This document shows positions 1-64,000 of a DNA stretch of 64,000 bases, piece by piece; the first letter of the stretch is position 1, and each line of letters starts with the position of its first letter. The translations under genes and the position numbers were made by a program. The notes beneath the pieces were generated by a model. It was not told the origin of the DNA. It worked only from the letters and a program-made list of their open reading frames with translations, and made no database searches. The stretch comes from Pollutimonas nitritireducens (GTDB lineage: Bacteria; Pseudomonadota; Gammaproteobacteria; Burkholderiales; Burkholderiaceae_B): contig NZ_PDNV01000008.1 in the NCBI RefSeq assembly GCF_002849615.1, positions 62,001-126,000 on the forward strand, in the 5' to 3' direction.

Positions 1-329
1 TGGGTTTCGCTGGCCGACATTACCAGGTTGATCTCGTCCACGCCGCATTGCATGGCGCGCTGAGCCCCCCGCATATTGGGGACCAGGCAAACGTATTTCA
101 CGCCGGGCGCGCGTTCTATGCCCATCATGACCTCTTCCGCGTCGCGCAACGCCGGAATAGCCTTGGGCGAGGTAAACGATGTGGCCTCGATCTTCGAGAC
201 TCCTGTGCGCGACAAGGCGTTGATCAGGGCGATCTTCTGTTCGGTGGGCACGAAGTTGGGTTCGATCTGCAGACCGTCCCGCATGGCGACGTCGTGTATG
301 TGGATACGGCGTGGTCGCTGCTGAACCAT
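1..329 (-). CDS. Hydroxymethylglutaryl-CoA lyase-type aldolase (3' end cut by window)
   Basis: The first 109 codons of a DRE-TIM metallolyase are present; the C-terminus lies outside the window. The N-terminus has a RDGLQ motif (R17-Q21) and a SFTSPKAIPALRDAEEVM stretch typical of HMG-CoA lyases, which cleave a 3-hydroxy-3-methylacyl-CoA to acetyl-CoA and a keto acid. The start ATG shares one base with the stop of the upstream CoA transferase gene (TGATG), so the two are translationally coupled. The pairing suggests CoA transfer to a hydroxy acid followed by aldol cleavage, for example of a citramalate- or malate-like acid. That substrate is inference. The active-site Cys region is not visible. 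Confidence 0.9.
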   Translation of the reverse strand, partial: MVQQRPRRIHIHDVAMRDGLQIEPNFVPTEQKIALINALSRTGVSKIEATSFTSPKAIPALRDAEEVMMGIERAPGVKYVCLVPNMRGAQRAMQCGVDEINLVMSASET

Positions 330-1522
330 CAGATCACCTCCAGGGCTTTGAGTTGTTCAATATCGGCTGACTCCAGGCCATGCTTGCGCAGCACTTCTAC
401 GGTGTGCTGGCCGAGCTGTGGTCCGCCGCCTTCGAATGCTCCTGGCGTCGCGCTAAGCTTGGGCACCACGCCCGGCACTTTGAGCCTGGAGCCATCGTCC
501 AGCGTGATCTCGCGTATCATCTCGCGGGCGCGGTATTGTTCGTCTTCAACGATATCCTTGACGGTGAATATCTTGCCGGCCGGCACGCCCGCCTTGGCCA
601 GCTCTTCAAGCGCTTCGTCCATGCTGCGCTGGCTGCTCCAGGCAGCGATCGCCTCGTCTATGCGCGCCATGTTGGCCACGCGCCCGGGGTTGCGGGCCAG
701 TGCAGGGTCGCGGCCCAATGCCTCGTTTCCAATCAATGACATCAAGCGTGGGAAGATACTGTCGCCGTTTCCGGCGATCAGAAAATACCTTCCATCCTTG
801 TCCGGGTAGGCGTTGGTGGGGGCGACGCCTTGCAGCGCGCTGCCAGCGGGTTCGCGTATGGTCCCCAGGCGGTCGAATTCGGGTATTGCACCTTCCATCA
901 TGTTGAATACCGATTCGTATAGGGCCACGTCAATGACCTGGCCCTTGCCAGAGTTCGCCAGCCGGTGGTAGAGCGCCATCATGATGCCTATTACCCCATG
1001 CAAGGCGGAAAGTGAGTCGCCGATGCTGATGCCTGGACGCACCGGCGCCTCGCCTGGCACCCCTGTGATATGGCGGAATCCACCCATGGCTTCGGCAACC
1101 ACGCCGTAGCCGGTCAGGTCGCGCAGGGGGCCGCTTTGGCCGTAGCCGGAGATGCGCAGCATGATCAGACCTGGATTTTCTTTGCTGAGCGATTCATAGT
1201 CCATTCCCCATTTCTCGAGCGTGCCTGGCCGGAAGTTTTCGATCACTACATCTGCTTCAAGTATGAGCTTGCGCGCCAGCGCCTGCCCTTCCTTCTTGCG
1301 CAGGTCTATCGCCACGGACTTCTTGTTTCTGGCTTGCACATGCCACCACATGGAGGTTTCACCCTCTTGCGTCCGCCAGGACCGCAGGGGATCGCCCTGG
1401 CCGGGAGGTTCTATCTTGATGACGTCGGCACCAAAATCGCCCAGGGTTTTTCCGGCAAAGGGGCCTGCGATCAGGCTGCCCATTTCGATAACACGTATGC
1501 CGTCCAGGGGTCGTTGATTCAT
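329..1522 (-). CDS. CaiB/BaiF family (class III) CoA transferase
   Basis: A 397-residue protein of normal length for the formyl-CoA transferase/CaiB family, which moves CoA between carboxylic acids through an aspartyl-CoA thioester. The N-terminus LDGIRVIEMGSLIAGPFAG and the GADVIKIEPPGQGDPLR motif (residues 32-47) are typical. The catalytic Asp is visible as D169 in GISIGDSLSALHG. I chose the ATG that puts MNQRPLDGIRVIEMG at the N-terminus; an in-frame GTG lies 60 bases upstream. It is co-transcribed with the HMG-CoA-lyase-type gene that follows. It probably activates the acid that the lyase then cleaves; the substrate cannot be read from sequence. Confidence 0.92.
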   Translation of the reverse strand: MNQRPLDGIRVIEMGSLIAGPFAGKTLGDFGADVIKIEPPGQGDPLRSWRTQEGETSMWWHVQARNKKSVAIDLRKKEGQALARKLILEADVVIENFRPGTLEKWGMDYESLSKENPGLIMLRISGYGQSGPLRDLTGYGVVAEAMGGFRHITGVPGEAPVRPGISIGDSLSALHGVIGIMMALYHRLANSGKGQVIDVALYESVFNMMEGAIPEFDRLGTIREPAGSALQGVAPTNAYPDKDGRYFLIAGNGDSIFPRLMSLIGNEALGRDPALARNPGRVANMARIDEAIAAWSSQRSMDEALEELAKAGVPAGKIFTVKDIVEDEQYRAREMIREITLDDGSRLKVPGVVPKLSATPGAFEGGGPQLGQHTVEVLRKHGLESADIEQLKALEVI

Positions 1523-1690
1523 AGGTTGATGATCCAGTAAATATCGGGGAGAGTGCGTGCTGGTTTGATAAAGACCGGACACGTTTGCACATCATCATAA
1601 GAACCTGCAACGGCTCTGTGAAGCAATACTTTGGAACACGAGCCATCGCGATAGGAGATGGCAAGGTGGACGTGGCCGGCCCATGCTTTG

Positions 1691-2584
1691 CTATGGTTCG
1701 CCAGCGCGGCGCAAATGTTCGTGCAATAGGCGGGGCAACATGGGCCAGGCGTCCTGAAACTTGCGCACCAGCATCAGTTCCCGGCGCGCCCACGGTTCAT
1801 CAAGAGACGCGGCGACGAGTCCTTCAGTCTGCAGGAATGGCTCGACGCTGCCGTGCGGCAATATGCCTATGCCCAGGCCCAGCGCGACCATCCGTCGCAA
1901 ACCATCAAAGCTGGTGGCCTGGATGCGCAGACGCAGGGGCAGGTCCAATTCTTGCGCCGCGGTGACCATGGTGTTGCACAACGAAGAGCCCCGCGGCAAG
2001 CCCACATAGTCGTAGCCGAGCGTTTCGGCGAAACGCAGCGAGCCCTGCTTGCTTAAAGGATGATCGGGCGGCATCAGCACCATCAGCTCATCGGCACGGT
2101 AAAGACAGGCGTGCAGTCCATCCAGAGGACGCTGCGGCACCATAATGCCAAGATCGGCCGATCCGCCTGCGACCATCTTGTGGACGGCATCGCTGGTGTG
2201 TTCTTCGAGATCGATCTTGACTGTCGGATGGAGTTTCAAGAAGCTGGATAAGTCGTAGGGTAGAAACTGGACGATGGCCGACGTATTTGCCACCAGCCTC
2301 ACCTGGCCCCTGACGCCGTTGGCATAGTTGCCCATTGCGCTGTCAAGGCCTGCCATTTCGGCCAAGATGCGCGTTGCGTACTGGTGCAATTCGCTGCCCG
2401 CCAGCGTAAGCTTCACGCCGCGTCGGTGGCGGTACAGGAGTGTAGTCGCCAGGCTTTTTTCAAGGTCAGAGATGCGTTTACTGACGGCCGATGCGACGGT
2501 ATGCTCCTTGGCTGCAGCGCGGGCAATTGAACCTTCGCGGGCGACGGCAAGGAAAATCTTCAGGGTTTGAATGTCGTATTTCAT
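1691..2584 (-). CDS. LysR family transcriptional regulator
   Basis: A 297-residue LTTR. The N-terminal winged HTH covers about residues 1-60 (TLKIFLAVAREGSIARAAAK, then SKRISDLEKSLATTLLYR), followed by a co-inducer-binding domain. It lies upstream of the CoA transferase/lyase pair on the same strand, with a 168-base gap, and is divergent from the TctC gene. LTTRs usually sense a pathway intermediate and activate a neighbouring operon. Either neighbour could be its target. The TctC promoter carries an operator that better fits the GntR protein, so the CoA transferase/lyase operon is my preferred target. Confidence 0.93.
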   Translation of the reverse strand: MKYDIQTLKIFLAVAREGSIARAAAKEHTVASAVSKRISDLEKSLATTLLYRHRRGVKLTLAGSELHQYATRILAEMAGLDSAMGNYANGVRGQVRLVANTSAIVQFLPYDLSSFLKLHPTVKIDLEEHTSDAVHKMVAGGSADLGIMVPQRPLDGLHACLYRADELMVLMPPDHPLSKQGSLRFAETLGYDYVGLPRGSSLCNTMVTAAQELDLPLRLRIQATSFDGLRRMVALGLGIGILPHGSVEPFLQTEGLVAASLDEPWARRELMLVRKFQDAWPMLPRLLHEHLRRAGEP

Positions 2585-2751
2585 GAGCTATGGATCGGAG
2601 CGTTCCGCCTGGCAGTCGCCGGGGTCAGTGGATGTCGGTGATCCGACTACCGAAGGAATACATGGTATCGGAGAGCTGCCGATCAGCATAGCCTCTATCC
2701 AGCGCAGGTTTAGTGATAATCACGACAGTCGGTTATTCGGGCTTTCGATAG

Positions 2752-2780
2752 TTGTATTGTTATCAATACATGTATATGAT
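2752..2780 (+). promoter_or_regulatory. Sigma70-type promoter overlapped by an 18-bp operator (TctC-GntR operon)
   Basis: -35 TTGTAT (2752-2757), 17-base spacer, -10 TATGAT (2775-2780). An inverted repeat TGTATTG-TTAT-CAATACA (2753-2770) covers the -35 and most of the spacer, a repressor position. The same operator, 16 of 18 bases identical, lies in the same place in the leuC-like promoter at 7313-7341. The GntR protein encoded in this operon is the likely ligand (inference). Confidence 0.75.
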
Positions 2781-2822
2781 TACGTGCAACGTTGCCCATA
2801 CATAATCGAGAGGAGATTGGGG

Positions 2823-3791
2823 ATGCATAAACGATACGCAGGCGTCACATTGCTGGGCGCAATTCTGACTTTTTCCGCAGCCATTCCAGCACTGGCGGTC
2901 GCCGACCAGCCGCCGCTGAAACTTGTCGTCGGCGCCTCGCCCGGAGGCACGACTGACCGCGTGGCCCGTGGCATCGCTCAGGAAATGACGGGAATTCTAG
3001 GCCAGACTGTCATCGTGGAGAACAGGCCGGGCGCCGGCGGAAATATTGCCGCAGACGCTGTGGCCCGCGCACCCAAGGATGGCAACACGCTGCTGGTCAG
3101 CTTTACCAGCTTCACGGTTAACGCAAGCCTGTATAAAAAGCTGCCCTTCGACCCGGAAAAAGACTTCACGCCCATCAGCCTGTTGGCGGAGGTGCCCAGC
3201 GTACTCGTGGCCCGGAAGGACTTTCCTGCTTCCGATGTCGCAAGTCTGATCGCGATGGCCAAGAAAGAGCCGGGCAAGTATTCGTTTGGCATTGGTGGGG
3301 TGGGATCGTCCTTGCATATGGCTACGGCAAGCTTCGAAATGGACGCCGGCATAGAAGGCCTGTCGGTGCCCTACAAGGGCACTGCGCCTGCCCTGCAGGA
3401 TTTGGTCGGCGGACAGGTCGACCTGATGTTTGCCAGTGCGGTGAATGTGATGCCGTTGGTCGGCAGTGATCGCGTCAAGTTTCTTGGCGTGACCAGCCCC
3501 GAGCCCATGAAACAATTTCCCTCCACGCCACCCATCGGCGATACGGTAGCCGGGTTCTCATCCAAGGCCTGGTTCGGCATGTTCGGGCCCGCCGGCATGT
3601 CCGCAGAGCGTGTAGCCCAACTTAACAAGGCAGTCAGGGAAGGCGCCAAACGGGAAGGTTTCGTCAAACTGATCCAGCCCGAAGGCGGCAAAGTTGTAAC
3701 GAATACTCCCGAAGAGTTTGCGCAATTCGTTTCTGAAGACATCAAACGCTACGCCGAGGTCGTAAAATTCACCGGAGTTACAGCCGACTGA
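2823..3791 (+). CDS. Tripartite tricarboxylate transporter receptor, TctC/Bug family
   Basis: A 322-residue periplasmic solute receptor. A Sec signal peptide ends around residue 25 (LGAILTFSAAIPALAVA). Family hallmarks follow: LKLVVGASPGGTTDRVARG, VIVENRPGAGGNIAADAVARAPKDGNTLL and VPYKGTAPALQDLVGGQVDLMF. Bug receptors bind carboxylates (citrate, malonate, nicotinate and others). No TctA/TctB membrane pair is in the window, so it would work with a transporter encoded elsewhere or act as a sensor. A strong Shine-Dalgarno (GAGAGGAG) precedes the chosen ATG. The GntR gene follows after 8 bases, giving one operon. Confidence 0.95.
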   Translation: MHKRYAGVTLLGAILTFSAAIPALAVADQPPLKLVVGASPGGTTDRVARGIAQEMTGILGQTVIVENRPGAGGNIAADAVARAPKDGNTLLVSFTSFTVNASLYKKLPFDPEKDFTPISLLAEVPSVLVARKDFPASDVASLIAMAKKEPGKYSFGIGGVGSSLHMATASFEMDAGIEGLSVPYKGTAPALQDLVGGQVDLMFASAVNVMPLVGSDRVKFLGVTSPEPMKQFPSTPPIGDTVAGFSSKAWFGMFGPAGMSAERVAQLNKAVREGAKREGFVKLIQPEGGKVVTNTPEEFAQFVSEDIKRYAEVVKFTGVTAD

Positions 3792-3799
3792 CCAAAAAC

Positions 3800-4567
3800 A
3801 TGATCGACAATCCGACGCCTCGTTATTACAAGATTTATCGCCTGCTCAAGCACGCAATAGAAAGTGGGCAGTATGTCGAGCACAAAGCGATGCCGGGGGA
3901 AAACGCCCTGGCAGAGCAATACAAGGTTTCCCGCCTTACCGTGCGCCGGTCCCTGGAGCTGCTGCAGCGCGAGGGGCTGGTGGAACGGCGCCAGGGGTCT
4001 GGCACTTTTCCGGTCCCTGGCAATATGGCGGCTCAGCCCTTGCGGGCAGACATCAACAAGCTGGTGGCACACCTCGACAAGATGGGCACCGGCACCCAGG
4101 CACGCGTCCTCGGCTTTGGCTATGAAATGGCCAATGAAATGGCCAGGCATCAGCTTGAGCTGCCCGCCAACAGCAAGGTGCAGAAGGCGATTCGTGTCCG
4201 TTATCACAACAAGGTTCCATTCTCCTACTTGGTGACTTACGTCCCAGAGGATATTGGACGGCGCTATACCAAAGAAGACATGACGCGCGCACCTTTGCAG
4301 GCGCTTCTAAGGGGGCTGGGAATACGCCTGGGGTCCGCAGAACAGTCATTTACCGCCACCGCGGCTGATGCTCACCACGCCGAAGCGCTCAACGTAGCAA
4401 TCTCGTCGCCATTGCTGTGCATCAAGCGCCTGAACCGCGACACGCAGGGCAGGCCCGTGGAATATCTGGTGGCTGTCTACACGCCTGAGCATTTTGAATA
4501 CCGCATGGCGCTTTCCAACAAGCGCTCAAGAGGGGTAGACGGCTGGACGGTCGACGACAGCCGCTAA
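3800..4567 (+). CDS. GntR family transcriptional regulator (HutC subfamily, UTRA domain)
   Basis: A 255-residue regulator. The GntR winged helix lies at about residues 10-72 (GENALAEQYKVSRLTVRRSL, then LVERRQGSGTF), followed by a UTRA ligand-binding domain of about 170 residues. HutC-type regulators are usually repressors released by a pathway metabolite. It is co-transcribed with TctC. An identical operator type in its own promoter and in the convergent leuC-leuD-lyase operon promoter suggests that it represses both. The ligand is probably the imported carboxylate or a product of it (inference). Confidence 0.94.
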   Translation: MIDNPTPRYYKIYRLLKHAIESGQYVEHKAMPGENALAEQYKVSRLTVRRSLELLQREGLVERRQGSGTFPVPGNMAAQPLRADINKLVAHLDKMGTGTQARVLGFGYEMANEMARHQLELPANSKVQKAIRVRYHNKVPFSYLVTYVPEDIGRRYTKEDMTRAPLQALLRGLGIRLGSAEQSFTATAADAHHAEALNVAISSPLLCIKRLNRDTQGRPVEYLVAVYTPEHFEYRMALSNKRSRGVDGWTVDDSR

Positions 4568-4584
4568 GCCCCCAAACAGTCGGA

Positions 4585-5442
4585 TCACTCGTAGCGTTTC
4601 GCCTGCTCCAAAAGCGCGGGTGTACCGATCAGTTCATTGAGCTGGTCGAAATTAAGCATGGCGCCGGCCGAACCTGCTGTCGAGCCACTCTGTTGCAACA
4701 AGCCATAGTAGCTCTGTAGAGCATGCGACGCGGCACGGGCGGCGCCTCCGGGGAAAATGACAATGCTGAAGCCCAGCTCACCCAGCTCGCTGGCGGAGTG
4801 CACCGGCGTCATGCCGCCTTCCACCATATTGGCCAACAAAGGCGCCTTGCCCTTGAACCGCGCGCAGGCTTGGCGCATCTGCGTCTCTGTTCGCAACGCT
4901 TCGACGAACAGTACATCCACGCCGCACTCCAGATAGGCCTGCGCCCTGTCCATCGCTGCGTCCAGCCCTTCGACCGCCACGGCGTCCGTGCGTGCAAGAA
5001 TCAGTGTGTCGTCGCTACGTCGGGCGTCCAGCGCGGCCTTCAGCTTGCCGCACATCTCGGCAATCGGCACGACGGACTTTCCCGACAAATGCCCGCAACG
5101 CTTGGGAAAGGTCTGATCTTCCAGCTGTATCATTGCCGCGCCGGCTTTCTCGAATCCCTTGACGGTGCGCATCACGTTCAGCGCATTGCCAAAGCCGGTG
5201 TCGCCATCGACAATAATGGGCAGGTCGACACGATCAGCGATACGCGACAAGGTCTGCTCGACCTCGGTGTAGGTTGTCAGGCCAACATCGGAGCGACCCA
5301 GCCGGGTGTAGGCAATGGACGCCCCGGATAGATATGCCGCCTGGAAGCCCGCCTGCTCGGCAATCAACGCTGACAAAGAGTCGTAGACGCCGGGCACCAG
5401 CAGGCACGACGAATTTTGCAAAAGAGGTTTCAAAGTTTTCAT
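4585..5442 (-). CDS. Isocitrate lyase/PEP mutase family carbon-carbon lyase
   Basis: A 285-residue ICL/PEP-mutase (beta/alpha)8 enzyme, the size of 2-methylisocitrate lyase, 2,3-dimethylmalate lyase or oxaloacetate decarboxylase. Visible motifs are VPGVYDSLSA near the N-terminus, the metal-binding DGDTGFGN loop (79-86), QLEDQ (107-111) and KRCGH (114-118). That last motif is the ICL-type loop with the catalytic Cys (C116), so a lyase is favoured over a phosphonomutase. Third gene of the leuC-like/leuD-like operon. It probably splits the 2-hydroxyacid made by the hydro-lyase into pyruvate or glyoxylate plus a second acid. The exact substrate is unknown. Confidence 0.9.
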   Translation of the reverse strand: MKTLKPLLQNSSCLLVPGVYDSLSALIAEQAGFQAAYLSGASIAYTRLGRSDVGLTTYTEVEQTLSRIADRVDLPIIVDGDTGFGNALNVMRTVKGFEKAGAAMIQLEDQTFPKRCGHLSGKSVVPIAEMCGKLKAALDARRSDDTLILARTDAVAVEGLDAAMDRAQAYLECGVDVLFVEALRTETQMRQACARFKGKAPLLANMVEGGMTPVHSASELGELGFSIVIFPGGAARAASHALQSYYGLLQQSGSTAGSAGAMLNFDQLNELIGTPALLEQAKRYE

Positions 5443-5471
5443 CAGTTTTTATGAGCTGTGTTTCGATGTGT

Positions 5472-6005
5472 TTAATTGGGAATCGAAATCGATGAGGAAG
5501 TCGCAAATTTGCGTTGCAGCTGAGCCAGCAGCCCGCCGGCAGCGGCCATGTCCACAAGAAACGACGGAATTTTCTGACAAGCGAGTATCTTCGAGGGTCG
5601 CCCGCCGCCATCGGCTTTGACATCATAAAGACGCAAGACCGATCCTTCGGTATCGATCTCGACCTCGCTGCCTTCAGGTATCTGTTCTGCCTCCGGACAA
5701 ACAATGGCCAGAAGACCCAGGTTGAAGGCATTGCGAAAATACAGCCCGCTGAAGGACGGTGCAATCACTGCTCTTACGCCGAGCTGCACCAGCACGCCGA
5801 CAGCTTGTTCACGCGACGAACCAATGCCAAAGCCCGCTCCTGCGACAATCACGTCGCCGGGGCGCAGGGCATCGGCCAGGCCCGGATAGCGGCTCTCCAG
5901 ACAGTGGCCGGCCATATCGGCCAGGTCCATTTTCATATAAGCCCCGGGCGCCAGGGCGTCTGTATCAATGTTTTCGCCCACCCGCCAGATACGGTGTCTT
6001 TCCAT
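5472..6005 (-). CDS. LeuD-like small subunit of an aconitase-family hydro-lyase
   Basis: A 177-residue swivelling domain. It starts MERHRIWRVGENIDTDALAPGAY and carries GAGFGIGSSREQA (about residues 47-59), the substrate-binding GSSREQA loop shared by isopropylmalate isomerase and homoaconitase small subunits. The start ATG shares one base with the stop of the large-subunit gene (TAATG), so the subunits are made in step. Neither a leuB nor a leuA gene is nearby; the neighbours are a lyase and a tricarboxylate receptor. A catabolic role (dimethylmaleate hydratase-like or methylcitrate-like) is therefore more likely than leucine synthesis. Confidence 0.9.
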   Translation of the reverse strand: MERHRIWRVGENIDTDALAPGAYMKMDLADMAGHCLESRYPGLADALRPGDVIVAGAGFGIGSSREQAVGVLVQLGVRAVIAPSFSGLYFRNAFNLGLLAIVCPEAEQIPEGSEVEIDTEGSVLRLYDVKADGGGRPSKILACQKIPSFLVDMAAAGGLLAQLQRKFATSSSISIPN

Positions 6006-7279
6006 TATTTGCGCTCCGCCAGGATGATCCGGGGGTCGGTTATGCGGCCTGTGATAGCTGAAGCGGCCACGGTGTAGGGCGATGCGAGATAAACACTTGT
6101 ATCGGCCGAGCCCATGCGGCCTTTGAAATTGCGCGCCGTGCTTGAAATGACGTTGGACGCTCCGGCCAGCGCGTTTCCGTAGCCTGAGCACGCCCCGCAA
6201 GAGGTTGCGAACACCTGCGCACCTGAGTCGACCAGAATATCCATGATTCCTTCATTTTGCGCATCCTGCTGATCGCGCAGGGTGGCCGGTGCCACCATGA
6301 GGCGAACGCCTGAATCGATACGATGACCTTTCAGTACCAGCGCTGCGGCCCGGAGGTCGTCCAGCTTGGCACCGGTGCAGGCGCCAATATAAGCGACCTG
6401 GACGGCAACGTCAGTAAAATCGCCCACGGGATGCACATTTTCAGGACTGTGAGGTGCGGCGACCATGGGAGCCAGGCCAGCGGCATCGAACGTCCTTATT
6501 TCACACTCGGCCGTTTCGTCCGTCTTCCAGTAACTCAGGTCAACATCAGCCTCCACCCCCATGGTTTTCAAGTAATCCATGGTGACCCGATCGGGCGCAA
6601 TCAAGCCCACTTGAGCCCCCAGTTCGGCACTCATGTTGGATAAGGTCATGCGTTCCTGCATGGACAAGGCGGTTACCGCCTCGCCCATATACTCGACGGC
6701 GCTGTAGTTGGCGCCGTTCGTGCCATAAAGGCCTGTCATGTGCAGCATCATATCCTTGGCAGTAACGCCCTCGGCCAATCGACCCGACCATTGCATTGCG
6801 ATAGTCGGGGGCGTCCGGACCCAGATCTTTCCCGTAGCCACCACGCCGAGCATTTCGGTGCTGCCGATACCGAACATATACGCGCCGAATGCACCGCCCG
6901 TTGGCGAATGCGAGTCGCCGCCAACGCAAAACATGCCGGGGCGCAGGTGTCCCTTCTGAGGCAACACCACGTGGCAGATGCCTATCGAGTCGTACACATG
7001 GGGAAGTTGCTGCTCCTGCGCCCAGTCTCTGGTGATTTTAAGGATCTGGCGCGAATCATCATCTTCTTCGGGTACGTAGTGATCCATGACCAGGACAACC
7101 TTGGATTTGTCCCAGATGCGGGCGCCGATCTTCTCGAGCATGGGCTTGAGGCGCCTTGGACCGCTGGAATCATGAAACATGGCCAGATCCACGTCGCATG
7201 TGACGATTTCATCGACGGCGACCGAGTCGCGGTGACAGGCTCGGGCAATCAATTTCTGAGCTAGGGTCTGCGCAGCCAT
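6005..7279 (-). CDS. LeuC-like large subunit of an aconitase-family hydro-lyase
   Basis: A 424-residue 3-isopropylmalate dehydratase/homoaconitase-type large subunit carrying the [4Fe-4S] cluster. The three cluster cysteines are C301 (GACTGAK) and C361/C364 (TSCGACSGYGN). The GGDSHSPTGGAFGAYMFGIG motif begins at residue 120. It should interconvert a 2- and 3-hydroxyacid, or hydrate the alkene, in the cytoplasm together with the LeuD-like partner. It is the first gene of a three-gene operon with the ICL-family lyase. The operon promoter carries the same operator as the TctC-GntR operon. The gene order resembles the dimethylmaleate hydratase plus dimethylmalate lyase pair of anaerobic nicotinate degradation (family knowledge, not proof). 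Confidence 0.92.
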   Translation of the reverse strand: MAAQTLAQKLIARACHRDSVAVDEIVTCDVDLAMFHDSSGPRRLKPMLEKIGARIWDKSKVVLVMDHYVPEEDDDSRQILKITRDWAQEQQLPHVYDSIGICHVVLPQKGHLRPGMFCVGGDSHSPTGGAFGAYMFGIGSTEMLGVVATGKIWVRTPPTIAMQWSGRLAEGVTAKDMMLHMTGLYGTNGANYSAVEYMGEAVTALSMQERMTLSNMSAELGAQVGLIAPDRVTMDYLKTMGVEADVDLSYWKTDETAECEIRTFDAAGLAPMVAAPHSPENVHPVGDFTDVAVQVAYIGACTGAKLDDLRAAALVLKGHRIDSGVRLMVAPATLRDQQDAQNEGIMDILVDSGAQVFATSCGACSGYGNALAGASNVISSTARNFKGRMGSADTSVYLASPYTVAASAITGRITDPRIILAERK

Positions 7280-7312
7280 GGGAATCCTTCAGAAAAAAGA
7301 GGCATGGCTTTG

Positions 7313-7341
7313 ATTGTAGAGATGTACTTATAACAATACAA
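7313..7341 (-). promoter_or_regulatory. Sigma70-type promoter with GntR-like operator (leuC-like operon)
   Basis: Read on the minus strand: -35 TTGTAT (7341-7336), 17-base spacer, -10 TACAAT (7318-7313). The operator TGTATTGTTATAAGTACA (7340-7323) matches the site at 2753-2770 at 16 of 18 bases and lies at the same phase relative to the -35. Its inner edge is 44 bases from the start codon, compared with 52 for the TctC gene. Confidence 0.72.
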
Positions 7342-7389
7342 GCTGGGATGATGGACGCAACTGCTCGACCTCGTATTTCAAACCCGATT

Positions 7390-8394
7390 TCACCCCATCG
7401 CGCAAACCCGGAATCCACAATTGCTCGCCGCGCTGTCGGGCGTGTTGCCGTTGCGCGCGCCTACGCGATAACGGTTGCAGTAAGAAACATGGCACAGGAA
7501 TGACCCGCCACGCATGGAGCGGCGACCGGTATCATCCAGGAACGCAGGGTTGTCTATACCGGTGACCCGGTGGTAATGCGGCGTGAAGGCGTCGACGCAC
7601 CATTCCCACACATTGCCCGCCACGTTGTACAAGCCGTAGCCATTCGGTTCGAATGACCGGGCGGGCATGGGGCCTGCGACCCAGCCGGCTGCCGGCTCGT
7701 TGGGGAAAGCACCTTGCCAGATGTTGCATCGAGGTTGGCCTTCGTGCAGCAGCTCGTCGCCCCATGGGTAGCGTTTGCCGTGCAGGCCGCCACGTGCGGC
7801 ACATTCCCATTCCGCCTCGGTAGGCAGCCGTTGTCCGGACCAGGCACAGTAGGCTTGCGCGTCGAACCAGGAAATATGCACGGCGGGATGGCCGGGGCGC
7901 TCATGAATATGCGAACCGGGTCCTTCGGGACGCTGCCAGGACGCGCCTTCGACAACCCGCCACCATGGCAGGCCGCGAGGCCTTGGGAGCGCCACGGCGT
8001 CAGCCTGGGATAAAAGCTGGCCCTGAAAGACAAAGGAAGCGCCCAGCCGTTCAGCGTCGGTCATGTAGCGCGTGTCGCGTACAAAATCGGAAAACTGGCT
8101 GTTGGTGACGACGGTAGGGGCAATATGAAAGGAGTCCAGTGTGACAAGTCGTGGAGGACCTTCGCCATCATCCGGAAAACTGTCCGGATCGCAGGAACCC
8201 ATCAGGAATTGCTGGCGGCGGACCCGTATCAGACCGTCGCTGGTGTTGCGCATCGTACCGCCCGCCTGACCAGCTTGCACACACTGCGATGTATCAGCGT
8301 TCGTGCTGGCAGGCAAGCGCCCGCCGTCGGTTCCAGCCGCATGGGCCGATTGCTGCCGCGGCATGCAGCATGGCTTGCGCGCGTCGCCGCCCAT
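7390..8394 (-). CDS. Formylglycine-generating enzyme (SUMF1/FGE family)
   Basis: A 334-residue protein that oxidises the active-site Cys of type I sulfatases to C-alpha-formylglycine. The FGE signature is complete: C301 and C306 in GGSFLCHVSYCNRYRVGAR, the copper-binding, O2-using cysteine pair, then NTPDSAASNCGFR. Other family landmarks are HPAVHISWFDAQAYCAW, LPTEAEWECAARGG and NVWEWCVD. The ATG lies 6 bases beyond the sulfatase stop. The first 47 residues are not family-like, and M48 (position 8253) is an alternative start. Its place directly after the sulfatase gene points to a dedicated maturase. It is probably a true FGE rather than a sulfoxide synthase or EgtB-type relative. Confidence 0.93.
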   Translation of the reverse strand: MGGDARKPCCMPRQQSAHAAGTDGGRLPASTNADTSQCVQAGQAGGTMRNTSDGLIRVRRQQFLMGSCDPDSFPDDGEGPPRLVTLDSFHIAPTVVTNSQFSDFVRDTRYMTDAERLGASFVFQGQLLSQADAVALPRPRGLPWWRVVEGASWQRPEGPGSHIHERPGHPAVHISWFDAQAYCAWSGQRLPTEAEWECAARGGLHGKRYPWGDELLHEGQPRCNIWQGAFPNEPAAGWVAGPMPARSFEPNGYGLYNVAGNVWEWCVDAFTPHYHRVTGIDNPAFLDDTGRRSMRGGSFLCHVSYCNRYRVGARNGNTPDSAASNCGFRVCAMG

Positions 8395-8399
8395 GGCCG

Positions 8400-10037
8400 T
8401 CAGTCGTCCTCTTTTTCCCAGAAGGCGGGTTCTGATGTTTGCTCTTTCATCATGGCCAATACTTTTTCTCTTGGAAGAACGCCGCAACGGGCCGCCCACG
8501 CCTCGTACTGCGCAGTCATCTCCCTGACTCGCACGGGATCTTGGCTGGCCAGATCGTTCAGTTCCGTACGATCTGCCTCCATGTCGTAGAGCTCCCATGG
8601 CTTGGGGTAGTTGCGAACCAGCTTCCACTTGCCGCTGCGAACGGCAGCATTGCCTTCATGCTCCCAGAACAAGGGCGCACGCTCCAGGCCATCCCGGTCG
8701 AACAGTGGGCGCAAGCTGCTTCCTTCAAGCGGCGCCACCCGAGTACCTTCCCACGATTGCGGATAAGGGGTGTCGGTGATGTCCAGCAAGGTCGCCATGA
8801 TGTCGGGCAGGTAGCCTGGAGCGTGGCGTATTCCACCTTTCTCCTTGATGCCGTTGGGCCAGTGGCAGATCAACGGAGTCGATATGCCGCCCTCGTGAAT
8901 CCAGTGCTTGTACAGGCGGAACGGCGCGTTTGAAAGGTTGGCCCATGCCACGCCGTAGCTTTGATATGTGTTTTCCGGTCCCGGCATGAGCCCGGGATTA
9001 TTGCCGAAATGAACCTCTTCGCCGGCGCGCGTGCGGGCTTTGGCAATCATAAGCTTGTTGACGAGTTCGTCCACCGTGACGCCCTCCGGGATATCTTCTG
9101 CGCAGGCGCCGTTATCCGACAAGAAGATCACCAGGGTGTTGTCGAGTTGGCCGGTTTCTTCGAGCGCGGTGATGATGCGTCCTATTCCCTGGTCCATGCG
9201 ATCGACCTGCGCCGCGTAGACTTCCATGCAACGCAGCAGCCAGGCCTTCTCTTGTGCTTCTGTCCAGGCGGGCTGGCTTGGGTCCCGGTCGGACAGCGCC
9301 CACTCAGGCTTGAGTAAGCCTTCACTGACCAGGCGCTTGAGTCTTTCGGCACGCAAGGCGTCCCAACCCTTGTCAAAACGGCCTTTGTACTTGGCGATGT
9401 CTTCGTCGTGCGCGTGCAGGGGCCAATGCGGGGCCGTGTACGCGACGTATTCGAAGAACGGCTGATCCGGGTGCTGGCCAGCATGCTCGCGAATATAGGT
9501 TGCGGCCTGATCACTGATGGCGTCGGTATAAAAGAAGTCCTTGTTGTCCCGGGCTTCGTGCTCGATGTTTTCATTGCCTCGCGTCAAGGTGTTGGGGTCG
9601 TAGAAGCTTCCGGCGCCAATAATGGTGCCGAAAAACTCATCGAACCCGCGCTGCAACGGCCAGGTGTCGGTAGGCTCCGTAAGGCTGCTGGCCACATGCC
9701 ATTTGCCGCTCATGTAGGTTTTGTACTGACTGGCCTTTAGAGCCTGCGGAATGGTCACGCAGTTCTTGCCCAGGTTTCCGGCATAGCCTTCCGGGCCCAT
9801 GTCGTAGGTCAGCACACCCACACCGGTCTGGTGAGGATGCAGGCCCGTTAGCAGCGATGCCCGCGAGGGGCTGCAACGCGCGGTGTTGTAGAACTGCGTG
9901 AACCGCAGTCCGTTCGCGGCCAGCCGATCCAGGTTGGGGGTCTGGATTTCGCCGCCGTAGCAACCTATGTCGGAATAACCCATGTCATCGTTCAGGATGA
10001 GCACGATATTGGGCTTGCGTATGTCGTTTTGGTTCAT
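8400..10037 (-). CDS. Type I sulfatase (arylsulfatase, Cys-type)
   Basis: A 545-residue alkaline-phosphatase-superfamily sulfatase close in plan to Pseudomonas AtsA. Metal ligands appear at the N-terminus (LNDDMGYSDIG, D17/D18). The CSPSRASLLTG signature starts at C55, the residue turned into formylglycine. GKWH, the LSDNGA metal site and the C-terminal WKLVRNYPKPWELYDMEAD are also present. There is no signal peptide, so it acts in the cytoplasm on an imported sulfate ester. It is encoded between a sugar-type ABC importer and its own FGE, so the importer probably brings in a sulfated sugar, polyol or aryl sulfate (inference). Confidence 0.94.
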   Translation of the reverse strand: MNQNDIRKPNIVLILNDDMGYSDIGCYGGEIQTPNLDRLAANGLRFTQFYNTARCSPSRASLLTGLHPHQTGVGVLTYDMGPEGYAGNLGKNCVTIPQALKASQYKTYMSGKWHVASSLTEPTDTWPLQRGFDEFFGTIIGAGSFYDPNTLTRGNENIEHEARDNKDFFYTDAISDQAATYIREHAGQHPDQPFFEYVAYTAPHWPLHAHDEDIAKYKGRFDKGWDALRAERLKRLVSEGLLKPEWALSDRDPSQPAWTEAQEKAWLLRCMEVYAAQVDRMDQGIGRIITALEETGQLDNTLVIFLSDNGACAEDIPEGVTVDELVNKLMIAKARTRAGEEVHFGNNPGLMPGPENTYQSYGVAWANLSNAPFRLYKHWIHEGGISTPLICHWPNGIKEKGGIRHAPGYLPDIMATLLDITDTPYPQSWEGTRVAPLEGSSLRPLFDRDGLERAPLFWEHEGNAAVRSGKWKLVRNYPKPWELYDMEADRTELNDLASQDPVRVREMTAQYEAWAARCGVLPREKVLAMMKEQTSEPAFWEKEDD

Positions 10038-10075
10038 GGCGTGTTTTTCGATGTGATTCAGGGCTGGGGCTTGGT

Positions 10076-11185
10076 TCAGGCGGACGGCAGCCGCTCGCCG
10101 GTTTGCCGGTCGAATAGGTGTGCCGCGGTAGGAGCAAACGTCAGGAACACCTGCTGCCCTTCCTGCAGGTCGGCATGCTGGTCAAGACGCATCTTGATGT
10201 GCTGGCTTCCCACGGTAAGGATGGCAATGACGCTGTCGCCCAGATCTTCCACGAACTCCACGCGGGCTGGAATGCCCCTGGCAGGAGCGCCCTGATCGGG
10301 CGTGACCGGGTCACGCTGGACCGGATCCGCGATACGAAGATCGCCGGGCCGCACGCCCAGGGTGACGTCGCGCGTGCCCTGGACCTGGACCCCGCTTATG
10401 GGCAGGCTGGCGCCTTCGAGGCTGACCTGGCCATCGGCCAAGGTGGCCGGCATCAAGTTCATGGGCGGTGTACCGATGAAAGCCGCCACGACGGCGTTGG
10501 CCGGACGCAGGAATACTTCCTTGGGCGTGCCCACCTGCACGATACGCCCTTCCATGAACACGGCCAGTCTATCGGCCACGGTCATGGCTTCTTCCTGGTC
10601 GTGGGTGACGTATACGGTGGTGACGCCCAACGATCGTTGCAGGCGACGCAATTCAGCGCGCGTTTCCACCCTTAGCTTGGCATCCAGATTGGACAAGGGC
10701 TCATCAAGCAGAAACAGCCGAGGCTTGCGCACGATGGCGCGCGCCAGGGCGCAACGCTGCTGCTGGCCGCCGGACAACTGGCCGGGCCGGCGGGCCAAAA
10801 GATGTTCGATGCCCACTTTGGCGGCGGCCTCTTTCACACTGCTTTCGATGGTGGACGCGGGCGTCCTTATCATCTTGAGCGGGAAGGCAATGTTTTCGGC
10901 CACCGTCATGTGCGGATACAAGGCATAGCTCTGGAAAACCATGGCGACATCGCGCTCGCCCGGCTGCACATGGGTGACATCGACATCATCAAGCAATACC
11001 CTTCCGTCATTCACCGGCTCAAGGCCGGCCAGAATGCGCAAGGTCGTGGTCTTTCCCGAACCCGACGGCCCCAGGAATGCAAAGAATTCGCCTGGATTGA
11101 TTTCCAAATCAATGCCATGCAGCGCGGTGAAGCTGCCATGGCGCTTGACGATGTTTTCCAGTTTTACTGATCCGGGCTGGCTCAT
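10076..11185 (-). CDS. ABC importer ATPase, MalK/UgpC type
   Basis: A 369-residue carbohydrate-type ABC ATPase. Walker A GPSGSGKTT lies at residues 39-47, signature LSGGQQQR, Walker B LFLLDEPLSNLDAKLR and switch VTHDQEEA, followed by a C-terminal TOBE/OB regulatory domain (LGVRPGDLRIAD). Its start overlaps the stop of the second permease gene by four bases (ATGA). It energises the importer formed with the two permeases and the binding protein just upstream in the operon. It is separated from the sulfatase gene by 38 bases and is probably co-transcribed with it. Confidence 0.95.
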   Translation of the reverse strand: MSQPGSVKLENIVKRHGSFTALHGIDLEINPGEFFAFLGPSGSGKTTTLRILAGLEPVNDGRVLLDDVDVTHVQPGERDVAMVFQSYALYPHMTVAENIAFPLKMIRTPASTIESSVKEAAAKVGIEHLLARRPGQLSGGQQQRCALARAIVRKPRLFLLDEPLSNLDAKLRVETRAELRRLQRSLGVTTVYVTHDQEEAMTVADRLAVFMEGRIVQVGTPKEVFLRPANAVVAAFIGTPPMNLMPATLADGQVSLEGASLPISGVQVQGTRDVTLGVRPGDLRIADPVQRDPVTPDQGAPARGIPARVEFVEDLGDSVIAILTVGSQHIKMRLDQHADLQEGQQVFLTFAPTAAHLFDRQTGERLPSA

Positions 11186-12039
11186 CGACGACCCCCTCCT
11201 TTGACTGCGCCCACGGTAAGTCCTTTAACGATATGGCGTTGAGCGACGAGGCCCACGATAATGACGGGCGCCATGGCCAGCATGGCACCGGCCGCAAGCC
11301 GGGCCCACTGGGTCTGCTCGACCGAGATGAAATTGAACATGGCCACGGTGACGGGCCGAACGTTGTTGCCGGTAAGCACCACAGCAAACAAGAATTCGTT
11401 CCACGCATTCAGGAATACGAAGACCGTGGTTACGGCAATGCCGCCACGCACCTGCGGCAGGATCACATACCACAAGGTGCGAAAGCGTCCTGCCCTGTCG
11501 AGCAGCGCGGCCTCTTCCATTTCGAATGGGATATCCTCGAAATACGACACCATCAGCCAGATCGCGAAGGGCAACGAGAACGTCAGATAAATGGCAGTGA
11601 TGCCGCTGTAGGTATCCAGCCCACCTATCTTCTGGAGCACCAGGTAGAACGGAATAATTAGTCCCACGGGCGGCAGCATCTGCGTGGCCAGCACATAGAA
11701 GCCGCTGCCTCGCTTGGCGGGATACCGAAGCCTGGCCATTGCGTAGGCGGCGGGAACCGCAAACAACATGGTCAGCACGGTGGTCGACACAGAAATGATC
11801 GTGGTGGACCACAGATTGGGCAAAATGGACGATGAACCGAAAATGACTTCGTAGTAATTGCTGAGCGTCGGCTCGAATACGATCAACGGCGGGTAGGCCA
11901 AGACATCGCGTTCCGTCTTGAAAGACGTAAGCAATCCCCACAGCACCGGAAATACCCACACAGACAGCAAACATGCCGCCAGCAGCCACAACAGCGCCTT
12001 CCTGATCGCCGCCCCAACGGTAATGGACATTAAGGTCAT
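11182..12039 (-). CDS. ABC sugar-type permease, MalG/UgpE family
   Basis: A 285-residue inner-membrane permease with about six transmembrane segments and the EAA loop (EMEEAALLDRAGRFRTLWYV) that docks on the ATPase. I chose the ATG that overlaps the stop of the first permease gene by four bases (ATGA); a longer form starting 30 bases upstream is possible. Second of two permeases of the importer in the sulfatase operon. Confidence 0.93.
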   Translation of the reverse strand: MTLMSITVGAAIRKALLWLLAACLLSVWVFPVLWGLLTSFKTERDVLAYPPLIVFEPTLSNYYEVIFGSSSILPNLWSTTIISVSTTVLTMLFAVPAAYAMARLRYPAKRGSGFYVLATQMLPPVGLIIPFYLVLQKIGGLDTYSGITAIYLTFSLPFAIWLMVSYFEDIPFEMEEAALLDRAGRFRTLWYVILPQVRGGIAVTTVFVFLNAWNEFLFAVVLTGNNVRPVTVAMFNFISVEQTQWARLAAGAMLAMAPVIIVGLVAQRHIVKGLTVGAVKGGGRR

Positions 12040-12980
12040 TCGGGCCTCCGCAGACGGAATATGATCCATGCAATGATGAGCGTCAGCACAAGCAGGACGA
12101 CAGCCAGCGATGATCCGTAGCCGATGTTCAATTCCGAGAACGATGTGCGATACGCGTACAGATTCAGGATTTCGGTTGATGAACCGGGCCCGCCGCCGGT
12201 GGCCGCAAAGATGGCCGCGAAAGCCGAAAGCGCCGTCACCATTCGCAGGATCATCACCATCACCAGGGCCGGACGAATAAGTGGCAAGGTAATGTAATAA
12301 AAGCGTTGCCAGGCCCCGGCGCGATCAAGGCGTGCCGCCTCGTAGATGTCGGGAGGGAGCGTGGAAAGTGTGGCAAGCAACACCAGAAATGCGAAAGGCG
12401 TCCATTGCCACGTGTGAATGGCAATAACGGAAATCAACGCCAGTTGCGGATCGCCCAGCCAGTTGTAGCTACCCAGCCCCAGCCAGCGCGTCACCAGATC
12501 CACCAGTCCGACATCGGGTGCCAGCACCAGCGTGCGCCAGAACAGGCCAACCACCACGGGCGCCAACACAATAGGCAGAATCGCCGCCACGCGCAGCAGG
12601 CCCTGCCCTTTGGGAATCTGCAACACCAGCAGGGCCAGCGCGAGCCCTAGCGTCACCTGCAGGAATACGGTGGATGCCGTGTAAATCACGGTAAGCAGCA
12701 GCGAATTCCAGAACCGCGGATCCTGGCCCATGTGAATGTAGTTGTCCAGGCCGGTGAAGCCGGATAAATACGGCATGGCCAGATCCAGGCGCTGCAGGCT
12801 GCTCCACCCCAGATAGACCAAAGGAATGGTGGTGGCGCAAAGCAGCACGAGCAGCGCCGGCGCAAGCAAGACCAGCGCGAAGCGGCGCTCCTGGCTGGCC
12901 AGCGAGCGGCCGATGGCCTTTGCGCCGCCCTTCGCCTTGCCGGCGGACTCTGTGTCGGACACTGATGCAGAAACACTCAT
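12036..12980 (-). CDS. ABC sugar-type permease, MalF/UgpA family
   Basis: A 314-residue inner-membrane protein with an N-terminal cytoplasmic stretch of about 33 residues, then about six transmembrane segments. The EAA loop is visible as IYEAARLDRAGAWQRFYYIT. It pairs with the MalG-like permease. It follows the binding-protein gene by 7 bases, so the four ABC genes and the sulfatase/FGE genes form one transcription unit. Confidence 0.94.
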   Translation of the reverse strand: MSVSASVSDTESAGKAKGGAKAIGRSLASQERRFALVLLAPALLVLLCATTIPLVYLGWSSLQRLDLAMPYLSGFTGLDNYIHMGQDPRFWNSLLLTVIYTASTVFLQVTLGLALALLVLQIPKGQGLLRVAAILPIVLAPVVVGLFWRTLVLAPDVGLVDLVTRWLGLGSYNWLGDPQLALISVIAIHTWQWTPFAFLVLLATLSTLPPDIYEAARLDRAGAWQRFYYITLPLIRPALVMVMILRMVTALSAFAAIFAATGGGPGSSTEILNLYAYRTSFSELNIGYGSSLAVVLLVLTLIIAWIIFRLRRPE

Positions 12981-12987
12981 GAGCCGG

Positions 12988-14418
12988 TCATGCCTTCATG
13001 ATCTGGTCAATACGGGCCTGAGCCTGATCCAGAGCATCCTTGGGACTGCGCTCGCCCACCAGTGCCGCCTGGATGGCCACGGCCATGGTGTCGCCGATGG
13101 CAGGCCACTGCGGAACGCGTGGACGCCACTCCACATCGGTATCATGTTCCAGCGACTCGAGTGCTGCGGGAATGAAATTTTCCCCGGCTCCCTTCATCGC
13201 TTCGGCAAACTCCGGCGCCTTCCATAAAGAAGTGCGATTCAGGCCGGAACGCGGTGTGGCGCTGTCCGACTTCCAGGACGTGCGCGCCTGCGTTTCAGCC
13301 GATGTGGCCCACGCAATGAACAACCACGTCGCTTTCTTGGCATCGTCCTTGAGCGCCGCATTGATGGGAAAACCCCAGTTCCAGATGGAGGTTACCCGCT
13401 TGCCGTCCGGCCCTTTGGGCCAGCGCGCATAGGCGACCTTGCCGACAACGCGGGACTTCTGCGGGTTGGTGATGACGGCAGCCGACGAATGCGCATCGAT
13501 ATAGCATGCCACCGTGCCCTGCGAAAATGCGTCAGCGATGTCGGGCCAGTTCCAGTTGCGCACGGCTGCCGGTGCGTACTTGGACAGTGCATTCACATAC
13601 CATTCGAGCGCTTTAATGGCCTCGGGCGAATTGACCACGACCTTGTCGCCCTTGAACCACTTGCCGCCAAAACTACGAAAAATGGACGGGTAAATATACA
13701 TATTCTGTCCGGCCCCGGCAAAGCCGCGCAAGGCCAGACCGTACTGCCTGTTGTCAGGGTCGTTCAAGGCTTCGGCATTGGACAGCAACTGTTCGAACGT
13801 GTCGGCCGGTTTAAGGCCTTTGGCGTCGTACAGATCTTTGCGATAGACCTGCACAGTCACTTCGCCGTCATACGGCACTCCGTAAGGCTTGCCGTCCACG
13901 GAATCCGCCTCGCGCCAGGCCTGCAGGATGTCGTTGTAGTCGTACCAGGCCGGGTCCGTAAGCGCAGGATTGTTCAAATAGGTATCCAGCGGATCGACCC
14001 ATTTATTAGCCACGTACAACGGGTAGTACATGGGATCGGCGGCGTGGGTGGCATAGGTTCCGGTGCCCGACGACAGGTCCAGCATGGCCTTTTGCCGGAT
14101 CTGCCCAGGCGGCACTTTTTCCATGCGCACTTTTATACCCGTCAGTTGCTCAAACTGAGGCACCAGCGAGATGAGGTTTTCGAAATAGCTGGCGGGAATG
14201 ACGGCAACAGTGATCTGCTGGCCTTCCACCTGGCGCCAATTTATCTTGGCCGACTGGTAAGGACCAAGATCGCTGGCCCCCTGTGCATAGGCCCGCGCTA
14301 AAAAACCGGGCCCGGCCATGGCCAGTGCGCTGGCCGAGGCGGCTTGCTTGAGCACTCTGCGCCGGGAAGCCGAATCAACCTTGTCGCCGTTGTGGGTGTG
14401 GCTTGACGTTTTATTCAT
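12988..14418 (-). CDS. ABC solute-binding protein, family 1, Tat-type signal
   Basis: A 476-residue extracellular binding protein of the sugar type. The N-terminus has a twin-arginine motif (SRRRVLK, residues 18-24) and a hydrophobic stretch ending in ARAYAQ, so it is probably exported folded through Tat. The body includes VAVIPASYFENLISLVPQFE and LTGIKVRMEKVPPGQIRQK, typical of family 1 binding proteins. First gene of the operon, downstream of a LacI-type operator. It sets the specificity of the sulfatase-linked importer; the ligand is probably a sulfated carbohydrate or similar ester (inference). Confidence 0.94.
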   Translation of the reverse strand: MNKTSSHTHNGDKVDSASRRRVLKQAASASALAMAGPGFLARAYAQGASDLGPYQSAKINWRQVEGQQITVAVIPASYFENLISLVPQFEQLTGIKVRMEKVPPGQIRQKAMLDLSSGTGTYATHAADPMYYPLYVANKWVDPLDTYLNNPALTDPAWYDYNDILQAWREADSVDGKPYGVPYDGEVTVQVYRKDLYDAKGLKPADTFEQLLSNAEALNDPDNRQYGLALRGFAGAGQNMYIYPSIFRSFGGKWFKGDKVVVNSPEAIKALEWYVNALSKYAPAAVRNWNWPDIADAFSQGTVACYIDAHSSAAVITNPQKSRVVGKVAYARWPKGPDGKRVTSIWNWGFPINAALKDDAKKATWLFIAWATSAETQARTSWKSDSATPRSGLNRTSLWKAPEFAEAMKGAGENFIPAALESLEHDTDVEWRPRVPQWPAIGDTMAVAIQAALVGERSPKDALDQAQARIDQIMKA

Positions 14419-14553
14419 AATGTCTCCTGACGTTAATGCCGCCCCGGCGGCGTAGTTTTGTGCCTCTCTTCGGAGGCTGAGCTGTCGGTACGCTCAACGA
14501 TCTGCGCCGGTTCCCGGGAGAATGGACTCGTTATCGAATTCTGGGAAGGCATG

Positions 14554-14569
14554 ATGTAAACGTTTACAT
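14554..14569. promoter_or_regulatory. Perfect LacI-family operator
   Basis: ATGTAAACGTTTACAT is a perfect 16-bp palindrome with the central CG typical of LacI/GalR operators. It lies 136 bases before the binding-protein start and 123 bases before the LacI start. Probably bound by the adjacent LacI protein. Confidence 0.85.
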
Positions 14570-14653
14570 GGTGGTAATTTATCAGCTTGATCTAAGTTAA
14601 ACAATGATCATTTCTAGGTAAATACCCCGATTACTATTGACACCTTTACCGCT

Positions 14654-14667
14654 TGTAATCGTTTTCA
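14654..14667. promoter_or_regulatory. Second, imperfect LacI-type operator
   Basis: TGTAATCGTTTTCA matches the core of the first operator at 12 of 14 positions and keeps the central CG. It lies 25 bases before the LacI start codon, a position that would allow autorepression or looping with the first site about 100 bases away. Confidence 0.55.
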
Positions 14668-14691
14668 GTACATCGTTTTATACTGACCATA

Positions 14692-15744
14692 ATGCTTAAG
14701 CCTACCAACCCCGAGCGAGCCGCTGCATCGCGATCTCGATCAAGCTCCAAAGACGTCGCGCAATTGGCGGGCGTGTCCACCGCCACCGTGTCCAGAGCCT
14801 TGAACAGCCCCGATGCGGTCGACCCCGAGACGCTGGCGCGCGTACGTGCGGCGGCCGCCAAGCTGCGCTACGTTCCGCACGGCGGCGCACGGTCTTTACG
14901 CAGTCAGCGCACGCGCATGATCGGCGCTGTCGTGCCCTCCGTCGAATATGCCCTGTATGCGCGCACTACCAGCGCCGTGCACCAGCGCGTAAGCGCGCGC
15001 GGCTATTCTCTTGTGCTTGCCGAGCACCATTACGATCTGGACGCCGAATTGCGGGTGACCGCGCAATTGGTTCAGCATGGCGTGGATGCCTTTGTATTTG
15101 TGGGCCTGGATCACCATCCCGCCCTGTTTTCCCTGCTGGATGATTACGGACGGCCCTACGTGCTGACCTGGGGCGTGGATCCTTTGCGGCGGCATCCCAG
15201 CGTCGGGTTCGATAATCATGCCGCGGCCTATCAGGTCACCCGCCATTTGGTTGAGCTGGGCCACCAGCACATCGGTTTGCTCAGCGCCCCCCTACAGGGC
15301 AACGACCGCGGCATGGCGCGTGGAGAAGGTATGCGGGCGGCGCTGGCCGATGCGGGGCTGGCGCTCGATCCGCGTCATGTGCAATATGCGCCGATCCACT
15401 TGGACACTGCAGGAGAAGGCATGATGAAGTTGATTTCGGCGCCCAATCGTCCGACGGCAGTGGTAGCCACCAATGACATCTTTGCGGTCGGCGGGATGGT
15501 CGCCTGTCGCAATGCGGGGCTACGCATCCCTCAAGACATCTCCATCACCGGCATCGATAATACCGATCTGGGCGCCACCCAGACGCCGGGCCTGACCAGT
15601 GTTCGCACCCCCATCATCGAAATCGGCCACGCCGCCGCCGAGCAACTCATGGCCAGGCTTGAAGGAAAGGACTATGAAGCATTCCAGTCCTTCCCGATTG
15701 AAGTGGTTTACCGAGGCAGCACGGCGGCGCCGAAAAAGGCCTGA
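14692..15744 (+). CDS. LacI family transcriptional regulator
   Basis: A 350-residue repressor. The HTH and hinge cover residues 18-70 (SKDVAQLAGVSTATVSRALN), followed by a periplasmic-binding-protein-like sensor domain with FDNHAAAYQVTRHLVELGH, PTAVVATNDIFAVGGM and ITGIDNTDLG. It is divergent from the importer/sulfatase operon and shares a 273-base intergenic region that holds two operator-like palindromes. Probably represses that operon in the absence of the imported ligand. Confidence 0.95.
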   Translation: MLKPTNPERAAASRSRSSSKDVAQLAGVSTATVSRALNSPDAVDPETLARVRAAAAKLRYVPHGGARSLRSQRTRMIGAVVPSVEYALYARTTSAVHQRVSARGYSLVLAEHHYDLDAELRVTAQLVQHGVDAFVFVGLDHHPALFSLLDDYGRPYVLTWGVDPLRRHPSVGFDNHAAAYQVTRHLVELGHQHIGLLSAPLQGNDRGMARGEGMRAALADAGLALDPRHVQYAPIHLDTAGEGMMKLISAPNRPTAVVATNDIFAVGGMVACRNAGLRIPQDISITGIDNTDLGATQTPGLTSVRTPIIEIGHAAAEQLMARLEGKDYEAFQSFPIEVVYRGSTAAPKKA

Positions 15745-15869
15745 CCAGGCTCGCCAAGAAAGCGTCGCCGGCCGCGCTGCAATGATGGTGGCCCTGAAGT
15801 TCGGCCACGGTACTGTGGCGTCCACGCAGGACTACCGGTCGGCCGCCTGATCGGTCGGCGGCGAGCGCA

Positions 15870-17111
15870 TCAAGGGCGGTTCTGCACCACGGGGGCCCGC
15901 CTGTTACTTGCCGAGGTCACCGACAGCACGACGACGGCCAGCGCGAGCGGAACGAACGAGACCCAAAGCACCATGTCCCAGCCGTAGGCTGCCAGCAATC
16001 CGCCGGACGCAAACGAGCCCACCGCCATCGTGCCGAAAACGATAAAGTCGTTGAACGATTGCACCCGCGTTTTCTCTTCGGGACGATGACACTCTAGCAC
16101 CAGCGCGGAAGCGCCCACAAAACCGAAGTTCCAGCCAATGCCGAGCAGGATCAAGGTGAGCCAGAAGTGGGCGACATCCAGGCCAGTCAAGCCGGCGGCG
16201 GCAGACGCGCCGGTAAGTACAAGGCCCGCAATCACCACTCGCCCGGCGCCGAAGCGCGTGATGAGCCGACCCGTAAAGAAGCTGGGTGCGTACATGGCGA
16301 TCACGTGCCACTGAAGGCCGAGATTGGAGTTTTCCTGCGAGTGGCCGGACATTTGCATCGCCAGCGGAGCAGCCGTCATGAGGAAATTCATCAGCATGTA
16401 CGAGACCGCGCCACAAATCACCGCAGTGATAAAGAGTGGCTGGCGCACGATGACGCTTAGCGGCCTGCCTCCGGCGACTTCCGCCGCCGTGGGCCTCGGA
16501 AGCTTTACACCCAGGAGCACAAGGGCCGACACCGCCGCGACGGCCGCCTGGGCCATGAAGGTGACCGCAAACATATGTGCCGGCCACACATTCATGGTGT
16601 GGGTCACCAACTGCGGCCCGACAATACCCGCGACCACTCCTCCGCCCATCACGAAAGACAGGGCACGCGGCCGCATCGCGGGACTGACACCATCGGCGGC
16701 GGCAAAGCGGAACGAGAGCACGACGGAGGCGTAGGCCCCACCAAAAAAGGTGGCCAGGCAGAACAGCCAGAACGAGCCGATCATCACCGCAAGCGCCGCC
16801 AATACACCCACCAGAACACCGCAACCGGCGCCCGCGAGAAAAGCCATGCGACGGCCATACCGACGTGCGATGGCGCCAGCCGGCAAGATACAGGCAGCCA
16901 TGCCAACCACAAAAATGGATATCGGCAAGGTCGCCAGCGTCTTGTCGGGCGCCAGCATGTTGCCGATGATAGCGCCGGTGGCGTAGACCACTACCGAGTT
17001 CGCTCCAGCCAGCGCCTGCGCCACTGTCAGGCGCATGATGTTGCCGCGCTGCACAGTTTCAGAAAATAAGGGGGATTCTGTTTGCCGGGCTGGGGACGCT
17101 GTGTTCGTCAA
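15870..17111 (-). CDS. Major facilitator superfamily transporter
   Basis: An integral membrane protein of about 413 residues with roughly 12 hydrophobic segments. The MFS loop motif is seen as GAIARRYGRR between TM2 and TM3. The substrate is unknown; drug or organic-acid efflux types are closest in plan. The start is uncertain. The first ATG (17036) would put TM1 almost at residue 1 and has no ribosome site. A TTG at 17111 gives a normal cytoplasmic leader (TNTASPARQTESPLF) with a weak GAGA upstream, so I used it. The gene stands alone, with an AT-rich 200-base upstream region. Confidence 0.85.
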   Translation of the reverse strand: MTNTASPARQTESPLFSETVQRGNIMRLTVAQALAGANSVVVYATGAIIGNMLAPDKTLATLPISIFVVGMAACILPAGAIARRYGRRMAFLAGAGCGVLVGVLAALAVMIGSFWLFCLATFFGGAYASVVLSFRFAAADGVSPAMRPRALSFVMGGGVVAGIVGPQLVTHTMNVWPAHMFAVTFMAQAAVAAVSALVLLGVKLPRPTAAEVAGGRPLSVIVRQPLFITAVICGAVSYMLMNFLMTAAPLAMQMSGHSQENSNLGLQWHVIAMYAPSFFTGRLITRFGAGRVVIAGLVLTGASAAAGLTGLDVAHFWLTLILLGIGWNFGFVGASALVLECHRPEEKTRVQSFNDFIVFGTMAVGSFASGGLLAAYGWDMVLWVSFVPLALAVVVLSVTSASNRRAPVVQNRP

Positions 17112-17311
17112 GATGTATCTCGTGTTAAAGGCGTTCCGACAGCGATGTCTACGCCGACCTTTTACTACTTTTAGATATAACTTAATAACCTGATGATTTA
17201 AGAATGTACACCCAAACCACCAGGCATAACAACTGGACACCTACGCTGCGTTATCCGGCGATATTCTCCGACAGGCCGTAAGCGTCGAAATTGAAATCGG
17301 TCGACGACCAG

Positions 17312-18046
17312 TTAAGCCGAAGGCGCCACTGCAGCGCCCTGGATGCCGTGGCGCTGCAATGCCTGCGCCACGAATCCGTTGGCTTTCATTTCTTCCACGA
17401 AAAGGCCGAGTTGCGCAGCGGCGGCGCTGCCCCGCCCCTTTGGTGTGCCCATTGCTTGTCGGATCTCCATGAAGCTGCCAGGCAGCATGCGTAGACCCTG
17501 GATGCGGCGCATGTCGGCTTCCAATTGCTGCTTTACCCCGGCCGCTACATCGGCATTCTCGGCCAGAAAACTATCGACCACTGCGGGAGACGTGGGTGCC
17601 CGCAGGATTCGCGCATGCTTGAGTTCCCGGCTCAGGTGCAAGTCGTATGCACTGCCCTTGCCGACCATGACGCGGATTCCCTCACGATCTACAGCGTCAC
17701 GCTCGCGCAGTGGAGAAGCATCGCGGACCAGATAGGCACCTTCGATCAGTACATAGGCGTCAGTAAAGGAGATACCGGCGCCACGCAGAGGGTCGATGGC
17801 GAAAAAGCCGATATCCGCCTGCTCTTTCGTCACGGCATCAACCGATTTGCCCGCGCTGTCCCATACAACCAGTTCCAGTTCAACACCCAGCCGCTCGGCA
17901 AAGGCACGCGCAAGGTCGACTGAGACGCCTGCCGGCGCGCCGGTGGCCGGATCGCGTCCAGCAAGGATGGGGTTACCCAGGTTGATGGAGGCGCGCAGCC
18001 GTCCACAGGGGGTGAAAGCGTTGATGATTGCGGTGTCGATGGTCAT
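17312..18046 (-). CDS. Amino-acid-type (family 3) solute-binding domain protein without signal peptide
   Basis: A 244-residue type II periplasmic-binding fold: GRLRASINLGNPIL, GVSVDLARAFAERLGVELEL, then ADIGFFAIDPLRGAGISFTDAY. These are hallmarks of polar amino acid ABC receptors. No signal peptide is seen: the N-terminus MTIDTAIINAFTPCGRL runs straight into the fold. It may be cytoplasmic and act as a ligand-binding or dehydratase-like protein. No permease or ATPase genes accompany it. Third gene of a TctC/Ldh/SBP operon. Role unknown. Confidence 0.88.
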   Translation of the reverse strand: MTIDTAIINAFTPCGRLRASINLGNPILAGRDPATGAPAGVSVDLARAFAERLGVELELVVWDSAGKSVDAVTKEQADIGFFAIDPLRGAGISFTDAYVLIEGAYLVRDASPLRERDAVDREGIRVMVGKGSAYDLHLSRELKHARILRAPTSPAVVDSFLAENADVAAGVKQQLEADMRRIQGLRMLPGSFMEIRQAMGTPKGRGSAAAAQLGLFVEEMKANGFVAQALQRHGIQGAAVAPSA

Positions 18047-18068
18047 GGGGATCCGTAGGTTCAGTTGA

Positions 18069-19121
18069 TCATTGGCCTAGCTGCGCGGCGTAGCGTTGCA
18101 GCAGTGTAACTATGGCCGGGTCGACTGCGATTCCGTCGCGCTGCTGGCGAGCCATGTTTGCCAGCTCTATCTCGCCCGGCACAATGACAGGCCGATCAGC
18201 ATCCGCAGCCGGGCTGGCATGCAGGATCGCGGCGAAATCGTTCATGCGTTCGGCAAGCCATGATGGTGATCCCAAGCGCGCGGTGTCGATCAGAATGAAG
18301 AAATGCCCTAAATTCTGTGGTTCATCAGGCGCATCCACCCAGGATTTCACATGGGTCAGGTACGCGGCGTTCGACAGCAATCCGGCCAACATATCCACCA
18401 TAAGTGCCAGTCCGTAACCCTTGTGTCCCCCGATTGGCAGCAGGAAGCCTTCGAGCGCGAGGGCGGGATCGGTCGTGCTGCGGCCGTCGCGGTCAGTAGC
18501 CCAGTTGTCGGGGATGGACTCGCCACGTTTAAGTGCGTTGCGGATCTTGGCACGCGCCACAACGCTCATCGCCATGTCCAGCAAAAACGGTAGGCCATCT
18601 GGATTGGGCACGCCGAAGCCTAGAGGGCTGTTGCCCAGCCGTTCGTCGGTGCCCCCCCACGGAGCGATGGTGGTGGTGGCATTGCTGCCGATGATGCTGG
18701 CAAAACCGTGCTGCGCCGCGATCATTCCATAAGGCGACACGGGTCCGAAATGATTGCTTTGCCGGGCAAGGGCAACGCCCACTCCGCATTCCCTGGCAGC
18801 CTGCATGGCCGCACGCAGAGCATGCATGCCAACCAGCGGACCAACGCCATTGTCGCCGTCCACCAGGCGCAGGGCAGGCGCGGGGCTTTGCACAGTGATA
18901 CGGGCCTGCGCCTTGATGCCGCCCACCCGCAGGCGTTCGCCATAGGATTCAATGCGACTGAGCCCGTGGGTGCTCAGGCCGAACAGGTCTGCCTGCACGA
19001 GGATGCGTGCTACGTCTACGGCGTCTTCGGCGGGCAGGCCCAGCCCAGCGAAGGCACGCGCGCCAAGGTCCAACAGTTCAGCTTCAGAAAAAAAGGGCTT
19101 GTCGTTCATAGTGGTGTCCAT
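18069..19121 (-). CDS. Malate/L-lactate (Ldh/YlbC-type) NAD(P)-dependent dehydrogenase
   Basis: A 350-residue member of the Ldh2/ureidoglycolate/sulfolactate dehydrogenase family, which has its own NAD-binding fold and oxidises 2-hydroxyacids. Landmarks are DLFGLSTHGLSRIESY (about 46-61), RQSNHFGPVSPYGMIAAQHG and GHKGYGLALMVDMLAGLLS. ATG 19121 was used; M5 further in is an alternative. Encoded between a TctC receptor and a binding-domain protein. A 2-hydroxyacid brought in by a tripartite carrier and oxidised here is the simplest reading. Confidence 0.92.
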   Translation of the reverse strand: MDTTMNDKPFFSEAELLDLGARAFAGLGLPAEDAVDVARILVQADLFGLSTHGLSRIESYGERLRVGGIKAQARITVQSPAPALRLVDGDNGVGPLVGMHALRAAMQAARECGVGVALARQSNHFGPVSPYGMIAAQHGFASIIGSNATTTIAPWGGTDERLGNSPLGFGVPNPDGLPFLLDMAMSVVARAKIRNALKRGESIPDNWATDRDGRSTTDPALALEGFLLPIGGHKGYGLALMVDMLAGLLSNAAYLTHVKSWVDAPDEPQNLGHFFILIDTARLGSPSWLAERMNDFAAILHASPAADADRPVIVPGEIELANMARQQRDGIAVDPAIVTLLQRYAAQLGQ

Positions 19122-19157
19122 ATGCAATAAAAACCTGTCGATACAAGTGATCGCCGT

Positions 19158-20162
19158 TTATCGAGTGCGTAGATTGGCACGACGTACGACTTCACCCCAA
19201 CGCTCACCTTCGGTCTGAATAAAGTCGGCGAATTCGCGCGGTCCCAGGCCGACGGGTTCGCTGGAGTCGTGGGCCAGACGTTCACTGACCGCCTGCGACC
19301 GAAGTGCGAGCAGCGCATCCTTCTTCAACCGGTCAATAATCGGCGCAGGCGTACCGGCCGGAGCGAGCAGGCCAAACCATTGCGAGCTTTCAAAGCCCGG
19401 GTAACCTTGTTCCGCCACGGTGGGCACATCGTTGAGGACAGGCAGCCGCCGCGCCGATCCCACTGCAATGATGCGTACGTTGCCTGCCTGCGCATGCGGC
19501 AGCAGGCCCGGCGTGCCGGCCGAAGCGGCGTCGATATTACCTGCCAGCAAGTCGGTGGTTTGAGCGCCCGTGCCCCTGTAGGGCACATGCATTACGTCGA
19601 TGCCGGTGGCCATCTTGAGCATTTCAAATGCCAAGTGGCCGGCGCTGCCATTTCCCGCCGAGCCATAGTTCAGGTCGCCAGGCTTGGATTTGGCCAGCGC
19701 CACGAACGAGGCTAAGTTAGTGCCGGGTACATTCTTGCCCACCGCGAAGATCATCGGCACCTTGGCGAGCAACGCAATGGGTGCGAAATCGCGCTGTGGG
19801 TCATAAGAAAGATTGGGAACCATGGCCGGGTTGACGGCCAGCGTGCCGACGTGGCCCAGTAGCAATGTATAGCCGTCAGGTTTAGCTCTTGCCACTTCCA
19901 TGGTGGCGATGATGCCCTGTCCGCCGCCCTTATTCTCGACAATGACCTGCTGTCCCAGCGTGCGCGACATTTCCGCAGCCATCGCGCGCGCGATTACGTC
20001 CGAACTGCCGCCAGGGCCATAAGGCACCAGCAAGCGCACGGGCCGTTGGGGCGTCCACTCAGCTGCTGGCACCGTCGCCGGCCCCAACCCGAGCATCACG
20101 ATGAATGCCATCGTCAAGCCCGTCAGAACGCGCCGCTTCAGAAATCGTTGGATCGCATGCAT
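19158..20162 (-). CDS. Tripartite tricarboxylate transporter receptor, TctC/Bug family
   Basis: A 334-residue receptor with an N-terminal signal (TGLTMAFIVMLGLGPATVPA) and Bug motifs: VRLLVPYGPGGSSDVIARAM, VIVENKGGGQGIIATMEVAR and VPYRGTGAQTTDLLAGNID. First gene of an operon with the Ldh-type dehydrogenase and the family-3 binding protein, divergent from a LysR regulator across 120 bases. The ligand is probably a hydroxy- or dicarboxylate (inference). Confidence 0.95.
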   Translation of the reverse strand: MHAIQRFLKRRVLTGLTMAFIVMLGLGPATVPAAEWTPQRPVRLLVPYGPGGSSDVIARAMAAEMSRTLGQQVIVENKGGGQGIIATMEVARAKPDGYTLLLGHVGTLAVNPAMVPNLSYDPQRDFAPIALLAKVPMIFAVGKNVPGTNLASFVALAKSKPGDLNYGSAGNGSAGHLAFEMLKMATGIDVMHVPYRGTGAQTTDLLAGNIDAASAGTPGLLPHAQAGNVRIIAVGSARRLPVLNDVPTVAEQGYPGFESSQWFGLLAPAGTPAPIIDRLKKDALLALRSQAVSERLAHDSSEPVGLGPREFADFIQTEGERWGEVVRRANLRTR

Positions 20163-20256
20163 TTGTTGTCTCTCTCCGTTTTTTTGGTCATCCGCATGAA
20201 GCGGCCTATTGAAATGTGAATGATGCCCACGCTGGAATATGGAGTAAAGTGCAAAT

Positions 20257-20267
20257 ATTCGATGAAT
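20257..20267. promoter_or_regulatory. Small dyad in LysR/TctC divergent region
   Basis: ATTC-GAT-GAAT lies 16 bases before the LysR start, inside an AT-rich stretch with partly symmetric flanks. It could be the autoregulatory LTTR site. The dyad is short, so support is weak. Confidence 0.3.
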
Positions 20268-20282
20268 TATTGATTAAAACGC

Positions 20283-21179
20283 ATGAAATTCGACCTAGCC
20301 GATTTGCGCGCATTCCTCACTGTTGCCGATCTGGGAAGCTTTCGTGCCTCCTCCGAGGCTTTGCACTTATCGCAGTCCGCCCTATCCCGTCGGGTGGCCA
20401 AACTGGAAAAAGCGTTGGGCGTCCAGCTATTTATGCGCACTACGCGGAAGGTGGAACTCACCACCATCGGTCGTGGGTTCGTGCCGCGCGCGCGCAATGT
20501 GCTGATTGAATTGGAAGATGCGCTGATCGGCATCCAGGATATAGCCGAGCGGATGTCCGGGCAGGTGACCATTGCCTGCGTACCATCAGCCGTCGCGCAC
20601 TTTTTACCAACGGTCATCCGTGAATTTCACCGGCAGTATCCTCGCATCCGCATCCGCCTTATCGACGAGTCATCCTCGGTGGCGTTGACGGCCGTGGCTG
20701 GGGGCGACGCGGATTTCGGCTTGACCTATATCGGGACACAAGACGCCGACATTGAGTTCCAGCCGTTACTGGAAGAACCTTTCGTGGTGGCGCTGCCCAC
20801 CGATCATCCGCTGGCGAAGCGGCGCGGACTGACTTGGCGCGACTTGGCGTCGTGCGAGTACATCAGTCTGGCCCAGGGCAGCGGCAACCGCTTCCTGATC
20901 GATCAGGCGTTGGCGCATAGCCCGGACCGGCCACGATGGTTTTGTGAGGTGCAGCATGTGCCAGCGCTGGTCAGCATGGTTGAAGCAGGGTTGGGAATCG
21001 GCGTGGTGCCGCAACTGGCCATGCCACCGCGCGGGCACACTGCCTTGGTCAGCGTGCCGTTGAGGGATCCTGTGGTCAGCCGCACAATTGGTTTGATCCA
21101 TCGGCGTGGGCGAGCGCTCAGCCGCGTCGCCCAGTTGCTCTATGACATGGTGGTGAAGATGCGAGGTGCTGCGGATTAA
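20283..21179 (+). CDS. LysR family transcriptional regulator
   Basis: A 298-residue LTTR. HTH at residues 1-60 (ADLRAFLTVADLGSFRASSE, then SQSALSRRVAKLEKALGVQL), followed by a standard effector domain. Divergent from the TctC/Ldh/SBP operon, its likely target. Its last four bases overlap the convergent mechanosensitive-channel gene. Confidence 0.94.
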   Translation: MKFDLADLRAFLTVADLGSFRASSEALHLSQSALSRRVAKLEKALGVQLFMRTTRKVELTTIGRGFVPRARNVLIELEDALIGIQDIAERMSGQVTIACVPSAVAHFLPTVIREFHRQYPRIRIRLIDESSSVALTAVAGGDADFGLTYIGTQDADIEFQPLLEEPFVVALPTDHPLAKRRGLTWRDLASCEYISLAQGSGNRFLIDQALAHSPDRPRWFCEVQHVPALVSMVEAGLGIGVVPQLAMPPRGHTALVSVPLRDPVVSRTIGLIHRRGRALSRVAQLLYDMVVKMRGAAD

Positions 21180-21745
21180 AGCGGTGGCCCGCCTTTCCAA
21201 CGACGCACGATACGTTGGAACACGAGCGCATTGGGTATCTGCAAGAGCGCGCCCCGATGCTCTTCCGTGCTGTCACGCAAGGTGACATACAGCAGACTGA
21301 TATCGACAACTTCACCCCTGGCGCCCGGCTTCTCGGCTGTATCCAGGATCTCCACATGATCGCCCAGGCGAAACGGGCGCGTGGTAAAGATCAGGATGGC
21401 GCAGAAGATATTCGACAGTACGCTCCACGCGGCGAAAAAAGCCACGGCGGCTACCGCCGAAAAACCCGTAAAGGCCGTCCACAACACCGTTCCGGAAACG
21501 CCCAACCGGCCAAGCACCAACAATGCGGCGGCCGTCATGATGATCCAGCGCGCAATAGATGCGGTAGGCCTGATCAAATGAACCGGCAGGTCGTAGCGCT
21601 GACTCGCACGCTGCAAAATTCGCCACAGACCGCGTTGCAGAAGCCAGGCCACGAGCATGATGGTCAGCAACTGGAGGGTTAAAAAGATCAGACCCAGCCA
21701 TTCGTGGGTCCAGGCGGGAAAATAAGGCGTCAAGGTGGCAAGCAT
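21176..21745 (-). CDS. Small MscS-type mechanosensitive channel protein
   Basis: A 189-residue membrane protein with about four hydrophobic segments. The pore-lining and beta-domain start is recognisable as FSAVAAVAFFAAWSVLSNIFCAI, followed by TTRPFRLGDHVEI and ALLQIPNALVFQRIVRRW. It lacks most of the C-terminal alpha/beta vestibule domain of E. coli MscS (286 residues), as in other short bacterial homologues. It would release solutes on osmotic downshift. The gene stands alone. Confidence 0.88.
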   Translation of the reverse strand: MLATLTPYFPAWTHEWLGLIFLTLQLLTIMLVAWLLQRGLWRILQRASQRYDLPVHLIRPTASIARWIIMTAAALLVLGRLGVSGTVLWTAFTGFSAVAAVAFFAAWSVLSNIFCAILIFTTRPFRLGDHVEILDTAEKPGARGEVVDISLLYVTLRDSTEEHRGALLQIPNALVFQRIVRRWKGGPPL

Positions 21746-21815
21746 GGAAAAGCTCCGGGGAGAACTGGCAGACGTGCAACTTTACCTTGTCCGCCTGGCG
21801 CCCAGCGATTCACTG

Positions 21816-22682
21816 TCACTTCAGGTAAACCGCAAATTCCCGCAGCTGCGCCTCGCTTTTTTCGATTTCCTGCAGGCTCGCCCGCCCACCTCTGGCCACC
21901 AATAGCGCAACCAGCGTTTGCGCAATCGAAAGCGCCGGCACGACTGACGGGAACAGCGACGGCGTGGCATTGGCCGCGACGATCAGAGCGGTGGCCTGGG
22001 CGGCGATTGGTGATAAGACGCTGTCGGTGATGCTGACGATGCGTAGGCCACGTTCGCGCGCAAACCGCAATGCCGACACCGCATCGCGGGCATAAGGCTC
22101 ATAGCTGAACACCAGCAGCGCGTCGTCCGGGCCGGCGCGGCGCAAGTCGTCAGCAAAGGTACCGGCGATTCCCGACAGCAGCGTCGTGTTGTGCTGGAAC
22201 ATGCTACAGGCGTAGTTAAAATAGAATGCCGCGGGAAACAGGCTGCGCAGACCCGCCACATAGATGTGTGGCGCCGAAGCCAGCACATCGCAAGCTGAAC
22301 GGATCGCATCCAGTGTGGTCGGCTCCAGCATGGACTGCAGATTCCCGCAGTCGCTGTGGACGAGTTCCTGCACCAGGCTCTCGGCCTTGTCCCGCGTACC
22401 GCGTTGCTGCAAAACCGTAGCTCGCTGGGCGAATGTACCCGCCCCTTGCGCCAGCCAATCACGGTACACGCTGCGCAAGGCTTCGTAACCATCGAACCCC
22501 AGTTGGCGCGCCAGCCGGTGCATGGCGCTGGGCTGCAAACCGGCCTCGGCCGCCACCGCACGCATGGAATTCAGGGCGATTGACTTGGGATTGTCGATGG
22601 CAAAGCGCGCAGCGCGCTGCAAGGTGGGAGGCAGGCTGGAATAGTGCTCTTCGATGAGTTTGTCGACCGTGCGTTTGTCCAT
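21816..22682 (-). CDS. MurR/RpiR family transcriptional regulator
   Basis: A 288-residue regulator. An N-terminal RpiR helix-turn-helix (ERAARFAIDNPKSIALNSM-type region followed by GLQPSAMHRLARQLGFDGY) precedes a SIS sugar-isomerase-like sensor domain (APHIYVAGLRSLFPAAFYF; ALLVFSYEPYARDAVSALRFA). It lies 32 bases downstream of the aminotransferase gene on the same strand. It probably controls the aminotransferase and the divergent amidohydrolase/TctC/M81 operon through the boxes at 24100-24140. Confidence 0.92.
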   Translation of the reverse strand: MDKRTVDKLIEEHYSSLPPTLQRAARFAIDNPKSIALNSMRAVAAEAGLQPSAMHRLARQLGFDGYEALRSVYRDWLAQGAGTFAQRATVLQQRGTRDKAESLVQELVHSDCGNLQSMLEPTTLDAIRSACDVLASAPHIYVAGLRSLFPAAFYFNYACSMFQHNTTLLSGIAGTFADDLRRAGPDDALLVFSYEPYARDAVSALRFARERGLRIVSITDSVLSPIAAQATALIVAANATPSLFPSVVPALSIAQTLVALLVARGGRASLQEIEKSEAQLREFAVYLK

Positions 22683-22714
22683 CGATGCTCCTGTGTTGCC
22701 GCCGGTGCGGACGC

Positions 22715-24055
22715 CTATTGTACTGTCGCCACGCCAGCTATAGAGGCATCAACGGCCGCGCCCAGGATATCGACGGCGGCATCGAGTTCCGCCCGCGTCG
22801 TCAGGTAAGGCGGCGCCAGCAGAACATGATCGCCGCGCTCGCCGTCTATCGTGCCGCCGCCGGGGTAGCACAACAGGCCGCGCGCCAGAGCTTGCCGTTT
22901 GATATGGGCATGAAGCTGCAGCGCAGGCTCGAATGCTGAGTCGGGTCCGCGCCGCGCCACTAGCTCGATCGCCTGGAACAAGCCGCGACCCCGTATGTCG
23001 CTCACATGAGGATGGTCCGTGAAACGCTCGCGCAACCGCAACTGCAAGTACTCACCCAATTGCGCCGACTGCTGGACCAGCCCGTCGCGCGCCACGATGT
23101 GCTGCACGGCCAGCGCTGCGGCGCACGCTACTGGATGACCGACATAGGTATGGCCATGCTGGAATGCCCCCGAGCCACCCACTATCGTATCGACTACCTT
23201 GTCGTGCGCCATGACGGCGGCAATCGGCTGGTAGCCGCCGCCCAGGCCTTTGGCCAGGCACAGCAGATCAGGCACCACGTCTTCGCGCTCGAAGGCGTGA
23301 TAGGAGCCAGTACGCCCCATTCCCGACATGACTTCGTCCAGGATCAACAGCACGCCATGGCGGTCGCAAACCGCCCGGATCTTGGGGAAGTAACCGGGCA
23401 CGGCGCAGACGGCGCCCGCGGTAGCGCCGATAACCGTTTCGGCGATGAAGGCACTGACCGTTTTGGGACCCAAGGCCAGAATCGTCTGATCCAGTTCATC
23501 CGCCAGGCGGGTTCCGTACGCCTCATCCGATTCGCCGTCCTGGCGGTAATGGAGGGCAAAGCACGGCGACACATGGTGGCTTTCCGGGAGCAAGGGCTGG
23601 TATAGCGCCCGGCGTCCACGATGGCCGCCGATGGCCAACGCACCCAGGGTATTGCCGTGATAGCTCTGCAAGCGGGAGATGTTATGGCGGCGACCCGGTT
23701 CGCCGGCCTCTACGTGGTATTGACGTGCCATCTTCAAGGCGGTCTCCACGGCTTCGGAACCACTGGACAGGAAATAGGCATGGCCCAGCCCGGGCGGCGA
23801 ATGCTGAACCAAGATGTCCGCCAGCCGCTCGGCTGGCTCGGACGTAAAAAAGCTGGTATGAGCGTATTCAAGCTGGCGGATCTGTGCGATCACTGCTTCC
23901 ACGACCTCGGGATGCGCATGCCCCAGGCAGGACACCGCCGCGCCGCCGGAACCGTCGTAATAGCGCCGCCCGGCAGTATCGATCAGGAAACTGCCTTCGC
24001 CACGCAGGGCAAGTTGGGGAAGGCTGCGCGGCGTGCGATGAAAAATGTGAGTCAT
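22715..24055 (-). CDS. Class III (omega) PLP-dependent aminotransferase
   Basis: A 446-residue fold-type I aminotransferase. The PLP Lys is K269 in LCLAKGLGGGYQPIAAV. D240 of LILDEVMSGMGRTG binds the pyridine nitrogen, and SSGSEAVETALKMARQ (98-113) holds the phosphate. It moves an omega- or beta-amino group to pyruvate or 2-oxoglutarate. The divergent neighbour is a nitrilase-fold amidohydrolase that could release the amine substrate from an N-carbamoyl or amide precursor. That order matches the end of reductive pyrimidine or carbamoyl-amine breakdown (inference). Confidence 0.93.
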   Translation of the reverse strand: MTHIFHRTPRSLPQLALRGEGSFLIDTAGRRYYDGSGGAAVSCLGHAHPEVVEAVIAQIRQLEYAHTSFFTSEPAERLADILVQHSPPGLGHAYFLSSGSEAVETALKMARQYHVEAGEPGRRHNISRLQSYHGNTLGALAIGGHRGRRALYQPLLPESHHVSPCFALHYRQDGESDEAYGTRLADELDQTILALGPKTVSAFIAETVIGATAGAVCAVPGYFPKIRAVCDRHGVLLILDEVMSGMGRTGSYHAFEREDVVPDLLCLAKGLGGGYQPIAAVMAHDKVVDTIVGGSGAFQHGHTYVGHPVACAAALAVQHIVARDGLVQQSAQLGEYLQLRLRERFTDHPHVSDIRGRGLFQAIELVARRGPDSAFEPALQLHAHIKRQALARGLLCYPGGGTIDGERGDHVLLAPPYLTTRAELDAAVDILGAAVDASIAGVATVQ

Positions 24056-24099
24056 GTCGGTTAATGCGCCTACCGGTTGACTCGGCGGCGTTAAAAGTA

Positions 24100-24140
24100 G
24101 ATCATATGATTCATATTACCAGAACCTAGATCGTATGATC
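24100..24140. promoter_or_regulatory. Paired RpiR-type operator boxes
   Basis: GATCATATGATT (24100-24111, containing the palindrome ATCATATGAT) and GATCGTATGATC (24129-24140) are spaced 29 bases centre to centre between the divergent aminotransferase and amidohydrolase genes. Two phased copies between divergent promoters suggest a dimer-of-dimers regulator, most simply the RpiR protein. Confidence 0.6.
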
Positions 24141-24207
24141 GCCACATCACTCCAGGCCGTACAGGTATGAACCGGACAGCAGCCCTATCCATCCCAAGGA
24201 AACAGTC

Positions 24208-25026
24208 ATGAGAATTGCATGTGTGCAAATGCGCAGCAGTGAAAACCTGCAGGATAATTTGGCCAAGGCGGTTGCCTACGTTGAACAGGCAGCCGGCCAA
24301 GGGGCCGGGCTGGTAGTACTTCCGGAATTCTTCAATACGATATTCTTCGCCCAATACCAGGACGCGAAATACTTCGCGCTGGCCGAGCACGACTCCGGTC
24401 CTACCATCACCACCATGCGCGAGGCCGCGCAACGCCATCGCATCGCGGTAGTGGCCACTATCTATGAAAAAGTCGAGGCCGGCCTGTACTTTGATACTGC
24501 CATGCATATCAATCCGGCTGGCAATATCGTCTTCAAATATCGCAAGACGCATCCGGCCGGGGTGCGCAGCCTGGAAAAGATCTACTTCCGGTACGGCACA
24601 CGCTTCGATACCTATTCCCTGGACGACTGGCGTGTAGGCCTTGGCATTTGCTATGACATGGGTTTTCCAGAAACAGCTCGCTGCCTGGCTGTCAACGGCG
24701 CCGAACTGCTGATAGCGCCTTATGCAACCTCGCGAGTACATATGTTCCAGGAAATGCTGCGCACGCGCGCGTTCGAAAACGGCTGCTACTTGGCGGCAGC
24801 CAACAAGGTGGGACAAGAAGGCGATTGGCAAATGGGCGGGGGCAGCCTTATCGTGGCACCCGACGGAACGGTATTGCAAAGTGCCGATACGGCAAGCGAC
24901 GCGCTGCTGGTGGCAGATATCGACCGGACGCAAGTGGACCAGGCCCGGATAGCGTATCCCTCGCGGCGCGACCGGCGGCCGGATCTTTATGGCAGCCTGG
25001 TGCGCGAGGCGGATGCGCAGCCCTAG
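24208..25026 (+). CDS. Carbon-nitrogen hydrolase (nitrilase superfamily amidase)
   Basis: A 272-residue single-domain nitrilase-fold enzyme with an intact Glu-Lys-Cys triad: E40 in VVLPEFF, K113 in YRKTHP and C148 in GICYDMGFPE. It resembles N-carbamoylputrescine amidase and beta-ureidopropionase-type amidases, which hydrolyse a carbamoyl or amide bond to release ammonia or an amine. It is followed after 54 bases by TctC and then the M81 peptidase, all on the plus strand. No signal peptide; cytoplasmic. Confidence 0.92.
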   Translation: MRIACVQMRSSENLQDNLAKAVAYVEQAAGQGAGLVVLPEFFNTIFFAQYQDAKYFALAEHDSGPTITTMREAAQRHRIAVVATIYEKVEAGLYFDTAMHINPAGNIVFKYRKTHPAGVRSLEKIYFRYGTRFDTYSLDDWRVGLGICYDMGFPETARCLAVNGAELLIAPYATSRVHMFQEMLRTRAFENGCYLAAANKVGQEGDWQMGGGSLIVAPDGTVLQSADTASDALLVADIDRTQVDQARIAYPSRRDRRPDLYGSLVREADAQP

Positions 25027-25080
25027 CTGTTCGGCATTTTATTTTCTTCGGCAGGACCACTACACAAGGATATGCATATC

Positions 25081-26097
25081 ATGCAAAAGCAAACGTATAC
25101 CGGCCGCCGCACGGCGCGCCGCCAAGCCGTCAGGCTCCTGACCCTTCCGTTCGTGGCCGCCGCATTTTCGTTGGCGGCACTGCCCGTCGCGGCGGCCAAC
25201 GATTGGCCGACCAAACCCATTCAACTGATTGTGCCCTTTGCCGCTGGCGGCACCACCGATCTGCTTGCCCGACTGGTGGCCGACGGGATGTCCAAGGGTT
25301 TGAAACAGAGCGTCATCGTCGAGAACAAGCCGGGCGCCGGCGCCAACATCGGCGCGGCGGAAGTGGCGCGCGCCAAGCCCGACGGCTACACGCTACTCAT
25401 GGGTACGCCCGGCCCGCTGGCTATCAATCCGCACGTTTATCCGAAAATGCCGTTCGACCCGGCCAAGGAGTTCGCCGCAGTGTCGTATGTGGCCGATGTG
25501 CCGAACGTCATCGTGACCAACCCACGCACCGGCCTGAAGAACATTCACGATCTGTTGGAGCGGGCCAAGGCGCATCCCGGCCAGCTCAACTGGGGCTCGC
25601 CTGGTGTAGGCAGCACCGGCCACATCCAGTTGGAGCTACTGAAACAGCTAGCCGGCGTAGACATCACCCACGTACCTTATAAGGGTGCGTCGCAGGCGTC
25701 GGCCGACTTGCTCGCCGGTCATATCGAGCTTGCGGGCGACAACGTCCCCACCTCGCTGGAAAACGTCCGCGCAGGCAAGCTGGTGGCCCTGGGCGTAGCC
25801 AGCAAGGACGAACTCGAAGTACTGCCTGGCGTGCAGCCCGTAAGCGCAGCAGTACCCGGCTACCTGCTTCCGTCCTGGTTCGTCATCGTCGCCCCGGCCG
25901 GCACACCTCAGCCCATCATCGATAAAATCAGTGCGGTGATCGACGCCTTCGAAAAGGAACCGGCCACCCTGGAAAAATTCCGTGCATTGGGCGCCGTACC
26001 GGTCGGCGGCCCCGCCGATGTATTGGCCAAGCATCTGAAAGCCGAGCAGGCGCGCTACGGCGACGTACTCAAGAACATCAAGGTCAGCATCCAATGA
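25081..26097 (+). CDS. Tripartite tricarboxylate transporter receptor, TctC/Bug family
   Basis: A 338-residue receptor. The long signal region (TARRQAVRLLTLPFVAAAFS, then AALPVAAA) is followed by IQLIVPFAAGGTTDLLARLV and VIVENKPGAGANIGAAEVAR. Two start codons lie 9 bases apart. AAGGA sits 1 base before the first and 10 before the second, so the second was chosen. The M81 start overlaps the stop (ATGA). Here the Bug receptor is tied to nitrogen-compound hydrolases rather than CoA enzymes. Confidence 0.94.
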   Translation: MQKQTYTGRRTARRQAVRLLTLPFVAAAFSLAALPVAAANDWPTKPIQLIVPFAAGGTTDLLARLVADGMSKGLKQSVIVENKPGAGANIGAAEVARAKPDGYTLLMGTPGPLAINPHVYPKMPFDPAKEFAAVSYVADVPNVIVTNPRTGLKNIHDLLERAKAHPGQLNWGSPGVGSTGHIQLELLKQLAGVDITHVPYKGASQASADLLAGHIELAGDNVPTSLENVRAGKLVALGVASKDELEVLPGVQPVSAAVPGYLLPSWFVIVAPAGTPQPIIDKISAVIDAFEKEPATLEKFRALGAVPVGGPADVLAKHLKAEQARYGDVLKNIKVSIQ

Positions 26098-27593
26098 CGC
26101 GCAAACGCTTAGCCGTCGCCCGCCTCTGGTTCGAAGGCAACGCTTTCGGGCCGGTTCCCGCGGGCATGGCCCAGTTCGAGCAATACGAATGGCAAACCGG
26201 GTCCCGCGCACTGGATACGATGCGCGGCACAGCCACCGAGCTCGGTGCGGTGGCGCGCTTCGCCGATACCCACCCGGAATGGGAAGTCGTGGTGCTGCGC
26301 TGCGCGGCCGCCTTGCCAGCCGGACCGATCGATGATGCCGTCATCCAGCGGTACACCCAGGAAATAAAGGAGGGCGTGCTGGCCGGCGCGGCACAAGGCG
26401 GCTGGGATGCCGTCTATCTGTCGCTGCATGGCGCCGCAATCACGGCCACGCGCGAGACGCCGGAATTGGATGTGGCCCGAATGCTGCGGGAACTTCTGCC
26501 CGATGTGCCGCTGGGCGCCAGCTTCGACCTTCACGGCAATATGCCGCCGGATTGGGCCGATGTGCTGGACATTGCCACGGTGTACCGGACGCATCCCCAT
26601 GTGGACATGGATGAAGCAGCCGATCGAGTGCTTGACGGATTGCTGCGTTGCGTAAACGAGGGGTTGCGCACGCGCCGCGTACTGCTCAATGAAGGCATCA
26701 TCCTGCCCAGCATCAATATGCGCACAGCTCCCGGCGGCCCCATGCACGCACTCGAACAGGCAGCGCGCGACGCCACCGTCGATCCGGTACTGGATGTGTC
26801 GGTATTCGGTGGCTTCCCCTACTCCGACACGGCGGCGACGGGCGCGTCGGTCTTCGTCGTCAGCGACGCCCACAGAGATCCGGACGGCCTCGCGGCCCGG
26901 GCGGCGGCCCGCAAGGTCATGGACCGTATCCATGCACTTGCCGCGGACTTTCGCATGCGCCTGCCCACGCCCGAAGAAGCCGTGGCTGCAGCATTGGCCA
27001 GCACCAAGCCGGGCCTGATTGCAGTAACGGATTCTGGCGACAACCCCTTGTCGGGCGGTGGCGGCGACACCCCTGGGCTGTTTCAAGCATTGATGGCCGC
27101 GCGCCCGGGCGTACCCACCTTGTTCGCGAGTTTTGCCGATCCGCTTACTGTGCAAGCGGCACGAGAAGCGGGTGTCGGGCAGACGCTGGCAACCACGCTG
27201 GGCGCACGTAACGGGCTGCATTTCGGCGACGGCGTGCCGGTACAGGCGATAGTGGAACGCTTGACCGATGGCACCTTCCTCAATACCGGTCCGATGCAGA
27301 CGGGTGTAGAACGTCGTTGTGGCAATAGCGCGGTACTGCGCATCGAAGGCCTGACTTCACTGCGCGTGATCGTTACCGAAAGAGTGGTGGCCGCCGACGA
27401 CCCGGCTTTCTATGCTTTGCACGGCATTGATCCCGGCAAGCTGCGGTTGTTGTGCGCGAAAGCCAAGAACCATTTCCGCGCCGCCTTTGCCCAGCGTTGC
27501 GCGCAGATCATTGATTGCGACGCCCCCGGGCCCGCCTGCCTGGATCTTTCTTGCCTACCCTTCAAACACAGACACATTCCGGTCGGGTACTGA
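26094..27593 (+). CDS. M81 family metallopeptidase (MlrC-like)
   Basis: A 499-residue MlrC-type protein with an N-terminal DUF1485/M81 domain (to about residue 295) and an MlrC C-terminal domain. Likely zinc ligands are visible in YLSLHGAAI, GASFDLHGNM and YRTHPHVDMDEA, and the C-terminal domain begins around ITDSGDNPLSGGGGDT. MlrC is known from microcystin breakdown, but most homologues sit in amino-acid or amide catabolic clusters and probably cleave small amides. It overlaps the TctC gene by four bases. The substrate here is unknown; it should be related to that of the nitrilase-type amidase. Confidence 0.92.
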   Translation: MTRKRLAVARLWFEGNAFGPVPAGMAQFEQYEWQTGSRALDTMRGTATELGAVARFADTHPEWEVVVLRCAAALPAGPIDDAVIQRYTQEIKEGVLAGAAQGGWDAVYLSLHGAAITATRETPELDVARMLRELLPDVPLGASFDLHGNMPPDWADVLDIATVYRTHPHVDMDEAADRVLDGLLRCVNEGLRTRRVLLNEGIILPSINMRTAPGGPMHALEQAARDATVDPVLDVSVFGGFPYSDTAATGASVFVVSDAHRDPDGLAARAAARKVMDRIHALAADFRMRLPTPEEAVAAALASTKPGLIAVTDSGDNPLSGGGGDTPGLFQALMAARPGVPTLFASFADPLTVQAAREAGVGQTLATTLGARNGLHFGDGVPVQAIVERLTDGTFLNTGPMQTGVERRCGNSAVLRIEGLTSLRVIVTERVVAADDPAFYALHGIDPGKLRLLCAKAKNHFRAAFAQRCAQIIDCDAPGPACLDLSCLPFKHRHIPVGY

Positions 27594-27608
27594 GCATATG
27601 CCGTTCAA

Positions 27609-27633
27609 CTGAAAGACTGAAACAGTCCTTCAG
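27609..27633 (+). terminator. Weak hairpin after the M81 gene
   Basis: CTGAA-A-GACTG, loop AAA, CAGTC-C-TTCAG: ten paired bases with one A/C mismatch, beginning 16 bases past the M81 stop. No clear T-run, so only a possible terminator. Confidence 0.4.
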
Positions 27634-27670
27634 TACGTGTGCAGTGAATACCGCGATCGCCAAATGAAAG

Positions 27671-27690
27671 GGCCCGCTCGGGAGCGGGCC
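27671..27690 (-). terminator. GC-rich hairpin terminator of the fasciclin gene
   Basis: GGCCCGCT-CGGG-AGCGGGCC forms an 8-bp GC-rich stem with a 4-base loop. On the minus strand it is followed by CTTTCATTT, a short T-rich tail, 22 bases past the fasciclin stop. It may also stop readthrough from the convergent M81 operon. Confidence 0.7.
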
Positions 27691-27711
27691 GGCTGCAGCG
27701 TTGAGGCTTGC

Positions 27712-28167
27712 TTATTTTGGCATAACAACAGTATCAATAACGTGAATGACGCCGTTATCCGCAGCAATGTCCACCTTGATAACATTAGCGTTGTTCACGG
27801 CCACTTTCCCGCCATTGGCAGTCACGGAAAGCGAACTGCCCTCGACCGTTTTTACCGGACCTGCCTTCACATCCTTTGCCATGACTTTGCCGGGCACGAC
27901 GTGATAGGTCAAGACCTTGGTCAGCGCCGCCTTGTCCTTAAGTAGCGCGTCGAGCTTTTCTTTCGGAATCTTGGCAAATGCGTCATCAGTCGGTGCAAAG
28001 ACAGTGAATGGGCCTGGTCCTTTAAGGGTGTCGACCAATCCGGCTGCCTGCACTGCACTGATCAATGTGTTGAATGAACCCGCCGATTTCGCAGTGTCTA
28101 CGATGTCAGCAGCTTGGACGGTGCCGAGCGCCAGGGCGAGAGAAATTCCAGTCAGAATACGTTTCAT
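27712..28167 (-). CDS. Secreted fasciclin-domain protein
   Basis: A 151-residue protein. A Sec signal ([19 protein letters not shown]) precedes a single FAS1 domain: [37 protein letters not shown] (H1 motif) and the C-terminal [11 protein letters not shown] (H2 motif). Single-domain FAS1 proteins are exported and linked to adhesion or stress in proteobacteria; no function is firmly known. Divergent from a MerR regulator gene, which may control it. Confidence 0.93.
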
Positions 28168-28298
28168 TGTTGACTCCTGTGATTTGAAGAATAAACCCGG
28201 TCCGATCCGGAGTAACGGAACACGCAGGCCAATGATGGGATACGTGAACCGCTTGAGTACAAATTTAGTCGTTTAACGCATCCTCGTCCATCTTTTGT

Positions 28299-28324
28299 AC
28301 CGCTATAATGCAGCAATTAGCGGT
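28299..28324. promoter_or_regulatory. Dyad over the -10 region upstream of the MerR gene
   Basis: ACCGCTA-N12-TAGCGGT, a perfect 7-bp inverted repeat, overlaps a consensus -10 TATAAT (28304-28309). No good -35 is seen. It is a likely binding site for the MerR protein itself. Confidence 0.55.
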
Positions 28325-28356
28325 TCAAATGCGGGTCAATTGAAAAGGCACGATAG

Positions 28357-29322
28357 ATGAAAAAACGTGAGGAAGCGACGGAAGACAACCCCATCGCCTA
28401 CCGGAGCGGGGTTGCAGCCCGCCTGGCCGGACTCTCCGTCGAAACCCTTCGCGTCTGGGAGCGCCGTTATAAGCTGTCGGACACGCAACGCTCGGTACGC
28501 GGCCAGCGCTTGTATTCAGCTGACCAGGTCCGCAGGCTCGGGCTGCTGAAGCAGTTGGTGGATCAGGGCCATGCCATCGGCGTAATTGCCGGCTTGTCTG
28601 GCGAACAGTTGCAAGCGTTGATCCGCACACCAGCTGAAAAACAACGGACCGAGGGGCCGATCAGGGTGGCAGTAATTGGAGGCAGCCTTGCCAGGCGCAT
28701 CGCCGCGAGCGGGCGCGAGGGACTGGATATTGCTGTCCAATGCAGTTGCTCACAGCTTGAACAAGCGCCATCGCTGCCAACGGATGCGAACGTCGAGGTC
28801 CTGCTGATCGAAATCTCGGAGCTTCATGGCAACGCGCTCCCGCTGATTATGTCGGCCCGCAACACATATGCTGGCGCTGCCATTGTCATTCTTTACCGCT
28901 TTGGTGCAAGCGCGACAATCCGCGCTTTGCGTGCACAGGGATGCATGGCCGCGCGTATCCCGGCCGAACTCGGTGAATTGCTGTCGTTATGTCGTTCGGC
29001 GCTTGCCGGAGAACGGTTGCCCGCGCCGCAGCAACCCGCCGTGCCGACGCTTCGCTTCGATGAGGACATGCTCTTTACAATTACAGCGGCTGGCAGCGGC
29101 TTGGCTTGCGAGTGCCCGAAGCATTTGGCGGAGCTTCTTCTGATGGTCGGTAGCTTCGAGCGCTACAGTGCGCAATGCGCGTCCCGCAACGAAGACGATG
29201 CCCAGTTGCATAACGACCTGGAACATGCCGCCGGCCATGCCCGCGCCATCCTGGAAACCGCCATGGAACAGTTGGCGCGTGCAGAAGGGCTGCCTTTGCC
29301 AGCATCACTGGGCGGGCATTGA
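28357..29322 (+). CDS. MerR family transcriptional regulator with C-terminal sensor region
   Basis: A 321-residue protein. The MerR DNA-binding domain lies at residues 14-80 (YRSGVAARLAGLSVETLRVW, then ERRYKL and RLYSADQVRRL). The WERRY pattern is that of the CarH/LitR-like branch. The roughly 200-residue C-terminal part has an alpha/beta start (GPIRVAVIGGSLARRI), but I see no B12-binding ExxH or DxHxxG motif, so it does not look like a cobalamin photoreceptor. The ligand is unknown. Divergent from the fasciclin gene. Confidence 0.9.
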   Translation: MKKREEATEDNPIAYRSGVAARLAGLSVETLRVWERRYKLSDTQRSVRGQRLYSADQVRRLGLLKQLVDQGHAIGVIAGLSGEQLQALIRTPAEKQRTEGPIRVAVIGGSLARRIAASGREGLDIAVQCSCSQLEQAPSLPTDANVEVLLIEISELHGNALPLIMSARNTYAGAAIVILYRFGASATIRALRAQGCMAARIPAELGELLSLCRSALAGERLPAPQQPAVPTLRFDEDMLFTITAAGSGLACECPKHLAELLLMVGSFERYSAQCASRNEDDAQLHNDLEHAAGHARAILETAMEQLARAEGLPLPASLGGH

Positions 29323-29332
29323 TTGCAATGCC
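29315..29332 (+). terminator. Small hairpin overlapping the MerR stop codon
   Basis: GGCATTG-ATTG-CAATGCC, a 7-bp perfect stem whose left arm contains the first two bases of the TGA stop. No T-run follows. It could stabilise the mRNA end rather than terminate. Confidence 0.35.
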
Positions 29333-29465
29333 AACAAGCATAAGCCACCCCACTCCCCAAGGGCTGAAGAAAGCCGTTTAAGCTTGAACTGGCCCAAGAT
29401 GTTGGGCATCAGGAATTCAGCAACACACAAGCCGGTCAGGTACCCGGCGCATCAGGCCACATCTC

Positions 29466-29482
29466 CATACCAATTTGGTATG
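29466..29482. promoter_or_regulatory. LysR-type box upstream of the DadA-like oxidase gene
   Basis: CATACCAATTTGGTATG, 8-bp perfect arms around one base, contains ATAC-N7-GTAT and so fits the T-N11-A LTTR consensus. It lies 90 bases before the oxidase start. A related box (11 of 15 bases) occurs at 38813-38827, upstream of the polyamine-type operon. Confidence 0.65.
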
Positions 29483-29571
29483 AAAACAAAAATCTAATCA
29501 TTCGCCTTGATGACAGAACGCCAGTAAAGTGAACGTCATAGGTCCACCTTGCTGATTGGCACCCCGGCCCT

Positions 29572-30720
29572 ATGCATGAAAGGATTCGGAAAGTGGAAAA
29601 GAATGTTTTCGATGTGGTAATTATTGGCGGCGGAATTCATGGTTGCGCCAGCGCATTCTTTCTTGCACGACGCGGCCTGCGCGTAGTCATCCTGGAAGCC
29701 GATTATTGCGGTCGCCATGCGTCGGGGGTCAATGCAGGAGGGGTGCGCACGCTGGGCCGCCCACTGGCAGAAATGCCACTGACGTTGGCATCCTGCGACC
29801 TGTGGCACGAATTGAACGATCTCATCGGCGACGATTGCGGGTTTGTTGCACAGGGGCAAATCAAGGTAGCCGAAACCGAAGACGACGTGCAAACGTTGCG
29901 TGACCGCGTCGACTTGCTTGCAGCTCACGGTTTTAACCATGAGGTCCTGGTAGATAGACAAACCGTCCGGGAATTGGTGCCAGCCATTTCTGAACACGTA
30001 ACCGGCGCCATCTGGGTTGAGCGCGACGGCTTTGCGCTGCCTTATCGTGCTGTGACTGCCTTTCGGCGTGCGGCCGAAGCCGAGGGCGCGGTCGTCCACG
30101 AGAACTGCCGCGTCAGCAATGTTACCCAGGGTGCGTCAAAATGGCAGGCAACGACGAACCAGGGCGCGTTCGAAGCCGAATACATGGTGGTGGCGGCCGG
30201 TGCCTGGTCGGGCGGCATTGCGCAAACCATCGGCGAATTTCTGCCCGTCACGCCTGGCGGCCTGATGCTGATGGTTACCCAACGGTTGCCACACTTTATC
30301 AAACCCGTGGTTGGAGCAACAAGCCGGGGCCTGTCCTTCAAGCAGTATGACAACGGTACCGTCGTGATCGGCGGCGAATTGAATTGCGGAGTCGACATCA
30401 ATGCTGGCCATGCAGAGCTGGACTTTTCCCGCTTGGCGAACAGCGCAAAAATCGTGACCGACCTCTTCCCCTTTCTGAAGCATGTCTCGATCAACCGGGC
30501 TTGGTCCGGCATAGAAGGATATACCCCGGATCACGCGCCCATACTGGGAGCCAGTGCCGAGGCTTCCAAGCTGATTTATGCTTGCGGCTTTTCGTCGAGC
30601 GGTTTTCAACTTGGACCGGCATCAGGACAGGCTGTGTCCGAGCTGATTCTCGATGGCGCCAGCAAAGTCCCTATCGATGGTCTCGCGCTCAGTCGGTTTT
30701 CACTAGCGGCTGCGGCGTGA
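29572..30720 (+). CDS. FAD-dependent amine/amino-acid oxidase (DadA/glycine-oxidase type)
   Basis: A 382-residue DAO-fold flavoenzyme. The Rossmann motif is VVIIGGGIHGCASAFFLARRG, followed by EADYCGRHASGVNAGGVR and a C-terminal HAPILGASAEASKLIYACGF flavin loop. It oxidises a secondary amine or D-amino acid to an imine. It is convergent with the LysR gene and overlaps its 3' end by 32 bases. A second oxidase of the same fold is the third component of the nearby HcnABC-like set, so the locus may handle two related amines. Confidence 0.92.
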   Translation: MHERIRKVEKNVFDVVIIGGGIHGCASAFFLARRGLRVVILEADYCGRHASGVNAGGVRTLGRPLAEMPLTLASCDLWHELNDLIGDDCGFVAQGQIKVAETEDDVQTLRDRVDLLAAHGFNHEVLVDRQTVRELVPAISEHVTGAIWVERDGFALPYRAVTAFRRAAEAEGAVVHENCRVSNVTQGASKWQATTNQGAFEAEYMVVAAGAWSGGIAQTIGEFLPVTPGGLMLMVTQRLPHFIKPVVGATSRGLSFKQYDNGTVVIGGELNCGVDINAGHAELDFSRLANSAKIVTDLFPFLKHVSINRAWSGIEGYTPDHAPILGASAEASKLIYACGFSSSGFQLGPASGQAVSELILDGASKVPIDGLALSRFSLAAAA

Positions 30721-31618
30721 ACTCCTTCACGTCTTCTGCCAGCAGCTCCCGCACGACGTCTTCGAACCGCTGCGCCAGTATGCTTGCCGGCCGATGGCTG
30801 GGGCTGAGCAAATAGACGGGAAAGTGGATGGAAGGCGCAAGGGGCTTAAGTATCAGGCCCTGTGCGACAAAGTCTTTCGCCACTAAGGGATTGACCACGC
30901 TCAGGCCTATGCCGCTCATCACCATGCAACAAACGGTTGCAAAGAACTCGGTTTCGACCAGCATACTGCGCCGGACGTGCAGGTCATTGAAAAATGCGTC
31001 GACACGCTCTCGCATGCCATCATGGAGTGATAGCGAGACGAACGGCTCGTCCTCGAAATCACTTGCCTCGATAACAGGGCGGTCAGCCAGGCGATGGCCG
31101 GGTGGTAACGCGCACATGCCCCGTATGTCGGCCAGCTTTTCGACGCTTACCGCATTGGAGTTTCCGCCGCTGGCGTAGACTGCCAGCGCCAGGTCGCATA
31201 ATTGCGAAGCGATAAGCTGTTCCAGCGTAGCGGAATTATTGGTGCGCACCGATACGGTTACGCCAGGACAGACTTCTGAAAAACGCCTGACGGCACGAGC
31301 AATAAACCCCAGTCCAAGTGCCGGCGCTGTTGCGATACGCAGCCTGCCGGAACCGAAACGCTTGATATTGCCGGCGGTCTCCGACAGTGTTTTCAGCCCA
31401 AGGTAATACCGTTGGACTTCCACCAGAAACGCAATGGCCTCATCGGTTGGCGTGAGCTTGTTGCCCGCCCGCTCGAACAGCTTCATATCCAGTTCGTATT
31501 CCAGATGTGAAATCAGCCGACTGACATTGGGTTGCGTTGTGTGGATGTCGCGCGCCGCAATAGTCATCGAGCCGGTAAGCATGACCGCCCGGAAAGCCTC
31601 GATACTCTTGGGGTTCAT
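30689..31618 (-). CDS. LysR family transcriptional regulator
   Basis: A 309-residue LTTR. I chose the ATG giving MNPKSIEAFRAVMLTGSMTI; HTH RDIHTTQPNVSRLISHLEYE (about 21-40). Last gene of the long operon that starts with the PotD-like receptor, 22 bases after ridA. It probably activates that operon and the convergent oxidase gene through the two LTTR boxes at 29466-29482 and 38813-38827. Confidence 0.92.
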   Translation of the reverse strand: MNPKSIEAFRAVMLTGSMTIAARDIHTTQPNVSRLISHLEYELDMKLFERAGNKLTPTDEAIAFLVEVQRYYLGLKTLSETAGNIKRFGSGRLRIATAPALGLGFIARAVRRFSEVCPGVTVSVRTNNSATLEQLIASQLCDLALAVYASGGNSNAVSVEKLADIRGMCALPPGHRLADRPVIEASDFEDEPFVSLSLHDGMRERVDAFFNDLHVRRSMLVETEFFATVCCMVMSGIGLSVVNPLVAKDFVAQGLILKPLAPSIHFPVYLLSPSHRPASILAQRFEDVVRELLAEDVKEFTPQPLVKTD

Positions 31619-31640
31619 GATCCGTTCAACTATTGACCGT

Positions 31641-31997
31641 TCAGGCCTGTGAGGCCGTGACAATAATTTCGACCAGCAAATCGCCGCGGGCCAATTTGGA
31701 TTCACCCGTTGCCCGTACCGGCGCAACACCTTTGGGCACCCAGGCATCCCATACCTCGTTCATGCCCGCGAAATCCCGCTCAATATCCTTGAGCCAGATC
31801 TGTGCCGATAACATCCGGGTGTTATCGGTGCCTGCCTTGGCCAGATAATTGTCGATTTTCTGGAGTACCTGCTGCGTCTGCCCCCTGATGTCCTGGCTTG
31901 CATCACCTGCGGTCAGTCCGCCAATAAGCACGATGCCGTTATGGATGACGACGCGGCTCATGCGTTCGTTGGTTTCGATGCGAGTGATATCTGACAT
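31641..31997 (-). CDS. RidA family reactive-imine deaminase
   Basis: A 118-residue RidA/YjgF/UK114-type protein (NERMSRVVIHNGIVLIGGLT; DIRGQTQQVLQKIDNYLAKA; MNEVWDAWVPKGVAPVRATG). RidA proteins hydrolyse enamine/imine products of amino-acid oxidases to keto acids and ammonia. The place directly after the three-part oxidase genes fits removal of the imine product. Whether the catalytic Arg of RidA proper is the ARTG/RATG-type residue here needs alignment. Confidence 0.92.
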   Translation of the reverse strand: MSDITRIETNERMSRVVIHNGIVLIGGLTAGDASQDIRGQTQQVLQKIDNYLAKAGTDNTRMLSAQIWLKDIERDFAGMNEVWDAWVPKGVAPVRATGESKLARGDLLVEIIVTASQA

Positions 31998-32024
31998 GGA
32001 CGATCTCCGTTGTGGTTAGTGTGA

Positions 32025-33410
32025 CTATAAATCGCGTGCGGCCGACAGTTCCGCCAATGTGATGGGTTTGATCGGCGGACGGATGCGGTAATACCCCACC
32101 TCTTCCGGCGTGGTGTTGCGCGCTTCGGCAATGACTTCGGTTACGGTGAGGCCGCATAGCCGCCCCTGGCAAGGACCCATCCCGCAGCGGCCAAACGATT
32201 TGGTCTGATTCGGTCCCGCGCAGCCCAGCTTAACAAAACCGCGTATTGCTCCCGCCGTGACTTCCTCACACCGACACACTAGCACGTCATCAGCGGGAAT
32301 CCGGTTCGCGTCTTTTGGACGATACATGGCGTCCAGGAACGGGCGAATCCTCAGATGGTCTTGAAGCGCGTTGTTCGCGGCGTTCACCTGCGGCGCGGCC
32401 TGGTCGGCGCTCATCAGACCAAGGTCCTGCAGCGCAGCCAACGCGGCGAGACGGCCCTGTAGGCCAGCCGCTTGGGCGCCACCAATGCCCCGGCCATCGC
32501 CGGCCACAAGCACCTGTTCCACTTCGGCGAGCCGGCCCAGGTCGTCAACATCCGGACGCCAGCATAATTGCGCGGTATCCCAGATGTGCGGCGCACGCAG
32601 CGCCCATGTGAATTGCGTATTCGGCACCACCCCCTGATGCAATAGTACGAGTGCGGTTTGCAGCCGGTGTTTTTTCCCACGAGCGACGAAGCGTATGGCC
32701 GTCACGGCATCGGCGCCTTCAATTTCCAAATTAGTGGCGCCCTTGAAAAAAGGAATTCCCTTCTTGCGCAACACGCGCAGCAGGCCAAGCCCCTTCTTCA
32801 AATAAGGCCATGCCCTCAAGGCGCCTGGCAGATGCGGCACTGCGCGGCGGTAATCGCTGGAATCCGTGGTGTCTATGATGGCGGCAATGGGCACCCCTGC
32901 CCGTACGTACTGCCAGGCAAGCAAATAGAGCAACGGTCCGCAGCCCGCCAAGACCGCGGGCTGGGTGGGCACCGTAGCGGCGCTCTTCAGCAGAATCTGA
33001 GCCGCGCCGGCGGTCATCACGCCCGGCAACGTCCAGCCCGGGATGGGAAACGGACGCTCCATCGCCCCGCTGCATAAAATGACACGTTGGGCGCGTATCG
33101 AACACGATGCGCCTGCGTGCAGGTAATTGACGACGCCGTCGCGGGTTACCTGCCACACCGTCGCTCGCGTGATATGTTGTGCGCCGGATTGCGCAAAATC
33201 ACGTGCCGGAGCAAGCCCGGCAGCGTAATCGGGCCCGAGCGTCTGCAGCCGCGCCTCGGATGCCGCCGTAATACTCCGCCAGATTTGCCCCCCCGCTCCA
33301 TCCTGCTCATCAAGGAGCATGACCTGGGCTCCGCAACGGGCGGCGAGCGTGGCGGCGGCCATGCCCGCCGGCCCGGCACCGATCACGACAATATCTGCAT
33401 CGCTACTCAT
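32025..33410 (-). CDS. HcnB/opine-oxidase-A-like FAD/NAD(P) oxidoreductase with [2Fe-2S] BFD domain
   Basis: A 461-residue flavoprotein. The N-terminal FAD site is VVIGAGPAGMAAATLAA (GAGPAG 11-16); a second nucleotide fold lies mid-protein. The C-terminus has a bacterioferritin-associated-ferredoxin-like cluster site with C379, C381, C409 and C414 (CRCEE ... CGMGPC). This is the alpha subunit of HcnABC, octopine/nopaline oxidase and D-hydroxyproline dehydrogenase-type enzymes. It overlaps the small ferredoxin gene by 8 bases. The complex probably sits at the inner membrane and passes electrons to the respiratory chain. Confidence 0.92.
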   Translation of the reverse strand: MSSDADIVVIGAGPAGMAAATLAARCGAQVMLLDEQDGAGGQIWRSITAASEARLQTLGPDYAAGLAPARDFAQSGAQHITRATVWQVTRDGVVNYLHAGASCSIRAQRVILCSGAMERPFPIPGWTLPGVMTAGAAQILLKSAATVPTQPAVLAGCGPLLYLLAWQYVRAGVPIAAIIDTTDSSDYRRAVPHLPGALRAWPYLKKGLGLLRVLRKKGIPFFKGATNLEIEGADAVTAIRFVARGKKHRLQTALVLLHQGVVPNTQFTWALRAPHIWDTAQLCWRPDVDDLGRLAEVEQVLVAGDGRGIGGAQAAGLQGRLAALAALQDLGLMSADQAAPQVNAANNALQDHLRIRPFLDAMYRPKDANRIPADDVLVCRCEEVTAGAIRGFVKLGCAGPNQTKSFGRCGMGPCQGRLCGLTVTEVIAEARNTTPEEVGYYRIRPPIKPITLAELSAARDL

Positions 33411-33738
33411 GATGACTTGACTCCGGCTGATCCGCCAATTGCGCCCGCCCTTCCTGCGAGCGTACCTGCATGCCATCCCGGACCGGAATAAGGCACCCCT
33501 GCCGGTTTGGCACGCCATCGATCTCAACAAGGCATTCGAAGCAGACGCCCATCATGCAGTAGGGAGCGCGCGGGGCCCCGCTGACCGGCGACGCGCGCAG
33601 CCGCATTTCACCTGATCCCAACAAGGCGGCGGCGACGCTCACGCCAGCAGGAACCCGACGCGTCTCGCCGTTAAAACTGATGATGATCGACGACGTGGAA
33701 ATGCCGCCAGGCAGTACCGAAAACAGGTTAGTGGTCAT
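33403..33738 (-). CDS. HcnA-like [2Fe-2S] ferredoxin subunit
   Basis: A 111-residue beta-grasp ferredoxin-like protein. Cluster ligands are C61, C66, C69 (CMMGVCFEC) and C82 (QGCL), as in the small subunits of hydrogen cyanide synthase and opine/hydroxyproline oxidases. Genes on both sides overlap it (by 11 and 8 bases), a strict operon. It carries electrons between the two flavoproteins. Confidence 0.92.
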   Translation of the reverse strand: MTTNLFSVLPGGISTSSIIISFNGETRRVPAGVSVAAALLGSGEMRLRASPVSGAPRAPYCMMGVCFECLVEIDGVPNRQGCLIPVRDGMQVRSQEGRAQLADQPESSHHE

Positions 33739-34864
33739 TGTGCAACTCGCGATGGGGGTCGAGGAATCGGTCACCGGAAAATACATACAATTCATCTGGC
33801 TGGGCCTGCCCGGCCATCCATGGCGCGATGCGCATCGCATGCGCGGCCGCCAGCGTGACACCGCTGTGGCAAGTGGCCACAAAGGCTCCCGGGCAGGATC
33901 GGGACTCTTGGTATATCGGGTATCCATCAGGTGTCATGACGCGAAGCGCGGCCCAGCTACGGACGATGTTCAAGTTCGCCAATTTGGGAAAGCACACGAT
34001 GGCTCGCGCGGCAATTCCGGCCAGCACATCAGTGCGCGTGGTGTCATTGAAGCCGCAGTCTTCCATGGAGTCACCGATTTGTATCGTGCCTTCATCCGTT
34101 TGACGAACGTAGATCGTGGGATTTTTCAGAAACGGCGCAATTCGCTCGCCTATTAACACTTGTCCCTGGTTCGGTTGAACGGGGGCATGGAGCCCGACCT
34201 TGTCCGCCAGCAGTTTATTGCCCAGGCCAGCCGCCAACACCAGGCGCGGCGCTTGAAAGGCGCCATTGGACGTCGCGACATGGAATGTGCCGTCGGTGTG
34301 CAGAATGTCTTGGACCCGACGATTGACATGCAGGACCGCACCGCGGCCCAAACAGGCCTTATGCAGCGCATGAAAGAGTTTCAGCGGATTCACATGACCG
34401 TCCATAGGCGTGTAACTTGCCCCGGTAACGTCCGGACCGACGCCCGGCAATCGGCCGCGCATAGCGGTTTGCTCGAGCATTTCAAATTCATAGTGCGGTC
34501 CGACCTCAGCCTGCAGCCACTCGAGGCGCTCACGTCGCTCGACAAATTCCTGCGTATTCAGGCAGAAGTGAAAACCGCCATTCTGGACAAGCTCTACATT
34601 GACCTGTGTCTCGTCGAGCAAATCGGCCGCGAAACCGGGCCACAGACGCGACGAGGCCAGGGACCAGCGGGCATATGCGCTGCAACCAAAGCCCTTTCCC
34701 TGGACCCATACCAGGCCAAAATTCCCGCGCGACGCGCGGAAGGCCACATCACCCTCATCGAGCAGCGTGACGGTCAAACCTTGCCGCAGCAGTCCGTACG
34801 CAATGGCGCTTCCGACCAAGCCTGCGCCAACCACCAGCACATCACTGTCGTTTGACATCGTCAT
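33728..34864 (-). CDS. HcnC/DadA-like FAD-dependent amine oxidase subunit
   Basis: A 378-residue DAO-fold enzyme. FAD motif VLVVGAGLVGSAIAYGLLRQG (GAGLVG 13-18), GNFGLVWVQGKGFG, and a C-terminal TPDGYPIYQESRSCPGAFVA loop. This is the catalytic beta subunit that oxidises the secondary amine or amino acid. Its start overlaps the stop of the PotC-like permease gene (ATGA), tying import directly to oxidation. Candidate substrates are opines, sarcosine-like amines or D-hydroxyproline; the sequence does not decide. Confidence 0.92.
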   Translation of the reverse strand: MTMSNDSDVLVVGAGLVGSAIAYGLLRQGLTVTLLDEGDVAFRASRGNFGLVWVQGKGFGCSAYARWSLASSRLWPGFAADLLDETQVNVELVQNGGFHFCLNTQEFVERRERLEWLQAEVGPHYEFEMLEQTAMRGRLPGVGPDVTGASYTPMDGHVNPLKLFHALHKACLGRGAVLHVNRRVQDILHTDGTFHVATSNGAFQAPRLVLAAGLGNKLLADKVGLHAPVQPNQGQVLIGERIAPFLKNPTIYVRQTDEGTIQIGDSMEDCGFNDTTRTDVLAGIAARAIVCFPKLANLNIVRSWAALRVMTPDGYPIYQESRSCPGAFVATCHSGVTLAAAHAMRIAPWMAGQAQPDELYVFSGDRFLDPHRELHNDH

Positions 34865-35655
34865 CCCTTACCCACCAAAACCCGGTCAAGGCCAACCAGC
34901 CGGTCCAGAACGAACATGGTGATCGTGGTCACCACGATCAACACGGTGGAGAGCGACGCGACCAGAGGATCGATGCTTTGCGAGATGTAGCTGTACATTG
35001 CGACCGGCAAAGTGGTGGTGCCGGGTGTCGCCACAAAGATCGTCATAGTGACCTCGTCGAAGCTCTGAATAAACGCCAGCATCCAGCCGCCCGCCACCCC
35101 AGGCAGAATAAGGGGCAGCACAATCCGCCTGAAAACCGTGTGGGGCCTGGCGCCGAGCGATCGCGCGGCCAGCTCTGTGTCACGGCTCAGCCCAATAACA
35201 GAGGCGAGGGTCAAGCGCAGCGCATAGGGAAACACCACAATCACGTGCGTCATGGACAACCACCCAAAGGAACCGCTGAATCCTGCCTGATTGAAAAAAC
35301 GCAAAAAGGCAATACCCATCACCACATGGGGAATCATCAAGGGCGACAAGAAGAAGGCAGTCAAGGCATTGCGCCCGGGAAACCGATAGTGCGCCAAGCC
35401 AAGGGCGGCGGGGACGGCGAGTATCACAGCCACTGAAGCGCTCACCAATGCCAGCCAGGCAGACATCAGAAAGGCATCGATGAACTGGCGTTCATCCAGG
35501 ATGGCGTAAAACCACCGAAGTGACAGTCCGTCGCTGGGCAATGAAATGTAGCCCAGCGAGGTGAACGATACCGCCACAACCACAAGCAAGGGGGCTGTAA
35601 TGAACAGAATAAAAAGCGAATGATAGGTGAGCCCCAGCCAATGATTCTTTTGCAT
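34861..35655 (-). CDS. Polyamine-type ABC permease, PotC family
   Basis: A 264-residue permease with about six membrane segments. The EAA loop is ELAARSLGARPHTVFRRIVL. I chose the ATG giving MQKNHWLGLTYHSLFILFI, 8 bases past the PotB-like stop. It forms the channel of the importer with the PotB-like protein. Confidence 0.92.
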   Translation of the reverse strand: MQKNHWLGLTYHSLFILFITAPLLVVVAVSFTSLGYISLPSDGLSLRWFYAILDERQFIDAFLMSAWLALVSASVAVILAVPAALGLAHYRFPGRNALTAFFLSPLMIPHVVMGIAFLRFFNQAGFSGSFGWLSMTHVIVVFPYALRLTLASVIGLSRDTELAARSLGARPHTVFRRIVLPLILPGVAGGWMLAFIQSFDEVTMTIFVATPGTTTLPVAMYSYISQSIDPLVASLSTVLIVVTTITMFVLDRLVGLDRVLVGKG

Positions 35656-35663
35656 GACGGCTC

Positions 35664-36572
35664 CTAGCGCTCGAAGACGGCGTGATAGCGTCGCTCGACC
35701 AGATAATTGCTTCCGAGAATGATGAGAACCATGGCTATCAGCAGCAATATGGCAATGGCGGCGCCCAGGGGCCAATTCAAGGTCGCAGTGAACTCGTCAT
35801 AAGCGGCTGTGGCAACCACCTTGAGCCGGCGCCCACCCAGAATGGCAGGTGTGGCAAAGGCCGACGCCGCCAGGGCGAACACAATGATGCTTCCCGAGAG
35901 AACCCCCGGCATAATTTGCGGGAGTATGACGCGTCGCAATACCGTCAAAGGCGATGCGCCCAAGGAAAGCCCTGCGTTCTCCACGGAAGGATCCAGCTTC
36001 TGGATGGAGGCCCAGACCGAGATGATCATGAATGGAATCAGCACATGCGTGAGCGCGATGGTTACGCCACCCATGGTGTAGAGCATCTTGAACGGGCTGC
36101 TGATAAGACCCAGCGATTGCAGGGCGGAATTGATCAGGCCTTCATTGCCCATCAGGATCGCCCAGCCCAGCGTGCGCACGATCACGGAGATCAGCAACGG
36201 CCCCAGAATGACGACCAGGAAAATCGCGCGCCAGGGGCTGCGCATGCGGGAGAGGATCAGCGCCTCGGGCACGCCCAGTGCGACACACAAGACGGTGACC
36301 GCCAGCGACATGCCGCCCGTGCGCAGAAATATTTCGTGATAATAACTATCGGTGAGCACTTCAACGTAATGGGCGAATGTGTACCCTTCACCCGTCCCTG
36401 TGGTGCTGTCATAAACAGAAAATGACAACACCGCCGTCAGCAGCAATGGAATCAGCAGCAAGCCTAGAAACAGCAATAGCGCGGGGCCGCAAAGCAGCCA
36501 TGGAGTCGGGTTGCCGAACCATGGACGGTGAGAACGGCGCACGTCCGCGCTGACAGCCACTGAGTCAGCCAT
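35664..36572 (-). CDS. Polyamine-type ABC permease, PotB family
   Basis: A 302-residue permease. A cytoplasmic N-terminus (MADSVAVSADVRRSHRPWF) precedes TM1 (LLLFLGLLLIPLLLTAVLSF). EAA loop: VENAGLSLGASPLTVLRRVI. It overlaps the ATPase gene stop by 8 bases. Confidence 0.92.
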   Translation of the reverse strand: MADSVAVSADVRRSHRPWFGNPTPWLLCGPALLLFLGLLLIPLLLTAVLSFSVYDSTTGTGEGYTFAHYVEVLTDSYYHEIFLRTGGMSLAVTVLCVALGVPEALILSRMRSPWRAIFLVVILGPLLISVIVRTLGWAILMGNEGLINSALQSLGLISSPFKMLYTMGGVTIALTHVLIPFMIISVWASIQKLDPSVENAGLSLGASPLTVLRRVILPQIMPGVLSGSIIVFALAASAFATPAILGGRRLKVVATAAYDEFTATLNWPLGAAIAILLLIAMVLIILGSNYLVERRYHAVFER

Positions 36573-37632
36573 GCGCAGTCTCCGCGTCCAACATGCGCAT
36601 GTCTTCGTCCTGCCAGGCCAGGTGCACCGTGTCGCCTTCAACCGCAGGCGGGATGCCCACGTTGGGAATATTGACCCGTAACCGACCGAGCGGCCCTTCC
36701 ACTTCCATTGCCCAATGGTTGCCCAGGAACATGCGAGCCCGTACGACACTGCTTATGCGGCTGTCTGTGGGTGTCGCCACACGGATTTTCTCTGGACGGA
36801 TATAAACCTGGATTTCGTCGGCGTACTGGGCGCTTTCATGTGGAATGCGTACATTGAGCCCGCCCATTTGCACCCGACAACAATTCGGCTGCCTTTCCGT
36901 AATGCGCGCGGCAATACAGTTGGTCTTGCCCAGGAAACTGGAGGCGAACGCCGACCTGGGACGTTCGTAGGCCTCGAACGGCGTGGAGACTTGTACGATT
37001 TTTCCGCCATGCATGACGGCAATCCGATCACTCATGGTCATGGCTTCAATCTGGTCATGAGTAACGAGTATGGTCGTGATGCCCAGCTTTTTCTGGATGG
37101 CGCGCAACTCGATATGCATTTCCTCGCGCAATTTGGCATCCAGATTGGACATGGGCTCGTCCAGCAACAGCACATTGGGACGTATTGCCAGTGCTCGGGC
37201 AACAGCCACGCGCTGGCGCTGGCCGCCGGACAGTTCGCGGGGAAAGCGATCGGCCAGGCCATCGAGCCGAACCAGTTCCAGCGTTTCGGAGATGCGCTGG
37301 CCGCGCTCACTGCGGGCCATGCCTTGCATCTCCAGGCCGAACCCTATATTGGCTGCTACTGACATGTGCGGGAAAAGGGCATAGCTTTGAAAAACAATGC
37401 CCATGCCGCGTTTTTCCGGGCGAGTCCGCGTGATGTCGCGACCTTCGAGCAGGATGCGGCCGCGGGTCGGTTCGGTGAAGCCCGCCACCATCTGCAAGGT
37501 GGTGGTCTTGCCGCAGCCCGACGGACCGAGTAAGGAGAGGAACTCGCCGCGTTCGATTTCAAGGCTGATGTCTTCGACGACGGTGAGATCTCCGTAGCGC
37601 TTGGCAAGTCCTTCAAGAATCAAGTAAGTCAT
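36565..37632 (-). CDS. Polyamine-type ABC ATPase, PotA family
   Basis: A 355-residue ABC ATPase. Walker A GPSGCGKTT (36-44), signature LSGGQRQRVAVARAL, Walker B LLLDEPMSNLDAKLR, switch VTHDQIEA, then a TOBE domain (VYIRPEKIRV). Second gene of the operon. It energises uptake of the ligand bound by the PotD-like receptor. Confidence 0.94.
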   Translation of the reverse strand: MTYLILEGLAKRYGDLTVVEDISLEIERGEFLSLLGPSGCGKTTTLQMVAGFTEPTRGRILLEGRDITRTRPEKRGMGIVFQSYALFPHMSVAANIGFGLEMQGMARSERGQRISETLELVRLDGLADRFPRELSGGQRQRVAVARALAIRPNVLLLDEPMSNLDAKLREEMHIELRAIQKKLGITTILVTHDQIEAMTMSDRIAVMHGGKIVQVSTPFEAYERPRSAFASSFLGKTNCIAARITERQPNCCRVQMGGLNVRIPHESAQYADEIQVYIRPEKIRVATPTDSRISSVVRARMFLGNHWAMEVEGPLGRLRVNIPNVGIPPAVEGDTVHLAWQDEDMRMLDAETAHG

Positions 37633-37672
37633 GGCGCGCCCCTCTCTTTTTTACGCGTACGGCTGACAGAAA

Positions 37673-38704
37673 TCAACGTTCGACCGTACGGTTCCAGCGT
37701 GTCGTCCATTGCGCCCGATTGGGATTGATAGCAGTCCAGTCCATGACCAGCATGTTTTCGACGGCTTTCGCACCATACGGCACCTTTTTGGCGACTTCAG
37801 GCGAGAGTTCTACCGTCTTGTTGGTAGGTCCCCAGCCCTCGGACTCGGCAAGCAGGGCCTGATTTTCAGGACGCACCAGGAACTCGATAAAAGCCTGGGC
37901 TAATTCCGGTTCTGGACTTTTGTCGATCGCGCAGGCGGCGATCTGCAGGGAAACCGCGCCTTCCTTGGGGTAGACCATCTCTACTGGAAAGCCGGTATTC
38001 TTAAGCGCCTGGACTCGACCGCTTCCGTGCGCGGCAAGTATCACGCTCCCGTTCTGGAACATCTCCGCCAATTTGCCGGGTGCAGGCTCCCATGAGACGA
38101 CGTTCGGCTGCGCCTCCTCAATCATGGCCTTGAAGCCGGGCTCAATATTCTTTTCACCACCTCCGCGCAATCGCGCAAACACGACCAGTGTGTGCAAACC
38201 ATACGTATTGGTGATCGATGGGATCACCACTTTCTGTTTGAATTGCGGATCGACCAGCGCTTCCCATGAATCCGGCGGGGGCAGACCCAGTTTCTTGAAC
38301 GCCTCGGTGTTATATGCCAAGCCTGTAGCCACCAGCCCTATACCCACAGCCTTGCCGTCGATATTCGACATCGAATACAGATCCTTGTAGGTTTCCGGTT
38401 TGACGGGCGTACAGAATCCTAATTGAAGCGCCTGCCACATCGGGCCATCATCAATCAACGCAACGCCTATCTCGGGTTTTTTTCGTTGAGCTTGCAGCTT
38501 GGCCAGCGTTTCTGTCGAGGTTCCGGTGACCTGGACGACCTTGGTCCCGGGATGCTCTTTTTCGAAGGCGGGGAAAATCTTCTCCTTCATCAGCTTTTCG
38601 GTCGACCCACCATTCGCAGCCACATAAAGCGTGGACTCAGCCCAGACAGCCGAAGTGCACAGGGTGGCAAGAATGGCTGCCGTGAGTTTCATACGTAAAT
38701 GCAT
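37673..38704 (-). CDS. PotD/AfuA-like ABC solute-binding protein
   Basis: A 343-residue periplasmic receptor with signal peptide MKLTAAILATLCTSAVWAES. The mature part starts TLYVAANGGSTEKLMKEKIF and has FEKEHPGTKVVQVTGTSTET, typical of the spermidine/putrescine and Fe-type family. Three ATGs are close together; AAGGAG lies 6 bases before the one chosen. First gene of a nine-gene operon (receptor, ATPase, two permeases, three oxidase subunits, RidA, LysR). Confidence 0.93.
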   Translation of the reverse strand: MHLRMKLTAAILATLCTSAVWAESTLYVAANGGSTEKLMKEKIFPAFEKEHPGTKVVQVTGTSTETLAKLQAQRKKPEIGVALIDDGPMWQALQLGFCTPVKPETYKDLYSMSNIDGKAVGIGLVATGLAYNTEAFKKLGLPPPDSWEALVDPQFKQKVVIPSITNTYGLHTLVVFARLRGGGEKNIEPGFKAMIEEAQPNVVSWEPAPGKLAEMFQNGSVILAAHGSGRVQALKNTGFPVEMVYPKEGAVSLQIAACAIDKSPEPELAQAFIEFLVRPENQALLAESEGWGPTNKTVELSPEVAKKVPYGAKAVENMLVMDWTAINPNRAQWTTRWNRTVER

Positions 38705-38812
38705 ATACATCTCCTTGAATGGGACGACCGGATGAGCACGGTGAAACACTGCTGCAAGGAGATTGTGCTAGGCGCCGCCTCATGCGGTCAAATGCAAATA
38801 AAGGCCGCATCA

Positions 38813-38827
38813 ATAAATTTTTGGTAT
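38813..38827. promoter_or_regulatory. LysR-type box upstream of the PotD-like gene
   Basis: ATAAATTTTTGGTAT keeps the ATA-N9-TAT frame and the whole right half (TTTGGTAT) of the box at 29467-29481, 11 of 15 bases in all. It lies 109 bases before the PotD-like start, inside the divergent intergenic region shared with the peptide-type importer operon. Confidence 0.5.
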
Positions 38828-38963
38828 GCACCGAACACCATCGACGTGCCGTTGCACGGGACCGGCTTGGAGTGGGCGAGCGCTTCATGTCGTGAGGTTT
38901 CATGTACTTGACACATTGGTCACGTAAAGTCCGTGCCTATTGATGCAACCCACGGAAGAACTC

Positions 38964-40634
38964 ATGAACGTTACGCGTCGCGGCATACTGGCACTCAGTT
39001 CCGCCTTGATCATTTCCCCTCTCTCCATCGGCTCGACGGCCCTGGCCCAAGAGGCCGATAAGCGCCGCGTCATCACGGTGGCCGTCCAACAAATCGTGAA
39101 TTCGGGATCGCTGGATCCTTTGCGCGAACAAAGTAATGTGGGCAGCCGGCTCTTGCCCATGATCTATTCCAGCCTGATCGAGCTGGACGCCCAGGGCGAC
39201 TTGTCGCAAAAGCCGGGCGTGGCTGAATCCTGGAAGCGGATTGACGATAGAACCATCGAAATCAAACTGCGCAAAGGCGTGCGCTTTCATAACGGCCAGG
39301 AATTGACTGCGGAAGATGTGGCGTTCAGCTTCGGCCCCGAGCGCATGTTTGCGGACACCCAAGCACGCCGCCCCGACCAGGATGACAAGACCATCGCCGT
39401 GGACAATGGCAAGAAGCAGATGACGACGGCAGGCAGCACCATGGCAGCGCCTCCCCCGGAAGTTACGGCAATTGCCAGGCGTCTATGGCCATCGCTGGAA
39501 GCGGTCAAGGTGGTGGATGCGCACACGGTCCACTTCGTGAACGCCGTAGCGGATCTGACACTCGAGGGACGCATCGCTCGTCTAGGCTCAGAAATCGTCT
39601 CAAAACAAGCCTACCTGGCTTCAAAAAACTGGAATGAATGGGCGCAGGCGCCCGTCAGCGCCGGACCCTTCAAGGTCAAAAGCTTCAAACAGGATCAATC
39701 CCTGACGTTGGCAGCCCACGACGACTATTTCGGCGGCAAGCCCAATGTGCGCGAAATCCGTTATGTGGTCGTGCCGGAAGTGTCTTCGCGCATCAACGGC
39801 CTGCTGTCGGGTCAATATGATTTCATCACGGACATCCCGCCGGACCAGATCAAAACCGTGGAAGCCAATCCAAAGTTCGAGGTGGTCGGCGGCCCCGTCC
39901 TGAACCATCGCATCATGGTGTTCGACACCAGCCACCCCATACTGGCCAACCTCAAGATACGCCAGGCGCTCACGCATGCAATTGACCGGGACGTCATCGT
40001 ACAGGCGCTCTGGGACAATCGCACCAGCGTGCCTGCCGGCTTGCAGTGGGAGTACTACGGCGACATGTATCTTCAAGACTGGCGTGCCCCCGAATTCGAT
40101 CTTGAGCTGGCGAAAAGATTGGTGAAAGAATCAGGATACAAGGGCGAGCCTATTCCTTACCGTGTCATGAACAACTACTACACCAATCAAGTGCAGACCG
40201 CGCAGATTCTGGTGGAGATGTGGCGCGCTGCCGGCTTGAACATTGAACTGCAAATGAAGGAAAACTGGCAGCAGGTGTGGGACCGAAGCAGTCCTCGCGG
40301 CATCCGCGACTGGTCCAACTCCGCGCCCTATAGCGATCCAGTCAGTTCGCTGGTCAACCAACATGGACCCAACGGTCAACAACAGCAAAACGGCGAATGG
40401 ACCAATGCCGAGTTCAACACGCTGTCTTCCGTCCTGGAAACGTCGGTCGATGCCGCGCAGCGCCGTAAGACCTTCCAGCGCATGTTGGAAATCAGCGAAC
40501 GTGAAGATCCGGCGTACACAGTGCTGCACCGTACCGCCCTGTTCTACGGCAAACGTAAAGATATCGACTGGAAATGGTCACCCACTTTCACGATGGACTT
40601 TCGCGCCAGCAATATCAAGTTCGACAAACCATGA
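38964..40634 (+). CDS. ABC solute-binding protein, family 5 (peptide/nickel type)
   Basis: A 556-residue receptor of the dipeptide/oligopeptide type. A signal with an arginine pair (NVTRRGILALSSALIISPLS, ending ALAQ) precedes the family-5 fold: PMIYSSLIELDAQGDLSQKPGVAESW, IKLRKGVRFHNGQELTAEDV and IRQALTHAIDRDVIV. GGAAG lies 5 bases before the chosen ATG. First gene of a seven-gene operon ending in a phosphonate-monoester-hydrolase-like enzyme and an HAD phosphatase. The ligand may therefore be a phosphorus-containing ester rather than a peptide (inference). Confidence 0.94.
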   Translation: MNVTRRGILALSSALIISPLSIGSTALAQEADKRRVITVAVQQIVNSGSLDPLREQSNVGSRLLPMIYSSLIELDAQGDLSQKPGVAESWKRIDDRTIEIKLRKGVRFHNGQELTAEDVAFSFGPERMFADTQARRPDQDDKTIAVDNGKKQMTTAGSTMAAPPPEVTAIARRLWPSLEAVKVVDAHTVHFVNAVADLTLEGRIARLGSEIVSKQAYLASKNWNEWAQAPVSAGPFKVKSFKQDQSLTLAAHDDYFGGKPNVREIRYVVVPEVSSRINGLLSGQYDFITDIPPDQIKTVEANPKFEVVGGPVLNHRIMVFDTSHPILANLKIRQALTHAIDRDVIVQALWDNRTSVPAGLQWEYYGDMYLQDWRAPEFDLELAKRLVKESGYKGEPIPYRVMNNYYTNQVQTAQILVEMWRAAGLNIELQMKENWQQVWDRSSPRGIRDWSNSAPYSDPVSSLVNQHGPNGQQQQNGEWTNAEFNTLSSVLETSVDAAQRRKTFQRMLEISEREDPAYTVLHRTALFYGKRKDIDWKWSPTFTMDFRASNIKFDKP

Positions 40635-41758
40635 ACGCGACCCTACTGCTACGGCCGCCGCTAAGACGCAGCGCGGACACTACACCGGCCCTATCACCGC
40701 GATATCAGCCGACGCAATTGGAACTGCCTTATCGTCCTTCGGGTGATGTGTCGCCGCAAACTGAGCCGCTGCCGTCGTTGCAGCAAGTGCAATCGCCTGC
40801 ACTGATAAGCATCCGCAATCTGCGTGTAAGCTTCGAGCAAAACGGCCGGATAGTGCCGATACTGCACGGTATTGACCTGGAGATTCAACAAGGCGAAGCC
40901 GTCGGCATCGTCGGCGAATCCGGGTGTGGCAAAAGCATTACGTGGTTGGCCATCCTGGGCCTGCTGGGCAAGCAGGCCCGCGTCGAAGGCTCCGCGCGTT
41001 TGAAGGACCAGGAAATCCTGAATGCCACGCCGCAAGCCATCACCCAGATCCGTGGCAAGCGTATAGCCATGATTTTCCAGGATCCGTCCTCGTCCCTGAA
41101 TCCAGCCCACCGCATCGGCACGCAGGTGGCCGAAGCCGTTGCCCTGCACCAGGGGCTGGGCCGACAAGCCGCTAAAGCCGAGGCAAAGCGCCTGCTTGAA
41201 CGCGTGCGTATCCCGAACGCAGCACAGCGGCTTCAGGCCTATCCGCATGAACTTTCCGGAGGCATGAATCAGCGCGTCATGATCGCCATCGCATTGGCGG
41301 GCAAGCCGGATCTGCTGGTTGCCGACGAACCCACGACGGCGCTGGACGCCACCGTCCAGGCGCAGATCATTGATCTGCTGAAGGAAATTCGGGTCGATTC
41401 CGGCATGGCGCTGGCTCTGATCTCGCATGACCTGGGCGTGATTGCCGATGTCAGCGACCGCGTCATGGTGATGTATGCCGGACGCGTCGTCGAATCCGCC
41501 GCCACCGACAGGCTGTTCTCGGCACCCATGCACCCTTATACCCGTGGACTGATCGCCGCCCTGCCCGACCTCGAGTCTGAGAACGGCCGTCTGGAAGCGA
41601 TCATGGGCACCGTACCGGAAGCCGGTAAACTGCCCAGCGGGTGCGGTTTCCGGCCCAGGTGCCAGCATGCCAGCGATAGTTGTGCCAGTGCGGTGCCGCC
41701 CTTGCTCCCGATGGTTCAAGGCCATCACGTTGCCTGTCTCAAGGCGGATGTCCAATGA
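40631..41758 (+). CDS. ABC importer ATPase, OppD/DppD family, with N-terminal extension
   Basis: A 375-residue ATPase. Walker A GESGCGKS (95-102), signature LSGGMNQRVMIAIAL, Walker B LLVADEPTTALD, and the Opp-type C-terminal Cys-rich motif CGFRPRCQHASDSC. About 58 residues rich in Pro/Arg/Gln precede the ABC domain, more than in typical OppD. The start overlaps the receptor gene stop (ATGA), which supports the long form. Confidence 0.93.
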   Translation: MNATLLLRPPLRRSADTTPALSPRYQPTQLELPYRPSGDVSPQTEPLPSLQQVQSPALISIRNLRVSFEQNGRIVPILHGIDLEIQQGEAVGIVGESGCGKSITWLAILGLLGKQARVEGSARLKDQEILNATPQAITQIRGKRIAMIFQDPSSSLNPAHRIGTQVAEAVALHQGLGRQAAKAEAKRLLERVRIPNAAQRLQAYPHELSGGMNQRVMIAIALAGKPDLLVADEPTTALDATVQAQIIDLLKEIRVDSGMALALISHDLGVIADVSDRVMVMYAGRVVESAATDRLFSAPMHPYTRGLIAALPDLESENGRLEAIMGTVPEAGKLPSGCGFRPRCQHASDSCASAVPPLLPMVQGHHVACLKADVQ

Positions 41759-42741
41759 CGGCTTTGCTCAGCGTCAACAACCTGGCACGCCATTACGCAG
41801 TGCGGAAATCCGGCGCATGGTTTGGTCAACGTGACGTACTGCGCGCGGTCGATGGCGTCAGCTTTGAGCTCGCGGCAGGCAGGACCCTGGGACTGGTCGG
41901 CGAGTCGGGCTGCGGCAAATCCACCACGGCCAAGATGGTGCTGGGCTTGCTGGCTCCCAGTCGGGGCAACGTGCAGTTCGAAGGGGCGGCAGTGCCTCAC
42001 AAACGCACCTCGGCTTGGCGCCAACTGCGCAAACGAATGCAAATGGTCTATCAGGACCCCCTCAGCGTCCTGGATCGCCGCCTGCCGGTCATCAACCAGG
42101 TTACCGAGCCGCTGATCGTGCTCGGCGGCGCTAGCGCCTCTGATCAGAAACACCAAGCCCGCGAAATCATGGCAGCCGTTGGACTCACACCGCACTTGTT
42201 CGAACGCTATCCGCATGAGCTGTCGGGTGGACAACGCCAACGCGTTGTGTTGGCGCGCGCCTTGATCTTGAAGCCCAGCCTGCTGGTTTGCGATGAGCCG
42301 ATTTCCGCGCTGGACGTATCTATTCAGGCACAAGTGATCAATTTGCTGGGCGATCTGCAGCAAAAGCTTGGCGTGGCCATGCTGTTCATCAGCCATGACC
42401 TGAAAGTGGTGCGCCACGTCTGCGATGACGTCGCCGTCATGTATCTGGGCAGGATCGTCGAGCAAGGATCCGCCGAACAATTATTTCGTGATCCAGCGCA
42501 CCCCTATACCCGCGCGCTGATTTCAGCCATCCCTTCCCCGAGGCGCAAACAGCAAACCCAACGGATTATTCTGCAGGGCGAGCCGCCGAACCCTATCCAG
42601 GTGCCCAGTGGCTGTGCGTTTCACCCGCGCTGCGCACACGCCACCGCCGTCTGTCGGGAAATTCGCCCCGAACTCGCGATCGTGGACGGCGCGCGCCGGG
42701 TCGCCTGCCATTTACACGCCACGACTGTTCCCCATACTTAG
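41755..42741 (+). CDS. ABC importer ATPase, OppF/DppF family
   Basis: A 328-residue ATPase. Walker A GESGCGKST (49-57), signature LSGGQRQRVVLARAL, Walker B LLVCDEPISALDVSIQ, C-terminal CAFHPRCAHATAVC. It overlaps the OppD-like gene by four bases (ATGA). With OppD it forms the ATPase heterodimer of the importer. Confidence 0.94.
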   Translation: MTALLSVNNLARHYAVRKSGAWFGQRDVLRAVDGVSFELAAGRTLGLVGESGCGKSTTAKMVLGLLAPSRGNVQFEGAAVPHKRTSAWRQLRKRMQMVYQDPLSVLDRRLPVINQVTEPLIVLGGASASDQKHQAREIMAAVGLTPHLFERYPHELSGGQRQRVVLARALILKPSLLVCDEPISALDVSIQAQVINLLGDLQQKLGVAMLFISHDLKVVRHVCDDVAVMYLGRIVEQGSAEQLFRDPAHPYTRALISAIPSPRRKQQTQRIILQGEPPNPIQVPSGCAFHPRCAHATAVCREIRPELAIVDGARRVACHLHATTVPHT

Positions 42742-42750
42742 GACCACCCC

Positions 42751-43686
42751 ATGCTGGCTTACCTTGCGTCTCGCGGGCTACGGTCGTTATTGACGATCTT
42801 TTTAGTCCTTAGTTTTGCCTTTGTCATTTTGCGGATGTCGGGCGATCCCGCCCTGATCATCCTGTCGCCCGATGCGCCACCGGAAGCGATTGAAGCCTTC
42901 CGTAAAAGCTGGGGGCTGGACGTTCCCTTGTGGCAGCAATTTGTTGGCTACTTTGTCAGCCTGGCCCAGGGGAACTTTGGCGAATCCATGCGCGATGGCA
43001 CCCCGGCCATGCAACTGGTTATCGACGCCATCCCGGCCACCCTGGCCATCGCTCTGCCCGCCTTCCTGCTGCATTTGCTCATCGGCATTCCCACCGGAAT
43101 TTTCGCAGCCCTGCACCGCGACTCTTTCGTTGACCGGGCTGTCATGAGTCTGTCGGTTGCCGGGCACTGCCTGCCCAGCTTCGTTCTAGGCCTGGTACTG
43201 GTACTGGTTTTTTCCGTCAGTTTAGGCTGGCTGCCCAGTGGAGGCTACGGTACGCCGGGGCATGCCGTACTGCCAATCCTGACACTGAGCGTTGGGGGCG
43301 CCGCCGTGCTGGCACGGTTTACGCGGTCCGCCATGCTGGAAGTCCTGGGCCAGCCCTATATCCGGGCGGCCTGCGCCAAGGGATTGACGTGGCGCCAGGT
43401 CGTGATCCGCCATGCCCTGCCCAATGCCGCCATGCCCATGATCACGATAGCCGGTCTCATGCTGGGCGGCCTGGTAGCCGGCGCGGTAATCGTAGAAAGT
43501 GTTTTTTCCTGGCCAGGCATCGGTCGCCTGATCGTCTCGGCCGTTTCCAATCGGGATCTGTCGGTGGTTCAGGCGGCCCTGCTGCTCATCACCATCACCA
43601 TGGTCCTGTCCAATCTAATCGTAGACGCTGTGTATTGCCTGGTCGACCCGCGCCTGCGTAGCGCCTCATCCAAGGCGGGGGTCTGA
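42751..43686 (+). CDS. ABC peptide-type permease, OppB/DppB family
   Basis: A 311-residue inner-membrane permease with six membrane segments. The N-terminus MLAYLASRGLRSLLTIFLVL and the PYIRAACAKGLTWRQVVIRH cytoplasmic loop are typical of DppB. It lies 9 bases after the OppF-like gene. Confidence 0.94.
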   Translation: MLAYLASRGLRSLLTIFLVLSFAFVILRMSGDPALIILSPDAPPEAIEAFRKSWGLDVPLWQQFVGYFVSLAQGNFGESMRDGTPAMQLVIDAIPATLAIALPAFLLHLLIGIPTGIFAALHRDSFVDRAVMSLSVAGHCLPSFVLGLVLVLVFSVSLGWLPSGGYGTPGHAVLPILTLSVGGAAVLARFTRSAMLEVLGQPYIRAACAKGLTWRQVVIRHALPNAAMPMITIAGLMLGGLVAGAVIVESVFSWPGIGRLIVSAVSNRDLSVVQAALLLITITMVLSNLIVDAVYCLVDPRLRSASSKAGV

Positions 43687-43689
43687 ACA

Positions 43690-44604
43690 ATGAAACTCTC
43701 TTCATCGATTATGACCGCCGAAGTGCCGTCTATGGAATACACGGTTCCCGCGAGACGCGTCAGCCCTGTGGCGCTGTTTCTGCGCGACTGCTCGCCATTG
43801 GTCCTGGCGGGCATGGGGTGGATAGTCGGCATGTTGATCATTGCCTTGCTGGCCGACCTGCTCGCTCCGTCTACCTATAGTGCACTGGATCTGAAAGCCC
43901 GGCTGCAACCGCCCGCCTTTTTCGGCGGCACCCGCGCACATTGGCTCGGCACCGACGAACTGGGCCGCGATGTCCTTTCGCGCTTGATCATTTCGATTCA
44001 GATCAGCTTATTGATTGCGTTTGCCAGCACGATGATTTCCGCGCTGATCGGCGTTGTCCTGGGTTTTTTGGCCGCCCATTTTCGCGGCTGGGTGGAACAA
44101 CTGGTCCTGACACTGATCGACTTTCAGGCGTCCATGCCCTTCATGATCATTGCCCTGGCCGTCCTGGCCTTCTTCGGTAATACGCTGACTTTGTTCATTT
44201 GCCTGATGGGTTTCTACGGCTGGGAACGTACCGCCCGGATCACCCGCAGCCTGACCATTGCAGCCAACGAACAAGGCTACGCCAGCGCGGCTCACGATAT
44301 CGGCGCCTCGCCATGGCGCGTATACGGGCGGCACGTTCTGCCCAATATCGCCAGCACGATTATCGTGAGCATCACCCTGACTTTCCCCGAAGTCATTCTG
44401 CTTGAATCGGGGCTGTCATTCCTGGGCCTGGGCGTGCAACCACCATTGACCAGTCTTGGGAATATGGTTGGATACGGACGCGAGTATCTGCAATCCGCGC
44501 CCTGGATCCTGCTGGCACCCAGCGCCATCATTGTTCTGACTACCTTTTTTATCAGCCTGGTGGGCGACTGGCTTCGCGACCATCTCGATCCGACCCTGCG
44601 TTGA
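43690..44604 (+). CDS. ABC peptide-type permease, OppC/DppC family
   Basis: A 304-residue permease. HWLGTDELGRDVLSRLI, the OppC N-terminal signature, precedes five core membrane segments and the loop EQGYASAAHDIGASPWRVYG. Three bases separate it from the OppB-like gene. It completes the importer whose cargo is probably processed by the next gene. Confidence 0.94.
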   Translation: MKLSSSIMTAEVPSMEYTVPARRVSPVALFLRDCSPLVLAGMGWIVGMLIIALLADLLAPSTYSALDLKARLQPPAFFGGTRAHWLGTDELGRDVLSRLIISIQISLLIAFASTMISALIGVVLGFLAAHFRGWVEQLVLTLIDFQASMPFMIIALAVLAFFGNTLTLFICLMGFYGWERTARITRSLTIAANEQGYASAAHDIGASPWRVYGRHVLPNIASTIIVSITLTFPEVILLESGLSFLGLGVQPPLTSLGNMVGYGREYLQSAPWILLAPSAIIVLTTFFISLVGDWLRDHLDPTLR

Positions 44605-44626
44605 TCCTACCTATAAGAGAACCATA

Positions 44627-46168
44627 GTGACCAAACCAAAGAAAAACGTCCTGTTGATTGTTGTTGACCAATGGCGCGGCGACACGTTGGCCAAACTTGG
44701 CCACCCGGTTATCAAGACCCCGAACATTGACGCACTCGCCGAGCAAGGCGTAACGTTTGCGCGCCATTTCACCCAAGCCGTACCCTGCGGTCCAGGCCGT
44801 GCATCGCTACTGACGGGTCTCTACATGATGACCCATCGCGCGGTGCAAAACACAATTCCTCTGGATGCCCGTCATACGAATATCGCCATGGAAGTGCGCA
44901 AGGCAGGCTACGAGCCCGCCCTGGTCGGCTACACCACGACTACTCCTGATCCCCGCCACGTTGACGCGCAAGACCCACGATTCAAGGTATTGGGCGGCGA
45001 CATGGAAGGATGGAGGCCGGTTGGCTCATGGGGTTTGAAGATGGAGGCCTATTTCGCCTGGCTGGCGGCCCAGGGCTTTCCCATGCCCGACAACCCCTGG
45101 GACATCTGGCTGCCGCAAGGCCAGACCGACGCTGACCAGGGCGCCACCAACAAGCCCAGCGCGGTTCCTGCCGAACTGTCCGACACAACCTGGTTTACTG
45201 ACCGGGCCATCGAATACTTGCATGGAGTGCAAGATAAGCCCTGGTTCTTGCATCTGGGCTACTACCGCCCGCATCCGCCTTTTTCCGCCCCGGCTCCGTA
45301 CCACCAGATGTACGATCCCGCGGATTGCCCCTCGCCCATACGCGCCGCATCGGTTGATACCGAGGCCGAACAGCACCCCTTGCTGGAGTTCTACCTGGAC
45401 AATATTGAACGCAAGAAATTTTTCCAGAACGGCGACGGCCTGGGCTGCAGCATGGACGACGCAGAAATTCGACAGATGCGCGCCACCTACTACGGGCTGA
45501 TGAGCGAGGTGGATGCACAACTGGGCCGCGTGTTCGACTACCTGAAGAAAACAGGCCAGTGGGACGACACCTTGATCGTATTCACCAGCGACCACGGTGA
45601 ACAGTTGGGCGACCATCACCTGCTGGGTAAACTGGGCTACTTTGATCAAAGCTATCATATCCCTATGATTATCCGGGATCCCGCCAAGTCGGCCGATGCC
45701 ACGCGCGGCAGTATTGTCGAGCGTTTCACCGAAACGATAGACACCATGCCCACCCTGCTGGACTGGCTGGGCCTGCCCGTACCGCGCACCTGCGACGGCT
45801 ATTCCTTGTTGCCGTTCGTCCATAACGGCACCGCCCCGGCAGACTGGCGCACTGAAGTCCATTACGAATTCGATTTCCGTAATATTTTTTATTCCAAGCC
45901 CGAAGAAGCCCTGGGCCTGAAAATGGATGAATGCGCTCTATCGGTGATCCAGAACGAACATTACAAATATGTCCACTTCGCCGCCTTGCCGCCTTTGTTC
46001 TTTGATCTGCAGAAAGACCCGGATCAACTTCATAACGTGGCGCAAGACCCTTCTTATACACATCAGGTATTGACTATGGCAGGAAAAATGCTCAATTGGA
46101 AATTGCTACACGCCGACCGCACGCTCACCGGATATGCCGCATCGCCGGCCGGATTGACTTCACGATGA
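44627..46168 (+). CDS. Phosphonate monoester hydrolase/phosphodiesterase-like sulfatase-family enzyme
   Basis: A 513-residue protein, the same length as the Rhizobium and Burkholderia phosphonate monoester hydrolases and, as far as I recall their sequences, very similar throughout. Shared stretches include LLIVVDQWRGD (metal Asp D14), AVPCGPGRASLLTGLYMMTH with the formylglycine Cys at C54, HRAVQNTIPLDARHTN, GYTTTTPDPR, FTSDHGEQLGDHHLLGK and LHADRTLTGY. These enzymes hydrolyse phosphonate monoesters, phosphodiesters and, weakly, sulfate esters. GTG start with AAGAGAA upstream. C54 needs an FGE; one is encoded at 7390-8394. It sits at the end of a peptide-type importer operon, so the imported ligand is probably its substrate. 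Confidence 0.9.
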   Translation: MTKPKKNVLLIVVDQWRGDTLAKLGHPVIKTPNIDALAEQGVTFARHFTQAVPCGPGRASLLTGLYMMTHRAVQNTIPLDARHTNIAMEVRKAGYEPALVGYTTTTPDPRHVDAQDPRFKVLGGDMEGWRPVGSWGLKMEAYFAWLAAQGFPMPDNPWDIWLPQGQTDADQGATNKPSAVPAELSDTTWFTDRAIEYLHGVQDKPWFLHLGYYRPHPPFSAPAPYHQMYDPADCPSPIRAASVDTEAEQHPLLEFYLDNIERKKFFQNGDGLGCSMDDAEIRQMRATYYGLMSEVDAQLGRVFDYLKKTGQWDDTLIVFTSDHGEQLGDHHLLGKLGYFDQSYHIPMIIRDPAKSADATRGSIVERFTETIDTMPTLLDWLGLPVPRTCDGYSLLPFVHNGTAPADWRTEVHYEFDFRNIFYSKPEEALGLKMDECALSVIQNEHYKYVHFAALPPLFFDLQKDPDQLHNVAQDPSYTHQVLTMAGKMLNWKLLHADRTLTGYAASPAGLTSR

Positions 46169-46830
46169 GCGCGGCCCGACTCGTCGCTTCGCGCAAGGCC
46201 TTGATATTCGACCTGGACGGCACGCTGGTCGACACCCAACCCGATATTCGCAAAGCAATCAATGGCGCATTGCGCGATTGTGGCTTCGAGGAAATGGCCG
46301 AGGATGCAAAGGTACCCAATCTTCACGCCACCTTGCCCGTTATTCTTAGTGCCGTCATGGAACAGCGGGGCATCTGCACATCGTCCATGGAAGCGTTACG
46401 CCTGTCCTATATAAAACACTACCGGGGGCAGGCCCATGCCGGCTCAGTGATCTATCCGGGTGTCATGGAGCTACTTAACGCCCATCAGGACCGCGGCGGC
46501 ATCATGGCGGTGTGCACCAATAAAAATCGGGCGGATGCGCTGAACGTACTGGAGCGCTGCAATATTTTGCCCTTCTTCCAGTACGTGACAGGCGGCGACA
46601 CCACCGCTCATCCCAAGCCCCACCCGGCGCCTCTGGCGCACACACTGCAACAGCTGCAAACCGACTCCGCGGACGCCATTCTTATCGGTGATACTCATGC
46701 CGATGCTTTGTGCGCTCAGAGTGTGCAAACCGGTTTTGTGCTGCATGTGGCCGGGTATGGCGGCCAGAAGGCGCTGGACTGCCCTAACGATGCGCAGTTC
46801 CACCGTTACTCGGAGCTTCAAAGCAGATAG
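46165..46830 (+). CDS. HAD family phosphatase (phosphoglycolate-phosphatase-like)
   Basis: A 221-residue HAD hydrolase with motif I DLDGTLVDT (nucleophile D16, acid D18), motif II VCTNKNR, motif III HPKPHPAPL and motif IV GDTHADALCA. The start overlaps the stop of the PMH-like gene (ATGA). It probably removes phosphate from a product of the PMH-like enzyme, so that an imported phosphodiester would be taken down in two steps. A phosphonatase is less likely: the N-terminal cap lacks the expected Schiff-base Lys context, as far as I can see. Confidence 0.9.
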   Translation: MSAARLVASRKALIFDLDGTLVDTQPDIRKAINGALRDCGFEEMAEDAKVPNLHATLPVILSAVMEQRGICTSSMEALRLSYIKHYRGQAHAGSVIYPGVMELLNAHQDRGGIMAVCTNKNRADALNVLERCNILPFFQYVTGGDTTAHPKPHPAPLAHTLQQLQTDSADAILIGDTHADALCAQSVQTGFVLHVAGYGGQKALDCPNDAQFHRYSELQSR

Positions 46831-47044
46831 TCACCTCCCGCCGCCACACCGGTTAAGTGATATCATTCTGTCACTTGCATTACATCAGAGTATGCAGTGG
46901 TCCTTGAATAGTCAGGGGGTTTGCAAGCAGCCCACCTTCTATGAGACATCGCGCGCTCACACCCATAACTGGATCGCATTCCGCTAGAAACAAATTAATG
47001 ATTCTGGCTATCGTTCTGTTGAAATATTCAAGAAAAGGAAAGCT

Positions 47045-47791
47045 GTGAGAGCCGTCGACAGAATTTTTTCGGTGCTTGACGCTTTTACACCGAGTCAGCC
47101 GAAACTGACGCTACAAGAAATCAGTGATCGTATCTCGCTTTCAAAAGCAACCACGTTCAGATTAGTCAACAGCCTGTACGACGCTGGCTATCTTGTCCGA
47201 CTGGATGATCAAAAATACTGTTTGTCGATGAAACTCATCAAACTGGCTGGCGTCGTAGCGACTGGTCTGAGTATTCGTGACATCGCGCATCCGATAATGG
47301 TGGGCATTGCCGATCAGACTGGAGAGACCATTAGTCTGAATACCGCCGTCGGGCGCGAACGCGTCTGCATCGATGTCGTTGAATCCAGCTCTCGCTTAAT
47401 GCATATTGTGAATCTGGGTGAGCATGCCCCATTGTATTTCGGTGCTACTGGAAAGGTACTTCTCTCGAACCTGTCCCAGGACGAGCAGGCCACCGTTCTA
47501 AAAACATTACCGGCCGACTTTCCCCTCACCGCCAAAAAACTTAAAGCCCAACTGGATGAAATTCATACGCAACGCTACGCAGTCACCAGGAGCGAACGCG
47601 TCATTGGGTCTCTAGCAATTTCTGTAGCCATATTTGACATCAATGATCAGGGAAAATTCGCCATAACACTTACCGGTCCTGAAGAACGGATGAAAATCCA
47701 GGAAGAGCGAAACCTCGACCTTATGCTTACCGCACAAAGAGAGGTTTCTTCCAAAATGGGATCCAGCCTTTTTTCACCCAATCTGCAATAA
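47045..47791 (+). CDS. IclR family transcriptional regulator (first of a paralogous pair)
   Basis: A 248-residue regulator. The winged HTH covers residues 1-60 (LTLQEISDRISLSKATTFRL), followed by the IclR effector domain (CIDVVESSSRLMHIVNLGEH, APLYFGATGKVLL). GTG start with AAGGA 5 bases upstream. It is very similar along its length to the IclR protein at 56458-57207, including the start VRAV(D/N)RIFS(V/I)LDAF. The two bracket the CoA-catabolic genes. It probably senses the pathway substrate and binds GTTTCAT/ATGAAAC-type sites (inference). Confidence 0.94.
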   Translation: MRAVDRIFSVLDAFTPSQPKLTLQEISDRISLSKATTFRLVNSLYDAGYLVRLDDQKYCLSMKLIKLAGVVATGLSIRDIAHPIMVGIADQTGETISLNTAVGRERVCIDVVESSSRLMHIVNLGEHAPLYFGATGKVLLSNLSQDEQATVLKTLPADFPLTAKKLKAQLDEIHTQRYAVTRSERVIGSLAISVAIFDINDQGKFAITLTGPEERMKIQEERNLDLMLTAQREVSSKMGSSLFSPNLQ

Positions 47792-47837
47792 AACAACTTC
47801 CCTGCCCTACGTGTGCCAAAGGCAATGGGTAAGCAAG

Positions 47838-49037
47838 TTATAGCTCAACCCTGAGTCGCTTCAATTTGTCCTCATCCAGCGTCACCCCAAGCCCCGGTTT
47901 GTCGCCGATGAAAAGATGCTTACCTTTTCTGGGTATTGGTTCAGTGACGATATCCTCAGCGAGCACCTCATTGATGCCAACGGCGATCGGGCCCTCTAAC
48001 AGCGGGCCAGGCCACGAGGTAGCAAGATGAATAGCCGCCGCCGACACTACGCTTGCTCCCGGATGGTTGCCGGGAAAAATCCTCATTCCACCCGCCGAGC
48101 CTATTTCCCATAAGCGTTTACACGCCCAGGCACCGCCATTTTTAGCGATCTTTGTTTGGAACACGCTGGCTGCCTTCATAGAGATCACTTTCAAGAGATC
48201 ATAGTCGGAGGATACCGCCTCGTCAGCCATGAACGGAACATTGTAGCGACGTGCCAGCTCTGCCATGCCATCGAGATTGGAGGGGGGTAGCAATTGCTCT
48301 ACTGCATCGAGTCCCAAGTGCTGAACCCGATTCATGAAGCGTAAAGCGCCGGCCCAATCCATACCACTGTTGCCGTCGGCACGAATGATCGCCTTGTCAC
48401 CAAAGGCGTCCACAACTTTCTCTACCACACCCGCATCGCGATCCGGATCATTGCCAACTTTAATGGTAAAGCTTGTAAACCCTTTTTCTATCCAGTTTCT
48501 GACGTCGTCAAGCAAGGCTTCTTCATCCTCGGATATGCCCAGTGTGATGCCGGCACACACCGAGTCTCGAGCCTTACCACCCAATAACTGATACGCTGGT
48601 ATACCAAGAACCTTGCCCTGAAGGTCGAGAAGAGCATCAGAGATTGGAGCCAGCGCATAGTTGGAACTCCAGACGCAGTCCCTGAGTTCGCCAAGAATCG
48701 ATGCATGATTAAACACATTCTTGCCAATCAAGCGGGGAGCGAATTGTTCCTGGATTATCGAAATAAGGCTTCTTAAGGTATCCCGACTGCCTTGGCGCAA
48801 CCACGCCTGTGTTTCGCCGATACCCACCAGGCCCGATGTTGTGTGCATTTTGAGCACGAGCACATCAATTCCCGGACGTGGGGCACCAAATGCTATCTTG
48901 AAGTCGGTTTTAAAAGGTAACCGAAGAGGAATCAACTCAAGCTCACGAATAACCCCAGCCTGGAAGGCATCTGATTTCACCCAATTGGCGGGCTCGGAAT
49001 GTTGGCTAACTTGAATATCACTGTTGCTGAGTTTCAT
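47838..49037 (-). CDS. Enolase superfamily enzyme, muconate-lactonizing/mandelate-racemase type
   Basis: A 399-residue (beta/alpha)8 enzyme of the MLE branch. The Lys base is K193 (TIKVG, where the usual first Lys of KxK is T191). Metal ligands are D221 (RADGN), E247 (VEQLL) and D272 (ADEAV), and the second Lys is K296 (QTKIAKNGG). Members racemise, cycloisomerise or dehydrate carboxylates by taking the alpha proton. About 27 residues precede the usual N-terminus, so a later start is possible. Its 5' end overlaps the MmgE/PrpD gene by 20 bases. Together with that gene it would rearrange a carboxylate skeleton before CoA activation. Confidence 0.9.
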   Translation of the reverse strand: MKLSNSDIQVSQHSEPANWVKSDAFQAGVIRELELIPLRLPFKTDFKIAFGAPRPGIDVLVLKMHTTSGLVGIGETQAWLRQGSRDTLRSLISIIQEQFAPRLIGKNVFNHASILGELRDCVWSSNYALAPISDALLDLQGKVLGIPAYQLLGGKARDSVCAGITLGISEDEEALLDDVRNWIEKGFTSFTIKVGNDPDRDAGVVEKVVDAFGDKAIIRADGNSGMDWAGALRFMNRVQHLGLDAVEQLLPPSNLDGMAELARRYNVPFMADEAVSSDYDLLKVISMKAASVFQTKIAKNGGAWACKRLWEIGSAGGMRIFPGNHPGASVVSAAAIHLATSWPGPLLEGPIAVGINEVLAEDIVTEPIPRKGKHLFIGDKPGLGVTLDEDKLKRLRVEL

Positions 49038-50406
49038 GGCTGTCCTCTAGTAAAGCGCTTAACGAGTAAATGTCACTAGTGCTTAAAAGGCTTTCGACAC
49101 ACTCAAGAATGGCAACTTGCTGGCCCGTAGAAATGTGTCCTGCGGTCAGAAGCAAAAACTTGTCTTTTATCTCCGGTCTGTGAAGTGGGTTCGCCGCCGA
49201 ACCGGAGCAATCTTGTATGGTGTGCGTCAGCGTCCGACCATCACGCAGATTGATGGTGATTGAACCCGCGTACTTCTGTGGAAAAAGCCTGTCTAATTCG
49301 TCGCTGACAACGCCAGAGATAGCATCGGCTACATTAAGCAACACGGAAGAGCGCAAACGACTTTCGCCGAACTGTGTGGGATCCCCGGCATCGGCGCACA
49401 AAGCGACAGCCAGAGAAAACGGAAGAGAGTACTGAGCCGACATCACTGACTCAGGTCTGTATTCCATATGGCCGGATATCATGTGCCTGGACCCATACGC
49501 CTTGACCGCGAGAATATCGTCGACGGAGAAAGAGTTATGTGCCTTCAGATATTTGATCGCATCGATAGCTGAGTGAAACAGTCGGCAGCATGCGTAAGGT
49601 TTGATACTGATCTCGTCGACAATCCACCTCTGGCCGAGATTTTCCAGAATCTTGTCCTTATCGGCGCTTGAGGAATTGGTCGCTACGTAGCCTCTCGGGC
49701 GGTCCAGTGTTTCCCTCGGACCTGTAAAGCCCAACCTCGCCAATTTGGCTGCTACAACGCCACTGTGAGCCGGCCAACCCGCATGCAAACGCTTGACCAT
49801 CGTTCCCATGGCGTCCTCGGTGAAGGCCATGCTTCCGGAATGAAGTGACGTCGCAATACCCCACGCAATATTCAGTTCGGCGCCGCTTAAACCAAGCAGT
49901 TTGGCAACGCCAGCACATGCCCCGAACACGCCATGGTTAGCGGTAGGATGCCAGCCTCGTGCCATAAAGTCCGGATCGAAGGCAGCGCCTATTCTGCCCA
50001 TGGCTTCGTAACCAGTGATGATCGCAACAATAGTTTCTTGCGGGGTGCTCTTCCGCTCTTGTGCAATGGCCAGCACGGCGGCAAATACTACCGCGCCTGG
50101 GTGGCTGACGGAAGCCTCATGCGTATCATCGAGCTCTATTCCATGTGCCATGGTTCCATTGACCAGGGCTGCCAGATCTGCGCTTGTACGGTGTGCTCCG
50201 TAAATTAGCGAAGGTCCGCTTGCGTTTTGTTCTTGCGCATACTTAAGAAGTATTTGCGTCCAGGGAAGCTTCCTGCCGGCAATTGACACCGCAAGATGAT
50301 CTATTAGCAGATCAATACATCGTTCCCTGGTTGAGGACGGTATATCCTCGTAGGCTAGCGACATTAAAAAGCCCGCCAGCTGTTGCGTAATCGTTGGAGT
50401 TACCAT
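49018..50406 (-). CDS. MmgE/PrpD family protein (first copy)
   Basis: A 462-residue member of the family that includes 2-methylcitrate dehydratase, cis-aconitate decarboxylase and iminodisuccinate epimerase. The start is chosen at MVTPTITQQLAGFLMSLAYE. The family motif is seen as IELDDTHEASVSHPGAVVFA and GWHPTANHGVFGACAGVAKL. It probably dehydrates, decarboxylates or epimerises a di- or tricarboxylate. It follows the TctC gene after a hairpin. A second MmgE/PrpD gene lies at 55055. Confidence 0.9.
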   Translation of the reverse strand: MVTPTITQQLAGFLMSLAYEDIPSSTRERCIDLLIDHLAVSIAGRKLPWTQILLKYAQEQNASGPSLIYGAHRTSADLAALVNGTMAHGIELDDTHEASVSHPGAVVFAAVLAIAQERKSTPQETIVAIITGYEAMGRIGAAFDPDFMARGWHPTANHGVFGACAGVAKLLGLSGAELNIAWGIATSLHSGSMAFTEDAMGTMVKRLHAGWPAHSGVVAAKLARLGFTGPRETLDRPRGYVATNSSSADKDKILENLGQRWIVDEISIKPYACCRLFHSAIDAIKYLKAHNSFSVDDILAVKAYGSRHMISGHMEYRPESVMSAQYSLPFSLAVALCADAGDPTQFGESRLRSSVLLNVADAISGVVSDELDRLFPQKYAGSITINLRDGRTLTHTIQDCSGSAANPLHRPEIKDKFLLLTAGHISTGQQVAILECVESLLSTSDIYSLSALLEDSHETQQQ

Positions 50407-50474
50407 GATAAACCCTGAGAGTGACCCGTTTAACGTTATCCGCCGCCACAAGTCCGCAATAGTGCAGAAGAACC

Positions 50475-50500
50475 GGTCAGGCTTTAACTAAAGCCTGACC
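50475..50500 (-). terminator. Perfect 12-bp hairpin between TctC and MmgE/PrpD genes
   Basis: GGTCAGGCTTTA-AC-TAAAGCCTGACC: 12 perfect pairs and a 2-base loop, 38 bases past the TctC stop and 69 before the next start. The tail GGTTCTTCTGC is only weakly T-rich. It may be a partial terminator or processing site that lowers expression of the two enzymes relative to the receptor. Confidence 0.6.
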
Positions 50501-50538
50501 AGCTCAACTGGCTACTATCAGCGACTTGGTTTTCCGAC

Positions 50539-51525
50539 TTACGATGGAGTGACGCCGGCCGCTTTTGCTGCCGCCTTCCAAAACTCCAACTCAAGATTAA
50601 AGAACTTGTTCATTTCCTCGGGTGTGCCACCCAGGGGCATTACGCCAAGCTCATCAAACCTTTTGATGACATCGGGCATCTTGAGAATCTCATTCACTTC
50701 TTTGTTGATCAACGTGACCACATCTTTCGATATACCCGCCGGCCCTGATAGACCTAACCAATAGTCGGAGACCAGTCCAGTCAGCCCAAACTCTTCCAGC
50801 GTTTCCGCTTCTTGCATTTTGCTGGATCGCTTTGCAGACGTAACAAATAGCGGGGTGACAGCACCGCTTTTTACATGGGCCTGTAACGATGAAATGGTGC
50901 CGAAGTACGCGTCGATATTGCCACCCAGCAGATCCTGCAAGGCAGCGCCGCCCCCCTTATAGGGAATATGATTCAGCTTGATGCCTGCGCGCTCTGCGAT
51001 GACTTCCATGAGCAAATGGTGAATCGAACCAACCCCAGCTGAACCGTAAGCAAATTCCCCCGGCTTTTTCTTGGCGTACGCCACCAATCCTGCTATGTCC
51101 TTGACCTCGTTCAAAGAAGACCGCACCCCCATAAGATTGGGAGCCGAAGCAACGAGCACGATGTGTTCATGATCCTTTTTATAGTCATAAGGTAGCGACT
51201 CCTGTACAGATGGATTCGTGGTGTTCATGCTGTTAGTAAGCAGCAACGTGTATCCATCCGGCTTAGCTTTCGCAACGGTATTAGACGCAATGATGGTGTT
51301 GGCGCCGGGTTTGTTATCGACGACTACCGGAACATTCAAACGAGCGGACAAATGCTTGGCGATTTCGCGGGCCACAGAATCGCTGGAAGCGCCAGGGGTG
51401 AGGCCGACTACCAAGGTAATAGGCCGCTCGGGATATGCCGCGGTCTGCGACTGCGCCTGAGTCGATAAAGTCAGCACAGCGGCCGTAGTGGCCACATATA
51501 AAATTTTCTGGATGGTCTTACGCAT
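50539..51525 (-). CDS. Tripartite tricarboxylate transporter receptor, TctC/Bug family
   Basis: A 328-residue receptor. The signal peptide (ILYVATTAAVLTLSTQAQSQ) is followed by ITLVVGLTPGASSDSVAREI, VVVDNKPGANTIIASNTVAK and IPYKGGGAALQDLLGGNIDA. Divergent from the acyl-CoA dehydrogenase operon. It is probably the high-affinity receptor for the acid degraded by this island; its TctAB partners are not in the window. Confidence 0.95.
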   Translation of the reverse strand: MRKTIQKILYVATTAAVLTLSTQAQSQTAAYPERPITLVVGLTPGASSDSVAREIAKHLSARLNVPVVVDNKPGANTIIASNTVAKAKPDGYTLLLTNSMNTTNPSVQESLPYDYKKDHEHIVLVASAPNLMGVRSSLNEVKDIAGLVAYAKKKPGEFAYGSAGVGSIHHLLMEVIAERAGIKLNHIPYKGGGAALQDLLGGNIDAYFGTISSLQAHVKSGAVTPLFVTSAKRSSKMQEAETLEEFGLTGLVSDYWLGLSGPAGISKDVVTLINKEVNEILKMPDVIKRFDELGVMPLGGTPEEMNKFFNLELEFWKAAAKAAGVTPS

Positions 51526-51884
51526 CTTGTCTCCCTTACTGTTTTGATAACTGATATGTCAGTCAATACTCGATTAGAACCCGATTTTAGGTTTCATTAG
51601 ATGAAACGAAGTCCATTCTTATATCATAATGCTTTAATGAAACGGCCATTGCAATAGATGTTTCCCCTAACCTCTGCCTCGAGAACAATGCCATTACTGC
51701 GCACCCTGGCACTGGCAACACGGCGCCACGTTTAGAGCACGGTAGCCGTAGTCGGAATATCGGATGCTTTGCGCCGGCCAGAATTTCGTGTATGCTTTTA
51801 ATGAAACCAGTTTTAGTACACGAAACTTATATGTTCGCGCCGAAAACGCGATGAACTGTGTGGCGCATCAACAAGAGAATTATC
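51526..51884. promoter_or_regulatory. 359-base divergent control region with IclR-like operator and half-sites
   Basis: No gene is seen here. GTTTCAT-TAG-ATGAAAC (51591-51607) is a perfect inverted repeat. Further ATGAAAC half-sites lie at 51637-51643 and 51801-51807, each preceded by a GCTTT-type A/T run. The stretch from 51630 to 51810 contains no other clear signal. The region separates the TctC/PrpD/MLE operon from the acyl-CoA dehydrogenase operon, so one regulator could control both. Confidence 0.6.
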
Positions 51885-53042
51885 ATGAACTTTGATCTCA
51901 ACCCAGACGACCAGGCATTTGCTGACTCGGTTCGACGCTTTGCCAAAGACAAACTCACTGACGGCACACTCGAACGAGCGCACTCCCCCCACTATCCCTG
52001 GGACATTGCAAAAATGCTGGCTGAACAAGGCCTGTTTGGTATTGCATTTACAGAAGACGACGGCGGACAGGGCGGCACACTGATGCAAGCCGTGCTTGCC
52101 ATCCAAGAGATTGCCCTGATATGTCCCAAAAGCGCCGACATCGTGCAGGCAGGAAACTTCGGTCCCATCCGTACATTTGTCGAGTATGCGACCGCCGAAC
52201 AAAAAGAGCGTTTTCTGCCTGATCTTCTGGGCGGAAAAAAACTGATTTCATTAGGCATGACGGAACCTGACGCCGGCTCCGCGGTCACCGAACTACGCAC
52301 CACGGCACGCGCGGACGGTGACGAATATGTCATCAACGGCACAAAGATCTTCTCAACGCACAGTCCCGAAGCAGAGCTGTTCCTCATCTACCTGCGTTTC
52401 GGCCCCGGCCTGGACAATATCGGTTCGGTGCTGGTCGAAAAAGGCACCCCGGGATTTACCGTAGGTAACCCGTCGAACTTCATGAACGGCGAGCAATGGA
52501 GCCAGCTGTATTTTGAGGACGCCCGCATTCCCGCCAGTAATTTGCTCCTGGGACCTGGTGGTTTCAAAAAACAGATTTCAGGCTTTAATGTCGAGCGCCT
52601 TGGCAACGCCTCGCGCTCTTTGGCTTTGGGCCGTCATGCATTCAACATCGCTCGTGAACATGCAATGAATCGCAAGCAGTTTGGCCGTGCGCTCTGCGAA
52701 TTTCAAGGTCTCCAATGGAAGTTCACCGACATGGCCATGCGTCTCGAACAAGCGCAATTGCTCCTGTATAAAGCTGCAATGGAGGGGGAGCACAGCTTGC
52801 CCAGTGCACAAAGCACGGCCATGGCGAAACTGGCCTGTAACGAAGCTGGCTGGTTCGTTGCCAATGAAGCACTGCAGGTGATGGGCGGCATGGGCTTCAG
52901 CCAGGAAGCCATTGTCGAGTATTGTGTACGCCGCATCCGCGGCTGGATGATTGCGGGCGGTTCGATCGAGGTATTGAAGAACCGTATTGCCGAGGGCGTC
53001 TTCGGTCGTTCGTTCTCGCAACGAGCCCCGAAAGCACAGTAG
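51885..53042 (+). CDS. Acyl-CoA dehydrogenase (first copy)
   Basis: A 385-residue flavoenzyme of normal length. FAD/substrate motifs: SLGMTEPDAGSAVTELRTTA, NGTKIFSTHS and LQVMGGMGFSQEAIVEYCVR. The C-terminal position of the usual catalytic Glu (YEGT) reads IAGGSIE, so Glu is replaced by Ala. The base may come from another helix, as in isovaleryl- and long-chain enzymes, or act on an unusual acyl-CoA. First gene of a four-gene plus-strand operon with the SDR, a second dehydrogenase and MmgE/PrpD. A longer in-frame start exists upstream, but CAAGAGAA precedes the chosen ATG. Confidence 0.92.
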   Translation: MNFDLNPDDQAFADSVRRFAKDKLTDGTLERAHSPHYPWDIAKMLAEQGLFGIAFTEDDGGQGGTLMQAVLAIQEIALICPKSADIVQAGNFGPIRTFVEYATAEQKERFLPDLLGGKKLISLGMTEPDAGSAVTELRTTARADGDEYVINGTKIFSTHSPEAELFLIYLRFGPGLDNIGSVLVEKGTPGFTVGNPSNFMNGEQWSQLYFEDARIPASNLLLGPGGFKKQISGFNVERLGNASRSLALGRHAFNIAREHAMNRKQFGRALCEFQGLQWKFTDMAMRLEQAQLLLYKAAMEGEHSLPSAQSTAMAKLACNEAGWFVANEALQVMGGMGFSQEAIVEYCVRRIRGWMIAGGSIEVLKNRIAEGVFGRSFSQRAPKAQ

Positions 53043-53112
53043 CGCCCAACGCGGCGCATTACGCCAGTCGTCTTTGATTGACGCACTGAACAGAAATTAT
53101 CTGGAGATAGCG

Positions 53113-53895
53113 ATGGATTTAGGTATCAAAGACAGGGTTGCAGTAATAACGGGGGGCGTGCAAGGCATTGGCCTTGAAGTAGCGCGCGAGCTGGCGCGAG
53201 CTGGGGTGAACCTGGTCCTTGCCGACGTGAACGCAGCGGCCGGCAGCGATGCGGTAAGCGAATTAAGCAAATCGGTCACGGCAGAATTCGTACTGACCGA
53301 TCTCACCCAACCTGAATCTGTAAAGGGCATGATAGACGTCGCCATGCAAAAATTCGGTCGAGTCGATTTCTTTGTGAACTGCGCTGCCATCCTCGACGAC
53401 AAGACGTTCGAAGAGTCATCGCCAGATGACTGGAAACGAATGCTGGATGTGTGCCTGTTGGGGCCCATGCACTGTTTGCATAATGTTCTGCCAATCATGA
53501 AGGCCCAGGAATTCGGTCGCATCGTGTGCTTTTCATCAGACTCCGCCCGTATCGGCCAAGCCCGGCTGTCTTACTACGCAGCCGCCAAAGCCGGCGTCAC
53601 CACATTGGTAAAGTCCATCGCCCAGGAAATGGGCCAGCACGGGATCACGGCCAACATTGTGTCACCCGGTGCAACAAACACGCCCTTGCGCATGAGACGC
53701 GAAGAAGCGCTACGCGAACAAATGGGCGAAGAGAAATACCAGCGCAGGGTGAAAACGGTTGAAAAAATGTACCCCTTGCGTCGCATCGGAGAACCTTCAG
53801 ACATCGCGCCCATGGTGGCGTTCCTTCTCAGCGAGCACGCAAGCTGGATGACTGGTCAGGTGATCAGCATCAACGGCGGCTTTACGATGGTGTAA
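53113..53895 (+). CDS. Short-chain dehydrogenase/reductase, BadH/FabG-like
   Basis: A 260-residue classical SDR. The cofactor motif is TGGVQGIG (13-20). The acidic D38 in VLADVN favours NAD. Catalytic S142, Y155 and K159 (YYAAAK) are intact, and the C-terminus is MTGQVISINGGFTMV. IVCFSSDSARIGQARLSYY resembles 2-hydroxycyclohexanecarboxyl-CoA dehydrogenase (BadH) in the same place. Likely role: oxidise a 3-hydroxyacyl-CoA made by the hydratase to the 3-ketoacyl-CoA. Ribosome site GGAG 8 bases before the ATG. Confidence 0.92.
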   Translation: MDLGIKDRVAVITGGVQGIGLEVARELARAGVNLVLADVNAAAGSDAVSELSKSVTAEFVLTDLTQPESVKGMIDVAMQKFGRVDFFVNCAAILDDKTFEESSPDDWKRMLDVCLLGPMHCLHNVLPIMKAQEFGRIVCFSSDSARIGQARLSYYAAAKAGVTTLVKSIAQEMGQHGITANIVSPGATNTPLRMRREEALREQMGEEKYQRRVKTVEKMYPLRRIGEPSDIAPMVAFLLSEHASWMTGQVISINGGFTMV

Positions 53896-53900
53896 CGGAA

Positions 53901-55046
53901 ATGAACTTTGAATTAACGACAGAACAACGCCAGCTCCAGGACGCGGCAATCCGACTCTCGCAGAATAAACTGATGCCAATTCTGGCGGCCCATCCAAAAA
54001 GTGTGTCATTGTCCAAGCCCGTCATGCTGGACATATTCAAGATTCTGGCGGAATTCGGGCTCACCGGCGCGCGCGTTCCAGAAGAGCTTGGCGGCAGCGG
54101 GCTAAGCATGCTCGACTACGGCCTTGTATTCGAACAGCTGCCACCGGTTATCGCTTTGGCGCTCATTGCCCATGACGGCACCACGTCACGCCTTTGTGCA
54201 AGCGGCGTCGCCCAAGACTCTCCCCAGCTGATCGAAGACCTCCTGACGGGCAAGAAGATCGCATGTACAGCGTCCACCGAACCGACCACCGGATCTGATC
54301 CTCGCAGCGTCAAGTTGCGCATTCGCGAATCGGACGACGGCAAAACAGCGTTCCTGTCGGGCACTAAGCAATGGATCACCAACGGCACTATCGCTGACGT
54401 CGCCTTCGTGACGGGCAAACTGGACGGTAACGGCGAGCTTCAGCGCTATCTTGTAGAACACGCCGTGTCGCCGTACACCGCTACCGAGATCCCATGTATT
54501 GGTTTGCAGCAAGGCCATCTAAGCGAGCTGATGTTCGACCAGGTGCCGGTGCCGCTCAGCAACGCCATTGGTAACGACAACAGCACAATGAAAACGCTGA
54601 CGCAAGCCTGGCTCGTCAACCGCCCGCTGCTTGGCCTGCTTGGCCTTAGATCCGCAGAGCGCGCAAAAGAAGCAGCCTTAGAGCATGTGAAAGACCGCAT
54701 ACAATTCGGCTCTGTTCTTGCCAGCAAACAGCTGATGCAGGAAGCGTTGGTCGATATCGAAGCGTCCATTCAGAGCGCACGATTGCTCTGTTACAGTGCG
54801 CTGGATGCCGCCGATCGCGGCGTGGCAACCCAAGCGTTATCTGCCATGGCGAAGCGCCAGGGTGTAGCCACCGCCGAAAAGGCCGCCAGCATTGCAATGC
54901 GACTTTGCGGCGCGATGGGTCTTGCAATCGAAACAGGCGTGGAACAGCACGCTCGCGACATCAAGATGTTGACCATCCCTGACGGCACCTACGAGATTCT
55001 GACTCTCATCGCCGGTCGGGAAATTACCGGTCAAAGCGCTTTCTAA
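53901..55046 (+). CDS. Acyl-CoA dehydrogenase (second copy)
   Basis: A 381-residue dehydrogenase. Landmarks are LTGARVPEELGGSGLSMLDY, ACTASTEPTTGSDPRS and SGTKQWITNG. The C-terminal catalytic Glu position reads IPDGTYEI, so Asp stands where Glu is usual. It differs clearly from the first copy. The two could form a heteromeric enzyme, as in some steroid-ring dehydrogenases, or act on successive intermediates. It lies 5 bases after the SDR gene. Confidence 0.92.
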   Translation: MNFELTTEQRQLQDAAIRLSQNKLMPILAAHPKSVSLSKPVMLDIFKILAEFGLTGARVPEELGGSGLSMLDYGLVFEQLPPVIALALIAHDGTTSRLCASGVAQDSPQLIEDLLTGKKIACTASTEPTTGSDPRSVKLRIRESDDGKTAFLSGTKQWITNGTIADVAFVTGKLDGNGELQRYLVEHAVSPYTATEIPCIGLQQGHLSELMFDQVPVPLSNAIGNDNSTMKTLTQAWLVNRPLLGLLGLRSAERAKEAALEHVKDRIQFGSVLASKQLMQEALVDIEASIQSARLLCYSALDAADRGVATQALSAMAKRQGVATAEKAASIAMRLCGAMGLAIETGVEQHARDIKMLTIPDGTYEILTLIAGREITGQSAF

Positions 55047-55054
55047 GGATGCCC

Positions 55055-56401
55055 ATGATTATTGAAGAACTTTCCCGATATGCCGCGGATCAACTTGAAA
55101 CAGGCCTTACCGCCGATGTGTCGCATGCGGCCAAGCGCGCCCTTGTTGACTGGTTCTCCGCACTGTTTCCCGGTACGAAAGTGCAGCCGGCCGCCATCCT
55201 GATGCAGGCCCATGCGCATGAGCTGGGAATGGGTCGAGCCAGCCTTCCGGGACTGAAAACCATGGCACTTCCTGCTACAGCGGCATGGATTAATGGTAGT
55301 GTTTCCCATGCGGTCGAATTTGACGATATTTTTCGAGATGCCATATATCACCCCGGATGCCCTACCATAGCCGCCGCGCTAGCCGTAGCCGAGCATCGGC
55401 AGGCTTCCGGCAAACACCTGCTCGAGGCGATCACAATTGGCTACGAGATTTCCACCCGTATTGGCGTAGCAGTACAGCCGTCACACTACAAGTATTTCCA
55501 CACTACCGGTACCGTCGGGTGCTTTGGCAGTGCAGCGGCGTCCGCTGCACTGCTTTCCAATCAGCCCAGCGTCACGGCGCACGCCTTAGCCACATCTGCC
55601 ACCTTTGCTTCAGGCCTGCAACAGGCGTTCCGCTCCGAGGCGATGACTAAAGCGCTGCATGCGGGGCATGCAGCATGGGTGGGTGTAAGCTCCGCATTTG
55701 GTGCCGAGAAAGGTCTAACGGGTGTGCTCGACATTCTGGAAGGCGCTGCGGGTTTTGGGGCGGCGTTAGCCGATGGGCCGAACTGGGCTAAGGCCACCGA
55801 AGGGCTCGGAAGCCGCTACAACATTGCCAGCATGACCGTTAAGAATCATGGTTGTTGCGGGCACACCTTCGCGTCAATCGACGGGCTGCTTGCCCTACGC
55901 GACCAGCATGGCTTCGATATTCAGGCCATTGATCGCATCGAGATCGCAACCTATGCGGCAGGCGTAGAGGTGGCAGGCATCAAAGACCCCAAATCACCGT
56001 TCGAATGCAAATTCAGTATTCCGTATGTCGTCGCTCATGCTGCCAAGTACGGGTCCGTCCGCCTTGCCGCGTTCGACACCGACCGTATCTTTGACGAAGA
56101 GTTAAGAGCACTGATGCCTCGCATTCAGCTAAAGGCCGATCCCGAACTGACCAGCAAGTTTCCCAACGTCCGTGCCGCCCGGGTTCACGTTTACTTGAAA
56201 AACGGTCAAGTCATTGAACACTACCAGCCGTTTCGTATTGGTGACCCCGAAGCACCACTGAGCGACAATCAGATCAGCGAAAAATTCCTGGAGCTTGCCT
56301 CACCAGTAATATCCGACGCAGCGGCTACGCAATTGCTGGCACGCCTTTGGTCAATTGATAAGGTAGACGACGTGCGCGCGTTGAACTTAAGCGCGCTATA
56401 G
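55055..56401 (+). CDS. MmgE/PrpD family protein (second copy)
   Basis: A 448-residue family member. AAGGA lies 5 bases before the chosen ATG; an ATG 6 bases earlier would leave no spacing. The motif reads VEFDDIFRDAIYHPGCPTIA, where the His of the usual DDTH is Phe, and YFHTTGTVGCFGSAAASAAL replaces the GWHPT-type stretch. Sequence and motif differ from the first copy, so a different substrate is likely. Last gene of the dehydrogenase operon, followed by a strong hairpin. Confidence 0.9.
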   Translation: MIIEELSRYAADQLETGLTADVSHAAKRALVDWFSALFPGTKVQPAAILMQAHAHELGMGRASLPGLKTMALPATAAWINGSVSHAVEFDDIFRDAIYHPGCPTIAAALAVAEHRQASGKHLLEAITIGYEISTRIGVAVQPSHYKYFHTTGTVGCFGSAAASAALLSNQPSVTAHALATSATFASGLQQAFRSEAMTKALHAGHAAWVGVSSAFGAEKGLTGVLDILEGAAGFGAALADGPNWAKATEGLGSRYNIASMTVKNHGCCGHTFASIDGLLALRDQHGFDIQAIDRIEIATYAAGVEVAGIKDPKSPFECKFSIPYVVAHAAKYGSVRLAAFDTDRIFDEELRALMPRIQLKADPELTSKFPNVRAARVHVYLKNGQVIEHYQPFRIGDPEAPLSDNQISEKFLELASPVISDAAATQLLARLWSIDKVDDVRALNLSAL

Positions 56402-56414
56402 CCACCTATGCATA

Positions 56415-56452
56415 ACATAGGGTGCGCCAAAACTCTTTGGCGCACCCTATGT
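56415..56452. terminator. Strong bidirectional hairpin between convergent genes
   Basis: A perfect 17-bp stem (left arm 56415-56431, right arm 56436-56452) with loop ACTC lies between the MmgE/PrpD stop and the convergent IclR stop 6 bases away. The arm ends next to the loop are AAA/TTT. It probably ends both transcripts. Confidence 0.8.
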
Positions 56453-56457
56453 CAGCT

Positions 56458-57207
56458 TCAGTCGCAAACTGCTGCAGAAAACAGCCCGGCCCCCATCTTC
56501 AATGAAATCTCCTTTTGGGCCTGAAGCATCAGCGCCAGATTACACTCTTGCTCATCTCGCATCCGCTCTTCGGGCCCGGTCAGCGTCAGCGCATACATAC
56601 CTCGGTCGTCCATATCGAAAAGCGCCACCGAAATGGCGAGAGATCCTGCCACGCGTTCGCTTTTGGTAACCGCATAGTAAGATTTCCGAATCTGCGCGAG
56701 CCTGGCTTTTAGTTCGGCAGACTCCATGGAAAAATCAGCTGGCAAGGCACTGATAATGGCGGACTGCTCATCTGGAGGCAAATGCGCCAACAGCACCTTG
56801 CCTGTGGCGCCATAAAACAAAGGTGCATGCTCCCCCAGATTTACGATGTGCGTCAGACGAGATTCTGCTTCGACAACATCAATGCAGACACGATCTGTTC
56901 CTACCACGGCGTTCAGGCTAACCGTTTCGCCTGTTTTTCTCCCAATCTCAACCATCGTCGGACGCGCCATATCGCGAACGCTGAGCCCGCTGGCGACAAC
57001 ACCCGCCAGCTTGACGAGTTTCATGGACAGGCAATACCTCTGATCCTCCAGCTTCACCAGGTAGCCTGCGCCACACAGGCTGTTGACCAAGCGGAATGTC
57101 GTTGCTTTGGAAAGCTGGATGCGATCGCCGATTTCCTGCAGCGCGAGCTTGGTTCTGTCGGCGGTGAACGCATCTAGTATCGAGAAAATTCTATTGACAG
57201 CCCGCAC
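56458..57207 (-). CDS. IclR family transcriptional regulator (second of the pair)
   Basis: A 249-residue IclR protein, clearly paralogous to the one at 47045 (shared KATTFRLVNSL, RYCLSMKLVKLAGVVASGLS, RVCIDVVE, HIVNLGEHAPL and YGATGKVLL). I chose GTG at 57207, which aligns with the other protein's start; TGAGG lies 6 bases before it, and 7 bases separate it from the synthetase stop. Last gene of the hydrolase/crotonase/synthetase operon. Confidence 0.92.
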   Translation of the reverse strand: MRAVNRIFSILDAFTADRTKLALQEIGDRIQLSKATTFRLVNSLCGAGYLVKLEDQRYCLSMKLVKLAGVVASGLSVRDMARPTMVEIGRKTGETVSLNAVVGTDRVCIDVVEAESRLTHIVNLGEHAPLFYGATGKVLLAHLPPDEQSAIISALPADFSMESAELKARLAQIRKSYYAVTKSERVAGSLAISVALFDMDDRGMYALTLTGPEERMRDEQECNLALMLQAQKEISLKMGAGLFSAAVCD

Positions 57208-57214
57208 CGCAGCC

Positions 57215-59320
57215 TCAGGCGTTATGGGAAGCTGCAGGCAGCTCGCCAAGCACGACCAAGCCGTCAAGCGCCCTGACACCTTGCCCTTTGGCAAGAATAG
57301 CCAATGGGTTAATCTCTGCCTCGGCCACCTGGGCATTTGCGCACTTTGCGAGCGTAGACATCTTGGCCACTACATCGGCCAACGCATCCAGGTCACCTAG
57401 CGGCAAGTTCCGATAGCCAGAGAACTGCGCAAACGCCTTGACCTCAGTGATCATCTTTCTTGCTTCCTGAGGTGAGACCGGTGCCGGACGGATACTGACA
57501 TCTTGATAGAGCTCGGCAAGCACGCCCCCCAGACCGACGGAAATAACCGGGCCGACGGCAGGATCGTGCGAATAGCCAACCAACGCCTCGCCAAGCCCTC
57601 GCACCATTTCCTGGACCTGAAAACCTTCAATGAATGCGTCGGGCAACGTGGCATTGATCCGAACCAGCATGTTTTGAGCCTCATGTCGGAGCTCGTTTAC
57701 GTTGGCAATGCCCAGTTTCACGCCACCCACTTCGGTTTTGTGAGGTATTGACGCAGATGATATCTTCAGAACACAAGGGAACTGGATCTGCTCTACCGTC
57801 TCGCCCAGCCAGGTAGCGGGTTCAGCGGATAACGTCCATTCCTGCACTTGCGGAATACCGAGAGAAGCCAGTACATTTTGCGAATCAACCGAACTGAGCG
57901 TTTGACCGGGTTCATGACCATCAAGCGCAGTTACGACGACAGCACACGAATCCGAATGCTGTCGTGGCGCCTGCCAACGGGCCCAGGCGCTCAATGCGTC
58001 GGCGCAGGCTTCAGGTTGTGAAAACACCGCGACACCCGCGTCACGCAATAACTTTCTGGACCGCTCGGCGTTAGGAGTAAGAAATACTGCCAGCGGCTTG
58101 CTGGTTTGAATCGAAACAATCGGCGACACCGCGCGATCAGGGCGAAACTGCGAGGAGGAACCTACCACAGCCACCACGGCGTCGATGTCGGGCGAGTCAA
58201 CAAATGCAGACAATACGGCGCCGTAGGTTGCGGGATTTGTACCCGTCAACGTTAAATCGACCAACGGCGCATCGCTGATATGAATGCCCTTGCGCGCCAG
58301 GCCGGCTTGCATCTCGAGTGACGGCGAAACGACATCGATATTGCGTTCGCCCATGTTGTCAACGATCAAGGCGCCGCCCCCGCCCGTTGTCGACATCACG
58401 CCAATGCGCGCGCCTGTACCGCGACCATGGCGAAACAAGGCCGGCGCATCCAGCAATGCTTCGAAGTTGAATAATTCGACTATGCCGATATCCCTGAGGA
58501 AAGCAGAGGTCGCTTTACCGTTACCCGTTAAAGCGCCCGTATGCGATACCGCCAAATGCTGACCAATTGCCGAGCGCCCCAGGCGATAGGCCAAAATGGG
58601 CTTGTTGGCCTCATGCGCCTTCATTGCGGCGCGCCGCAATGCCGCCGGGGAGCGAATGGTCTCGAGAAAGAGTTGAATAACCTGAGTTTGCGGGTCGTCC
58701 ACCATCATTTCGACCAGCTCGGCCACCGAGATGTCAGCCTCGTTACCGACCGATACCAGCTTTGAAAAACCGATACCAAGCGCTACACCGCGTGAAAGGA
58801 TGGCACCCAACAAGCTGCCGCTCTGAGAAATGAGACTCACATCACCGGCAGGAAGCTCGCTTAACGACAGCACTTCATTGGCCGACAAGGCCACCTGTGC
58901 GTGCACATCGACAACGCCCAACGCATTCGGCCCCAAGAGCCGGGTCTGGGATCCTTTGAGCATGCCCAGAAGCTTTTCCTGCCGGGCCATACCGTCAATA
59001 CCCGCCTCGGAAAAACCATTGGACATGATAGTGACGCAACGCACCTTGGCTGCAATGCAGTCTTCAACCGCAGAGAGTACGTGCTCGGTGGGAAGCATGA
59101 TATAGGCGTGTTCGACCTGTTCCGGTACTTCGCTTACCTTTGGGTAAGCCTTCAGTCCCAGTACGACATCTCTGCGCGGATTGATGGGAAAGATGGTACC
59201 TGGATAGCCATGCTGAGTAAGATGTTTCTGCGGCAACGCTGAATGCTTGTCTACGTCGGCGGAAGCGCCAACCAAAGCAATCGACTTGGGGCGAAAAAGG
59301 GCGCTGATCAGTTCTGACAT
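57215..59320 (-). CDS. ADP-forming acyl-CoA synthetase (AcdAB-type fusion)
   Basis: A 701-residue acetyl-CoA-synthetase (ADP-forming)-like protein. A CoA-binding Rossmann domain (PKSIALVGAS, 11-20) is followed by succinyl-CoA-ligase-like domains with the phospho-His H260 in VSHTGALTGN, and then a C-terminal ATP-grasp region (LASLGIPQVQEWTLSAEP; ASIPHKTEVGGVKLG). It joins an organic acid to CoA with ADP and phosphate as products, cheaper than the AMP-forming type. It probably activates the island's substrate. AAGGAG lies upstream of the chosen ATG, which is 4 bases past the crotonase stop. Confidence 0.92.
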   Translation of the reverse strand: MSELISALFRPKSIALVGASADVDKHSALPQKHLTQHGYPGTIFPINPRRDVVLGLKAYPKVSEVPEQVEHAYIMLPTEHVLSAVEDCIAAKVRCVTIMSNGFSEAGIDGMARQEKLLGMLKGSQTRLLGPNALGVVDVHAQVALSANEVLSLSELPAGDVSLISQSGSLLGAILSRGVALGIGFSKLVSVGNEADISVAELVEMMVDDPQTQVIQLFLETIRSPAALRRAAMKAHEANKPILAYRLGRSAIGQHLAVSHTGALTGNGKATSAFLRDIGIVELFNFEALLDAPALFRHGRGTGARIGVMSTTGGGGALIVDNMGERNIDVVSPSLEMQAGLARKGIHISDAPLVDLTLTGTNPATYGAVLSAFVDSPDIDAVVAVVGSSSQFRPDRAVSPIVSIQTSKPLAVFLTPNAERSRKLLRDAGVAVFSQPEACADALSAWARWQAPRQHSDSCAVVVTALDGHEPGQTLSSVDSQNVLASLGIPQVQEWTLSAEPATWLGETVEQIQFPCVLKISSASIPHKTEVGGVKLGIANVNELRHEAQNMLVRINATLPDAFIEGFQVQEMVRGLGEALVGYSHDPAVGPVISVGLGGVLAELYQDVSIRPAPVSPQEARKMITEVKAFAQFSGYRNLPLGDLDALADVVAKMSTLAKCANAQVAEAEINPLAILAKGQGVRALDGLVVLGELPAASHNA

Positions 59321-59324
59321 CTGG

Positions 59325-60107
59325 TCATTCTCCTTTGAACTGGGCTGTGCGCTTTTCCAGGAATGCCGAGATACCTTCAGCCTTGTCCGCCGTTCCATAC
59401 ACCGTGGTGACAAGCATTGTTTCGAACTCGATCGCAGAAGCAAGATCCATTTGCATCCCGCGATGGACTGCACGCTTCACGAACGCAAGCGAAAGCGGCG
59501 CGCGAGTAGCATAGTGTCCAGCCAGCTTGACAGCGGTTTCAAGCGCCGCGCCACTTGCTACGCGCCGATTGATCAGCCCCATTCTTAACGCTTCGCTGGC
59601 GTCGATGGGTTCAGCGGAAAAAAGGATATCCAACGCATTCGCCAGGCCTACAACGCGAGGCAGACGTTGAGTACCACCCGCGCCAGCGACCGTACCGATA
59701 CGCGAGCTGGTAATGGCAAACGTCGCGCCCTCGCCGGCGACACGCAGGTCTGCCGCCAGTGCAAGTTCCAGCCCACCTGTCATGCAGAACCCTTCGATGG
59801 CTGCAATAACCGGCTTGGACGACTGTTCAAGTGCTTCATTAAGACGGTGCCAGTGACTGAAGTATCGCCGTCCTTCCTGGGCCGAGCTGATTTTGAACGC
59901 CTCGTTGAGATCGGCACCCGCAGAGAAATAGTCGCTTCCGCCGGTCAGTATGATAGCCGACATATCTTTGCGACTTTCAACCTCCTGGCAAGCTGAAATG
60001 ATCTCGTCCATCATTTGCTCGCTGATCGCATTCCGCCGCTCGGGACGGTGGAGTTCAATGATAAATGCGGGGCCTTCACTACGAGTGTTGATTGTTTGGT
60101 AATTCAT
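59325..60107 (-). CDS. Enoyl-CoA hydratase/isomerase (crotonase) with one catalytic Glu replaced
   Basis: A 260-residue crotonase. The oxyanion-hole regions FSAGADLNEA (61-70) and GFCMTGGLELALAAD are intact, and the first catalytic Glu is E114 (GGLE). The second Glu of hydratases (in QPE of rat mitochondrial hydratase) falls at S134 in FAITSSRIGT. One acid/base residue suggests an isomerase, a hydrolase or a changed hydration mechanism. It overlaps the alpha/beta hydrolase gene by 29 bases. Confidence 0.92.
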   Translation of the reverse strand: MNYQTINTRSEGPAFIIELHRPERRNAISEQMMDEIISACQEVESRKDMSAIILTGGSDYFSAGADLNEAFKISSAQEGRRYFSHWHRLNEALEQSSKPVIAAIEGFCMTGGLELALAADLRVAGEGATFAITSSRIGTVAGAGGTQRLPRVVGLANALDILFSAEPIDASEALRMGLINRRVASGAALETAVKLAGHYATRAPLSLAFVKRAVHRGMQMDLASAIEFETMLVTTVYGTADKAEGISAFLEKRTAQFKGE

Positions 60108-60945
60108 GTTTTGTTCCTTCTAGATGGAATTGACTGATTGTGGTATTGACTGCGCTGCTGGCTTCATACTGAAGCCAATGCCCCGCACCGGGAATCATTT
60201 CGACCCTTGCTTTGGGTAACGACTGGTTCAAGAGCGCTTTACGCTCAAATTTCGACGGGAAGATCAGAGGATCTTGCTCACCCAGCAGTATTTGCAGGGG
60301 AATGTCCAGTCGTTGCAAGTTCTTGATAAGCGAATTTTCGTAACTGATAACCCTGCTGTCGAACCTGGCCAGGCCGACGTTCCGCAAATGTATTTCAACT
60401 GCCGGGTCATCGACCGAGGGCTCTTTTGCCAGCATCCAGCGCCCAAGATTGCGCGCGGTTGCCGCATTGATTTCATGCATGGGAGTGCTATCGCTCTTCC
60501 GGACCTTCTCGAGCGTGATCAATCTGCCCGTTGGCTTGCCGAAGCCCGAGGGGCTGATCAAACTTAAGCGGCTGGGGGCATGTCCTTGCGCAGCCAGCTG
60601 TACGGCAACACCCGCCGACACTGCGCCACCGAAACTGAATCCGGCCAAATGGAAAGGCTGATCGTTGACAGCAAGGCGAACTGCCTGGGCCACCCAAGCG
60701 AGGTATTCCTGGGTGCTTATACCTTCCGAGACCGTTGCGGACTCACCGAAGCCGGGTAGGTCCAGCGTCACGACGGTGAAACTGGCCGCGAGCGTTTCGA
60801 CATTATTGGTCCAGTGCGTGCGGGAGCCCGCCCCACCATGGATCAAGATGAGATTGGGCCCCTGCCCTATTGTGCGTACGGAAAGGCCTACCTTGTAGGC
60901 GCGCGAGCCAAAAACTTGCATTGGAAGGTTCTCTTTATCAGCCAT
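60079..60945 (-). CDS. Alpha/beta hydrolase (MhpC/BphD-like fold)
   Basis: A 288-residue serine hydrolase. The oxyanion strand is LILIHGGAG, the nucleophile elbow GFSFGG (S104), the acid probably D in LLGEQDPLIFPS, and the base H in IPGAGHWLQYE. Layout and length fit C-C bond hydrolases of ring-cleavage pathways, lactonases and thioesterases. First gene of the minus-strand operon. It may open a lactone or cleave a ring product, or release CoA. ATG 60945 was used; a TTG 18 bases earlier is less likely. Confidence 0.9.
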   Translation of the reverse strand: MADKENLPMQVFGSRAYKVGLSVRTIGQGPNLILIHGGAGSRTHWTNNVETLAASFTVVTLDLPGFGESATVSEGISTQEYLAWVAQAVRLAVNDQPFHLAGFSFGGAVSAGVAVQLAAQGHAPSRLSLISPSGFGKPTGRLITLEKVRKSDSTPMHEINAATARNLGRWMLAKEPSVDDPAVEIHLRNVGLARFDSRVISYENSLIKNLQRLDIPLQILLGEQDPLIFPSKFERKALLNQSLPKARVEMIPGAGHWLQYEASSAVNTTISQFHLEGTKHELPNNQHS

Positions 60946-60955
60946 TTGATGTATT

Positions 60956-60982
60956 CTAGTCAATGAAACTACTTTTGACTAG
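60956..60982. promoter_or_regulatory. Inverted repeat between divergent hydrolase and CoA-transferase genes
   Basis: CTAGTCAA-N11-TTGACTAG, perfect 8-bp arms. The spacer region holds one ATGAAAC (60963-60969), the half-site also seen at 51591-51807. It starts 11 bases upstream of the hydrolase ATG. Likely operator for one of the IclR proteins. Confidence 0.6.
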
Positions 60983-61068
60983 TGGAACTTTATATCCTGA
61001 TCGAAAGCAAGTCAGGAAGTGCGTACGCTATAAAGGAAAGTCACAACGGATCACGTTCAGGAATCGAG

Positions 61069-63069
61069 ATGTCCCACAAGCCTTATTCAAATATTCATGT
61101 TGTCGAGCTAGGCGCACGCACTGGCGCAAGCACTTGCGGCCGGCTATTGGCCGACCTTGGAGCAACGGTCTACGTCATAGAGGCCCGCTCCGCGTCAAAG
61201 CCACCGAAAGGTAAATGGCGTGACCGCATCGCCGCGGTGGCCGGCAAAGAAAGTTTGTTGGCCGACCCCTCAAATCCGGACGACATACAGGCATTGACAG
61301 AGTTGATAAGCGCGTGCAATGTTGTCGTTCGAAGCTCCGACCTTGATGAAGACCATTGGCCGGCCAGTTTGTACCAGGCGATCGCCGACTGTCCAATTGT
61401 TTGCGACATAACCGCATTCGGCTCAACCGGCCCCTTGGCAGGCCGCAGCAGTGAAGAGTGGGAGCTCCAGGCGCTGACGGGTATCATGCACACCACCGGC
61501 TTGCCTACAGAGCCCCCAATCCCCGTGGGCGTTCCCGTCGTTGAAATGTCGTCAGGACTCTACGCAGCGGCAGCCATCTCGGTGGCGCTGCGCGTGCACG
61601 CGCACTCAGGCATAGGCCAATCCATCGAGATCGCGCTCTACGACGTTGCAATCAATACTCTCACCACATTCGTAGCCCCTCACTACGCCGGGCTCCAGCC
61701 TCGGCGACTGGGCAACGGGCATGGCATGGCCGTTCCCTGGAACGCCTACAACACGTCGGACGGCTGGATACTGATCTGTACCACCAACGATGCGCAATGG
61801 AATCGTTTGAAGCCGCTGATCGGTTCAGCCGCCGACCGCGAAAAGTATGCAGCGCTCAAGTTGCGCCTGATCTACCGCGAAGAGATTGACGCACTAATGC
61901 GCGACTGGACGAGCACTCAAACGTTGGATGCACTGGAAGCACTCCTGAATCAAAGCGGCATACCATGTGGACGCATTGCAGCCATCGATAGTCTTGCCCA
62001 AGAACCCAATCTGAAGTTTCGCGGTACCGTACAACAAGTTGCGGACCCTGTCAGCGGAACAACGGCCAAGGTGTGTAGCGCCATCTACCGTTTCATGGGC
62101 CAGTCTCCGTCTCGCGTTTGCATTCCGGAACCTGACTCCGGCCGTGCGGCTGCAAAAGCCCTGCTGCTCCGACCAAAGCCCGTAAGCCAGCCACGCACGG
62201 CGAATGTTGCTGCTCAAGCATTGCAAGGACTGCGTGTCATTGAAATCGGGCAACTCACGACCGCACCCTTGGCCGCTCGTCATTTGGCCACATTGGGCGC
62301 GGAAGTCATCAAAGTGGAACCGCCGGATGGTGAAAGTGCGCGCGCGTGGGAACCCAAACGCAACGGCATCAGCCACTTTTTTGTTGTCAGTAATGGGGAA
62401 AAACGCAGCATATCGCTTGACCTGCAAAACGCTGATGATCGTGACTACATGTCGGAGCTTATTAAAGACGCGGACATTCTTCTGGAGAATATGAAGCCTG
62501 GGGCGCTGGCACGCATGGGCTTTGGGTATGAACGGCTACAGACCCTTAATCCGAATCTCATCTATTGCGCCATTTCTGGATTTGGGATCCATTCAGCTTA
62601 TCCCGGGCGAGCGGCAGTGGACACCGTCATACAGGCCATGTCCGGCATCATGGATACTACGCGCAGTCGCGGAACACCTGTAAAGGCGGGCATTTCGGTC
62701 GCCGACATCGCGGGTGGCCAAACCGGCTTGCTTCTGGTTCTGGCTGCACTTGCCTGGCGTGAACAGACCGGCCAAGGCTGTGCCATCGACATCTCTATGC
62801 AAGATGTCGGCGCCTGGATGACTCAATACCAATGGAACGGCGCCCAGGCCCAGTCCAATATACCGGCGTTCGCCAGCAGCGTCGGAGACGCCTGCACCCA
62901 TGAACAAACGCGCGCACGTGAACTGATTCAATTACACCAAGATGCCAACGGTCAATCATGGGAAGTCTTCGCCTCGCCAATGCGTTTGTCTCTCACGCCA
63001 GCCCGGTTAGGCACTCTCATAGGCCCCACAAGTCGTGACCGCTTGCGCTGGCGTCCGCGTACGCACTAA
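61069..63069 (+). CDS. Double-domain CaiB/BaiF CoA transferase
   Basis: A 666-residue tandem class III CoA transferase. Domain 1 (about residues 8-370) starts NIHVVELGARTGASTCGRLL; domain 2 (about 387-666) starts LQGLRVIEIGQLTTAPLAAR. The catalytic Asp position holds Glu in domain 1 (E159, PVVEMSSGLY) but Asp in domain 2 (D546, ISVADIAGGQ). Domain 2 is about 280 residues, too short for a whole CaiB fold, and seems to lack the small domain. Fused halves could replace the usual interlocked homodimer. AGGA lies 6 bases before the chosen ATG. Divergent from the hydrolase operon. Confidence 0.9.
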   Translation: MSHKPYSNIHVVELGARTGASTCGRLLADLGATVYVIEARSASKPPKGKWRDRIAAVAGKESLLADPSNPDDIQALTELISACNVVVRSSDLDEDHWPASLYQAIADCPIVCDITAFGSTGPLAGRSSEEWELQALTGIMHTTGLPTEPPIPVGVPVVEMSSGLYAAAAISVALRVHAHSGIGQSIEIALYDVAINTLTTFVAPHYAGLQPRRLGNGHGMAVPWNAYNTSDGWILICTTNDAQWNRLKPLIGSAADREKYAALKLRLIYREEIDALMRDWTSTQTLDALEALLNQSGIPCGRIAAIDSLAQEPNLKFRGTVQQVADPVSGTTAKVCSAIYRFMGQSPSRVCIPEPDSGRAAAKALLLRPKPVSQPRTANVAAQALQGLRVIEIGQLTTAPLAARHLATLGAEVIKVEPPDGESARAWEPKRNGISHFFVVSNGEKRSISLDLQNADDRDYMSELIKDADILLENMKPGALARMGFGYERLQTLNPNLIYCAISGFGIHSAYPGRAAVDTVIQAMSGIMDTTRSRGTPVKAGISVADIAGGQTGLLLVLAALAWREQTGQGCAIDISMQDVGAWMTQYQWNGAQAQSNIPAFASSVGDACTHEQTRARELIQLHQDANGQSWEVFASPMRLSLTPARLGTLIGPTSRDRLRWRPRTH

Positions 63070-63122
63070 CCCATCGCCCACCCTTGCACACACTATTTAA
63101 CTGATCCATTCTGGAGATAAGC

Positions 63123-63920
63123 ATGAACTACGAAGATATTCTCTACGCCGCGGTGGACGGAATCGCCACCATAACTATCAATCGTCCCGAAGTGCGCAAT
63201 GCCATTCGCCCCCGCACTTATGAGGAACTTACCGCCGCCATGCACATCGCCGCGGACGATCCCACTGTGGGTGTCGTCGTTCTCACCGGTGCGGGCGACA
63301 AGGCATTCTGCTCGGGCGGCGACATCCGCGATCAACAGGCACGGGTACCGGAAGTCGGTCGCAAACATATGCGACGCCTGTTCGCACTGTCGTCTGTCAT
63401 CCGCATGATGGACAAGCCCGTTATCGCCAAGGTACGCGGCTACTGCGTAGGCGGTGGTAACGAGATCAATTTGTTCTGCGACATGACCATTGCCAGCGAA
63501 GACGCAAAATTTGGCCAGACAGGCCCTCGAGTAGGCAGCGTTCCCATCTGGGGCGCATGCCAATTGCTTGCGCGCTATGTGGGCGAGCGCAAGGCGCGTG
63601 AAATCCTGTATACATGCCGCCTTTACACCGCGCAACAGGCACTGGACATGGGCTTGATCAACGACGTCGTGAAAGCGGAAGACCTGGATGGCGCCGTTGA
63701 TTCGCTTTGTCAGGAAATCCTGGACAAGAGTCCGCAAAGCATTCGTATTGCCAAGCTCGCGCTCAATGCCGGTTCAGACCAAGAGTTCTACAGCTCTTTC
63801 TTCCCCAATTCCGAGCTGCTTGCCTCTATTTACGGCAACCCCGAGAACATGGAAGGCATCACCGCATTCCTGGAAAAACGCAAACCCGAATACCGCAAGT
63901 ATCGTACCTCCCGCGCTTAA
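63123..63920 (+). CDS. BadI/MenB-like crotonase superfamily enzyme
   Basis: A 265-residue crotonase whose plan follows 2-ketocyclohexanecarboxyl-CoA hydrolase (BadI) and naphthoyl-CoA synthase (MenB): LTGAGDKAFCSGGD (54-67), GYCVGGGNEINLFCDMTIAS, GQTGPRVGSV (131-140), YVGERKAREILYTCRLYTAQ and the C-terminal EKRKPEYRKY. As in BadI/MenB, the hydratase Glu is replaced by Gly (G134). The Asp that follows GSV in BadI and MenB is Pro here (P141), so the exact reaction is open. GGAG lies upstream. It probably cleaves or closes a cyclic 3-keto-acyl-CoA. It follows the double CoA transferase after 53 bases. Confidence 0.9.
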   Translation: MNYEDILYAAVDGIATITINRPEVRNAIRPRTYEELTAAMHIAADDPTVGVVVLTGAGDKAFCSGGDIRDQQARVPEVGRKHMRRLFALSSVIRMMDKPVIAKVRGYCVGGGNEINLFCDMTIASEDAKFGQTGPRVGSVPIWGACQLLARYVGERKAREILYTCRLYTAQQALDMGLINDVVKAEDLDGAVDSLCQEILDKSPQSIRIAKLALNAGSDQEFYSSFFPNSELLASIYGNPENMEGITAFLEKRKPEYRKYRTSRA

Positions 63921-63966
63921 TACGGCACCAGCAAGACGCGGCCCGGCACAGGTAGAGCCGCGCCAT

Positions 63967-64000
63967 ATGAAGACAACAGAAGTATTGACGATATGGAATT
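63967..64000 (+). CDS. Possible start of a further gene (cut by window end)
   Basis: An ATG opens a frame (MKTTEVLTIWN) that stays open to the window edge. It is preceded by GGTAGAG at a long spacing. Only eleven codons are visible, so this is a weak call; it would continue the CoA transferase/BadI-like operon. Confidence 0.25.
   Translation, partial: MKTTEVLTIWN

Follow-up and report, generated by a model that had tools for sequence, protein, structure and literature searches.

A recurring gene cluster of Pollutimonas nitritireducens with a BadI/MenB-fold crotonase of a separate clade: a candidate pathway for an alicyclic or branched polycarboxylic acid

The window analysed here, i.e. the whole 64,000-nucleotide stretch of contig NZ_PDNV01000008.1 of Pollutimonas nitritireducens, carries an island of about ten enzyme genes (47045–63920), which raises the question of what kind of acid its products degrade. 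An earlier note had proposed an undescribed pathway for an alicyclic or branched polycarboxylic acid and had seen in the island every step of cyclohexanecarboxylate-type degradation. The first part of this proposal, a coherent and apparently undescribed catabolic cluster, was borne out by recurrence in other bacteria, whereas the step list was not supported by model scores and residues. No description of the gene set was found in the titles and abstracts searched, most subscription journals being outside this coverage. In our estimation, the chances are evenly balanced that the island forms one regulon, probably IclR-controlled, and encodes a so far undescribed CoA-dependent route that breaks down an alicyclic or branched acid bearing at least two carboxylates, in the order proposed below.

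All the genes named in the earlier note were present as intact open reading frames, and family searches backed each name. The starts of the genes for acyl-CoA dehydrogenase 1 (ACAD1), the SDR, MmgE/PrpD protein 1 (PrpD1), the ADP-CoA ligase, the alpha/beta hydrolase and the CoA-transferase (CaiBB) were corrected to ATG codons at 51885, 53113, 50406, 59320, 60945 and 61069, respectively. The island opens with IclR-family regulator 1 (47045..47791, + strand; PF01614 and PF09339 over cut-off), followed by an MR/MLE-type enolase (MLE; 47838..49037, − strand; PF13378, PF02746), PrpD1 (49018..50406, − strand) and a Bug/TctC tripartite carboxylate receptor (50539..51525, − strand; PF03401). MmgE/PrpD protein 2 (55049..56401, + strand) and IclR-family regulator 2 (56458..57207, − strand; start codon inferred), which is 68% identical to regulator 1, lie further along the island. 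The island may run on beyond the window end into etfB-etfA (L010:8007-9686); etfB was found near the BadI-like gene in 3/18 relatives versus 10/54 control loci.

The key protein is a BadI/MenB-fold crotonase (63123..63920, + strand), whose nearest relatives in both sequence and fold are MenB and BadI. It has the crotonase superfamily fold with the oxyanion-hole glycines. Its AlphaFold model (pLDDT 89.5) matched 4elx with an E value of 2.5e-26 in Foldseek, although the TM-score was only 0.74 and the rmsd 17.3, which perhaps reflects differently placed terminal helices. The 50 matches listed for this search contributed nothing new apart from relatives of the MenB and crotonase kind. Against the BadI equivalog TIGR03210 (cut-off 467.6) the protein scored 251.7 bits, as compared with 238–250 bits for relatives (L055, L061, L063, L067), 240.9 for actinobacterial L070, and 468.5, 467.2, 461.9, 443.6 and 357.0 for BadI-type proteins (L072, L111, L083, L074 and L133, respectively). 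It was also below the cut-offs of the MenB equivalogs (269.8 vs 380, 268.9 vs 342.7 and 185.8 vs 378 bits). With 47–52% identity to the aligned BadI-type proteins, it falls into a separate clade of 19 members (support 98/99).

The base of MenB and BadI is an Asp, acting with bicarbonate in type I MenB. This residue is present in 23/23 aligned BadI-type proteins, but the BadI-like protein lacks it: in the register of the MenB alignment, Pro (Pro141) is found instead in 18/18 sequences. The clade has gained, again in 18/18, a crotonase-type Glu (Glu114), which aligns with the first catalytic Glu of crotonases, and an Arg pair (Arg84-Arg85). Arg84 aligns with MenB Leu-106, described in the excerpt of PMC3637252 as contacting the acyl ring. 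The equivalents of MenB Ser-161 and Tyr-258 are kept. Since the Asp needed by MenB is missing, hydrolytic ring opening is not assured.

The earlier statement that several catalytic residues are changed was correct; orthologues share these changes, which therefore do not resemble decay. Among orthologues above a per-protein identity floor, with the window's own protein counted, the enoyl-CoA hydratase/isomerase (ECH; 59325..60107, − strand) keeps the first catalytic Glu and has Ser for the second in 15/15, unlike two-Glu hydratases. On the same basis, the MCAD-type Glu (Glu376 position) is replaced by Gly in 12/12 ACAD1 proteins (51885..53042, + strand) and by Asp in 11/11 proteins of acyl-CoA dehydrogenase 2 (ACAD2; 53901..55046, + strand). 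ACAD1 has a Glu in the motif NVER, for which we assume the exact IVD register. This motif lies in the segment that, according to the excerpt of PMC11153573, contains the base of isovaleryl- and long-chain dehydrogenases. With the usual residues absent from ECH and ACAD1, each step is possibly another reaction of the respective superfamily.

The ADP-forming acyl-CoA synthetase (57215..59320, − strand) contains fused CoA-binding, ligase and ATP-grasp domains and a His in SHTGA, presumably the catalytic one, and it scored below cut-off for all three NCBIfam ligase equivalogs tested. AliA is AMP-forming; no ligase of this type was found in the cluster, the sole ligase seen there having Succ_CoA_lig and ATP-grasp_5 domains. 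The two-domain family III (CaiB/BaiF) CoA-transferase CaiBB (61069..63069, + strand), named by CaiB homology, has Glu in the first domain at what we take to be the catalytic Asp motif and Asp in the second, which is shorter than a full CaiB. For the cyclohexanecarboxyl-CoA dehydrogenase model TIGR03207 (cut-off 575.35) the scores were 128.1 (ACAD1) and 125.6 bits (ACAD2), and the BadH-like SDR (53113..53895, + strand) reached 169.6 bits for the BadH equivalog TIGR03206 (cut-off 431.2). The claimed cyclohexanecarboxylate-type step list is therefore not supported: the ligase is ADP-forming, four proteins miss the three ali/bad models, the regulators are of the IclR family and a residue essential in MenB is replaced.

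Analysis of 18 related loci, partly reshuffled, revealed that the BadI-like gene is accompanied by genes for ECH, SDR and MmgE/PrpD (15 each; PrpD1-like and PrpD2-like counts overlap, as these are one family), double CaiB (14), ACAD1, ACAD2 and alpha/beta hydrolase (11 each) and the ADP-CoA ligase (9), whereas each of the same core genes was present in 0 or 1 of 54 BadI-type control loci; the thresholds for presence were chosen after a first view of the relatives' data, extra DNA past the first locus (up to ~70 kb) was searched for 10 of the 18 relatives as against at most ~20.8 kb for controls, and the controls were left from 64 loci after 10 under 15 kb had been dropped, only 5 of the 64 being scored on the BadI model. 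Given this difference (9–15 of 18 versus 0–1 of 54), the set goes beyond an accidental grouping of neighbours. Counted by distinct places, MmgE/PrpD genes occur at least once in 15/18 relatives and at least twice in 8/18, versus at least once in 1/54 controls. The Alcaligenaceae MAG bin46 has the whole set with its gene order kept (62–90% identity), and reshuffled versions occur in Alpha- and Betaproteobacteria. In 15/18 relatives the BadI-like gene has an SDR gene (at least 38% identity) as a companion, in 14 on the same contig; in Sphingobium SC_3 the SDR and other enzymes are on a different contig. Thus, synteny does not place the two genes in different conserved clusters, an outcome that the earlier note had named as refuting its proposal. 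Of the genes it regarded as added to the route, the MmgE/PrpD and alpha/beta hydrolase (60079..60945, − strand; GFSFG nucleophile motif, Asp and His) genes are part of the recurring set; the MLE gene is indeed outside it, occurring in 1/18 relatives (bin46, 83%). A menaquinone-like pathway, with MenB-, MenC- and MenH-like proteins side by side, was rejected, as the MLE and the hydrolase match the MenC and MenH models weakly, far below cut-off, and the MLE does not recur.

Trinickia lacks ACAD2, and P. caribensis has it only in fragments; in both, ACAD1 and the ligase lie ~19–34 kb from the BadI-like gene. The latter pair was also detected without a nearby BadI-like gene in Cupriavidus, Comamonas, Agrobacterium, Acinetobacter, Martelella and Rhodococcus records, and may therefore serve a wider substrate class; in Acinetobacter it adjoins pcaF and the DcaP porin gene. 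A class search (E 1e-100 or better) detected the BadI-like protein in at least 1 of 369 genomes (the source genome), and a gene-order search with an identity floor of 73% gave at least 4 of 399, including the source genome; both searches scored a limited number of candidates per genome. Among 71 matched plasmid records there was one close BadI-like match (P. caribensis). PrpF-like genes are present in relatives L055 and L060 (named by eye) and L147 (annotated), and one relative has a frame that, again judged by eye, looks aconitase-like. A thiolase gene was not observed in the cluster of the window, although frames resembling thiolases on inspection by eye occur close to the BadI-like gene in L060 and L137.

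The same box was identified in both divergent promoter regions, Bug/ACAD1 (51802..51826, + strand) and hydrolase/CaiBB (60964..60988, + strand). In the 4.31-Mb genome these are the only two perfect matches to the box, although it was these two sites that served to define it. In bin46 the box likewise occurs in both regions and in Lacisediminimonas in one, with no exact match in the fetched loci of the other relatives. Because the box is shared and has no other perfect genomic match, the island is probably one regulon, its regulators probably being the two sister IclR proteins. The box bears on the improbable alternative of two or more unrelated neighbour pathways, Bug-PrpD1-MLE on one side and the CoA pathway on the other: it argues against separate induction of the two halves, as do the conserved order in bin46 and the recurrence of the CoA enzymes together against their unrelatedness, whereas the rarity of the MLE, the presence of two IclR genes and the clustering of Bug, MmgE/PrpD and CaiB genes in other combinations speak for it.

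Both MmgE/PrpD proteins exceed the cut-offs of PF03972 and PF19305. Their nearest solved relatives are IDS-epimerase (best match of both) and, for the second, also cis-aconitate decarboxylase. This family is common in the source genome (10 matches), and the two genes are therefore weak evidence by themselves. Together with the invariant Arg84-Arg85 and the Bug/TctC receptor, these relatives make a second carboxylate on the substrate plausible.

From the observed gene content, recurrence, conserved residue changes and shared box, we infer the following order of reactions for a single CoA-dependent pathway. The acid would be taken up via the Bug receptor and activated by the ADP-forming synthetase; at a later stage, the double CaiB protein would exchange CoA. 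ACAD1 (of the branched or bulky-acyl type) and ACAD2 would perform alpha,beta-dehydrogenation, passing electrons to ETF, after which ECH would add water and the SDR would oxidise the resulting beta-hydroxyl. The BadI/MenB-fold enzyme would then hydrolytically cleave a C–C bond of the beta-keto acyl-CoA, Glu114 replacing the Asp/bicarbonate of MenB and Arg84/Arg85 holding the extra carboxylate, and the released di- or tricarboxylic acid would be rearranged or dehydrated by the MmgE/PrpD proteins. The narrower version, in which the substrate is an alicyclic polycarboxylic acid and a new class of crotonase-fold C–C hydrolase performs a BadI-type ring opening with a Glu base and an Arg pair, is offered only tentatively; ring substrates, and the terpenoid products suggested in the earlier note, are conjectural. 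An acyclic branched di- or tricarboxylic acid is likewise possible, if less than probable; the BadI-like protein and ECH would then be crotonases with a single Glu, acting on open-chain enoyl-CoAs by hydration, dehydration or cleavage, with no ring opened. Glu114, the lost MenB Asp and the missing second Glu of ECH agree with such chemistry, and the MmgE/PrpD, PrpF-like, aconitase-like and Bug genes, as well as the pcaF and DcaP neighbourhood in Acinetobacter, suit open-chain polycarboxylates. However, the BadI-like protein is closest to MenB and BadI, retains the Ser-161 and Tyr-258 equivalents and is encoded with a BadH-like SDR, and the only thiolase candidates are those near the gene in the two relatives.

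If the proposed CoA-dependent pathway is right, a recurring set of scattered proteobacteria would gain a function, its key protein should be named neither BadI nor MenB, and the clade would offer a natural test of how a crotonase fold changes its catalytic base. Current annotations give members of the set no more than generic names, such as dehydrogenase, hydratase or CoA-transferase. Much of it is carried by the cultured Xanthobacter tagetidis, Trinickia mobilis, Lacisediminimonas profundi and Paraburkholderia caribensis, in which it is testable now. Host names gave no guide to the substrate: PMC6624754 describes X. tagetidis as degrading thiophene, but nothing was seen linking this trait to the cluster.

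Among known systems, MenB is the best relative of solved structure (up to 47% identity), sharing the oxyanion-hole glycines, Ser-161 and Tyr-258 with the window protein, which differs by Asp-163 to Pro, Leu-106 to Arg and the Glu gained at 114. EchA20, the steroid ring-D hydrolase, is a MenB-like crotonase (~28% identity to MenB) whose reverse Dieckmann reaction brings about ring opening within a CoA pathway (excerpt of PMC5380842; compared with the island by description only). The ali/bad system of Aromatoleum sp. CIB (AliA, AliB, BadK, BadH, BadI; PMC9795900, in excerpt) likewise has, within a single cluster, a CoA ligase, an acyl-CoA dehydrogenase, a hydratase, an SDR and a BadI/MenB-fold protein. 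In contrast, the island has two dehydrogenases with changed bases, an alpha/beta hydrolase, and an ADP-forming ligase, IclR regulators, double CaiB and MmgE/PrpD proteins, the last four being absent from the ali/bad genes described in that excerpt. The mrc system of Castellaniella defragrans 65Phen (limonene/perillate route; PMC4109377, in excerpt) also has a hydratase, an SDR and a ring hydrolase, which act there on an alicyclic CoA ester, with dehydrogenase and dienoyl-reductase genes nearby; the rows given for mrcA-H include no MmgE/PrpD or CaiB. Plain cyclohexanecarboxylate and perillate pathways were dismissed on the basis of curated scores, residues and gene content, and for all the shared list of folds (dehydrogenase, hydratase, BadH-like SDR, BadI-like crotonase), ordinary ali/bad or mrc degradation by diverged enzymes is very improbable, since ACAD1, ACAD2, the SDR and the BadI-like protein score far under the ali/bad cut-offs. 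MrcE, the BadI-orthologous ring hydrolase of the mrc system, shares 88% identity with a BadI, whereas the window protein shares 47–52% with the BadI-type proteins aligned.

Every gene named in the earlier note was found in the window (positions 62001-126000 of contig C37, from an assembly of 4.31 Mb). With corrected start codons, the island (47045-63920) contains two divergent pairs of gene runs. In pair A, Bug-PrpD1-MLE are on the minus strand and ACAD1-SDR-ACAD2-PrpD2 on the plus strand; in pair B, the minus-strand run is alpha/beta hydrolase-ECH-ADP-CoA ligase-IclR2 and the plus-strand run CaiBB-BadI-like (BadI-like at 63123-63920). IclR1, 68% identical to IclR2, lies at the left edge, while etfB and then etfA follow the BadI-like gene after 86 bp, beyond the window end. 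The segment left of the island (38940-46830) carries an oligopeptide-type ABC transporter (assigned by eye), a PehA-type ester hydrolase, which scores 954.7 bits on the PehA model for phosphoric/sulfuric ester hydrolases (cut-off 900), and a HAD-type phosphatase. The segment looks like a separate unit, for uptake and hydrolysis. Just past the window, after etfBA (9737-14372 of L010, a locus including this stretch), there are another CaiB, two ACADs, whose top NCBIfam match is pimeloyl-CoA dehydrogenase, under cut-off, and a Bug-like receptor on the opposite strand. These genes may form another acid-degradation unit.

The intergenic regions of pairs A and B share the pattern YGAAACNNNTTTTNNNNNNNGRAAC. 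It occurs twice in the window (51802 and 60964) and in none of 100 shuffles, although it was derived from these sites, so that finding it there does not count as independent evidence. Genome-wide, four matches with at most one mismatch were detected, the two island sites being the only perfect ones; reading the pattern backwards, as a control, yielded two matches. The Alcaligenaceae MAG bin46 carries the same pattern in both divergent regions. Lacisediminimonas has it in the Bug/ACAD1 region, oriented toward Bug rather than ACAD1, and a version with two differences in the hydrolase/CaiBB region; there was no exact match in the loci of the remaining relatives. The lack of a further perfect match in the genome and the recurrence in two other organisms argue for joint control of both pairs. 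We infer that an IclR protein may bind the pattern. The TGAAAC element of the pattern also makes up a palindrome, GTTTCAN5TGAAAC, close to where Bug starts (51591-51607; in bin46, L143:5760-5776).

Among the candidates scored per genome, the BadI-like protein was present at 73% identity or more in at least 4 of 399 genomes of the order, including the source genome, and in a search of 369 genomes of the class, at E 1e-100 or better, in the source genome only. Thus, the protein is rare and its distribution patchy. Scanning public genomes revealed 15 loci with the protein at 73–90% identity, the next match among the best 80 of 188 being at 52% or less. With two G140 loci and one plasmid these make 18 relatives (two of them contigs shorter than 5 kb), which were compared with 54 BadI-type control loci. 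In the relatives we found ECH (15 of 18), CaiBB (14), IclR (13), ACAD1, ACAD2 and the alpha/beta hydrolase (11 each), the ADP-CoA ligase (9) and MLE (1), none of which occurred in the controls. SDR and PrpD2-like genes were each present in 15 relatives versus 1 control, PrpD1-like genes in 13 versus 1, and etfB in 3 versus 10.

The entire gene order is conserved on one contig of bin46, from IclR1 and MLE through to the BadI-like gene, truncated by the contig end. Bosea, a Beijerinckiaceae MAG and X. tagetidis have a different order, CaiBB-PrpD-OYE-PrpD-ligase-ACAD1-CaiB-ECH-hydrolase (OYE by eye), then BadI-SDR-ACAD2-IclR in opposite orientation; in X. tagetidis, the one of the three in which the gap was read, a liv-type transporter (by eye) separates the halves. 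In Paraburkholderia caribensis plasmid 2 (L147:13345-14482, the SDR/PrpD2 interval) ACAD2-like matches fall in three pieces, partly annotated as hypothetical protein, and the gene looks broken; Trinickia (L055) has no space for ACAD2 at this position. In Bradyrhizobium sp. dw_411, an aconitase/isopropylmalate-dehydratase-like frame (by eye; L061:17272-18534) and the BadI-like gene lie about 7 kb apart.

Plasmid records of Cupriavidus, Comamonas, Agrobacterium, Martelella, Acinetobacter and Rhodococcus also contain ACAD1 together with an ADP-CoA ligase but no BadI-like gene in the vicinity, and the pair may therefore be the entry to several related pathways. Such plasmid modules (L148, L151, L154, L156 and L157, several genera) in some cases have an alpha/beta hydrolase, a FadB-like protein, an aldehyde dehydrogenase or a GMC oxidoreductase close by.

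Several island enzymes have altered catalytic positions. ECH retains the first Glu, the second being Ser (15 of 15), and in ACAD2 the Glu position is occupied by Asp (11 of 11). In CaiBB, the motif that we take to be the catalytic-Asp motif of CaiB has Glu in the first domain and Asp in the second. In ACAD1, Gly replaces the Glu of MCAD and a Glu lies within NVER or NIER (12 of 12), NVER presumably being the helix-G base position of isovaleryl- and long-chain dehydrogenases. In the human isovaleryl- and long-chain enzymes the base sits in helix G; the long-chain enzyme takes bulky branched acyl groups (PMC11153573). For PrpD1 and PrpD2, the sole matches among solved structures (E 0.001) were entries for IDS-epimerase and for cis-aconitate decarboxylase or IRG1; the source genome has 10 MmgE/PrpD matches in total, so family membership alone says little.

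An extra carboxylate on the substrate is suggested by an Arg pair in the BadI-like protein, the MmgE/PrpD proteins, PrpF-like genes in three relatives (L055 and L060, by eye; L147, annotated) and the Bug receptor, each clue being weak singly. The best reading, to which we give about an even chance, is a single undescribed regulon that serves the use of an alicyclic or branched polycarboxylic acid. An open-chain substrate, the main rival, is possible but distinctly less probable. A literature search, with subscription journals mostly outside its coverage, found no published description of the gene set.

The BadI-like protein scored under cut-off with three MenB models (269.8, 268.9 and 185.8 bits) and with the BadI model (251.7 bits; cut-off 467.6), on which its counterparts from four relatives fell short as well. 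BadI-type proteins reached 462–468 bits on the latter model (L072, L111, L083), 443.6 (L074) and 357.0 bits (L133). In a tree of 46 rows, with a very long outgroup branch and unsure placement of actinobacterial rows, it falls in a clade of 19 (support 98/99), separate from 23 BadI-type rows. One actinobacterial relative (51%) is encoded on Rhodococcus jostii RHA1 plasmid pRHL3, in a run (L152:8778-19392) with an AMP-binding protein, a CoA-transferase, a thiolase with OB-fold partner, an ACAD, an ECH, an SDR and another CoA-transferase (about 600 aa); this run may represent a parallel pathway.

Confidence in the AlphaFold model is high, and its best structural match is MenB. Together with the residue pattern, this indicates a MenB/BadI fold with a mixed catalytic set. 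Ser139 (18 of 18 rows) and Tyr237 (17 of 17 rows extending that far) align with MenB Ser-161 and Tyr-258, Pro141 with Asp-163 and Arg84 with Leu-106. PMC3637252 terms Asp-163 catalytically essential and has Leu-106 touching the acyl ring; enoyl-CoA hydratases possess two catalytic Glu (PMC3660561). In our reading of the alignments, Glu114 would occupy the place of the first of these. Glu and Pro at the Glu114 and Pro141 places also occur in three actinobacterial relatives, including R. jostii RHA1. Glu114, Pro141, Arg84 and Arg85 are present in all 18 aligned clade rows, whereas all 23 BadI-type rows have, at the respective columns, Val, Asp, a gap, and Pro or Ser.
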